The notes under the pieces were generated by a model that had not been told where the DNA came from, ran no database searches, and worked only from the letters and a program-made list of their open reading frames with translations. A program made the position numbers and the translations under genes. 32,663 nucleotides of DNA, from NCBI GenBank assembly GCA_040755715.1, contig JBFLXN010000006.1:1-32663 (forward strand), written 5' to 3'. This DNA comes from JBFLXN01 sp040755715 [NCBI: Candidatus Edwardsbacteria bacterium]. Its GTDB lineage: Bacteria; Edwardsbacteria; AC1; JBFLXN01. Shown one piece after another: positions 1-32,663 of this stretch; position 1 is the first letter of the stretch, and the number at the start of each line of letters is the position of its first letter.

Positions 1-41
1 CATCTGAAGTTATTTCAAATTTCCAAATATTTAGGTGATAG

Positions 42-117
42 TTTGCACCGAAATCGGAAAAGCTAACAAACATATTGATATTTCAGCGTCTTCCTTTAAA
101 ATTTGCACCGAAATCGG
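42..117. repeat. Two exact 16-bp direct repeats, 60 bp apart
   Basis: TTTGCACCGAAATCGG occurs at 42-57 and again at 102-117, each followed by a variant of GAAAGC/TGAAGC. The pair lies directly upstream of the promoter at 138-167, so it could be an operator pair or a small interspersed repeat. The sequence shows only the repetition and the spacing; a regulatory role is inference. Confidence 0.6.
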
Positions 118-137
118 TGAAGCCCCTAAATTTTCCC

Positions 138-167
138 TTGACAAACTATGGGAGAATGTGATATTCT
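138..167 (+). promoter_or_regulatory. Sigma-70 promoter with extended -10 for the aspartic protease-rpsT unit
   Basis: A perfect -35 TTGACA (138-143) is followed after 18 bp by TATTCT (162-167), preceded by TGA, an extended -10 motif. The predicted transcription start is near 174. This places the ATG at 148 inside the promoter and makes the ATG at 214 the real start of the first gene. Confidence 0.7.
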
Positions 168-213
168 TTATCATCGTAGCGAAGTTGCATCTCTTGTAGA
201 TGGAGAAAGACAA

Positions 214-846
214 ATGGGGGATATAATAAAAAGTTTTAAGACTCGTTCAGCAATTACTGAAAAAAGCCGCCTGATTAAATTTTACTTTGATACGGGTTCT
301 CCACGAACTTTTGTGAAACAGTCAGTAGCATTAAAAATGAGAGAGGTGACGAAACTCTCTTACCCGGAAATATTTTCTGGTTTAGGTAATGGGAGTTTTA
401 AAGCTACCCATATCCTAAGAATACAGATTAAACTGAAGGATGTATGGGTGCCTCATTTGTGTTATGTTGTGGATGACGAGGTGCTAGAGCCTAATTATGA
501 TGTCTTGCTCGGTCATGACTTTATGCAAGTTTATGATATTCAAGTGAAACCCAAACAGAAAGAAGTAGTGGTGAAAAAAGAATCGCTAAAAATGGGACTT
601 AAAGTAAGGAGAATTAAAAATGCCACAGAAGAAAGTAAAAAAAAGGTCGCTCTCTGTATTAAAAAATGCTCGCCAAAACTTAAGAAGAAGGGTGCGGCAT
701 CAGGCCGTTCGCTCCGCTGTCCGGACAATTCTAAAGAAAGTCCGGAAAGAAAAAGAAATAGAAAAGAGAAGAGAGTTCCTTCCTTTAGTCTATGCTACTT
801 TGGACAAAGCCGCCAAGAAAGGTTCCATCCCTCATCGCACCGCTGA
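214..846 (+). CDS. Clan AA (retropepsin-like) aspartic protease
   Basis: The start at ATG 214 is chosen because a GGAG ribosome site lies 8 nt upstream and the promoter overlaps the earlier ATG at 148. The N-terminal half carries the catalytic FDTGS motif and, about 85 residues later, the hydrophobic-Gly flap partner VLLGHDFM. This is the layout of single-domain bacterial retropepsin-like proteins, which would act as dimers; the substrate is unknown. The domain ends near base 560. From about 620 to 846 the frame runs out of phase through rpsT and gives a lysine-rich tail unlike any protease. Either the tail is an out-of-frame overlap or a stop or frameshift separating the genes was lost. The domain call is fairly secure; the C-terminal extent is not. 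Confidence 0.7.
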   Translation: MGDIIKSFKTRSAITEKSRLIKFYFDTGSPRTFVKQSVALKMREVTKLSYPEIFSGLGNGSFKATHILRIQIKLKDVWVPHLCYVVDDEVLEPNYDVLLGHDFMQVYDIQVKPKQKEVVVKKESLKMGLKVRRIKNATEESKKKVALCIKKCSPKLKKKGAASGRSLRCPDNSKESPERKRNRKEKRVPSFSLCYFGQSRQERFHPSSHR

Positions 847-943
847 CCGATTAAAATCAAGAGTGGCAAGAATATCAGTCGCCTCTGAGTCCTCGTCCCC
901 TTCCCCTGGACCTAGCCCAACGGACAGTCGGTCAGGGGGGTGA
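620..943 (+). CDS. rpsT: 30S ribosomal protein S20
   Basis: This basic protein of 107 residues matches S20 across its length. It has a Lys/Arg-rich N terminus, a central helix with RSAVRTILKKV, and the C-terminal motif DKAAKKGSIPHRTADRLKSR (compare the S20 pattern AAKGxIHxNKAARxKS). S20 binds 16S rRNA helices and is needed for 30S assembly. AAGGAG at 606-611 sets the ATG at 620. The ribosome site and first 227 nt lie inside the aspartic protease frame, suggesting translational coupling. S20 usually has 85-90 residues; about 20 extra residues here form a Ser/Pro/Gly-rich tail encoded by GC-rich, repeat-like DNA. A terminator follows at 973-1002. Transcription is probably shared with the upstream gene. 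Confidence 0.88.
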   Translation: MPQKKVKKRSLSVLKNARQNLRRRVRHQAVRSAVRTILKKVRKEKEIEKRREFLPLVYATLDKAAKKGSIPHRTADRLKSRVARISVASESSSPSPGPSPTDSRSGG

Positions 944-972
944 GGCTGTGGTTTTTCAGAAAGAACTAAGTA

Positions 973-1002
973 AAAACCGCCCCGATAACTCGGGGCGGTT
1001 TT
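973..1002. terminator. Bidirectional rho-independent terminator between rpsT and pilQ
   Basis: AAAACCGCCCCGA (973-985) pairs perfectly with TCGGGGCGGTTTT (990-1002) around the loop TAAC. Flanking A and T runs let it work for both rpsT (plus) and the convergent pil operon (minus). Confidence 0.9.
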
Positions 1003-1026
1003 CTTTCGCTCACTGTTCTAATGCTC

Positions 1027-2889
1027 TTAGCCCTGCTTGAGAATATGTGGAGTGATGAAAATAAGCAATTCTCTTTCATCTCTACTTCTGGTGGTGGTTT
1101 TAAAGAGTTCACCGATAATTGGAATATGCATTAAGATGGGAACACCTTGAACAGTTTTGCCACCTAAGGTTTTTATTAAACCTCCCACCACTACGGTTTC
1201 CCCATTATTCAAAAGCACTCTCGTATCTGCTTCAGTGGTCAGAATTACCACTCCACCTAAAATCTTTGCGGTCGGGTCAATATCACTGACTTCCGTGTGT
1301 AACTCAAGCGTAATGTTTTCTGCTGAATTGATATGAGGAGTAACCTGAAGCACAATTCCAATTGTATACATCTGGGTCACCGTATTCCCACTAACATCTC
1401 GTAAAGAAATAGGAATTTTCTTACCGCCTACAATCTTAGCGCTCTTATTATTGACAGAAGTAATTCTGGGATTAGAAATGGTTTGGGCTTTATTGTTATA
1501 TTCCAAGCTTAAGAGTGTAGCATCCAGTTTAGCAAATGAACGGAGAGTCCCCAGGACAACTGTTCCGGCTGAAGCTGGCGGGGTTACTCCCCAAGGCACC
1601 ATATCAATATTCTTTGTTTCAACATTGGCAGGAGCACTGGCTAAATTGGTAAGATGCCATTCTATTCCCAAATCCCTAACCGAGCTCGTATTAACTTCCA
1701 CAATCCGAGCGACGATTTCCACTTGTGGGGTTCTGGTATCCAAAATGTTGATTAAATCCTGCACTCTTTCATGTGCCGAAGCGACATCAGTTACTACTAA
1801 TGCATTTGTGCGTTCATCTGTCTCAATATGTCCTCGGCTGGAAAGGGTTTTGCCCAAAGGACCCTGGATTTCACTGGCAGTGGTAAATTCTAACTGATAG
1901 ATTTTGCTCACCAGCGGCTGACCTGCCTCTCGTTCTTGCTGTTCGCTCTGCAACCTAGCAGGTGAGGCCACTCTAATGATACCGCTTTCTTCTATGTAGC
2001 CGAAGCCGGTAGCCCGCAAGATTTCTTCAAAGGCTCTGGTCCAAGTGACATTGCGCAATCTGACAGTGACGGTTCCCTTTACTTCACTTCCAGCAACAAT
2101 ATTCTTACCGGCGTAATCGGCCATTGCCCGCAAGACTGTGAGAAGGTCAGCATCTTCAAGGTCAAGGGAGACTGTTCGTTCTCTCGGGGCTACAGGCGGT
2201 CTGGCCACCGGAGGTTTAGGTGGTGCGACGATTTCCCGCACTGGTGGTGGAGGTGGAAGCGCTACCACAACAGTTTCCGGAGGCGGTGGCGGTGGCTTTA
2301 CCACCACAGTTTCCGGAGGCAGTGGCGGTGGCTTTACCACCACAGTTTCTGGAGGTAGTGGCGGTGGCTTTACCACCACAGTCTCTGGAGGTAGTGGCGG
2401 TGGAGGCGGAAGGGCTACTACAACAGTTTCCGGAGGTGGCGGCGGTGGTGCAGGTGGTACCGGCGGTGCACCCACAGCCACTGACGCTTTCCATTCCTCA
2501 AATGGTGTGGTTTCAGCGGTGGTCAGAGCAATAGTCAATTCATTCTCCTCAGCCAGAACGAGATAAGATGTTTTAGTCACAAGTTCAATCACTAAGCGGG
2601 CAATTCCTCCTTCACGCTCAAACTGACTGAGGGCAATGTTTTTAATACCACCCCGATTAATTTCCAGAGTTTTTAGAGGCAAGGCAAAATTTGCTCCTTT
2701 GCAATCAATCACTATTCTTTCAGGTCCTGAGAGCGTAAAATCTTTATAGTCCATAGGAGCACTGGCAACCAAGACTACCTGGGTTATTCCCTCAGCCTTC
2801 TTAACGATGATTTCACTGATTGGATTAGCTCCCTGGCTCTTGACGAAGGCAAAGAAAACTACCAGAATACTTAGAGCTATTTTTCTCAT
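1027..2889 (-). CDS. pilQ: Type IV pilus secretin PilQ
   Basis: This is the outer-membrane channel through which the pilus leaves the cell. The start at 2889 follows AAGGAGGAG; an ATG 57 nt upstream has no such site. In order: signal peptide (about 1-20); one AMIN domain for peptidoglycan binding (about 22-125); a proline-rich repeat linker (about 135-245); an STN/secretin N0 domain starting VSLDLEDADLLTVLRAMADY; a secretin N1-type domain (DERTNALVVTD); and the C-terminal secretin barrel, ending in the signature VPILMHIPIIGELF and ELLIFITPHIL. At 620 residues it is in the usual PilQ range, although many PilQ have two AMIN domains. It is the last gene of pilMNOPQ, 173 nt after pilP across a repeat-filled gap, and ends at the terminator at 973-1002. 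Confidence 0.95.
   Translation of the reverse strand: MRKIALSILVVFFAFVKSQGANPISEIIVKKAEGITQVVLVASAPMDYKDFTLSGPERIVIDCKGANFALPLKTLEINRGGIKNIALSQFEREGGIARLVIELVTKTSYLVLAEENELTIALTTAETTPFEEWKASVAVGAPPVPPAPPPPPPETVVVALPPPPPLPPETVVVKPPPLPPETVVVKPPPLPPETVVVKPPPPPPETVVVALPPPPPVREIVAPPKPPVARPPVAPRERTVSLDLEDADLLTVLRAMADYAGKNIVAGSEVKGTVTVRLRNVTWTRAFEEILRATGFGYIEESGIIRVASPARLQSEQQEREAGQPLVSKIYQLEFTTASEIQGPLGKTLSSRGHIETDERTNALVVTDVASAHERVQDLINILDTRTPQVEIVARIVEVNTSSVRDLGIEWHLTNLASAPANVETKNIDMVPWGVTPPASAGTVVLGTLRSFAKLDATLLSLEYNNKAQTISNPRITSVNNKSAKIVGGKKIPISLRDVSGNTVTQMYTIGIVLQVTPHINSAENITLELHTEVSDIDPTAKILGGVVILTTEADTRVLLNNGETVVVGGLIKTLGGKTVQGVPILMHIPIIGELFKTTTRSRDERELLIFITPHILKQG
2241..2451. repeat. In-gene tandem repeat, proline-rich linker of PilQ
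   Basis: The coding strand repeats ETVVV followed by a Pro/Leu/Lys run. Three near-identical copies have a 36-nt period, flanked by slightly longer units. The linker separates the peptidoglycan-binding AMIN domain from the STN domain. Such arrays expand and contract easily, so linker length may vary between strains. Confidence 0.85.
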
Positions 2890-2915
2890 CTTTTTCTCTC
2901 CTCCTTTTGTTGGTT

Positions 2916-3058
2916 CTGTAATTCCGCCAAGACGCAAAATATCCATTCAGGATGAATCCGCAAAGAATGCCAAATTACCGAAGATTTATTTTTTTGCGAA
3001 TTTTGCCAGATTTTTGCGGCTTTTGCGTAATCCATTTTTTGCGACCTTTGCGAGTCCA
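2916..3058. repeat. Intergenic word-repeat block, about 9-nt period (TTTTGCGNN)
   Basis: The pilP-pilQ gap is filled with degenerate copies of a TTTTGCG word spaced about 9 nt (TTTTGCGAA, TTTTGCCAG, TTTTTGCGG, TTTTGCGTA). The left flank carries related GCCAAGACGC and CCGCAAAG words in the opposite sense. No gene is visible. It lies inside the transcribed operon, so it is present in the pil mRNA. Confidence 0.65.
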
Positions 3059-3062
3059 TCTT

Positions 3063-3644
3063 TCATTTTTTACTCGGTGTTAATCGGACGGTAAAGCGGG
3101 CCATCTTGCCTGGCTCACCTTGCTCAAAGACCACGGCATCCTCCAGAACTTCAACCACTCGTCCCCCAATTACCCTATCTCCAGCTTTCAAAATATAGCC
3201 TACCCCTTGAGTATCCTTAAATACACCCAATCTACCAGAGCTACCGGTAATAATACCCACTAATTTGAGATTGCCTACATCCAAACTTTCTATATTTACT
3301 TCTCCTGTCCCTTCTCCTTTCTTGGTCACTAAGGAGACAAATGGGTCTCGCCTTCCCTCTATCCTAAATTCAAATTTCTCTCGTTTAAAGAGAGAATCTT
3401 CTGGCACTGGCTGTAAAGGAGTAGGTTGGGTAGTTGTCAGGGCAGTTTTAGTCTGGCTCAAAAGTAGTCCCGGCCAAAAAAGAAAGAGGGCATTGATTAC
3501 CACGATTAAGAAACGATTACGGCGACCTCTCCCTTTCTCCCTCTCCGAACGCTTTCGGAGAGGAAAGGGGTGAAGTCTGTTATCGCTATAATCTAATTTA
3601 AAATCGCCGCAATCATAGGAATTATGGAGTCTTTTTCTTTTCAA
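3063..3644 (-). CDS. pilP: Type IV pilus assembly lipoprotein-like PilP
   Basis: The C-terminal part is a PilP domain: FEFRIEGRRDPF, then ESLDVGNLKLVGIITG, GVGYILKAGDRVIGGRVVEV and a terminal beta strand. PilP links the inner-membrane PilMNO complex to PilQ. I choose the TTG at 3644 because a near-perfect GGGAGGTGA lies 5 nt before it, while the ATG at 3671 has no ribosome site; the overlap with pilO is then 23 nt. The protein lacks the classical PilP lipobox and has a single membrane anchor (FLIVVINALFLFWPGLLL). Before the anchor is a basic stretch, HPFPLRKRSEREKGRGRR, encoded by an inserted hairpin repeat. Order pilM-N-O-P-Q supports the call. Confidence 0.85.
   Translation of the reverse strand: MKRKRLHNSYDCGDFKLDYSDNRLHPFPLRKRSEREKGRGRRNRFLIVVINALFLFWPGLLLSQTKTALTTTQPTPLQPVPEDSLFKREKFEFRIEGRRDPFVSLVTKKGEGTGEVNIESLDVGNLKLVGIITGSSGRLGVFKDTQGVGYILKAGDRVIGGRVVEVLEDAVVFEQGEPGKMARFTVRLTPSKK
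3535..3575. repeat. Hairpin repeat (CTCTCC type) inside pilP
   Basis: CCTCTCCGAA and TTCGGAGAGG form a perfect stem with a 3-4 nt loop, flanked by CCCTTTCTCC and GAAAGGGG words. Related CTCTCC/GGAGAGGG sequence occurs at 12697-12751. It is translated in frame as the basic segment before the PilP membrane anchor. Confidence 0.7.
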
Positions 3645-4206
3645 TCTTCTCACCTCCCATTTTGAATACATAGGTTGTTGCTGTGAAATCCGCTTTAATC
3701 GTCTTAATTTTATCCTTAGGGTCGGTGTAGGGTGCTACTTTCAAATCACTGGTGGTGACGATTCGGGGTAAGTTGCCTAAAGCTGTCAAAAATGTGCCTA
3801 ATTGAAGATAATTGCTAGCCAGACTGATGGTTACCGGAATTGAATAATAGAGTTCTGCCCCCGGCCCTGTGGAATACTTGAAGAGAGTGAGTTTCACTCC
3901 ACTTTCAATTCCAGCATGGGTCATACTCTTAAGGAGTTTGGAAATTTCTTTTTCTGTAGGCAGGTATTCTTGTGCCTTTTCCCAACGTTTGACTAGAAGT
4001 TCATATTGTTCTTTCATCTGGGGTAAAGTGGCTACTACCGCTCTTACCGTCTCCAACTCTTCCCTCGTGCTTTTTTCCTGTTGTATCAGCTGGTTAATTT
4101 CTACCTTAGTGGGGGAGTAACTGAACTTGTAAAAAAGAAAGGCAACTGCCAAGGCTAAGACAATCAAGACAATCATAATTTGAGTTTTTGGGTCTTTTAT
4201 GTCCAT
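3622..4206 (-). CDS. pilO: Type IV pilus assembly protein PilO
   Basis: A 194-residue bitopic inner-membrane protein: short cytoplasmic N terminus, one TM helix (IMIVLIVLALAVAFLFYKF, about 10-28), a coiled-coil segment (about 35-80), then the periplasmic ferredoxin-like PilO core with the family pattern ISLASNYLQLGTFLTALGNLPRIV. PilO forms heterodimers with PilN and contacts PilP. AGGAGGG precedes the ATG. It is separated from pilN by a 100-nt gap filled with a 7-nt word repeat, and its last codons overlap the pilP start. Confidence 0.92.
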   Translation of the reverse strand: MDIKDPKTQIMIVLIVLALAVAFLFYKFSYSPTKVEINQLIQQEKSTREELETVRAVVATLPQMKEQYELLVKRWEKAQEYLPTEKEISKLLKSMTHAGIESGVKLTLFKYSTGPGAELYYSIPVTISLASNYLQLGTFLTALGNLPRIVTTSDLKVAPYTDPKDKIKTIKADFTATTYVFKMGGEKIEKKKTP

Positions 4207-4225
4207 TATCCCTCCTATGATTCAA

Positions 4226-4295
4226 ATCCCAATAACCAAGCACCAATCACCAAATAAACTTTTTGGTTATTGGAATTTGGTGATTGGTTATTTTC
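4226..4295. repeat. Inverted word repeat, 7-nt period (TTGGTTA/TTGGTGA)
   Basis: The right half reads in 7-nt words TTGGTTA, TTGGAAT, TTGGTGA, TTGGTTA. The left half is the complement (ATAACCA, AGCACCA, ATCACCA), so the transcript could fold into one long imperfect hairpin between pilN and pilO. This is the clearest palindromic member of the 7-nt class. Confidence 0.8.
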
Positions 4296-4306
4296 CATTA
4301 TACCTC

Positions 4307-4948
4307 CTACTGTTTCTGGGCCACTGGTGTGATTGCAGAAGGCGTGGCTGGTGGTATTGTCACACTGGCGGTGATGACAAATTTTTCTACTTCTCTTCCT
4401 TCTACCTCTCCTTTTTGCAAGACAGAGAGTTCAACATTAGAAAACCAAGGTGATTCTTCAAGTCTATCCATAAAATCAGCCACAATCAATTTAGAGAATG
4501 TGATTCCTTCTAAGGAAAGGGCTCCATTATTTTCGGTGAGTGAAGTCAGCCAGAGATGTTCCGAGAGGCAAGAGATTATTTCATCTAAGATATGGGCTTC
4601 GTAAAAACGATTTCTATCAAGATTTTCAATTACTCCTAATTTCTTTTTCACTTCTTCCTGCATCTTTTTGTAATTTTCTACCAATTTCTTTGCCTCCTGA
4701 AGGCTAGCCAATTCTTTTCTTTCACTCTCAAGTTTTTTCCTGAGATTAGCCCGAGTGGTCTGTTGAGAGAGATAGGTCATCACGACTATTACCAGCACCA
4801 AGGCGAAGACAACAAGGGCTATGACCATTCCTAGGTGAAATGGAATTTTAGGCAAGGCGAAGGTTATTTTCTTTTTTGCTTTAGGAGGTCTTATTCCTAT
4901 GGGGACTTTTACCTTTTTTCTTTCTCGCAAAAGGTCTATATCTATCAT
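4307..4948 (-). CDS. pilN: Type IV pilus assembly protein PilN
   Basis: This 213-residue protein begins MIDIDLLRERKKVKV, a variant of the INLLP motif that docks PilN into the PilM groove. One TM helix follows (about 40-62, IALVVFALVLVIVVMTYL), then a lysine/glutamate-rich coiled coil (about 66-105) and a periplasmic alpha/beta domain containing LTSLTENNGALSLEGITFS, the usual PilN fold pattern. The C terminus ends in a short Pro/Thr tail. It lies 3 nt after the pilM stop with GGAGGTGA as ribosome site, indicating tight co-translation. Confidence 0.92.
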   Translation of the reverse strand: MIDIDLLRERKKVKVPIGIRPPKAKKKITFALPKIPFHLGMVIALVVFALVLVIVVMTYLSQQTTRANLRKKLESERKELASLQEAKKLVENYKKMQEEVKKKLGVIENLDRNRFYEAHILDEIISCLSEHLWLTSLTENNGALSLEGITFSKLIVADFMDRLEESPWFSNVELSVLQKGEVEGREVEKFVITASVTIPPATPSAITPVAQKQ

Positions 4949-4951
4949 TTC

Positions 4952-6001
4952 CTATCTCACCTCCTTCAAACCCAAACCAATAGCCGTGGTTAGTATTGGG
5001 GCTACTCTTTCAGCACCAGTTACCCCAAAGAGGGCTGGGTCAAAACCAATCTTTCGCAGTGGATTAAGGATTTCCACCGGAATGCCGAAATGCTCTTTGA
5101 GAAACTCCTCTACTCCAGGAATGAGGGCACCACCTCCAGAGAGAAATATCCTGCTCATCTTTTCGCTCTCTCCGCTGGCAGAAAGAAAGGAGAGTGTCCG
5201 CTCAATTCCTCCAGCAAAATCCGAAGTGAAGGAACGAATCACTGATTTGGCATTCTCCTGGGTTGTCTCTTTTACTTCTTCCCCCTTCATCAGATTCAGT
5301 GATTGTTCAAATGATAATCCCAAGTTCTTTTGAATCTGTTGGGCACAGCTATTGCCAGCGATTGGAAGGTCACGGGTAAAGGCGGGGATACTATTCTTGA
5401 CAAAGTTGATATTAGTCATATCCGCACCAATGTTAACCAAGGCAATCATTTCTTCTGGGAGTGACTCATAGTTTGTCTCAAAGACATTCTGCATCGCGAA
5501 GACACCACAATCAATCACCACAGGATTCAGGCCAGCCGCCGTAATTAAGTCAACTAGAGTATTAATCGTCTCATTTTTCACCGCTACCAGTAGAACTTCC
5601 ATTTGATTTTCTCCAGCCTCGGGATTGAGGATTTGAAAGTCTAAAGAGACATCAGTGATAGCAAAAGGGACATGCTGTTCGGCTTCCCATTTCATCCTTT
5701 CTCTAGCCTCAGACTCTTTCATTCTTTCCACCATAATCCGTTTGACGATGACGCCTCGCCCGGAAATGGCTGAAACCACATCCCGACATTTAATGTGCTG
5801 AGTCTCAAGCAGATTTTTAATGGCCTCTATCACCAATCCCCGGTCCATAATCTCACCTTCAACAATGGCTTCTGGAGCCAAGGGGGCAATTCCATAGTTG
5901 AGCAATCTGGCACCTTTTTTGTCCTTCTGGATTTCCACCACTTTAATTTGATGCGAACCTATGTCCAAGCCCACGGTAGACTTCTTTTTACCAAATAACA
6001 T
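4952..6001 (-). CDS. pilM: Type IV pilus assembly ATPase-like PilM
   Basis: A cytoplasmic actin-like protein of 349 residues. Visible motifs are phosphate-1 (VGLDIGSHQIKVVEI, about 9-23), the SHS2-type subdomain (residues about 60-130), phosphate-2 (ALVNIGADMTNINFV) and the adenosine motif (FLSGGGALIPGVEEFL). It binds nucleotide and the N terminus of PilN, forming the cytoplasmic ring of the alignment complex. AAAGGAGGG lies just before the ATG. It is the second gene after the operon promoter, 31 nt downstream of the small HTH gene. Length and motif order are normal. Confidence 0.95.
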   Translation of the reverse strand: MLFGKKKSTVGLDIGSHQIKVVEIQKDKKGARLLNYGIAPLAPEAIVEGEIMDRGLVIEAIKNLLETQHIKCRDVVSAISGRGVIVKRIMVERMKESEARERMKWEAEQHVPFAITDVSLDFQILNPEAGENQMEVLLVAVKNETINTLVDLITAAGLNPVVIDCGVFAMQNVFETNYESLPEEMIALVNIGADMTNINFVKNSIPAFTRDLPIAGNSCAQQIQKNLGLSFEQSLNLMKGEEVKETTQENAKSVIRSFTSDFAGGIERTLSFLSASGESEKMSRIFLSGGGALIPGVEEFLKEHFGIPVEILNPLRKIGFDPALFGVTGAERVAPILTTAIGLGLKEVR

Positions 6002-6032
6002 TTTCCCTCCTTTTTACCCCATTATAAGGGGG

Positions 6033-6218
6033 TCACTCTCCAATAAATTTTTGAATCTCTGTGCCTTTAATGTGCCAGCGTCGCCCAATCTTCTTGCCGC
6101 TCAGTTTCTTTTCGCGCAAGTGCTTTCGGACTGTCTGCTCAGTCACGGCTAAAATCCTGGAAGTTTCATTAACAGTGTAGAGTTTATTTGAATCAATTTC
6201 TCTCGGTGATAATGGCAT
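6033..6218 (-). CDS. Small excisionase-like / MerR-type helix-turn-helix protein
   Basis: This 61-residue protein has the HTH_17/excisionase pattern: LYTVNETSRILAVTEQTVRK (recognition helix), then a wing KKLSGKKIGRRWHIKGTEIQKF. GGAGGAATTG provides the ribosome site. As first gene of the pilus operon, 31 nt before pilM and directly behind the promoter, it may be an operon-specific DNA-binding regulator rather than a phage excisionase; no integrase is nearby. The fold is clear; the regulatory role is inferred from position. Confidence 0.8.
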   Translation of the reverse strand: MPLSPREIDSNKLYTVNETSRILAVTEQTVRKHLREKKLSGKKIGRRWHIKGTEIQKFIGE

Positions 6219-6244
6219 TTTTCAATTCCTCCATCCTTGATTGG

Positions 6245-6375
6245 ATTCTGTAATTCGCACAGTTCGCTGGAAATCTATAGATTACGCTGAAACTATAATT
6301 TACCTTCTTTTCTGCCTAAATCTCTGCGGACATGCGGACATTTTGCGTAATCTATGTTTCTAATCTCTGAATAGA
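6245..6375. repeat. Degenerate repeat with inverted ends in the pil operon 5' leader
   Basis: ATAGATTACGC near 6277-6287 and GCGTAATCTAT near 6344-6354 are inverted copies enclosing about 55 bp. GCGGACAT is repeated at an 8-nt spacing between them. It lies between the promoter at 6427-6456 and the first gene, so it would be part of a roughly 200-nt mRNA leader. Confidence 0.6.
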
Positions 6376-6426
6376 TGCGAATAAGATATTTTGTAGATAA
6401 TTATATATAGTTTGCTATTTTGTTAA

Positions 6427-6456
6427 ATTTTAACAGTTTTTTTAATCCTTTGTCAA
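6427..6456 (-). promoter_or_regulatory. Sigma-70 promoter for the HTH-pilMNOPQ operon
   Basis: Reading the minus strand, TTGACA (6456-6451) is followed after 18 bp by TAAAAT (6432-6427), immediately preceded by TGT, an extended -10. Transcription should start near 6420, leaving a leader of about 200 nt. Confidence 0.75.
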
Positions 6457-6572
6457 GAAAAAAATGCATATTTTTAAAAAAAATTTTAGCCACAGATATT
6501 TAGCCATAGTAGCGAAAATTTTTCTCTGTGAGACTCTGTTATCTTCCATGTTCCCCATGGTTAATTTTTTTC

Positions 6573-6601
6573 TTGACAAAATTTTAGAAAAGGTGTATAA
6601 T
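6573..6601 (+). promoter_or_regulatory. Consensus sigma-70 promoter for mntA-hepT
   Basis: TTGACA (6573-6578), a 17-bp spacer and TATAAT (6596-6601) match the full consensus. Start of transcription is expected near 6608, only about 3 nt before the ATG at 6611, so the message looks leaderless. The 114 bp between this promoter and the divergent pil promoter contain AT-rich DNA and repeated CTCTGTGAG/ACTCTGTTA words. Confidence 0.85.
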
Positions 6602-6610
6602 TTTATCAAA

Positions 6611-7042
6611 ATGCAAGAGCGGTTCAAAGCAAAACTACAAACATATTTTGCGGCAAGAGAAGATGTTTTGGCCGTCTATCTTTTTGGTTCAAGAAGCAAG
6701 GGGGATTTTTCTCCATTGAGCGATTTAGATATTGGGATTCTTCTTCGGGAAGCTCCCCCGCTAGATAGAATTTTTGAAACAGAATTTTGTTTTTTCTCAG
6801 AGATTTCTTCACTTCTTGGAATAAGAGACATTGACATTGTTATCGCTAACACTGCTTCACTTCTTCTCCGACACGAAATAGTTAAATATGGTAAACTCAT
6901 TTATGAAAGAGATAAAGAAGCACGCTGTGATTTTGAGGTTCTCTCAGAATTAAAATACTATGACACTGAACCACTCCGTCAACTTCTGACCCAGACAATG
7001 ATTGAAAGACTGAAGAAAGGAGAATTTGGTGTTAGAAAATAG
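6611..7042 (+). CDS. mntA: MntA-type nucleotidyltransferase antitoxin
   Basis: A 143-residue minimal nucleotidyltransferase. GSRSKGDFSPLSDLDIGILL holds the GS...DxD metal-binding motif, and the third acidic residue lies in IRDIDIVIANTA. In characterised HepT-MntA pairs the MntA enzyme adds AMP groups to a tyrosine of HepT and so neutralises it. Start ATG 6611 is chosen because the promoter lies inside any longer frame; there is no ribosome site, consistent with leaderless translation. The 3' end overlaps hepT by 14 nt, typical of this two-gene module. Confidence 0.88.
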   Translation: MQERFKAKLQTYFAAREDVLAVYLFGSRSKGDFSPLSDLDIGILLREAPPLDRIFETEFCFFSEISSLLGIRDIDIVIANTASLLLRHEIVKYGKLIYERDKEARCDFEVLSELKYYDTEPLRQLLTQTMIERLKKGEFGVRK

Positions 7043-7496
7043 AATTATTGAGGAACTTCTGAAATTGATTAATCAAGCGGTTTCTAATTTGAGAATAAAG
7101 CAAAAAATTGATTTGGAAGAATATTTGAAAAATTGGGAGGTACAGGACATTGTTGAAAGAGAATTTCAAAAGGCAATTCAAGCTTGCATTGATATTGGCG
7201 CCAGAATTATTGCGATGAGAAATTTAGCGAGAGCAGATGACTATCACCAGGTCTTTGAGGTTCTCCTGAACGAAAGGATTCTCTCAAAAAAAATGGCTCA
7301 AGAAATGAAGAAAATGGTAGGATTTAGAAATGCTTTAGTGCATGAATATAGACATATTCGTCCAGAAGAAGTTTATCGTCATCTTAAGGAGAGTCTGGGA
7401 ATTTTTGAGGAATTTGCAAGAGAGATTGTAGGAACTAAAAAGGAGGTGATGAATAAGAAAACGCTAGACGCCAAACGCTTAAAGCGTAGAGCGTGA
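7029..7496 (+). CDS. hepT: HepT-type HEPN ribonuclease toxin (DUF86)
   Basis: This all-helical HEPN protein of 155 residues has the RX4-6HXY catalytic motif as RNALVHEY (near residue 98), the RNase site and AMPylation tyrosine of the DUF86/HepT family. GTG 7029 is preferred over TTG 7026 because GGAG lies 6 nt before it. HepT cleaves RNA and is held inactive by MntA. The last 15 residues (MNKKTLDAKRLKRRA) are outside the family and encoded by a 7-nt word repeat preceded by a strong AAGGAGGTGATG. That may be the start region of a lost downstream gene, now fused in frame to hepT. Confidence 0.88.
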   Translation: MLENRIIEELLKLINQAVSNLRIKQKIDLEEYLKNWEVQDIVEREFQKAIQACIDIGARIIAMRNLARADDYHQVFEVLLNERILSKKMAQEMKKMVGFRNALVHEYRHIRPEEVYRHLKESLGIFEEFAREIVGTKKEVMNKKTLDAKRLKRRA

Positions 7497-7510
7497 AGCG
7501 TAACGCGTAT
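7461..7510. repeat. 7-nt word repeat (CGCTAGA/AGCGTGA) at the hepT 3' end
   Basis: Seven consecutive 7-nt words: CGCTAGA, CGCCAAA, CGCTTAA, then AGCGTAG, AGCGTGA, AGCGTAA, CGCGTAT. The first half is roughly complementary to the second, giving a hairpin. It encodes the basic C-terminal tail of HepT and the stop codon. Confidence 0.8.
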
Positions 7511-7560
7511 CTCAGTGGCAGGGTTGAACAGAATTTCAAATCCTAAGGAGGAAAGAATCA

Positions 7561-8112
7561 ATGAAAAAACAAAAAAAAAGCAAGCACAGATTACACAGAT
7601 TAAAAATATTAGAATCTGTGAAAATCTGTGTTAATCTGTGGTTCCCTATTTTGTTTGTAGCCATAGCGGGATTGGGACTCTGGGGTTGTAGTTCACTGAC
7701 GCCAACACCAGATGTGAGAGTGGTAGGAATTACCTCGGATACGCCCTTGAGTATCTCGGTTTCTGATACTACCAAAGATTATACGGTGACTCTGCAATTT
7801 GTTTCAATGAACAAAGTAGATGCGATTATCACTCAAGATTGGGCGAGTTTCTATAGAAATGCCGATGGGACTGGTCTTCTCTATAATGAGACACCCCGAG
7901 CTATTTCCTTTTTCATTACCGGAACGGATACTGTCCAGATGAAACTTGAGTATACCCGCTCAGTTATCGCCGGTTTCTATAAGTATATGACTGCTAATGG
8001 AATCTCTCAGATGAACTGCAAGTGGAATTTTTATGGAGAGGACGCCTACGGCTACAAGAAAACTTTTTATGTTGAGACCCCGAGAAATTATTGGATAAAC
8101 TTTCACTTTTAG
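7561..8112 (+). CDS. Small lipoprotein of unknown function
   Basis: A 183-residue protein with AAGGAGG before its ATG and a lipobox GLGLWGC (Cys about 44) after a long basic N region. The mature part is beta-rich (DVRVVGITSDTPLSISVSD ... TVQMKLEYTR) and resembles an Ig-like fold; I do not recognise a family. The n-region and half of the hydrophobic segment (HRLHRLKILESVKICVNLWF) are encoded by a CACAGATTA repeat at 7585-7641, so this signal peptide is repeat-derived. It is followed 55 nt later by another lipoprotein gene and may share its message. Confidence 0.75.
   Translation: MKKQKKSKHRLHRLKILESVKICVNLWFPILFVAIAGLGLWGCSSLTPTPDVRVVGITSDTPLSISVSDTTKDYTVTLQFVSMNKVDAIITQDWASFYRNADGTGLLYNETPRAISFFITGTDTVQMKLEYTRSVIAGFYKYMTANGISQMNCKWNFYGEDAYGYKKTFYVETPRNYWINFHF
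7585..7641. repeat. 9-nt word repeat (CACAGATTA/AATCTGTG) inside a signal peptide
   Basis: Two CACAGATTA words are followed by complementary AATCTGTG words (three copies at about 9-nt spacing) and GGTTCC. The same element, including the flank GGTTCC(C/T)TATTTTGTTT, recurs inverted at 19040-19090, and a variant occurs at 22494-22565. The two arms can pair into a hairpin. Confidence 0.85.
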
Positions 8113-8167
8113 TTTACTGGGGGGAAATAAGTGCTCTAAAAAAGTCTTGCTAAATAAGGAGGTAGAG

Positions 8168-11155
8168 ATGAAAAGGTATTTATTGCTTCTCACGGCCCTT
8201 CTCTCCGTAGGGTTACTCATCATAAGTGGGTGCGGAAAGAAGAAGTCAGCCACTGCACCCAGTCCATCTGTGGCTTCCATAACAGTTACGCCTGCAACCG
8301 CTTCAATAGGAGTTAGTCAGACCCAACAATTTTCTGCTAAGGCTTATGATGCCTCAAACAATGAAATCACCACGGTAACCTTTACCTGGTCTTCCAGTGA
8401 TACTTCAGTTGCCACAGTAAATTCCAGTGGCTTAGCCACTGGTAAGAAAGCCGGAACAGCAACCATTTCCGCTAATGCTGAAGGCAAAACTGGAACAGCC
8501 TCGCTGACTGTAACCTCGACTGGTGGAGCAACTGTCCAGAGTGTAGATGTCACTCCAGCCAGTGCTTCTATCTTAATAAGTGGGACTCAGCAGTTTACAG
8601 CCACAGCCTATGATTCTGTGGGAGGTACAATTTCTGGTGTGACTTTTACCTGGTCTTCCGCGGACACTGGGATAGCTACTGTTAACCCTTCAGGTTTAGC
8701 CACAGGTCAATCTGTTGGCACAACATATATCAAAGCTATGAGCGCCAACGGAAAAGCCGACAGTTCGCAACTGCAAGTCAGCTCAGTCGCTTCTACCGGC
8801 TCAATCTATGTCAACTCCAGTCCTCAAGGAGCCAGCATCTATGTAGATGAAGTTCTTAAGGGGACAACGCCTAATACCATCACTCTCATTCCTGCTGGAG
8901 ACCATACAGTGAAAGTAACGCTTGCTGGTTATCCTGACCAAGCTAAGACTGTCAGCGTTTCAGTCGGACAAATTACCTCTGTATTCTTTGACTTGAAGAG
9001 AGCCGCCAGTATCATTTTGTCCGCTAATCCCCTCACTATTGAGGCTAACGGTCAGGCAACGAGTTCAATTACTGCACTCTTGAAGGATAGTAACAATTAT
9101 CCAGTTCCTGACGGCACGATAGTTCTCTTTCGAGTCAGACCGGGCACTGCAGGCAATCCAGGAATGATTACTGCCAGTGATACTACTGTGGGAGGAAAAG
9201 GGGAAGCTACGCTCACTGCTAGCACAACCAGCGGAACGGTTTCTGTCTGGGCAATTGCCGGGAGTGACAGCTCAAGTCTTACAATTACTTACAAACCCGG
9301 AGCAGCCGCTAACATTACACTTACGGCTAATCCCACCACTATTCTTCCTGATGGGAAGTCAACTTCTACTATCACTGCTACCGTGACCGATGCTTATGGC
9401 AATTTAGTTTCTATGAATACGACAGTAAATTTCACTACTACTTTAGGCACGATTACTTCTTCTGCCAATACGAATGCCAGTGGTCAGGCGATTGCTACTT
9501 TGACCAGTGCTACAAAAGTTGGGACATCTGTGGTAACTGCTACTTCGGGAAGTGGTCTCGCTCAAACCCAAGTCACCTTTAGCGATGCTCCAATAAAACT
9601 TGTGCTGGCTGCTAATCCCAATAGCATTTTAGCTAATGGAGTCTCTACCGCTACCATTACTGCTACCTTAACTGATACTACTACCGGGCAACCAATGGCT
9701 GGTCAGATAGTTCAGTTCAGCACTACTGCCGGCACTATTACTCCAGAGGCAACTACTAATTCCAGTGGTGTAGCTACTGCCACTTTGACCAGTATCGCTA
9801 ATAATACTGATGTTACGGCTAATGTCAAGGCAGAAGCTTTTACCTTTAGCAAATTTGGAGTTTCTATCAGAGTCCAGCAGACAGTCAATGTGACTTTCCG
9901 TGGTATTACATTTAATTTAACTGCTAATCCTACGAGCATTCCGGCGGACGGTAGTTCCTCATCTAATATTACTGCCACCTTAACAGAGACAACGGGTGGC
10001 GCACCGATTCCTTCTCAGACTATAAACTTCTCCACAAATTTAGGGACAATTCCATCTTCTGTGATGACTAATTCCAGCGGTGCTGCCGTAGCCGCTCTGA
10101 CTTCTGGAACAGCGGTTGGCACAGCGACAGTCACCGCTACCTATGGGAACATCTTTACCCAGACAACCACAGTAGAGTTTACTCCAGTGGCGCCGGATAC
10201 ATTAGCCGCCAGTGTAGTAATTACAAGCGTAACCTCCACCAACATCTATGTTCATGGTTCTGGAGATAATGAGACTTCTTATCTTACTGCAGAAGTGAGA
10301 AGTAAGACCGGAGCACCTCTATCTTCCAAACAGGTGACATTTTCTATCGTCTTTGGTCCGAATGGTGGGGAATATGTCTATCCTACCTCAGGTCTCACAA
10401 ACAGTTTGGGTCAGGTTACCACGCAACTTAACAGCGGTATCAAATCAGGGACAGTGAGGATTCAGGCACAGTGTGATGCAATTATCTCCCAGGCAACAGA
10501 GATTTCTATTTGGGGAGGACCACCTCATCCTGACCACTTCAATATTTACGCAGAGAAAACAAAAGTAGTTCAGGGCTGGTGCAATGTTGCAGATGTAGCT
10601 ATATCTGCCTTCGTCTTTGATAAATATGGAAACCCTGTTCCTCCAAATACTACGGTGTGGTTCACTTGTGACTCCGGTGGTGTCTTTCCGGGTTCAGCCA
10701 ATACAAATGTAGATGGGATGTGTGGAGTTACTTGGACCTATTGGACGAATCCACCTAATGGAGGCGAGGCGTGGATTAAAGCTGAAACGAGAGATTCAAG
10801 TGGAACTGCAATATATGATTCTGCCTGGGTTTATGTTTCAAGAGGAATAACGATTAACCTTAATCCTACCATATTTAATATCCCTACTGGAGGTTCTCAG
10901 AACTTCACTTATTCTGTTGCTGATGGAAGCGGCAAGCCTCTGCCGGCAGGAACCAGTGTAAGCGTTAGTACAACTGCAGGAACACTTCGTGGGACTACCA
11001 GTGTAAATTTCCAGTTTGGGGGACTTGGCACATTCTCATTTACCCTATTTGATGATACACCAGCAGATTCTACGGCACGGAACGCTACTGTAAAAGTAGA
11101 GGTAACTACTCCCTGTGAGAAAGACGCTGCCTATGCTGATGGGGTGATTAACTGA
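8168..11155 (+). CDS. Giant Ig-repeat (Big_2/Big_1) lipoprotein with PEGA domain
   Basis: A 995-residue surface lipoprotein. ATG 8168 follows AAGGAGGTAGAG; the lipobox is LLIISGC (Cys22). Two Big_2 Ig-like domains follow (about 35-205, each with FTWSSxDTxxATV and GxATG), then a PEGA domain (about 212-275, IYVNSSPQGASIYVDEVLKG). About six invasin-like Big_1 domains fill the rest (repeated LTANPTTILPDGKSTSTITATV and GxAxATLTS). The C terminus has no sorting domain. Such proteins act as adhesins or cell-surface scaffolds; the ligand is unknown. Repeat units are only moderately similar at DNA level. A strong terminator follows. Confidence 0.85.
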   Translation: MKRYLLLLTALLSVGLLIISGCGKKKSATAPSPSVASITVTPATASIGVSQTQQFSAKAYDASNNEITTVTFTWSSSDTSVATVNSSGLATGKKAGTATISANAEGKTGTASLTVTSTGGATVQSVDVTPASASILISGTQQFTATAYDSVGGTISGVTFTWSSADTGIATVNPSGLATGQSVGTTYIKAMSANGKADSSQLQVSSVASTGSIYVNSSPQGASIYVDEVLKGTTPNTITLIPAGDHTVKVTLAGYPDQAKTVSVSVGQITSVFFDLKRAASIILSANPLTIEANGQATSSITALLKDSNNYPVPDGTIVLFRVRPGTAGNPGMITASDTTVGGKGEATLTASTTSGTVSVWAIAGSDSSSLTITYKPGAAANITLTANPTTILPDGKSTSTITATVTDAYGNLVSMNTTVNFTTTLGTITSSANTNASGQAIATLTSATKVGTSVVTATSGSGLAQTQVTFSDAPIKLVLAANPNSILANGVSTATITATLTDTTTGQPMAGQIVQFSTTAGTITPEATTNSSGVATATLTSIANNTDVTANVKAEAFTFSKFGVSIRVQQTVNVTFRGITFNLTANPTSIPADGSSSSNITATLTETTGGAPIPSQTINFSTNLGTIPSSVMTNSSGAAVAALTSGTAVGTATVTATYGNIFTQTTTVEFTPVAPDTLAASVVITSVTSTNIYVHGSGDNETSYLTAEVRSKTGAPLSSKQVTFSIVFGPNGGEYVYPTSGLTNSLGQVTTQLNSGIKSGTVRIQAQCDAIISQATEISIWGGPPHPDHFNIYAEKTKVVQGWCNVADVAISAFVFDKYGNPVPPNTTVWFTCDSGGVFPGSANTNVDGMCGVTWTYWTNPPNGGEAWIKAETRDSSGTAIYDSAWVYVSRGITINLNPTIFNIPTGGSQNFTYSVADGSGKPLPAGTSVSVSTTAGTLRGTTSVNFQFGGLGTFSFTLFDDTPADSTARNATVKVEVTTPCEKDAAYADGVIN

Positions 11156-11169
11156 AAAAGAACAAATAA

Positions 11170-11207
11170 CAAAGGGCTATCCCGATAACTATTGGGATAG
11201 CCCTTTG
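11170..11207. terminator. Rho-independent terminator after the Ig lipoprotein
   Basis: CAAAGGGCTATCCC (11170-11183) pairs perfectly with GGGATAGCCCTTTG (11194-11207), followed by TTTTATAAT. The loop is 10 nt. The 130 bp that follow, up to 11340, contain no gene I can support; a short GGTCA/TGACC hairpin near 11280-11300 is the only structure seen. Confidence 0.9.
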
Positions 11208-11340
11208 TTTTATAATTAGAATCTTCTCTCCTAGAAGTGGGTCATAGGACACGCACTGATAATCCTAACCCAATCCTCATGGTCAGCCTGCGAAGATGAC
11301 CAGCAGTTGATTCAATTCTTCACAGCACAAAGGATGCGGT

Positions 11341-11574
11341 TTAATATGTTGCTACTTGTATTACTTCTTGCGCCTCGCAGGGTAATTGCACAAGAATGAA
11401 ATAGGACTGGGGGTAGAGATAATCTTCGCCTGATTCATCAATTACTCTAAGGTATCCTTCCTTTGCGGCTTCATCGTCTGGTAGAACTTGGTAAATCTTT
11501 CGTTTTTCCAAATCCTCACAGTCCTTGTTCTCTATGCAAAGCGCAAATACCTGTGCCTTCTTTTCTTTTACCAT
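11341..11574 (-). CDS. Conserved small hypothetical protein, acidic
   Basis: A 77-residue protein with the pattern KRKIYQVLPDDEAAKEGYLR followed by VIDESGEDYLYPQSYF. I recognise this only as a conserved hypothetical type often found beside the family encoded just upstream. It begins 4 nt after that gene's stop, with no clear ribosome site of its own, suggesting translational coupling. No TM segment or metal motif is visible; cytoplasmic. Function unknown. Confidence 0.65.
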   Translation of the reverse strand: MVKEKKAQVFALCIENKDCEDLEKRKIYQVLPDDEAAKEGYLRVIDESGEDYLYPQSYFILVQLPCEAQEVIQVATY

Positions 11575-11578
11575 GGTC

Positions 11579-11812
11579 TTAATCCAGTATTCTTTTGATT
11601 TTCATTTTCTTTCTACCTATGCCGTGGGCCTCATACCAGTGGAGTTCTGCTTTACATATTCTTCCGCTCTGAAGGCGAACTTTCGCCACACCTTTGAGTT
11701 TACACCATCGACCCGGACCATATTGTTTGCGAATCCGCATTATATCCCGGATTCCTCCTCCTACGGCAATGGTTTCAATCTCCCCGATTTCTCCAATTAT
11801 CTCAAAATACAC
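11579..11812 (-). CDS. Conserved small hypothetical protein, basic
   Basis: This 77-residue protein begins at GTG 11812, with AAGGTGA 9 nt upstream. It carries IETIAVGGGIRDIMRIRKQY, then GRWCKLKGVAKVRL and AELHWYEAHGIGRKKMKIKR, a conserved arrangement that I know only as an uncharacterised small protein. Its high Lys/Arg content would fit nucleic acid binding, but no fold is evident. It pairs with the acidic protein downstream (4-nt gap), and the opposite charges could suit a complex of the toxin-antitoxin kind; that is inference. Confidence 0.65.
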   Translation of the reverse strand: MYFEIIGEIGEIETIAVGGGIRDIMRIRKQYGPGRWCKLKGVAKVRLQSGRICKAELHWYEAHGIGRKKMKIKRILD

Positions 11813-11849
11813 GGGCTATTTCACCTTAATCCTTCTCATTGTTGCTTCC

Positions 11850-12098
11850 CTATTCGCTGGCTTTTGGTGCTGGGTTTGCCGTTACCGCCTTCAGTTCTCT
11901 CTCCAAATCTTCAATCTTTCTCTTCAGCACCTCTTTTTCGCCGTGTTTTTCTCTATTGGAAATTCTCGTAAAGATAGCTAAAGAGATAAACATTAAGAGA
12001 ACACTCCAGACCGGAACAAACCAGGTATAGGTGCCTGAGAGATATTGAATCAGGGCAATCAGCCCCATTAAAAAAATAATTACTGCCCAGACGGTCAT
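11850..12098 (-). CDS. Small two-TM membrane protein with C-terminal coiled coil
   Basis: An 82-residue protein with AAGGAGGG before the ATG. Two hydrophobic segments (VWAVIIFLMGLIALIQYL and FVPVWSVLLMFISLAIF) lead into a charged coiled coil (EKEVLKRKIEDLEREL). I recognise no family. It is one of several small membrane/coiled-coil proteins in this window and precedes the paired hypotheticals by 37 nt, possibly in one operon. Confidence 0.7.
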   Translation of the reverse strand: MTVWAVIIFLMGLIALIQYLSGTYTWFVPVWSVLLMFISLAIFTRISNREKHGEKEVLKRKIEDLERELKAVTANPAPKASE

Positions 12099-12114
12099 TT
12101 TTTACCCTCCTTTT

Positions 12115-12163
12115 TTCAAATCCCCCTTAATCCCCCTTTTCTAAAGGGGATAGGAGGGATTAG
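12115..12163. repeat. Palindromic intergenic repeat (AATCCCCC type)
   Basis: AAATCCCCCTTAATCCCCC and the partly complementary AAAGGGGATAGGAGGGATT flank a short centre. This is the common AATCCCCC/GGGGGATT palindrome class of bacterial interspersed repeats. Its right arm encodes the last residues (NPSYPL) and stop codon of the neighbouring nucleotidyltransferase gene. Confidence 0.8.
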
Positions 12164-12683
12164 TTAGTCGCTCTTTCAGATCTGAAGGTAAAAGAGAAAT
12201 AAGTGCAGGCTGGGCTTCAATCAATCGCAGAATATCGGCTAAATCTTTCTGCCGTTTGCTCGCTCTACGAGTCGGGTCAGAGAAAGCCCAAATCTTACTC
12301 TGTAAGACATCTTCCGCAGAGGTAACCGGAAGTTTGTATCCCAGAATAGTCTTGTAAGAAGAACTGGCAATAAATTCTTGGTATCTCGGCTCGGTCTGGA
12401 GTTGAATCCGAAAATCCGAAGAGGAACTGGATATATTGATGCTGTGTGATTGTGGCGCGACGGAAAATCTTGTCTCTGAAAGGACAGTCAATAGTTCATC
12501 AATCCTATCAGAAGCAATGACAACATCCATATCCAGACTCACCACAGGCTCAGCATAAGCATTAACCGCCAGACCACCAATTATGCAGAATGAAATATGA
12601 TGCTCTTCAAGAATGTTCACAAACTCCTGAATGAAATCGCTTTGGCTATTGGCTATTCTGTTAGCAAAACTCTTTTCTGTCAT
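12141..12683 (-). CDS. AbiEii/DUF6036-like nucleotidyltransferase
   Basis: A protein of about 180 residues with the nucleotidyltransferase core IIGGLAVNAYAEPVVSLDMD: a GG motif, then DxD after about 13 residues. It is followed by TSAEDVLQSKIWAF and a KRQKDLADILRLIE helix typical of AbiEii/AbiGii-like and DUF6036 proteins. These are often the toxin or antitoxin half of abortive-infection modules, but no partner with the AbiEi wing-helix is visible. The start could be ATG 12683 or TTG 12695; neither has an ideal ribosome site. The N-terminal FANRIANSQSDF and C-terminal NPSYPL are encoded by short repeats, so both ends have been remodelled. Confidence 0.75.
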   Translation of the reverse strand: MTEKSFANRIANSQSDFIQEFVNILEEHHISFCIIGGLAVNAYAEPVVSLDMDVVIASDRIDELLTVLSETRFSVAPQSHSINISSSSSDFRIQLQTEPRYQEFIASSSYKTILGYKLPVTSAEDVLQSKIWAFSDPTRRASKRQKDLADILRLIEAQPALISLLPSDLKERLTNPSYPL

Positions 12684-12696
12684 TCCTGCTTTCAAC

Positions 12697-12751
12697 CTCT
12701 CCCTTCATCTCTCTTCGCCTAAGGCGGACGTTAGGAGAGGGTAAAGGTGAG
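12697..12751. repeat. Palindromic repeat (CTCTCCC ... GGAGAGGG) between two genes
   Basis: CCTCTCCCTT ... TTCGCCTAAGGCGGA ... AGGAGAGGGTAAAGGTGAGG forms nested inverted repeats with an inner CGCCTAAGGCG palindrome. It fills the whole gap between the nucleotidyltransferase and the secreted-protein gene. A related sequence lies inside pilP (3535-3575). It may also terminate transcription, but there is no clear T run. Confidence 0.75.
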
Positions 12752-12752
12752 G

Positions 12753-15700
12753 TCACCTTAATAGAATCATCTTCTTCGTATCGCTGAAATCACCAACTTG
12801 CAACCGATAGAAATACACGCCTCTCGCTACCAGCTTTCCACTCTCATCTGTGCCATCCCAGATTACTCGCTGTTCGCTGTTCGCTATTCGCTGTTCATCA
12901 ACTAAGGTTTTCACCAATTGTCCAGCAATGTTGTAGATTTTCAAACTAACATGGCTGATGGCTCGTGGCTCGTGGCTCATAGCGGATAGCGAATAGCGGA
13001 TAGCGGTTTGTGAAGAGAACGGATTCGGCTGATTCTGATATAACTTACTATGAACTATGAACTTTGAACTATGAACTGAAGTTTCTTCTACCATTGTGGT
13101 TGCGGTATCTGCTACATTCTTCTTGAAATAAATCTCCGGATTGCCGTCCCTTTCATCAAACCAAACAATATAGACTGAATCTGCCCTAGCCGCAATCGCC
13201 GCATACTCCGATATTCCTTCTGCAGAAGAAATTCTTAACGGAGAACCCCAATTTTGTCCGTAGTCAGTAGAATATTTGTAAAAGATTTCGTCTCCCTCCC
13301 TATAAACAAGATGTAAATAACTTCCACTAATTGTCACTGAAGGGAAGTAACATTGAAGCAAAGTCTGAGTGAGATTGACTTCAGGATTGAAGGACACTCC
13401 ACCGTCAATTGACTTAGCATAATAAATGTCATAGTTCCCCAGACGATTCTCATGCCAGAAGAGATGCACATTATTCCCTCCTGCGACAATGGAAGGATAC
13501 GCTGAGACTGAATCATTCAGGGTTATTCTAATATCCGAAGACCAGGTTAATCCCCCATCAGTTGAACGTTTATAGTAGATTTCAAAATTGGCATCACGTT
13601 CGTCAAACCAGACAAGATGCAGAGTATCACCAGTTACCGTTAGAGATGGGAAATACGAAGACGCCGGATTATTAGTCAGCTGTGTATCAGGACTCCAGGT
13701 GGTTCCGCCATTCACAGACCTCTTGTAGAAGATTTCATAGTTGCCAGTTCTATTATTGTGAAAAACGAGATGTAAGGTATCACCAAAGACAGCTAGCGAA
13801 GGACTACCACAATCAGTTGTCAGATTAGTCAAACTGGTGTCCGAAGACCAGGTAGAACCAAAATCTGTGGAATATTTGAAGAACAAATTGTAGGAGCCGC
13901 TTATCTCCTGACACCAAACCAAGAAAAATTTTCCCTGAGCACCTGCAATTACTGGGAAGATAGAGGGTAAAGCATCATAGGTTACTCTTGTCTCTGGTTC
14001 CCAGTCTTCTCCTTTGTCCCAAGACCTCAAGAAATAGACTTCGTAGTTACTATCCCTATTATCATAGAAGACTATCCCTAGGATAGAATCTTCTTGCACC
14101 ATCACTTTACCATTATTCCAGGAGAGATAAGAGGCAAAGGAGTCGTTGGTCAATCTAACATCATCACCCCAGACTGATTTTGTCTGGAAGGACAATCTTT
14201 GTTTAGGTTTCCCCTTTTTTGCTGATTCAAAGGCACCAATATCAGGTGCCAAACCGATGTAAGGCAGACCGACATCTGTTCCCGCATCAATACAGGAACT
14301 ACCGGCAGAAAGATAATAGGTGGGCGTGTATAAAGGGTCTGCACTAATATCAGAGACACCTGGCGTAACCGTGTAACCACCTGTTCCGTAAGTGTAGTTG
14401 TTCACTGTGCTATTCCAGACATCGTTATAATCTGAACTGATATAGCCTGCTCCGTCACACCAACCAAAACCATATTTGTTATTGGTGAGATTATTATTCA
14501 CCGTATAAATCGTCCCTGAGAGTTGGTTGGCATGGATTCCGGCATCAAGGTTTAAATCAAAAGTATTGTTATAGAGGCTACAAGCACTAGAGGTAATCAC
14601 ATCTATCCCGAACATATTATTGACAGAGAGATTTTGATAGAATCCACAGTTAGATGAAAGTTCCAGTAGAAGTCCGCAATCGTTCATATTTCGGACATCA
14701 TTTCCAGATACTCTAACATTGGTGGCGTTGTAGACCCAAATTCCCTCAAAGGGCCAAGTTGCTCCTGCTCCCGGTGAGATTCTGTTGTTAATAATTCTGC
14801 TCTGGGAACTTGATTCAAAAAGAATGCCATATCCACCATCAGGCACTGAAATGACATTATTCTGGCACAATATATCAGATGTCCCATAATAGTAGATGCC
14901 AACTATAGCATCATTAATCGTGAAGCCTGAAATCTCTACATAGTTGCCCAGGCTATCTAAGAAGCCGTAAGTAAGTCCTAAGCCATCAATTACCGGAGTC
15001 TGACCGATTTCATTTCTGAAGAATGTAGGGTATTCAGCACTTCCGGTTTGAATGTCGGTAATCTTGTTTTCGCCAGGATAATTGCCATTTCTCACAATAC
15101 AGCCGTCTGAGCCGACCATCAGTTCTATGGCTCGCTGGATTGTCTTAAATGGTGAATCCGCCCGGCCAAAATTGGTCAAATCATCGCCAGTTAGCTCTTC
15201 CACATAATAGTCCTTAAAATAGAGTATGGTCACATCATGGAGGACAGGAGTAGCATTGGTGGTAGTTTTTAGATATGCTTTATACTTAATATATCTATCA
15301 CCATAATGTCCTGACCAGATAGGAGTATTTGTGGTAGTATAAAAAGTTGCTGGCGTTCCATCGGGACCGACGAAATTCCAGGTGGCGTTATCTTCATTGC
15401 TGGCTATTTGAAATTTAACTTCTGTTCCTGGCGGAATCGTAGCATTAAAGAAGAATTTGCACCATCTGGGCTCACCCCATTGATTGGCATCAAAGGTAGA
15501 AGAAATCAAATTCCCTGAATCTACAAATGCTTGAAAATAAACTTGAAGATAGGGGTGAAACCGCCATCGGGCTTCATTGTTATTGAAATTAGAAGAACGG
15601 AAATTCTTCCGATAGTTAGTAGCGGTCCCTCCTTCTGGAGAGGAAATCAAGAGAAAACCATAATTGGGATAGGTATTTTGATACCAGCCCTGAACATATT

Positions 15701-16694
15701 CGCTGGTAGTCCATCTCTTCCAGCCATTAGAATTTGTCGTAATGGAATCAGTGACGGTAGCAGTAAAAGTAGGTTGAAGATTCCAGGTAATGGTAGATTC
15801 ATCCCAAGAAGAAGTCACTCGCCGGCACTGAATGGTCAGGTTGTTGGCGGCTGCCTGAGCATTTTGATACAAGTTTAAAAAAGCACTATCAACTGCACCA
15901 ATAGTAGGCAATGAAGAGATGTCAAACTCAAGGTAACTTCGTCTTATTCTGTTAGTCCGGCGTTCTACGGATAAGGCAACATTTGTGCCATAGTTGGTCG
16001 TTGGATTGTTCTGGTCAACATAGGCATCTTTCCCCAAGGTAGGACCCGGCTGAAATATTTGAAGTGTGGCAGAGCTATTATAGACTTTGAAACCAAAGTC
16101 TGTAGCCGTGCCTGTCCAAGATGAACCTCCGTTATTTGAGGTGCATCTCCGTCCATTAGGATAGATATCAGCATTCCAATAATACACCTGATAGCAATTG
16201 CCAGCATCTCCACCTGTGGTGTAGACGACAAACGAATATTTGGTGTTGGCTAAGAGATATGGGGGAGTAGGGAATGAAAAATCATATTCTCCAATGCTGG
16301 TAGTAATATCACTCCTTTGAGCAGTAGCGTAGACTGTTGTTCCGGGCAGGTCAGTTCCCAAGCAATCCCTTATTCCCAGGTATAATGGATTCGGAGGACT
16401 GCCGACTTTCTGGCAGTAGATGCTTATTTTGGTGACATAGCCGGATTTTGTATTCAGAAAAGTCTGCGCTGCCCAGTTGACATCGAATATGTTATTGGTA
16501 TTTTGAATCGCCAACTGGTATTGGTCTATGCCAGCAAATTTTAGGAGAGTGACATCGTCAGGACTTATTCTCGTATCTACATTGATACCTATGCCACTTT
16601 CAAAATCAGACTGGGTAGTTTGAACCCAAGTAGCGCCTCTGATGCTTTGAGTCAAACCAATAATGAAGAAAAAGGCAAAGATAAAGCGCTGCAT
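12753..16694 (-). CDS. Secreted multidomain protein: DNRLRE, beta-helix, BNR repeats, C-terminal sorting domain
   Basis: A 1313-residue exported protein; ATG 16694 follows GGAGGA. Signal peptide about 1-21 (FAFFFIIGLTQSIRG). A DNRLRE-type domain (about 220-395: DAYVDQNNPTTNYGTNVAL ... RSYLEFDISSLP) is followed by a right-handed parallel beta-helix (about 510-840, ending DIGAFESAKKG). Five or more BNR/sialidase-like repeats come next (about 860-1200: YKRSxDGGxTWSxDxxLT). The end is a FlgD-like Ig/sorting domain (LYQNQPNPFSSQTAIRYSL ... VYFYRLQVGD ... KKMILLR). The architecture fits a polysaccharide-binding or adhesive surface protein exported by a T9SS-like route. Three loops of the last domain are encoded by inserted 7-nt repeats. 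The 5' end is duplicated at 19124-19150. Confidence 0.85.
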   Translation of the reverse strand: MQRFIFAFFFIIGLTQSIRGATWVQTTQSDFESGIGINVDTRISPDDVTLLKFAGIDQYQLAIQNTNNIFDVNWAAQTFLNTKSGYVTKISIYCQKVGSPPNPLYLGIRDCLGTDLPGTTVYATAQRSDITTSIGEYDFSFPTPPYLLANTKYSFVVYTTGGDAGNCYQVYYWNADIYPNGRRCTSNNGGSSWTGTATDFGFKVYNSSATLQIFQPGPTLGKDAYVDQNNPTTNYGTNVALSVERRTNRIRRSYLEFDISSLPTIGAVDSAFLNLYQNAQAAANNLTIQCRRVTSSWDESTITWNLQPTFTATVTDSITTNSNGWKRWTTSEYVQGWYQNTYPNYGFLLISSPEGGTATNYRKNFRSSNFNNNEARWRFHPYLQVYFQAFVDSGNLISSTFDANQWGEPRWCKFFFNATIPPGTEVKFQIASNEDNATWNFVGPDGTPATFYTTTNTPIWSGHYGDRYIKYKAYLKTTTNATPVLHDVTILYFKDYYVEELTGDDLTNFGRADSPFKTIQRAIELMVGSDGCIVRNGNYPGENKITDIQTGSAEYPTFFRNEIGQTPVIDGLGLTYGFLDSLGNYVEISGFTINDAIVGIYYYGTSDILCQNNVISVPDGGYGILFESSSQSRIINNRISPGAGATWPFEGIWVYNATNVRVSGNDVRNMNDCGLLLELSSNCGFYQNLSVNNMFGIDVITSSACSLYNNTFDLNLDAGIHANQLSGTIYTVNNNLTNNKYGFGWCDGAGYISSDYNDVWNSTVNNYTYGTGGYTVTPGVSDISADPLYTPTYYLSAGSSCIDAGTDVGLPYIGLAPDIGAFESAKKGKPKQRLSFQTKSVWGDDVRLTNDSFASYLSWNNGKVMVQEDSILGIVFYDNRDSNYEVYFLRSWDKGEDWEPETRVTYDALPSIFPVIAGAQGKFFLVWCQEISGSYNLFFKYSTDFGSTWSSDTSLTNLTTDCGSPSLAVFGDTLHLVFHNNRTGNYEIFYKRSVNGGTTWSPDTQLTNNPASSYFPSLTVTGDTLHLVWFDERDANFEIYYKRSTDGGLTWSSDIRITLNDSVSAYPSIVAGGNNVHLFWHENRLGNYDIYYAKSIDGGVSFNPEVNLTQTLLQCYFPSVTISGSYLHLVYREGDEIFYKYSTDYGQNWGSPLRISSAEGISEYAAIAARADSVYIVWFDERDGNPEIYFKKNVADTATTMVEETSVHSSKFIVHSKLYQNQPNPFSSQTAIRYSLSAMSHEPRAISHVSLKIYNIAGQLVKTLVDEQRIANSEQRVIWDGTDESGKLVARGVYFYRLQVGDFSDTKKMILLR
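12865..12900. repeat. In-gene 7-nt word repeat (GAACAGC/GAATAGC), sorting domain loop 3
   Basis: On the coding strand the words GAACAGC, GAATAGC, GAACAGC, GAACAGC follow each other exactly, encoding EQRIANSEQR, a 7-residue peptide repeat. In related C-terminal domains this place usually reads like E..AGxHxVxWDG, so the repeat occupies a variable loop before VIWDGTDESGK. Confidence 0.85.
12952..13006. repeat. In-gene 7-nt word repeat (CGCTATC/AGCCACG), sorting domain loop 2
   Basis: Eight 7-nt words on the coding strand (CGCTATC, CGCTATT, CGCTATC, CGCTATG, AGCCACG, AGCCACG, AGCCATC, AGCCATG) encode RYSLSAMSHEPRAISH between two beta strands of the FlgD-like domain. Confidence 0.85.
13042..13079. 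repeat. In-gene 7-nt word repeat (AGTTCAT/AGTTCAA), before the QNQPNPF motif
   Basis: Words AGTTCAT, AGTTCAA, AGTTCAT, AGTTCAT on the coding strand encode SVHSSKFIVHSKL immediately before YQNQPNPF, the conserved start of the C-terminal domain. Confidence 0.85.
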
Positions 16695-17034
16695 TGTTTT
16701 GTCCTCCTTTCCTCTCACTATTTCTTCTCCCCGCCGTGTAAAGGTGAGGAAGCAAAAAGTAGCCTATCCCCTTTTGCCTGCTACAGTTTCCTTCAGCTTC
16801 TCAGTCAGCCAGACATTGATGAGAGTTTCGGTAGATATACCCTGTTTATGAGCCAAGTCAGTCAGTTTTTTCGCCAGCTGCGGTTCTAACGATGTTAGAA
16901 ACATACGCCGTTGGATGTCCACTTCAAAGTGTGCTTCTTTTGTCAAATCCCAATAATCAGTCAAATCGTGGCTGTCCCAGAACTCGCCTGCTTCTTCAAT
17001 GCTTTTAAAGTGTTTCGGAATCGGGTCTCGATTC
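16665..17034. repeat. 370-bp direct duplication, copy 1
   Basis: Contains the first bases of the secreted-protein gene, its ribosome site and all but the first few codons of the CopG antitoxin gene. The second copy, in the same orientation, is at 19124-19490. Only scattered base changes are seen, and the antitoxin protein differs at a single residue near its C terminus. Confidence 0.9.
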
Positions 17035-17051
17035 CGGTTATTTCTCGGCAT
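16764..17051 (-). CDS. CopG-family antitoxin (PF12441-type), partner of a BrnT-like toxin
   Basis: A 95-residue protein with the characteristic N-terminal stretch PKHFKSIEEAGEFWDSHDLT followed by DYWDLTKEAHFEV. A ribbon-helix-helix segment follows (FLTSLEPQLAKKLTDLAHKQ then GISTETLINVWLTEKL). It would bind the toxin and repress the pair's promoter. Its ATG overlaps the last 14 nt of the full-length toxin frame, the usual order for this module (toxin first, antitoxin second). Since the toxin carries a nonsense codon, this may be an orphan antitoxin. A truncated second copy exists at 19220-19490. Confidence 0.85.
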   Translation of the reverse strand: MPRNNRNRDPIPKHFKSIEEAGEFWDSHDLTDYWDLTKEAHFEVDIQRRMFLTSLEPQLAKKLTDLAHKQGISTETLINVWLTEKLKETVAGKRG

Positions 17052-17322
17052 AGACCCTCCTTCCTTTTTTCGTCATTTCTCTGGCACTCACAATCAATGC
17101 TTCAGCTGTTGTCTTATGAATGAAGTAGATAATTAGCTAACGTCCACCCTCAGTTTGACCGAGTGCCGCATAGAGGTCTTCACCCTCAACGTCGCCCGTC
17201 TCTATAAAACGATATCGCGGTGAACGATTGAATATTTCTTCTACTTCATCGGTCGTGATTTTGTGCTTCCATTGGAGTTTGTCAACAACATTTCGTAGCC
17301 AGATAATCCCGCTAACCTTCAT
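17038..17322 (-). pseudogene. BrnT-like ribonuclease toxin interrupted by one amber codon
   Basis: The first 61 codons read MKVSGIIWLRNVVDKLQWKH ... GEDLYAALGQTEGGR, the N-terminal two thirds of a BrnT-like toxin. A TAG (17139-17137) stands where family members have Tyr in GGRYLIVFF. After it the same frame continues for 32 codons, LIIYFIHKTTAEALIVSARE then MTKKGRRVYAEK, ending TAA at 17040-17038, exactly the missing C-terminal third. A single TAC/TAT to TAG change explains everything. UAG is the normal stop of pilM and mntA here, so genetic recoding is unlikely. The truncated product lacks the C-terminal strand and helix and is probably inactive. Confidence 0.85.
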
Positions 17323-17327
17323 CCATA

Positions 17328-17468
17328 TTACCTCATTTCCCTTTTGACTTTCTTTTTCAAATATTTTCCCGGGGTTTCTTTTACTAATAGAGAACTCCTC
17401 TGTTCTATCTTCTCTTTTATTTCTTCATAATAGGCTTCAAGTCTTGAGATTCTCGGTTCAAAATCTGA
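17328..17468 (-). pseudogene. 46-codon open frame directly after the TGA of the coiled-coil gene
   Basis: After the stop of the gene at 17469-17690 the same frame stays open for 46 codons, SDFEPRISRLEAYYEEIKEK, IEQRSSLLVKETPGKYLKKK, VKREMR, then TAA. It is rich in Lys/Glu and coiled-coil-like, a natural continuation of the upstream protein. No ATG begins it. Either the upstream gene was cut by a nonsense mutation (TGA) or this is an unrelated leftover. Moderate confidence because the fragment has no recognised family. Confidence 0.45.
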
Positions 17469-17690
17469 TCAGGCTAAAATCTTCCCTTGCGTTTCTCTCA
17501 ACTCGGCTAAGATGTTAAATACACCTTCAAACCGTTTGTTCATCTCCTGGCGCAGCTCTTTTATCTCTGCCGAATTCTCCTTCACACTCTCAGCCAGATG
17601 TTTAACTTCTACCTGCACTGCCTTTAGTTCTGGCACCAGTAAATCTTGAACTACCTTTCTGAATCCTTCAATAATATCCATAATATCCAT
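17469..17690 (-). CDS. Small coiled-coil protein, possibly truncated by a nonsense codon
   Basis: This 73-residue protein (MDIMDIIEGFRKVVQDLLVP, then a long heptad region with VEVKHLAESVKENSAEIKEL) is preceded by GGAGG. It has no TM segment. Proteins of this shape usually continue with more coiled coil, which here exists in frame after the TGA (17328-17468). Function unknown; it lies in the decaying toxin-antitoxin region. Confidence 0.6.
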   Translation of the reverse strand: MDIMDIIEGFRKVVQDLLVPELKAVQVEVKHLAESVKENSAEIKELRQEMNKRFEGVFNILAELRETQGKILA

Positions 17691-17754
17691 TTTTAGTATC
17701 CTCCCTTTTATCGGCAGATTCTAAGACTTCGCTGAAAGACCTCACATTTTCCAT
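17668..17754 (-). pseudogene. 28-codon remnant with a strong ribosome site
   Basis: AAAGGAGGT precedes an ATG at 17754. The peptide begins MENVRSFSEVLESADK, which resembles the N terminus of a small antitoxin-like family, then runs into the next gene's start region and stops after 28 residues. I read it as the truncated start of a lost gene; the family assignment is weak. Confidence 0.35.
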
Positions 17755-17770
17755 TCTTTTCTTACCTCCT

Positions 17771-17998
17771 TTATAACGCTTTGATTACTTTTGATTTTCT
17801 GAGTCTGTTTCTATAAGGGTCAACCGATAGCCTTAATGTCTCAAGGGCATGAAATCCTAACACTTCTGAGTCTCCCTTTTTTGCAAAAACAACACCTGTG
17901 GGACCTTTTCTACCTCCACACTCAATTTCTACGAAACCAATCTTTCGTTTTATAATCTTTCCTTCAATTGTTTCAAGTTCTTCAGTGTCAATATGACT
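17771..17998 (-). pseudogene. Fragment of a retropepsin-like aspartic protease (C-terminal part)
   Basis: A 75-codon frame with no start codon, entered after a TAA, reads ... KIIKRKIGFVEIECGGRKG, PTGVVFAKKGDSEVLGFHAL, ETLRLSVDPYRNRLRK. This matches the second half of single-domain clan AA proteases (flap strand, LGxxAL in place of LLGxDxL, and the DPxxxRLR ending). The half with the catalytic DTG/DSG is missing or frameshifted. It is a different subfamily from the intact gene at 214-846. Confidence 0.65.
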
Positions 17999-18048
17999 TT
18001 ACCTTAGTCATTTGGTCATACATATCAGCATATCACCATACCCGCTTT

Positions 18049-18180
18049 TTACTTTGGTGGAGAAAGGGAAAAGTCCAAGGGAACTTCCACTGCACCTCCC
18101 TGGCCGTCACTAATCCGCATTCTTAAGGTATAGGTGCCCTTTTCTTTTGCTCCACTGATAATGTAGACTTTCCTCTGTTG
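18049..18180 (-). pseudogene. C-terminal fragment of an Ig/PKD-like secreted protein
   Basis: Directly after the stop of the gene at 18181 the frame continues QQRKVYIISGAKEKGTYTLR then MRISDGQGGAVEVPLDFSLS, PPK, stop. The pattern G.YTLRMRISDGQGGAVEVPL is a typical last beta-sandwich domain of a secreted protein. No upstream part remains, so this is a relic left by a deletion. Confidence 0.6.
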
Positions 18181-18477
18181 TTAGCGGCTATTCTTTGCGA
18201 TCAATTCTTTTTTACATCCAGCAAAAGCTGCCTCTTCAAGATCCAAACGTTCCCGAATAATGCGTTTAATCCAATCCTCAAGACTGGCCTCACGATGCAA
18301 GCGGGCAAAGAAGGCCGCCCTGGACGCAAGTACACCGGGAAGCGATAAAGATGTCGCTCTCTGTTTGGTGACCTTCACCGGCTCTTCCCAAGCAGAATCT
18401 TTGTCTGCCTGAGAAATTACTATTCTATCAATTTCTTCCTCAGAAAGTTGCTTACCTCTTGTTTTCATATCTCCCAT
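18181..18477 (-). CDS. Putative antitoxin-like protein
   Basis: A 98-residue protein: acidic N terminus (KQLSEEEIDRIVISQADKDS), then RATSLSLPGVLASRAAFFAR followed by LHREASLEDWIKRIIRERL and DLEEAAFAGCKKEL. The strand-helix-helix pattern RATSLSLP..L..R looks like a ribbon-helix-helix/BrnA-type antitoxin, but I cannot name the family. No toxin gene is next to it; downstream there is only a fragment of another protein. ATG 18477 or 18468 could be the start. It overlaps the end of the upstream coiled-coil gene by 26 nt. Confidence 0.6.
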   Translation of the reverse strand: MGDMKTRGKQLSEEEIDRIVISQADKDSAWEEPVKVTKQRATSLSLPGVLASRAAFFARLHREASLEDWIKRIIRERLDLEEAAFAGCKKELIAKNSR

Positions 18478-18811
18478 CCTGTGATGCTGTCTTCTCTGGT
18501 ATTCTTTCTATTTGCTCTGAAATTTTCTTTGTTCCTTCATCAATTTTTTCTATCAATTGCCTTGTTGCTCTTCCTTCCTCAGCAATAAGATTTCTTGTCT
18601 CTCTATTTGTTTCTACCACAAGATTTCTTGTTTCTACCACGAGATCTCTTGTCTCTACCGCGACATTTTTGAGTTCGTTTAATGCCGCTCTCATTATTTT
18701 CCCAGTTTCTCGGGCTAAATAGGTGAGTACTCCTGAAAGTGCTGTCACTCCGAGACCTAAAACAGCTATACCAATCCCTAAAACTGTCAGGCCTATCATA
18801 CTTTGTTCCAT
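18452..18811 (-). CDS. Small TM protein with 7-residue coiled-coil repeats
   Basis: A 119-residue protein; GGAGG lies 9 nt before ATG 18811. One or two N-terminal hydrophobic segments (IGLTVLGIGIAVLGLGVTAL) precede a long coiled coil in which VETRDLV, VETRNLV, VETNRET, RNLIAEE repeat every 7 residues. At DNA level this is a 21-nt repeat, three times 7 nt (18598-18665). The shape resembles the gene at 27131-27433. Function unknown. Confidence 0.65.
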   Translation of the reverse strand: MEQSMIGLTVLGIGIAVLGLGVTALSGVLTYLARETGKIMRAALNELKNVAVETRDLVVETRNLVVETNRETRNLIAEEGRATRQLIEKIDEGTKKISEQIERIPEKTASQDGRYENKR

Positions 18812-18931
18812 ATTTTAGTTGCCTCCATTAGCTTTTCTTATATCAATTTTATTCAGATTAACTTTTCTTGAGGCTACTTGGCTTTGGCATTTGCTCACCT
18901 CTCCCTTTTCCCCTCCGCTTTCCACCCCTGT

Positions 18932-19150
18932 TCAGTGCTTTGCGGTCTGCGGTTTGCTTACCGTCCCTTCCAGAGGACTGTGCCACTTTGCGGTCTCAAA
19001 TTCCGCCTGAGTAGTCTGAATCCGGGTGGCGGCAATGATGTTTTGAAACAAAATAAGGAACCACAGATTAACACAGATTTTAATATTTTCGGCGAAAAAT
19101 TCCAATGTTTCATCCTAGCGATTAAGAAAAAGGCAAAGATAAAGCGCTGA
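18932..19150 (-). pseudogene. 5' remnant of a paralogue of the large secreted protein
   Basis: Reading from 19150 the frame starts QRFIFAFFLIA like the signal peptide of the 1313-residue protein (MQRFIFAFFFII). It is then broken by a CTGTGTTAATCTGTGGTTCC repeat and resumes in another frame as AATRIQTTQAEFETAKWHSP, matching GATWVQTTQSDFES of the intact gene, and stops at TGA 18934-18932. So a second copy of this gene family once stood here and was destroyed by repeat insertion and deletion. Confidence 0.65.
19040..19090. repeat. 9-nt word repeat (CACAGATTA) inside the secreted-protein remnant
   Basis: AAACAAAATAAGGAACCACAG followed by ATTAACACAGATTTTAATA is the inverse of the element at 7585-7641, including the same GGAACC flank. 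Its presence within a formerly coding signal-peptide region parallels the lipoprotein at 7561, where the same element is still in frame. Confidence 0.75.
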
Positions 19151-19490
19151 ATTGGTCCCCTCCTTTCCTCTCACTATTTCTTCTCCCCGCCGTGTAAAAG
19201 TGAGGAAGCAAAAAGTAGCCTATCCCTTTTTGCCTGCTACAGTTTCCTTCAGCTTCTCAGTCAGCCAGACATTGATGAGAGTTTCGGTAGATATACCCTG
19301 TTTATGAGCCAAGTCGGTCAGTTTTTTCGCCAGCTGCGGTTCTAACGATGTTAGAAACATACGCCGTTGGATGTCCACTTCAAAGTGTGCTTCTTTTGTC
19401 AAATCCCAATAATCAGTCAAATCGTGGCTGTCCCAGAACTCGCCTGCTTCTTCAATGCTTTTAAAGTGTTTCGGAATCGGGTCTCTATTC
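19124..19490. repeat. 370-bp direct duplication, copy 2
   Basis: Near-identical to 16665-17034, same orientation. Boundaries fall at AAGAAAAAGGC on the left and GTCTC(G/T)ATTC on the right, where similarity stops abruptly. Together the copies enclose about 2.1 kb of decayed genes. Confidence 0.9.
19220..19490 (-). pseudogene. Second copy of the CopG antitoxin, lacking its start
   Basis: The frame from NRDPIPKHFKSIEEAG to VAGKKG is the same protein as the copy at 16764-17051, but the duplication ends before the ATG and an in-frame TGA lies just upstream. Translation could begin only at an internal TTG (19420), which would remove the N-terminal toxin-contact segment. Probably not functional. 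Confidence 0.8.
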
Positions 19491-19540
19491 AGTACTCATT
19501 TTTCTGTTCCTCTTAACTTACTTTAAAGAGAGCGTGTGTT

Positions 19541-20923
19541 TCACTGTTCCACTTCTCGCCAGGAGAGAACGATGAATGCCCCCAGTCCCTTCTGCACCTC
19601 TTTTTCAATCGCCTTCTTGGAGTAAAAGATTTCCGCACCTCCTGAAGCGGGTTGGATTGTGGCAGTAAATTTGCCTTTTGCCACAAGCCCGCCTAAGACT
19701 TTAGCGTTTGAGGTCAGTTGAAGGTCATCGTCAGAATAGAGAAGACCCCTAAAGGAAACACTTTGCAGTTCCAATTTTACATTCGCCGGACCAGCGGCTG
19801 TCTTTCTCACCCAGATAACGCCGTGATGGTTGGTTCCGCCTGTCAGTTTTAGGTTGTTGTCAGTTACCCTGATAAAGCCGGCTAATGTACCACTACTAAC
19901 AGTTCCTCCGGGATGCTCAGTCCAGACAATGCCACTATTTAAATTCATCTCATCCTCAGTATTATATCCCAGAACCTTCCAAATATCGTAACATTCGGTT
20001 AGACCCCCACTGATAGAATCTGGATTGCCGTGGTATTCATAGCTGCCGGACGAGTTGATGGTATGCCCTACGGTCGTAGTGATTCCCGGCATACAACCCA
20101 CATTGGTACACTCCGCATCTGGAGGTGGAGAAGTAGTAAATAGATGTGAATCAGGAAGTATTGGAATATGCCCGCTGTCGGATGGAAAATCGTAACAACC
20201 CCTGGCTGCTCCTTGGTCATGGCCCACTTTCACATTGGTCTCTATAGGAAAGACATCCCTGTGGTTGTGTCCGCATACTGACAAGTTACCCGTAGCATTG
20301 ATATTCGTTCCCGAAGCAATTCCAGCCTGGCTATTGACCGAGACAGGTCTTTTAGTGACTTCTACATAGAGCCTTCTCTGGGCGTTCCCTACCCGACCGC
20401 AGGCTTCCACCACCAGCACAGGATAATAGGGTCCGGAGTAATTGGCGTCAGCACAGAATTGACTATTGTTAGAGGAATTGAAGAAGTAGATGCTGTCCAG
20501 CTTCGTCTTATAATGGACTATAAGCACATTATTGGGAGAACCATCAGTCCTACTCTTGTTGCTGTAGAGGAGTAAAGGAGAGACGCTATTAACAATTTGT
20601 ACGCTTCTTCTGTGGATTGTATCTCCACTCCACCCAGAGGTATCACTGCTTAGGAAGATTTTGGTTGCCCAGCGGGGTCTTCGGGGGGTCACATCACCGA
20701 TGTAGAATTGGTCAGTTTCGTCCAAACTCATCCTTTGGGTTATCTCGTTTATCCCTGCCTCTGCTACACTTAAAGATTGAAGGTCTCTCAACTGGTTGCC
20801 CGCAATTCTTATTTCTGTAGTCGTAGTCACCATTAGCCCAGCGGCTAATAGACTAATAATTAGAAGAATAAGCAGGGCAACTACGAGGGCGATGCCCCGT
20901 TCATTTTTTTGTATCTTCTTCAT
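19541..20923 (-). CDS. PilX-like minor pilin / pilus assembly protein
   Basis: A 460-residue protein that begins MKKIQKNERGIALVVALLIL with ISLLAAGLMVTTTTEIR, the PilX N-terminal pattern: a short basic leader, Gly before the hydrophobic helix, and SVAEAGINEITQRM where PilX has AEAG. The rest is beta-rich with several Cys (for example CTNVGCMPG and VVEACGRVG) and a C-terminal right-handed repeat-like region (VKLELQSVSFRGLLYSDDDL). It is much longer than classical PilX (about 170-200). GGAGG precedes the ATG. It belongs with fimT-pilV-pilW upstream but is now separated from them by the IS630 element. Confidence 0.8.
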   Translation of the reverse strand: MKKIQKNERGIALVVALLILLIISLLAAGLMVTTTTEIRIAGNQLRDLQSLSVAEAGINEITQRMSLDETDQFYIGDVTPRRPRWATKIFLSSDTSGWSGDTIHRRSVQIVNSVSPLLLYSNKSRTDGSPNNVLIVHYKTKLDSIYFFNSSNNSQFCADANYSGPYYPVLVVEACGRVGNAQRRLYVEVTKRPVSVNSQAGIASGTNINATGNLSVCGHNHRDVFPIETNVKVGHDQGAARGCYDFPSDSGHIPILPDSHLFTTSPPPDAECTNVGCMPGITTTVGHTINSSGSYEYHGNPDSISGGLTECYDIWKVLGYNTEDEMNLNSGIVWTEHPGGTVSSGTLAGFIRVTDNNLKLTGGTNHHGVIWVRKTAAGPANVKLELQSVSFRGLLYSDDDLQLTSNAKVLGGLVAKGKFTATIQPASGGAEIFYSKKAIEKEVQKGLGAFIVLSWREVEQ

Positions 20924-21162
20924 TTTTAGACTACCTCCAAATTTTTGGTTCTTTTTTAAAATTTTGTTAGAGTTTGGTTATTGGTGGTCCGTTTTTTTCT
21001 CTTGACATTAATACCGCACATCTTTTATTTTTATAGTGCGACACAGGCTCTTATCTATATAAAACGGCATAATTGTTGATAAATTATTTGTTGATATTTC
21101 AATGAAAAAATAGTATAATCCTCAAAAAAGCGTGAAAATGTTCAGTTAAATTGAAAAAAATA

Positions 21163-21230
21163 TTGTAAAATCAAGCCTTTTGTGCTATAATTGAATTGTA
21201 TCACAAAGCGTACTTATAGTACGGTTTGTG
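21163..21230 (+). promoter_or_regulatory. Promoter with extended -10 and 5' hairpin inside the IS
   Basis: TTGTAA (21163-21168), 17 bp, then TATAAT (21186-21191) preceded by TGC. The transcript would start near 21198, right at the hairpin CACAAA..GTACT TAT AGTAC..TTTGTG (21202-21230). A leader of about 270 nt then separates it from the transposase frame. Within the leader only a 22-codon frame from 21243 is seen, without a ribosome site. Confidence 0.55.
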
Positions 21231-21472
21231 AACTAAATTCAAATGGGGAGGAAACATCCTTTCTGCTATGCCAAAAGGCTTGAAAAACCTGCTTTGGAGG
21301 AATGGTTCTAATTCAGCGTTTTTGCCATAAACTAAAACTGCGATGGTTACTCCAAAACCAGATAAAAATTCGTGAACGCAATGCCGATTATTACTCATCC
21401 GACTTAATTCTCTATCAATTTAAAACTGCTTTTTTGAAGATAGACAAATTGAAAATTTAAAAAAATTCGTTT

Positions 21473-21904
21473 TTGCAAGTAGTCTCTTTAATGGCTTTCA
21501 GTATTCTCAAGGGTCTTCAGCTACCAGAAATAGTAAAAATACTTAATGTTGGACAGATGAGTGTTTATAGATGGATTAGTTGTTACAATGAATCTGGTGT
21601 AGAGAGACTTTTTGAAGGAAAACATACCGGTCGTCCACCGCTTTTGGATAAAGACCGACTTTCCAGATTGGAGGAAATTTTGGACAGTGGTCCAGTTGCT
21701 TATGGATTCCAACAAGGTATATGGACATGTCCAACTGTTCAACATGTCATTGAAGCAGAATTCAATATAATTTATCATCATGACCATGTTCGTAAGATTC
21801 TTCATAAATTAGGTTTCTCTGTTCAAGATCCTCGTAAAAAATTGGCACTTGCTGATGAAAATTTACAACAAAAGTGGATAAGAGAAACCTATCCAGTTTT
21901 TTAA
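21473..21904 (+). CDS. IS630-family transposase, frame A (DNA-binding part)
   Basis: This frame encodes the N-terminal helix-turn-helix part of the transposase: LQLPEIVKILNVGQMSVYRW then ISCYNESGVERLFEGKHTGR and a second HTH (VQHVIEAEFNIIYHHDHVRK). It ends in ...YPVF followed by TAA at a run of six T and six A. The start is uncertain (TTG 21473); further upstream another frame reads DRQIENLKKFVFASSLFNG, which looks like the true N terminus, so a second frameshift near 21480-21490 is likely. Confidence 0.8.
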   Translation: MQVVSLMAFSILKGLQLPEIVKILNVGQMSVYRWISCYNESGVERLFEGKHTGRPPLLDKDRLSRLEEILDSGPVAYGFQQGIWTCPTVQHVIEAEFNIIYHHDHVRKILHKLGFSVQDPRKKLALADENLQQKWIRETYPVF

Positions 21905-22439
21905 AAAACTTCATCGGGAAAAAGGAATTCTTATGTTTGAAGATGAAGCTGCTTTTAGACAAGAGCCAACTATGCATAGGACCTGGGCAAGAATAGGACA
22001 ACAACCTCAAATATTCACATATGGAAAAAGAAATACTCAACATGTATTCGGTGCAATTGCAATATATCTTATGAAATTTTTCTATCAATTTGCTGAAACT
22101 TGTAATGCTATAACATATTTTAAGTTTTTGGAGTATATTGTAAAGAAAATTTATCCAAGTAAAATATTTCTTGTTAAAGATAACGCTCGGTATCATAAAG
22201 AGGAACAAATAAAATTATGGTGTAAAGATAACAAAAGATATATTGAGTGCTGGTTTCTTCCACCATATTCTCCGGAACTTAATCCTATGGAACCTATCTG
22301 GAAATATACAAGAAAACAAGGAACTCATAATCGTTTTTTCGGTAATACAGATGAACTTAAACATTCTATTAAAACCGTATTTAAAAGCATTAACCGTTCT
22401 CCATCGGCAATACAAAATTATATTTTACCATATAAATAA
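21903..22439 (+). CDS. IS630-family transposase, frame B (DDE catalytic part)
   Basis: It continues from KKLHREKGILMFEDEAAFRQ and contains all three catalytic acids: D in FEDEAAF, D in KDNARYH and E in LPPYSPELNPMEPIWKYTRK. It has a good internal ATG at 21933 but no ribosome site. Joining frame A to frame B needs +1 slippage at TTTTTT_AA (21897-21904) or slippage of RNA polymerase in the T6A6 run. Either programmed frameshifting or an inactivating 1-nt change would explain the sequence. Confidence 0.85.
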   Translation, partial: KKLHREKGILMFEDEAAFRQEPTMHRTWARIGQQPQIFTYGKRNTQHVFGAIAIYLMKFFYQFAETCNAITYFKFLEYIVKKIYPSKIFLVKDNARYHKEEQIKLWCKDNKRYIECWFLPPYSPELNPMEPIWKYTRKQGTHNRFFGNTDELKHSIKTVFKSINRSPSAIQNYILPYK

Positions 22440-22484
22440 TTTATCAACAATTGTGCCGTTTCATATAGTTTTTTTCCCCCCCCC

Positions 22485-22672
22485 TCAAAAAGCCTCTGAA
22501 ACCACAGATTATCCGCCACACCAACGGCGGATGGCGACTGGCGGACACAGATTTTCACAGATTATTTAAAAAGGTAATTAGGTAATTAAGTCATTAATAA
22601 GTAGTGCTTACTTATTCAATCTTTCCAATGACCAATTACCCAGTGACTCAATGACTCAATAACTCAATTTGG
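22485..22672. repeat. Composite repeat block: CACAGATTA type plus 8-nt ACTCAATG type
   Basis: 22494-22565 is an ACCACAGATTA...CACAGATTAT element interrupted by a TCCGCCA ... TGGCGGA palindrome (an insert within a repeat). From 22570, GGTAATTA/AAGTCATT words and their complements follow, ending in three exact 8-nt words TGACTCAA, TGACTCAA, TAACTCAA. No gene is visible between the IS end (22465) and the pilin gene stop (22757). Confidence 0.75.
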
Positions 22673-22756
22673 TGTTTATCTGTGTCAATCTGCCTGTCCG
22701 TGTGCTCTGCTTCCCGACACAACGGCCAGGGTGGTTAATGAATTTTTCACCAGGAA

Positions 22757-25700
22757 CTATCTATAGAAGATTATGAGTTTACCAATTGTATCGCTGATTC
22801 TTTCACCAACTACAAAGTCAAATTTCCCATCTTTATCAAAGTCAGCGATGGCCAAGGTTCGCATTTCACCTGTCTCTGTGCCCCCTGAAGGGTCGGTTGG
22901 ACCTCCGTCAGGGAAGCGACCTTTGTAGCAGTCGTAGACTAAGACCTTTCCCGTGTAGCCGGCAGATGTCTTTGTACCCACGACGATGTCAGGATAGGCG
23001 TCCGGGCAGAGCTTTGCCGCACCCACACAAAGAATAGCGCCGTCCGGATTTGCCGTATAGGTAGGGGCAGTATCCGAGTTTCCAAAGCTGCCATTATTAT
23101 TATTCTGCCAGATTTCAACTTTGCCTGTCCAATCAGAAGTCTTCGTGCCGACGATTATGTCTACATCATTATTCGCATCTTCCTTTAAATCAATGGTGGA
23201 AATTGCATTTACTTGCCCTGGAGCCGGAAGAGTTTTTACCCACTTGAAATTTCCGGGTCCCGTGGTTCCCTGATTGGCGAAGATGACAATCTTGCCCTGA
23301 TTTTCTGCGCTCTTGGTGCCTAAGATAATATCCAATTTCTCATCTGGAGCACCACCACCAGAGCCAATTACATCAGCAATAGCCAGCGTCTGAACTTCAC
23401 CTAAGGTATCTTTCGCCGCCGCCGTATAATAATAAACATCGGCACTTGTGCACCTGAGAGCGTTACTATCAGGACTTTGATTCATAAAGACCTCAAGTGT
23501 TCCGCGATGTGTCAAGGAATCCCCGCTTCCTACGGCTAAATCATAATAGGCATCATTGAAAGCCACCGTAGTCTTCGGTGTTCCCAGCATGCCTACTCCC
23601 GCACAAAGGGCCGATTGAGAGACCAAAGTAGAATAGACCTTATTCGCCTTCTGAGGAAGTTTACCCTTGTTCCCTCCCGTAAGGGTGAACCAGACCCAGA
23701 CATTTTTGTTGTCCACCTTCATCGCCGAGATTATATCAGGATACTCGTCATTATTTATCAAACCGGACGCCAGGGCAAGAATCGTATAACCTGTTGCCGA
23801 AAGGGTACAGGTGCGAGCATCGTTTCTAATGCTATCAAAGAGTCCTAATTGACCTGGGTTACCCGCACTTACATATTTATTGTACCAAACCAAGAGATTC
23901 TCTCCGTTTTTTTCCTTGCCCATGATGATATCATTGTCCGCCTTATTATCCTCTTTGAGGTCAGTACTAATGACGGTCAGTGCCTTCCCTGTTAATCTCA
24001 GAGCGATTGATTTCCCATCAGCAAATCTTATCCCAGTAACAGAGTCTCCGGCACTGTTTAGTTTGATATTATCTACCCGATTGGAATCCAAGGAAAAGTA
24101 GCCGGGTGGGTCTGTTTCAATCGCCCAATAGGGGTCTCCGCCTGGATTTATGGGAACGGTGATAGAGAAATTTCCGGTGGCATCAGTATATCCGGAGGCT
24201 ATCTTCTCTTCTGAAGCCCCTGTTCCCTGGGTAATAGAAATCTGGACATCGGGGATACCAGGCTTACCCGCACTAAGACTATCAAAGACAATCCCCTTAA
24301 TCTTACCTGACGGTCCCTTTCTATCACCAAAATAGACCTTGGCAGTGCAGTCTTTGGCTACCCTGAACTTCACTTCATTGTTGGAAATAATCTTGTATTC
24401 TACATTATTAGTGGAAATTGTCTCCGCCACTGTAGAGGAGTAACCTTGAAGGTCTGTTTCCACTATCCGGTTCCAGATGGTGTCTGAATGAGCCGCAGAA
24501 AATGGACTGTCTGCATTTACGGTAAAGAAATAAGTGCCGGAGGAACCAGTAATCACTTCTTGACCATCAACTGAGACCTTAACTCCAGCGATACCGGGTT
24601 CATCACTATCCCAGTGCTGATTGGGATGAAGGGAATCATGAAAGACTATACCTCTAACATACCCGAGAGGTACCCTTCTAAAACCAAAAAGTCTGTTCGT
24701 CTCCAGATTGACATCAGCTATAGTGGCGTCGGCAGTAGTATCGCCCCTTCCCACATTATTTCTATATCCCAAGCGGTCAAATACCCTTATGGTGTAGACA
24801 CCAGGGGAGACTTTAAATTTGTATTTTCCGGTGGCCAGTCCACCTATCCCTGTAGAACAAATCTGCCCCGAAGAGAGCACTACCTTGAAGCTATCAATAT
24901 CTACATCGGTTCCGGCGGTAAATTGGTTATCATTATTAGCATCAAAATAAGTATGACCAGAGATTGTGTAGCCTTGCCGGGGTTTATTCCTGAGTGTATT
25001 AACCTCGCTTGTAATCGTTACCCGCCTATATTCCTTATCTGAACAGGGAGCACGGGTTTCAGCGGTAGCGGTGATGACTACACGATTTATTCGTTCAGGA
25101 TTGGGAACTGGATCGTTTAGGGCATTTATCTCCGCGGAAGAAAGTTTACCATCACCGTTTGTATCTCCAAAGAGGGTATCTGGAGTAGAAGGGTTATTGT
25201 CATTATCCCACCAATATTGAAATAGAGGTGTGATTGCTTCAGTCTGGGCAGGCCAGTTTCTCGGCCCTCGCAAGAGACTAATCTCCTGCTTAGTCCCTCC
25301 GTTGGTTCCATCACTCAATTTCCCATAAACCTCTTTGATCAAGACGAGGTCAAAGGGATTTGGTGTCCGTTGCTCTTCCCGGTCGTCTTTTGGGTCTATG
25401 GTTTCTGTGATTACGCCATCATCATTTGAATCAAGGCTATAGCGTATTGTTTCCGCCCCAGTAAGATAGTTGTCAGCTGGGTCATAGTGAGCAGGGCTCG
25501 CATTTGGTGGAGCTTTGTCCGGATTTGCAGTCGGGTCCATTGCCCGAGGGAATCCAGGATTGCTTGCGGTGTCAGGATAGGGAGAGAGGTTAGCATTGAA
25601 GATAATTTCAAAAGGACCAGCATAGACGATACCTCCCTGTAGGTTGTTCTGGTCAATGTTGTAACCAGCACAGCGAATATCTGAGGCCATCACATCTACT

Positions 25701-25867
25701 GCAATTCTCGCATTCTGCTCCGCCTCAATGAGCATCTCGGTATCAATCTTTGCTTTGTGGCTTCTAATCAAGGCGCTGATGATAACGGCTACAATTACGG
25801 TGAAAATTGTCATCGCCACAAGAAGCTCAATTAGAGTTAACCCTCTGTTGCTAAATGTGCTTTTCAT
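22757..25867 (-). CDS. PilW-like prepilin fused to SdrD-type modules and a seven-repeat FG-GAP propeller
   Basis: A 1036-residue protein; ATG 25867 follows AGGAG. It has a 9-residue leader and cleavage motif NRG/LTLIELLVAMTIF. The PilW-like pilin part follows (about 10-300: AEQNARIAVDVMASDIRCAG). An EF-hand-like loop, DTNGDGKLSSAEI, sits near residue 245. Residues about 305-620 are three or more SdrD_B/CarboxypepD-reg-like modules (GYTISGHTYFDANNDNQF, GYVRGIVFHDSLHPNQHW, GKIKGIVFDSLSAG). Residues 626-1036 hold seven FG-GAP/VCBS repeats (DIIVGTKTSDWTGKVEIW and similar), which would close a seven-bladed propeller. Ordinary PilW has 200-350 residues. It is probably displayed at the pilus tip as an adhesin. 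Confidence 0.85.
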   Translation of the reverse strand: MKSTFSNRGLTLIELLVAMTIFTVIVAVIISALIRSHKAKIDTEMLIEAEQNARIAVDVMASDIRCAGYNIDQNNLQGGIVYAGPFEIIFNANLSPYPDTASNPGFPRAMDPTANPDKAPPNASPAHYDPADNYLTGAETIRYSLDSNDDGVITETIDPKDDREEQRTPNPFDLVLIKEVYGKLSDGTNGGTKQEISLLRGPRNWPAQTEAITPLFQYWWDNDNNPSTPDTLFGDTNGDGKLSSAEINALNDPVPNPERINRVVITATAETRAPCSDKEYRRVTITSEVNTLRNKPRQGYTISGHTYFDANNDNQFTAGTDVDIDSFKVVLSSGQICSTGIGGLATGKYKFKVSPGVYTIRVFDRLGYRNNVGRGDTTADATIADVNLETNRLFGFRRVPLGYVRGIVFHDSLHPNQHWDSDEPGIAGVKVSVDGQEVITGSSGTYFFTVNADSPFSAAHSDTIWNRIVETDLQGYSSTVAETISTNNVEYKIISNNEVKFRVAKDCTAKVYFGDRKGPSGKIKGIVFDSLSAGKPGIPDVQISITQGTGASEEKIASGYTDATGNFSITVPINPGGDPYWAIETDPPGYFSLDSNRVDNIKLNSAGDSVTGIRFADGKSIALRLTGKALTVISTDLKEDNKADNDIIMGKEKNGENLLVWYNKYVSAGNPGQLGLFDSIRNDARTCTLSATGYTILALASGLINNDEYPDIISAMKVDNKNVWVWFTLTGGNKGKLPQKANKVYSTLVSQSALCAGVGMLGTPKTTVAFNDAYYDLAVGSGDSLTHRGTLEVFMNQSPDSNALRCTSADVYYYTAAAKDTLGEVQTLAIADVIGSGGGAPDEKLDIILGTKSAENQGKIVIFANQGTTGPGNFKWVKTLPAPGQVNAISTIDLKEDANNDVDIIVGTKTSDWTGKVEIWQNNNNGSFGNSDTAPTYTANPDGAILCVGAAKLCPDAYPDIVVGTKTSAGYTGKVLVYDCYKGRFPDGGPTDPSGGTETGEMRTLAIADFDKDGKFDFVVGERISDTIGKLIIFYR

Positions 25868-25961
25868 GGTCTTTTCTCCTTTTTTCAATATTTCATTTGG
25901 TTCTTCTCTATTTTCCCTTTATTGTCAAAAATTTATGTTACAATGCACTAAAATCTGCTTA

Positions 25962-26426
25962 CTATTTATTAGAGGCTATGTAAGTCCGCAATTGCACGCT
26001 ATCTGAGCGAGGAGCAATCCACTTCACAGTCACCGAAACTCGCTTCATATTTGGCATTGGAATACTGTCCTCAACTCTATAATATCTCTGAAATTTCTCA
26101 ACTTGTTCAGGTGTTGGTGTAATCGCACCCCCAGCTGGTGGATGGTAGCCCTTATTTAGCTCCACATGAGTATATGGGAGAGTCTTTATGTATTCCATTC
26201 TCTGCTGGGCTAATTCAATTCCCCGCGTAAGAGTTCTTGCCTGCTCACCACTCCTACTGCCCAAGGGCATCAGCCCAGCAATGGCTAAGATTCCAATTGC
26301 CAACAGGGTGATTGCAACCAAGAGTTCAATCAAGGTAAAGCCCCTTTTATTCGCTATTCGCTTTTTGCTTTTTGCTTTCAGTTTTCGGCTTTCAGTTTTT
26401 GGCTTTCGGTTTTTTTGCGTAGACAT
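25962..26426 (-). CDS. PilV-like minor prepilin
   Basis: A 154-residue protein; ATG 26426 has GGAGG 8 nt upstream. The cleavage site is KRG/FTLIELLVAITLLAIGIL with Glu+5, the class III signal cut by PilD. GLMPLGSRSGEQARTLTRGI and LAQQRMEYIKTLPY are typical of PilV. The leader has 29 residues instead of the usual 6-15 and is encoded by a 7-nt repeat (26346-26419). Together with fimT and pilW it forms the pilus-priming minor pilin set. A 94-bp gap to pilW holds AT-rich DNA only. Confidence 0.88.
   Translation of the reverse strand: MSTQKNRKPKTESRKLKAKSKKRIANKRGFTLIELLVAITLLAIGILAIAGLMPLGSRSGEQARTLTRGIELAQQRMEYIKTLPYTHVELNKGYHPPAGGAITPTPEQVEKFQRYYRVEDSIPMPNMKRVSVTVKWIAPRSDSVQLRTYIASNK
26346..26419. 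repeat. 7-nt word repeat encoding the PilV leader peptide
   Basis: Coding-strand words CGAAAGC, CAAAAAC, TGAAAGC, CGAAAAC, TGAAAGC, AAAAAGC, AAAAAGC, GAATAGC, GAATAAA follow without a break for nine units. They give NRKPKTESRKLKAKSKKRIA then NK, directly before the RG/F prepilin cleavage site. Confidence 0.9.
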
Positions 26427-26443
26427 ATTCAAAACCTCCCCTT

Positions 26444-26920
26444 CTATCTTGTGGTAACCATTCCTGCCATCCCAACAAATACACTGTCTACCAGTCCCTT
26501 GGTATTCCTTAAGCCCACATACCCTCCTCGCACTACACTACCATTTGCCCTAAAAATGACAGTGTCAGCGTCACCAAATGCAGCTCCTGTGATAGTGATA
26601 CCTACAGGAAGCCGTTTTGTAGTTATTTGTGCAGTTGCCAAATTCGCAATTCTATAATGATTTGGGGCTGGTTGATTAAACTGGACAGAAAAATTATTTC
26701 CTTCAGTGATAGCCTTCTGTCTGCATAGTCTTAAGTCGCCGAGGATCTGTCTCCTCGCACTACTTAGCCTGTAATTTGGCAACTGGCTAATAAGTGAAGG
26801 CACGGCAAACGCCATCGTTATCCCTATAATCGTAATCACTACCAAAAGTTCAATCAGGGTAAAACCTCTTTTATTCGCTTTCTGCTCTTCGCTTTCAGCG
26901 TTCAGTTTTCGGCTTTTCAT
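26444..26920 (-). CDS. FimT/GspH-like minor prepilin
   Basis: A 158-residue protein; GGAGGGAG precedes the ATG. Cleavage site KRG/FTLIELLVVITIIGITM, followed by the GspH/FimT pattern YRLSSARRQILGDLRLCRQK AITEGNNFSVQF and a beta-rich C terminus (ITGAAFGDADTVIFRANGSV). The 19-residue leader (MKSRKLNAESEEQKANKRG) is encoded by seven 7-nt words such as TGAAAGC and GAAGAGC (26872-26918) and has the same GAATAAAAG junction as pilV. It lies 18 nt upstream of pilV. Confidence 0.88.
   Translation of the reverse strand: MKSRKLNAESEEQKANKRGFTLIELLVVITIIGITMAFAVPSLISQLPNYRLSSARRQILGDLRLCRQKAITEGNNFSVQFNQPAPNHYRIANLATAQITTKRLPVGITITGAAFGDADTVIFRANGSVVRGGYVGLRNTKGLVDSVFVGMAGMVTTR
26872..26918. repeat. 7-nt word repeat encoding the FimT leader peptide
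   Basis: Words CGAAAAC, TGAACGC, TGAAAGC, GAAGAGC, AGAAAGC, GAATAAA are consecutive on the coding strand. Same word family and same end point as in the PilV leader, but a different order of words. Confidence 0.88.
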
Positions 26921-26944
26921 TTTCTCCCTCCATAATTTTTTACT

Positions 26945-26950
26945 GTTATA
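26945..26950 (-). promoter_or_regulatory. Possible internal -10 (TGATATAAC) upstream of fimT
   Basis: The minus strand has TGA followed by TATAAC, an extended -10, about 25 nt before the fimT start. There is no convincing -35. It could give basal expression independent of the sigma-54 promoter. Confidence 0.25.
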
Positions 26951-27000
26951 TCAAAATTTCACCACGGAAATACAGGGAAAAATCACTTTATGACTCTCTT

Positions 27001-27153
27001 TTATTCCCACCTTACTGTGATTACGAGATAATTTTTATTTTCTTGTATATATACAACTTTAATCTTTCCTTGCTTAAAAGACTTGTAAGCCAAAAGGCGG
27101 TTTTCATATCCAAGTCCAACTTTTTCAGGTTCATTTAATGCTTTCTCTACCAT
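27001..27153 (-). CDS. DUF4258-like small protein, possibly 5'-truncated
   Basis: A 50-residue protein: MVEKALNEPEKVGLGYENRL, LAYKSFKQGKIKVVYIQENK, NYLVITVRWE. This resembles the C-terminal two thirds of DUF4258 proteins (small BECR-fold, often toxins), whose usual N-terminal HxxxR helix is absent. The ATG lies inside the end of the upstream coiled-coil gene (23-nt overlap) with only a poor ribosome site, so it may be a remnant. The family call is tentative. Confidence 0.45.
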   Translation of the reverse strand: MVEKALNEPEKVGLGYENRLLAYKSFKQGKIKVVYIQENKNYLVITVRWE

Positions 27154-27433
27154 ATTTTTTGCCTTTTAAGCAACTTTCAATGAGTGCCCGGGTGTTTCTT
27201 TCTTCGGAAACAACGAGTTCTGCGAACTTATTGTTTTCAGCAACAATGAGCTCGGAGATCTTAGTCAGAGTATTGTCCATTTTCTTAAACCCTTCATCCA
27301 TTCTTTCCCCTAGATGCTTCATCTCTGTCCCCAATTGTTTTATCTGTCTTCCATTCTGCACAAATATTACGGTGAGGGCCACCGAAAGAAATGCCCCCAT
27401 TATTGTAAATATCACCTGAAATACCAAATTCAT
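27131..27433 (-). CDS. Small TM plus coiled-coil protein, first gene behind the sigma-54 promoter
   Basis: About 100 residues; ATG 27433 has GGAGGGG just upstream. One TM helix (VIFTIMGAFLSVALTVIFV) is followed by a coiled coil (NGRQIKQLGTEMKHLGERMD, then EGFKKMDNTLTKISELIVAE). Architecture matches 18452-18811. It is the first gene after the -24/-12 promoter and precedes DUF4258-like, fimT, pilV and pilW in the same direction. Function unknown; a role in pilus biogenesis is possible only by position. Confidence 0.6.
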   Translation of the reverse strand: MNLVFQVIFTIMGAFLSVALTVIFVQNGRQIKQLGTEMKHLGERMDEGFKKMDNTLTKISELIVAENNKFAELVVSEERNTRALIESCLKGKKYGRESIK

Positions 27434-27456
27434 TTTCCCCTCCACTTATTTTTTAT

Positions 27457-27473
27457 AGCAATTTCTATGCCAG
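27457..27473 (-). promoter_or_regulatory. Sigma-54 (-24/-12) promoter before the minor-pilin cluster
   Basis: The minus strand reads CTGGCATAGAAATTGCT. Against the consensus YTGGCACGRNNNTTGCW only two bases differ (C to T, G to A); GG and GC are exactly spaced. With C as -12, transcription starts at about 27446, giving a 13-nt leader that contains the GGAGGGG ribosome site of the gene at 27433. A sigma-54 activator is encoded 640 bp upstream. Confidence 0.7.
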
Positions 27474-27553
27474 AATGATAGTTTATAGTTTAAAAGCTAA
27501 AAAGTTGAGAGGATAGAAATTATAACTTGCGAATGTTCAAATACTTATCAATT

Positions 27554-27612
27554 TCCCAGTCTCCGATTCCCCAACTTTCGAACTCCCCAGCTCTCTAACT
27601 CTCTAACTTTAA
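27554..27612. repeat. 8-nt word repeat (CTCTCTAA type)
   Basis: Seven successive 8-nt words: CCCAGTCT, CCGATTCC, CCAACTTT, CGAACTCC, CCAGCTCT, CTAACTCT, CTAACTTT. It lies upstream of the sigma-54 promoter, where activator sites would be expected. Nearby 27652-27685 has GCGGAAT words at 7-nt spacing, and GTGTGACTACAC (about 27632) is a near-palindrome. Confidence 0.7.
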
Positions 27613-27688
27613 CTTGTTACCTTTGGGTAATAGGTGTGACTACACAATAATAATGCGGAATGTTGATTGCGGAATGCGGAATTCGTTT

Positions 27689-28041
27689 CTAAGTCCTGCG
27701 AGCGGTTTTTATGGATGTAACTACAATTGCGATAATCTCGTTGGCTTCGTCCATTAGTTGTTGAATTTGATTTTGGCCCACTAATTTTGCTTCAACCAGT
27801 AACTCTAACCAATAAAGTGTTTCATCGGCTTCTTCTTCAACGATGCCCATCTTTGAAATAAAATCAGCTTTTGACCTCGCTCTGCACTCAGAGAACGATA
27901 ATTGGCACCGACAGATGTCCCCGAGCGCAGGATTTGTCCGCCTAATACATCAGCAATACGAGTTCTAGGAAGGCTCTCTGCTAACTTAATTATTTCAATA
28001 GCAAATCTCTTTGTCCTGTCCCTTAAGTCCTTATTTCTCAT
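27689..28041 (-). pseudogene. S23 four-helix-bundle protein with a frameshift
   Basis: It starts MRNKDLRDRTKRFAIEIIKL, then AESLPRTRIADVLGGQILRS and GTSVGANYR, the clear first two helices of the IVP/S23 four-helix-bundle family. Just after NYR the frame is lost. One base out of phase the protein continues ECRARSKADFISKMGIVEEE, ADETLYWLELLVEAKLVGQN, QIQQLMDEANEIIAIVVTSI, KTARRT to a TAG at 27691-27689. A 1-nt deletion near 27895-27905 explains both halves. The ribosome site GGAGGGAGG is part of a GCATTCC repeat. Function of the family is unclear. Confidence 0.85.
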
Positions 28042-28071
28042 TCCTCCCTCCGCATTCCGCATTCCGCATTT
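28040..28071. repeat. 7-nt word repeat (CCGCATT) supplying a ribosome site
   Basis: On the coding strand ATGCGGA repeats three times and ends in GGAGGGAGGAATG, so the repeat provides both the Shine-Dalgarno sequence and the start region of the S23 gene. It fills the entire gap to the stop of the sigma-54 activator gene. Confidence 0.75.
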
Positions 28072-30312
28072 CTATATCCCATATTCCTTTATCTTCTTCA
28101 GCATTACCCGATAACTTATCTTCAATATCTTGGCTGCTTGGCTTTTGTTGCCTTTTGTCTCTTTCAAAACCTGACGAATCATTTTTTTTTCTGCTTCTCT
28201 GGCAGTTTCGTTTGCCATTTCAAGAAGTCCTTTGCCTTCGCCCAGAGGCAAAATTGCTATGCTACTCTCACCGGGCAACCAGAGATGTTCTGGCTGAATG
28301 GTTTTTCCCTCAGAGAGAACTACCGCTCTCTCCAGAGTGTTTTCCAATTCTCTCACATTTCCTGGCCAGGAATAAGCCGTCAACCGGTCTAATGCTTCTT
28401 TAGACAGGTTTATTTTGCCTGTTTGTGTTTTCTGGGAATAGAGTTGTAGGAAATATTCGGCTAATAGCGGAATATCTTGCTTTCTATCTCTAAGAGGAGG
28501 GAGATAAATCTGGAAGACATTTATTCTATAAAAGAGGTCCTCACGAAATTTCCCCTGTTTAATTAGTTGTGGTAAGTCAGCGTTGGTAGCGGAAATGATT
28601 CTAACATTGACTTTTATTGGTTTAGTTCCCCCTACCGGCACGATTTCTCGCTCTTGCAAGACCCGGAGCAATTTTACCTGAATCGCCGGGGAGGTCTCAC
28701 TAATTTCGTCCAAGAAAAAGGTGCCACCTTCGGCCACTTTCAACAGGCCGTCTTTATCTCTGATGGCTCCGGTGAATGACCCTTTGATATGACCAAATAA
28801 TTCTGATTCTAAGAGTGTCTCTGGCAAGGCTCCGCAATTGATGGAGACGAAAGGTCCTTCAAAGCGAGGGCTCAAAAGATGAATTTCCCGGGCGACCAGT
28901 TCTTTGCCAGTGCCACTTTCGCCATAGAGAATAACTGTGCTTTCGGACTTAGCCACTTTCTTTACCAAGGTCAAAACCTCTTGCCATTTTTCGCTATTGC
29001 CTACTAATGCTCTCTCTCTTTCTTTGGGAATCTTGGGCTCAAATTTTGCATATTGAACAATATCTTTAAAAGAATTCTGCAATTCAGAAATTTTTTCCTG
29101 TAAGTCTGTTCTTTTTACTTCCTCTTTTAGAGTAGTAATAAGAGGTGTCATCTTTTCTGCCAGATGATAGGCAATTTCACCTAAGGCAGACATTTTTTCC
29201 CGTAAAGAAATTTCCTCTTCCAATCGTTTGACCTCAGTCAAGTCGGTGAGCAAAATAGTTACGCCGATTTCTTTGCCCTCCTTATCTCTTAGCAAGGAGG
29301 AACTCAAGCCGAGCCAACGCTCATCGTGATCACTTCTTTGAAAACGCATTTCTTCTCTTGAAAAGGTTTTGCCTTCTTTTAAGCCAGCCTCTACAATTCT
29401 TGAAAAAGTTTTTTGGGCTAATTCTTCTTTCGCCTCTCCTAAGATTTCCTCAGCCGCCTTATTGAAAAAGGTAATCTCTCCTCTCTCATTGAAATTAATT
29501 ACTCCGCTCTGGATACTGGTCAGGATGTGTTCATTATATCTTTCTAATGATGAGGCTTTTTCTTGTGATTGGGCATAAAGTTTTTCCAGAATTCTCTTAT
29601 TCTCTTTCAACTCTTCAATTGCTTTTTGATAGGTTTCTACCACGAATTCCACTTCCCCTTGCCTTTCTGTCTTTTCTTCATACTCTCTGGCAGTCTTAGA
29701 AATCTGCCGGTATGGTTTCAATATAGAGCGAATAAAAAAGAGTGTCCAGATGACTGCCGCCGAAAATCCAAACCACCAGATAAATATTCCTATCTTTACA
29801 CTGCGAGTCAGAACTCCAGCAAACTGGGAGGCTGTCTCAATAAATATTAGATGTGTTACCGCATCGCCTTCATAGTATGGGGAACAATAGAACAGGTAAA
29901 ATCTATCTTGAGGGCCCAAATAAAAAGGAGAGATGAAATCTTCTCCATTCCATCCCCCCTTTGTGAGTTTAATCATCTCCTCCATCTTTTGCTTTTCAAA
30001 GAAGAGAGCAGATTTAGCCATAACCCTATTCTGGCGGTCTATGACAAAAATCAGATTTGCTCCGGCAGACACAGCCAAACTTTTTATTTTTTCTTCCAAG
30101 ACAGACGGATTTTTTTCTTCTGCATCCAATATTTTCCCAGCCAACCCTCCTATAGTAGAAAGTCTAAAGGACACCTCCTGTTTTAGCCCTTTGGTTATCT
30201 GTTGAAGAAGGAAAATCGTGGTAAAATTCAATCCTATGAAGAAGAGAAGCAGGAGAAAGAAGGCAATCTTGACTTCTGCTTCATAGTTAAGGAAGGAAGG
30301 TTTTTTAATCAT
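28072..30312 (-). CDS. Membrane-bound sigma-54 activator (TM sensor-PAS-degenerate DHp-AAA+-Fis HTH)
   Basis: A 746-residue protein. TM1 (15-37) and TM2 (174-197) enclose an extracytoplasmic sensor domain. A HAMP/coiled-coil linker, a PAS domain (about 258-362, GVINFNERGEITFFNKAAEE) and a DHp-like helix pair follow (363-430; SLREKMSALGEIAYHLAEKM, which aligns with a kinase H-box but lacks the phosphorylated His). Next is the sigma-54 AAA+ domain: Walker A GESGTGKE (464-471), L1 loop GSFTGA (511-516, a variant of GAFTGA), Walker B GGTFFLDE. A Fis-type HTH ends the protein (KGNKSQAAKILKISYRVML). There is no receiver and no kinase catalytic domain. By position it is the likely regulator of the minor-pilin promoter at 27457-27473. 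Confidence 0.9.
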   Translation of the reverse strand: MIKKPSFLNYEAEVKIAFFLLLLFFIGLNFTTIFLLQQITKGLKQEVSFRLSTIGGLAGKILDAEEKNPSVLEEKIKSLAVSAGANLIFVIDRQNRVMAKSALFFEKQKMEEMIKLTKGGWNGEDFISPFYLGPQDRFYLFYCSPYYEGDAVTHLIFIETASQFAGVLTRSVKIGIFIWWFGFSAAVIWTLFFIRSILKPYRQISKTAREYEEKTERQGEVEFVVETYQKAIEELKENKRILEKLYAQSQEKASSLERYNEHILTSIQSGVINFNERGEITFFNKAAEEILGEAKEELAQKTFSRIVEAGLKEGKTFSREEMRFQRSDHDERWLGLSSSLLRDKEGKEIGVTILLTDLTEVKRLEEEISLREKMSALGEIAYHLAEKMTPLITTLKEEVKRTDLQEKISELQNSFKDIVQYAKFEPKIPKERERALVGNSEKWQEVLTLVKKVAKSESTVILYGESGTGKELVAREIHLLSPRFEGPFVSINCGALPETLLESELFGHIKGSFTGAIRDKDGLLKVAEGGTFFLDEISETSPAIQVKLLRVLQEREIVPVGGTKPIKVNVRIISATNADLPQLIKQGKFREDLFYRINVFQIYLPPLRDRKQDIPLLAEYFLQLYSQKTQTGKINLSKEALDRLTAYSWPGNVRELENTLERAVVLSEGKTIQPEHLWLPGESSIAILPLGEGKGLLEMANETAREAEKKMIRQVLKETKGNKSQAAKILKISYRVMLKKIKEYGI

Positions 30313-30338
30313 TGCAAATTCTAGGAATTAGAAATGTA

Positions 30339-30366
30339 GTAGAGACATGCCATGGCGTGTCTCTAC
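30339..30366. repeat. 28-bp palindrome (GTAGAGACATGCCATGG...)
   Basis: GTAGAGACATGCC and GGCGTGTCTCTAC form a nearly perfect hairpin centred on CCATGG. The GTAGAGAC..GTCTCTAC palindrome is a known type of interspersed repeat in several bacterial phyla. It lies in the 71-bp gap between the isomerase and activator genes and may attenuate read-through; there is no T tract. Confidence 0.8.
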
Positions 30367-30383
30367 AGATTTTGCATTGTGTC

Positions 30384-31928
30384 TTATTCTTTTTTCTCTT
30401 CTACTGGTGTGGGTGGCTTTTCCTCTTCAGGCTTCAAAAACTTCTTTATATCAGCTTTACTCTTCAAATTAGAAATGAAGTTGTCCTGAGCTTCCTTCTG
30501 TTTCTGTCTTAAAAGCGTCCCCTGAATCTGTGGTTTGACTTGCTCCAAAGCTTTAACTGTTTGCGCCTTTCTTTCTTCTAATCTATAAAGGGCGTATTGA
30601 GTATAAATTTTGAAGGACTTGCTTATTTCTCCTTTTTTGAGTAGAGCAATTACCTGGCGCAATTCTTTGGGTTTATCCGCTAGAGAGAATTTTCCTAAGT
30701 TTCCACCTTTTTCTTTGGTCTCTGAGTCAACAGAGTTTTTCTTCGCCAGACTGTCAAAATTTGCCGCAGTAATTTCCTTTAAGAGCTTTTCTGCTTCTTC
30801 TTTTGTATTCAAGAGAATCCAACAACCGGAGGCTTCTCTCTTTGTCTTATCTTCTAATTTAAAAATCGCAAATTTTGGCTCAAGCGGCACAACCCGGCTA
30901 ACTGTTCCCTTCTTGAGAGCAAAGATTATATCAGTAATCTCTTTGGACCTTTGCTCACGGCTGAACAAGCCCATGTCCCCACCATTCTTAGCCGTAGGAG
31001 CGATTGATTTCTTCACCGCCAGTGTTTCAAAAGGAGCAGCACCCTTTTTGCTCAATTGCTTGAGTAAATCTTGTGCCTCCTTTTCTGTCTTGACCACAAT
31101 TTCTCTGGTTCTTACCTGTTCAGGTGTGGTGTATTCTTTGAGATGTTCTTGGTAGTATTTGGTAATTTCGGCCTCAGGCACAGTGGCCTTTCCTCTTTCT
31201 CTTTCTAAGAGGAAGTTGATTAAAATCTTCATCCGTGCATCGGCTAACCTTTTGATGGCTTCGTAGTCCCCGGCTAAATTCTGTCTTTCCGCCTCATTCA
31301 AGAGAAGGTTGCGCTCAATCAAGTAATCCAGAAGTTTTTCTTTCCCTTCTTCTGTCTGATATTGACTGCGGTAGGGTCCAGGAATATTGGCTATTTCATC
31401 CTCAAATTCCAAGCGGGTAATTGGTTTCCCGTTAACGAGGGCTACATTGTCTTTGACATTCCTCTTGAAACATCGGTCAATTCCATCTGAAGCTAGGCTT
31501 TCAATCTCGGCCGGATAGCCCTTCTTTTTCGGATACTGCATAATCACCTTTTGATAGGCTTCGCCAGCTTTGACAAAATCAGCCAACTGTTCATAAGAGA
31601 CACCCAGGCGATAGCAATAGAGGGCAGCATCCTTAGATTTTGGATAGAGTTCCGCCAAATCTGCATATACTTCACTGGCAGAAGCATAATTTTGTAACTT
31701 GGTAAAATAAATCTCGGCAATTTCTTTTTGCCATTTTTCTTTTTCACCTTTGTCTTTTGTTCCCTCTAAGGCTTGGGAATAGAGTTTAACAGCTTCGTCA
31801 AATTTCCCATTGGCAGTTAGTTCTTCACCCTTTTTCAAAACATCAGAGAGTGTAGCCGCTATCACGCTAAAACTCAAGGAAACAATGGCCAAAATAGCGA
31901 GAGGATAAATTGCTTTCTTTTGAAACAT
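30384..31928 (-). CDS. Periplasmic TPR-parvulin peptidyl-prolyl isomerase (PpiC/SurA-like)
   Basis: A 514-residue exported protein; GGAGGT lies just before the ATG. Signal peptide (about 1-24, FSVIA/A), TPR-like repeats (about 27-150), a SurA-type N-terminal chaperone region (KDNVALVNGKPITRLEFEDE, about 160-265) and two parvulin domains. The first (VRTREIVVKTEKEAQDLLKQ ... NGGDMGLFSREQ) is well conserved. The second (GCWILLNTKEEAEKLLKEI ... KGGNLGKFSLAD) is more degenerate. The tail is Lys/Glu/Pro-rich. Such proteins assist folding of outer-membrane and secreted proteins, fitting the secretin and large adhesins encoded nearby. It precedes the sigma-54 activator in the same direction. Confidence 0.9.
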   Translation of the reverse strand: MFQKKAIYPLAILAIVSLSFSVIAATLSDVLKKGEELTANGKFDEAVKLYSQALEGTKDKGEKEKWQKEIAEIYFTKLQNYASASEVYADLAELYPKSKDAALYCYRLGVSYEQLADFVKAGEAYQKVIMQYPKKKGYPAEIESLASDGIDRCFKRNVKDNVALVNGKPITRLEFEDEIANIPGPYRSQYQTEEGKEKLLDYLIERNLLLNEAERQNLAGDYEAIKRLADARMKILINFLLERERGKATVPEAEITKYYQEHLKEYTTPEQVRTREIVVKTEKEAQDLLKQLSKKGAAPFETLAVKKSIAPTAKNGGDMGLFSREQRSKEITDIIFALKKGTVSRVVPLEPKFAIFKLEDKTKREASGCWILLNTKEEAEKLLKEITAANFDSLAKKNSVDSETKEKGGNLGKFSLADKPKELRQVIALLKKGEISKSFKIYTQYALYRLEERKAQTVKALEQVKPQIQGTLLRQKQKEAQDNFISNLKSKADIKKFLKPEEEKPPTPVEEKKE

Positions 31929-31942
31929 CTTGACCTCCTTTT

Positions 31943-32050
31943 TTGAGTTTGTTGGGTTTATTGAGTTTCTTGGGTTTATTGAGTTTGTTGGGTTTATTGA
32001 GTTTGTTGGGTTTGTTGGATTCTCAAGTTCTTAAGTTCTTGAGTTCCTTT
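31943..32050. repeat. 18-bp tandem repeat (2 x 9 nt) in the ppiC-like gene leader
   Basis: About four copies of TTGAGTTTGTTGGGTTTA, one with a G-to-C change, run from 31943 to about 32020. They are followed by CTCAAGTTCTTAAGTTCTTG, another word repeat. All of it would be in the 5' leader of the isomerase mRNA. Confidence 0.85.
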
Positions 32051-32053
32051 GGT

Positions 32054-32090
32054 CTAAGGTTCAGCCATAGTCACACCTCCTTATATTATA
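32054..32090 (-). promoter_or_regulatory. -10 element, strong ribosome site and 4-codon frame (MAEP)
   Basis: On the minus strand TATAAT (32090-32085) is followed by AAGGAGGT (32082-32075) and ATG GCT GAA CCT TAG (32068-32054). The ribosome site is excellent but the frame ends after four codons, where the repeat block begins. It could be a minimal leader peptide or the start of a gene whose body was replaced by repeats. No good -35 is seen. Confidence 0.45.
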
Positions 32091-32145
32091 CCGTATGTTA
32101 TCTGCCGTTGTGAGCACACAAGTTTTTTTATGGTATGAACAGTTT

Positions 32146-32514
32146 TTAGAATCCATTGTCCTTGCCACGAATGCGAATTACAGTTTCCTCCACAATCCAC
32201 AGATGCTGGTTAAGAGGCTCAATACCAATAAGAGATATAATTTGCTGGAAAACTTTCATAACATGCTGTTTTGCTTGGCTAGCAACTCTTAAAACAATAA
32301 TCCCTGAAAACTCTTGGGGTGGATATGCTCTAATGTCAGAAAAATCTGTATCCAGAATAACCAGAACACGATTTTCACTTTTGCACACATCTATAAGAAC
32401 TGAATCTTTTGTGCCTTGCAATTGTTGCTCATTTACCGTTTTTGCATGATGCCCACTATTAATAAGCAATTCTGCAATTTCAATCGGCAGGTTTTCATCT
32501 ATCTTGAATTGCAC
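32146..32514 (-). CDS. DUF5615 PIN-like protein (Mut7-C type), probable toxin
   Basis: This 122-residue protein starts at GTG 32514 with AGGT 5-6 nt upstream. KIDENLPIEIAELLINSGHH is followed by a Thr/Asp segment (TKDSVLIDVCKSENRVLVIL) and DTDFSDIRAYPPQEFSGIIV, the DUF5615 layout: DENL, then LDxDF with conserved acids for metal binding. Family members form two-gene modules with DUF433 antitoxins and are presumed PIN-domain nucleases. No DUF433 gene is visible in the remaining 150 bp upstream, so the toxin seems to stand alone. Confidence 0.8.
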   Translation of the reverse strand: MQFKIDENLPIEIAELLINSGHHAKTVNEQQLQGTKDSVLIDVCKSENRVLVILDTDFSDIRAYPPQEFSGIIVLRVASQAKQHVMKVFQQIISLIGIEPLNQHLWIVEETVIRIRGKDNGF

Positions 32515-32539
32515 TTTTACCTATACTGTTAAGGAGACT

Positions 32540-32631
32540 AGTGGTCTGTAACATAAATTAACGCTATTAAGTTGGCCCGAAGATACAGACCACTGCGGGG
32601 GGTCTTAGGGGGTGAAGCCTCACCCCCTAAG
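32540..32631. repeat. MITE-like inverted repeat followed by a GC-rich hairpin
   Basis: AGTGGTCTGTA (32540-32550) and TACAGACCACT (32584-32594) are perfect inverted copies 33 bp apart. A second stem, CTTAGGGGGTGA (32604-32615) with TCACCCCCTAAG (32620-32631), follows. No gene is seen from 32515 to the window end. Confidence 0.75.
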
Positions 32632-32663
32632 GGGTTACAATTCCGAAAGTTGCCAGTGGCAAG

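What the first reader, a model, noticed from the sequence alone, without database searches (positions are those of the whole stretch)
4226..28071. Fixed-period (7, 8 or 9 nt) degenerate word repeats across the window
At least a dozen blocks are built from short words repeated at an exact period while the letters drift: 7 nt at 4226-4295, 7461-7510, 12865-12900, 12952-13006, 13042-13079, 26346-26419, 26872-26918 and 28040-28071; 8 nt at 22640-22670 and 27554-27612; 9 nt at 7585-7641 and 31943-32020. Different blocks share no sequence, only the period. Many are palindromic. Ordinary REP or IUP elements are conserved in sequence; here the period seems to be what is kept, suggesting a generating process such as template slippage or a reverse-transcription-like copier. 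In this window the 8-nt class is found only between genes, while the 7- and 9-nt classes also occur in frame within genes.
Basis: partly seen in the sequence, partly recalled or inferred. Interest (0 to 1): 0.78.

Follow-up and report, generated by a model that had tools for sequence, protein, structure and literature searches.

The report
Selfish gene armed with seven-letter repeats
Runs of a seven-letter DNA word that drifts in spelling but keeps its length turn out to sit, as a mirror-image pair, on both sides of a small bacterial gene of unknown function, which suggests that many of these puzzling repeats are the ends and leftovers of a little-known family of selfish elements.

Summary
The periodicity is real: 7, 4 and 5 segments at lags 7, 8 and 9 against about 0.2 expected, and 67-115 times more lag-7 arrays than in 632 kb from other bacteria. 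The window's own genome is not held, so what the arrays are was learned elsewhere. Genes of the four-helix-bundle/23S-rRNA-intervening-sequence family (PF05635, TIGR02436) are flanked by 7-nt, in some lineages 8-nt, arrays: 52 of 59 independent sites have one, 40 have both, and in 34 of those 40 the two are inverted copies (17% when arms are swapped). None of 30 control toxin genes has one. Words vary; the period follows the gene's lineage (5 changes on the tree, shuffled minimum 12). Relatives show empty sites, gene-less hairpins and a 14x7-nt copy difference. The window holds one such element, its gene frameshifted (27652-28070); its other 7- and 8-nt arrays are assigned by analogy. Heptamer excess and slippage were known; the gene link was in no title or abstract start that my searches listed. 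The 9-nt class and why 7 remain unexplained.

The parts
27652..28070 (-). Full element: inverted GAATGCG heptad arrays flanking a four-helix-bundle gene; its upstream arm lies directly after the stop of the sigma-54 activator gene (28072-30312, -)
   Evidence: like anatomy at 40 two-armed of 59 independent sites elsewhere
28030..28070 (+). Upstream arm: period-7 array, CATTCCGC words on + strand (GAATGCG in gene orientation); overlaps the gene's first codons (MRNAEGGMRN)
   Evidence: (score 16.5)
27652..27682 (+). Downstream arm: period-7 array, AATGCGG words on + strand, inverted copy of the upstream arm
   Evidence: TRF period 7, 4.4 copies; score 9.5, just under the threshold of 10 used elsewhere
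27805..28062 (-). First part of a four-helix-bundle gene (TIGR02436 E 6.7e-8, over cut-off; PF05635 E 9e-5, under cut-off); the frame is interrupted and the family sequence goes on in another frame down to about 27689. Intact relatives exist (for example L233, L235)
4229..4287 (.). Gene-less heptad hairpin (CCAATNA / TTATTGG) between pilN (ends 4307) and pilO (starts 4206)
   Evidence: z -4.75
7461..7509 (.). Gene-less heptad hairpin (ACGCTNN / AAGCGTA) over the 3' end of a HepT-like gene
   Evidence: z -2.6
7585..7640 (.). Gene-less hairpin with 9/10-nt arms (CACAGATTA / AATCTGTG), read through by the start of ORF 7561-8112
   Evidence: z -5.7
22572..22668 (.). Two 8-nt arrays facing each other (AGGTAATT / CCAATNAC) beside a transposase in two ORFs
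   Evidence: fold not better than shuffles (z -1.1)
12867..13077 (.). Three heptad arrays (12867-12896 with TTCGCTA, 12951-13006, 13047-13077) inside the C-terminal FlgD_ig region of ORF 12753-16718, read in frame
26348..26413 (.). Solo heptad array encoding the leader of a type IV prepilin-like gene (25962-26432, -)
26872..26918 (.). Weaker heptad array (below my threshold) encoding the leader of a second prepilin-like gene (26444-26920, -); shares a 16-mer with the previous one
27554..27612 (.). Solo 8-nt array next to the full element
   Evidence: 27583-27608
31939..32046 (.). 9/18-nt array (GTTTATTGA/GTTTGTTGG) followed by an 8-nt array (TTCTTAAG), upstream of a PPIC-type gene; no element link found for 9-nt arrays

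Best explanation
The heptad and octad arrays are the terminal inverted arms, and the gene-less leftovers, of a family of small selfish elements. Each full element (about 400-550 bp) carries one gene for a four-helix-bundle protein (23S_rRNA_IVP / S23p / TIGR02436, a homologue of Avd) between two arrays that are inverted copies of each other. The word is free. The period (7, in some lineages 8) is a property of the element lineage. Shown: the association, the inverted arrangement, the lineage-bound period, filled and unfilled sites, gene-less hairpins with the same word in the same genus, and copy-number change in whole units. Inferred: the arms pair into a long hairpin; slippage adds and removes whole units, so words drift and are re-homogenised; the protein recognises or stabilises the periodic stem and helps the element spread, possibly at the RNA level, as the ribosomal intervening sequences with the same gene are cut from RNA by RNase III. 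The window holds one full element with a broken gene (27652-28070). Its other 7- and 8-nt arrays are read as gene-less hairpins and solo arms of the same kind.
For: Distance profile over 70 core PF05635 loci: lag-7 arrays per 150-bp bin from the gene edge are 33,3,4,0,0,3,0,2,1,3 upstream and 40,4,1,2,0,3,2,0,1,0 downstream; lag 8 gives 6 then none upstream, 5 and one far out downstream; lag 9 and the other periods are not enriched. 54 of 70 loci have a 7- or 8-nt array within 150 bp against 0 of 30 ParE control loci (Fisher 3e-14, related loci not collapsed; the control loci come from another draw of the same phylum, about nine of them from genomes that also have the gene). After collapsing loci with homologous flanks: 121 loci, 59 sites, 52 with an array, 40 with both; of 40 same-period pairs 34 match inverted at all but two letters or better, 11 of 40 match in direct orientation, and swapping arms between sites gives 17% on average, 41% at most. 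Window-type four-helix genes in viral contigs: 12 of 13 loci. Plasmids of 13 cyanobacteria, one Gemmatimonadota, one Azospirillum: 15 of 15 loci. Period follows the protein tree: 18 of 92 are 8-nt, 5 changes, shuffled mean 16.8, minimum 12 of 1000; five genomes hold both kinds. One intergenic site: 18 of 61 genomes carry the whole element; of the other 43, seven were read: six empty, one with a gene-less hairpin of another word. Related element at an unrelated locus: L153 against L154-L156. One word is found in 15 of 19 genomes searched (13 of 16 in the genus), its reversed control in none; of 20 distinct places read, 2 carry the gene, 9 are gene-less opposed pairs, 9 show a single array. 98 nt = 14x7 difference between relatives.
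Against: The window's genome and close relatives could not be searched, so only one array pair of the window is tied to the gene; the others are assigned by analogy. No locus with 9-nt arms stood out, so the 9-nt class is not covered. 16 of 70 core loci and 7 of 59 sites have no array. Arms do not match unit by unit beyond their shared word (23 pairs, Fisher p 0.996), so continuous pairing or mutual templating is not supported. Array-rich viral loci mostly lack the gene: 1 marginal hit in 58 viral loci scanned, though that profile also missed the window's divergent gene. Genome-level link is weak: 3 of 5 genomes with TTCGCTN x4 have the gene against 51 of 299 (p 0.036, assuming that the genomes are among those); the reversed control pattern was found in 3 of 299 genomes, so that word is not special. 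No target-site duplication and no transposition event was seen; the protein has no known enzymatic activity.
Confidence: 0.68

Rival explanations
1. Ordinary heptanucleotide simple-sequence repeats: polymerase slippage alone makes and grows the arrays wherever seeds occur; 7 nt is favoured by the polymerase footprint (idea of Mrazek 2007, as reported in PMC4679880). The four-helix genes merely land in or tolerate such DNA.
For: Heptamers are reported as the commonest long SSR class in most genomes (PMC4679880 introduction) and over-represented in many (PMC4692102 introduction). Unit-step copy change, unit similarity falling with distance from 0.857 to 0.655 (partly ascertainment), no unit-by-unit arm matching.
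Against: Does not predict arrays on both sides of one gene family, inverted, with array-to-array element ends at a site empty in relatives, nor a period that follows the protein tree, nor absence around 30 ParE genes. A sample of Pseudomonadota DNA has 0.16-0.32 lag-7 arrays per 100 kb. A 2025 survey finds no average enrichment of short tandem repeats in bacteria (PMC12699852, passages).
Confidence: 0.2
2. Selected regulatory hairpins: heptad hairpins are kept as terminators, mRNA stabilisers or protein-binding sites, as proposed for TAACTGA in Beggiatoaceae.
For: Some hairpins sit between operon genes (window 4229-4287). The left arm starts within 10 nt of an upstream stop codon in 11 of 23 measured loci (crude ORF choice). 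One intergenic hairpin locus aligns over its length in 72 of 81 genomes of a genus (my count); both arms are there in the 19 of 30 loci whose anchors my script found.
Against: The site is empty in six of seven unfilled genomes read; words and copy number vary; eight of 12 window stretches do not fold better than shuffles; at the locus eight genomes show only the two flanks.
Confidence: 0.1
3. Retro-copying: the element moves through an RNA intermediate, with the Avd-like protein recruiting a reverse transcriptase in trans; slippage of that enzyme on the periodic stem sets the period.
For: Homology of PF05635 to Avd (weak; PMC10053308 passages); genes lie in the sense of both neighbours at 41 of the 66 loci with both neighbours called, against both at 11; ribosomal relatives are transcribed and cut by RNase III (PMC4990558 abstract and introduction).
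Against: No RT listed among the 20 window proteins scanned and none looked for in the other loci; no intermediate seen; a same-sense bias also arises from operon structure.
Confidence: 0.12

Closest known systems
Intervening sequences (IVS) of 23S rRNA genes with the S23p/IVP gene
   Same: Same protein family, one gene, complementary ends that form a stem, similar size (428-444 nt in Coxiella; PMC4990558 abstract and introduction)
   Different: Here outside rRNA genes (20 loci checked with Rfam, no LSU rRNA), arms are 7- or 8-nt arrays, gene-less copies are dispersed; excision by RNase III untested
Heptameric SSRs: cyanobacterial STRRs, TAACTGA (MacGregor 2015), GGGNATC (Rehm 2015)
   Same: 7-nt units, mostly intergenic, indels mostly in 7-nt steps between two Cyanothece strains, scattered distribution (PMC4679880 abstract and sections 3 and 10; PMC4692102 abstract and introduction)
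   Different: In what I read these are described word by word and without an associated gene; here the period is general, arms come in inverted pairs and flank a four-helix gene, in Nostoc and Calothrix plasmids too
REPIN/RAYT
   Same: Small hairpins dispersed in a genome, inverted pairs, one associated gene (PMC3116915 passages)
   Different: RAYT is a Y1-type transposase; here a four-helix bundle with no known catalysis, and the period is kept more than the sequence
Avd of diversity-generating retroelements
   Same: Homologous family (PMC10053308 passages); Xcc0516 (2GSC) is a sequence match to the element protein
   Different: Avd model matched far below its cut-off; RT and template/variable repeats were not searched for outside the window

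Membership tests
23S rRNA IVS element | S23p/IVP family gene | tested here: met
   PF05635 / TIGR02436; window gene over the TIGR02436 cut-off, under the Pfam one
23S rRNA IVS element | complementary ends around the gene | tested here: met
   34 of 40 two-armed sites inverted; window arms 27652-27682 / 28030-28070
23S rRNA IVS element | located inside 23S rRNA | tested here: not met
   no LSU rRNA in 20 loci; window element lies behind a sigma-54 activator gene
23S rRNA IVS element | excised by RNase III | not testable with these tools
   -
Heptameric SSR / STRR | tandem 7-nt units with unit-step copy variation | tested here: met
   window; other genomes; not in the window's lineage
Heptameric SSR / STRR | a described word such as TAACTGA or GGGNATC | tested here: not met
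   none of the window's seven lag-7 segments has it
REPIN/RAYT | Y1 tyrosine transposase gene | tested here: not met
   associated gene is TIGR02436
REPIN/RAYT | gene-less inverted pairs dispersed with the gene's word | tested here: met
Diversity-generating retroelement | reverse transcriptase with TR/VR | tested here: inconclusive
   no RT among 20 window proteins scanned; flanks of other loci not scanned

The most novel reading that the evidence does not exclude
A widespread, undescribed family of bacterial selfish elements is recognised by the period of its hairpin arms and not by their sequence. Its Avd-like four-helix protein reads a 7- or 8-bp step on the stem and recruits a copying enzyme. 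This family is the source of most heptanucleotide repeats of bacteria, including the cyanobacterial STRRs.
Probability: 0.3. Interest if true: 0.93.

Novelty: new variant of a known kind. Interest (0 to 1): 0.8.

Why it matters
Two old loose ends may be one. Why bacteria are rich in seven-letter repeats has been open since the SSR survey of 2007, and the S23p/IVP four-helix protein has no known function (PMC4990558 introduction). If arrays are element ends whose period is set by the protein lineage, then period 7 against 8 becomes a trait that can be mapped, swapped and tested with a protein of about 120 residues and a hairpin. It also warns annotators: peptides read from arrays (MRNAEGGMRN..., prepilin leaders, loops of a sorting-like domain) may be element debris.

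Tried and rejected
Conserved word across genomes: 21 of 23 identical-word pairs between contig groups involve the word used to select the contigs, so I see no shared word beyond it. A looser count (6 of 7 letters) is above its letter-shuffled null, 131 pairs against a mean of 65 and maximum of 83; it includes variants of the selected word and I did not take it apart. Mutual copying of the two arms unit by unit: not supported. Element inside rRNA: not found in 20 loci. Searches for the window's own lineage led nowhere: plasmids (no match), the CACAGATTA pattern (no match), the transposase (no relative), PilM (one 31% hit in a Moraxellaceae MAG). L001/G001 served only as a door to Pseudomonadota genomes, so most results are from another phylum than the window's (FCB-like by its sorting-like domain and pil genes, an inference). 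A search for more window-type genes in Pseudomonadota gave 2 of 398 genomes, both already known. Literature: ten searches. Of these, some asked for the four-helix/IVS proteins together with repeats, and listed 20 of 2,838, 15 of 28 and 15 of 40 papers; no listed title or abstract start joins them to heptamer arrays. Subscription papers are mostly missing from the library. One search (hairpin elongation by polymerases) found no paper.

Rows dropped before counting: 15 weak or fragmentary PF05635 places (L276-L290) were kept out of the 70; of them 5 have a lag-7/8 array within 250 bp. In one search, 23 of 25 genus places (two are second fragments of genes already counted) and 13 of 14 viral places (one duplicate contig) were used; 15 of 29 plasmid records were fetched. 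In one search four overlapping viral loci were left out. Loci on the minus strand were read in the wrong orientation; one search corrected this (counts changed by a few).
Full report
OBSERVATION. I scanned the window for segments that match themselves at a fixed lag and compared them with 60 dinucleotide-preserving block shuffles. Lag 7 has 7 segments (0.15 expected), lag 8 has 4 (0.22) and lag 9 has 5 (0.18); lags 4, 5, 11 and 13 have none. In 632,200 bases from 40 other Pseudomonadota genomes, lag-7 arrays occur at 0.32 per 100 kb (threshold 10) or 0.16 (threshold 13), and 22 of the 30 arrays at the stricter threshold have a period that is a multiple of three; the window has 21.4 and 18.4 lag-7 arrays per 100 kb.

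GENERALITY OF THE PERIOD. Contigs of IMG/VR picked because they hold GAATGCG three times contain 103 lag-7 arrays against 4 at lag 6, 6 at lag 8 and 12 at lag 9 in 282,791 bases (29 stretches). About a third of those lag-7 arrays are the selected word itself; the rest carry other words. Arrays within 100 bp of each other are often inverted copies of one word: 10 of 29 pairs match at 6 of 7 or better in inverted orientation, against 5.4% between contigs (pairs from one contig are not independent). Within arrays, unit identity falls with distance from 0.857 to 0.655 (86 arrays), as slippage would give, though arrays were picked by neighbour identity. Variant units are not matched between arms beyond the shared word.

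COPY NUMBER IN RELATIVES. Two genomes of one unnamed Pseudomonadota genus (flanks 89-92% identical) differ at one locus by 98 nt, exactly 14 heptads: 16.6 copies against about 2.4.

THE GENE. In that genus some inverted AGCGAAT arrays enclose about 430 bp that translate as a four-helix-bundle protein. A related element lies at an unrelated locus (L153 against L154-L156: only the element matches, 72-75%), and one genome has the same flanks with one arm and without the gene (L166). I then asked the question the other way round. PF05635 was found in 61 of 398 Pseudomonadota genomes (57 over the cut-off). For 70 core loci, lag-7 arrays pile up in the first 150 bp on either side (33 upstream, 40 downstream) and are rare beyond (0-4 per bin); lag 8 shows the same on a smaller scale (6 and 5); lag 9 and the other periods do not. 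54 of 70 loci have a 7- or 8-nt array there. Thirty loci of an unrelated small gene (PF05016, ParE) have none within 1500 bp.

MORE LINEAGES. Fifteen plasmid loci (13 cyanobacteria, one Gemmatimonadota, one Azospirillum; 15 of the 29 records found) all have a lag-7 or lag-8 array at the gene's edge. Twelve of 13 viral-contig loci of window-type genes do too (29-100% identical to the query). Collapsing loci with homologous flanks leaves 59 sites: 52 with an array, 40 with both arms, 34 of these inverted, 11 of 40 alike in direct orientation; swapping arms between sites gives 17% inverted on average, at most 41%.

PERIOD FOLLOWS THE ELEMENT. Among 92 proteins with arms, 18 have 8-nt arms; the label changes 5 times on the tree, against a shuffled mean of 16.8 and minimum of 12 in 1000 shuffles (support values not used, related loci kept). 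Five genomes (G052, G056, G072, G124, G195) hold both a 7-nt and an 8-nt element. So the period is not a property of the host polymerase alone.

FILLED AND UNFILLED SITES. At one intergenic site, 18 of 61 genomes of the genus have the whole element between the end of one ORF and the start of the next, and the break points of the unfilled genomes lie at the outer end of one array and within about 15 nt of the other. The other 43 genomes show the two flanks as split matches. Of seven of these that I read, six have a short spacer (58-60 nt between my anchors against 457-602 when filled) and one has a gene-less heptad hairpin with another word. One unread genome (G313) looks like an element with its middle deleted, by its match pattern. 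Left arms run from 2.4 to 13.1 units and right arms from 1.9 to 15.7 in the 18, one right arm not detected. The word GTAGGCA is found three times in a row in 15 of 19 genomes searched (13 of 16 known to be of the genus), the reversed control in none; the three genus genomes without it have four-helix genes whose arms carry other words or a variant. Of 20 distinct places that I read, 2 enclose the gene, 9 are gene-less opposed pairs and 9 show a single array (my sorting of 30 returned loci).

THE WINDOW. The gene at 27805-28062 (-) matches TIGR02436 (E 6.7e-8) and has inverted GAATGCG arrays at 28030-28070 and 27652-27682; the upstream arm begins right after the stop of the sigma-54 activator gene. 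Its frame is interrupted; the rest of the family sequence follows in another frame. The hairpins at 4229-4287 (between pilN and pilO), 7461-7509 and 7585-7640, and the solo arrays, resemble the gene-less forms seen elsewhere; for these the assignment is by analogy. Arrays inside the prepilin leaders and the C-terminal sorting-like domain are read in frame.

HOW IT MAY WORK. Shown: anatomy, lineage-bound period, whole-unit copy change, presence and absence at a site. Inferred: the arms form a long periodic stem, slippage keeps the words in flux, and the protein, a relative of the pentameric Xcc0516 (pentamer from PMC4990558 introduction) and of Avd, acts on that stem. The gene runs in the sense of both neighbours at 41 of the 66 loci where both were called, and the left arm starts within 10 nt of the upstream stop codon in 11 of 23 measured loci. 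This would fit spread within transcribed operons, perhaps through RNA, but is no proof.

PRIOR WORK. Heptamer excess, a polymerase-footprint idea and 7-nt indels between strains are in print (PMC4679880: abstract, introduction and the section on cyanobacteria and Bacteroidetes; PMC4692102: abstract and introduction). A broad survey finds no average STR enrichment in bacteria (PMC12699852, passages). IVS elements with complementary ends are in print for rRNA (PMC4990558: abstract and introduction). PMC10053308 (four passages) links PF05635 with Avd. REPIN/RAYT was seen in passages of PMC3116915. No listed title or abstract start in searches 62, 68 and 102 joins four-helix genes with heptamer arrays.

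OPEN. Why 7 and 8; whether 9-nt arrays have a partner; how elements move; the 16 of 70 loci without arrays; and the window's own genome.

Noticed in passing
L355 1483-1851 and L359 1489-1848: On plasmids of Anabaena sp. 90 and Pseudanabaena galeata the four-helix gene lies between cas6 and cas4 of a CRISPR locus (type I-D by cas1d in Anabaena), with very long heptad arms.
   Followed up: partly
window 12753-16718: The C-terminal sorting-like domain of a large beta-helix/BNR protein carries three heptad arrays in frame.
   Followed up: no
window 25962-26432 and 26444-26920: Two neighbouring prepilin-like genes have leader peptides encoded by heptad arrays that share a 16-mer.
   Followed up: no
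window 21473-22439: Transposase split over two ORFs in different frames (HTH part and DDE_3 part; IS630-type by recall), next to two facing 8-nt arrays.
   Followed up: no
window 6464-7496: Nucleotidyltransferase and HepT-like pair; the HepT-like gene ends inside a heptad hairpin.
   Followed up: no
window 31939-32021: 9/18-nt array with alternating units GTTTATTGA/GTTTGTTGG; no four-helix locus with 9-nt arms stood out.
   Followed up: partly
L134 (viral contig): One contig carries 7-, 8-, 9- and 10-nt arrays together, including CAATGACT as in the window.
   Followed up: no
L415: A gene-less heptad hairpin with a different word occupies the same intergenic site where 18 relatives carry a full element, which hints at a preferred site.
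   Followed up: no
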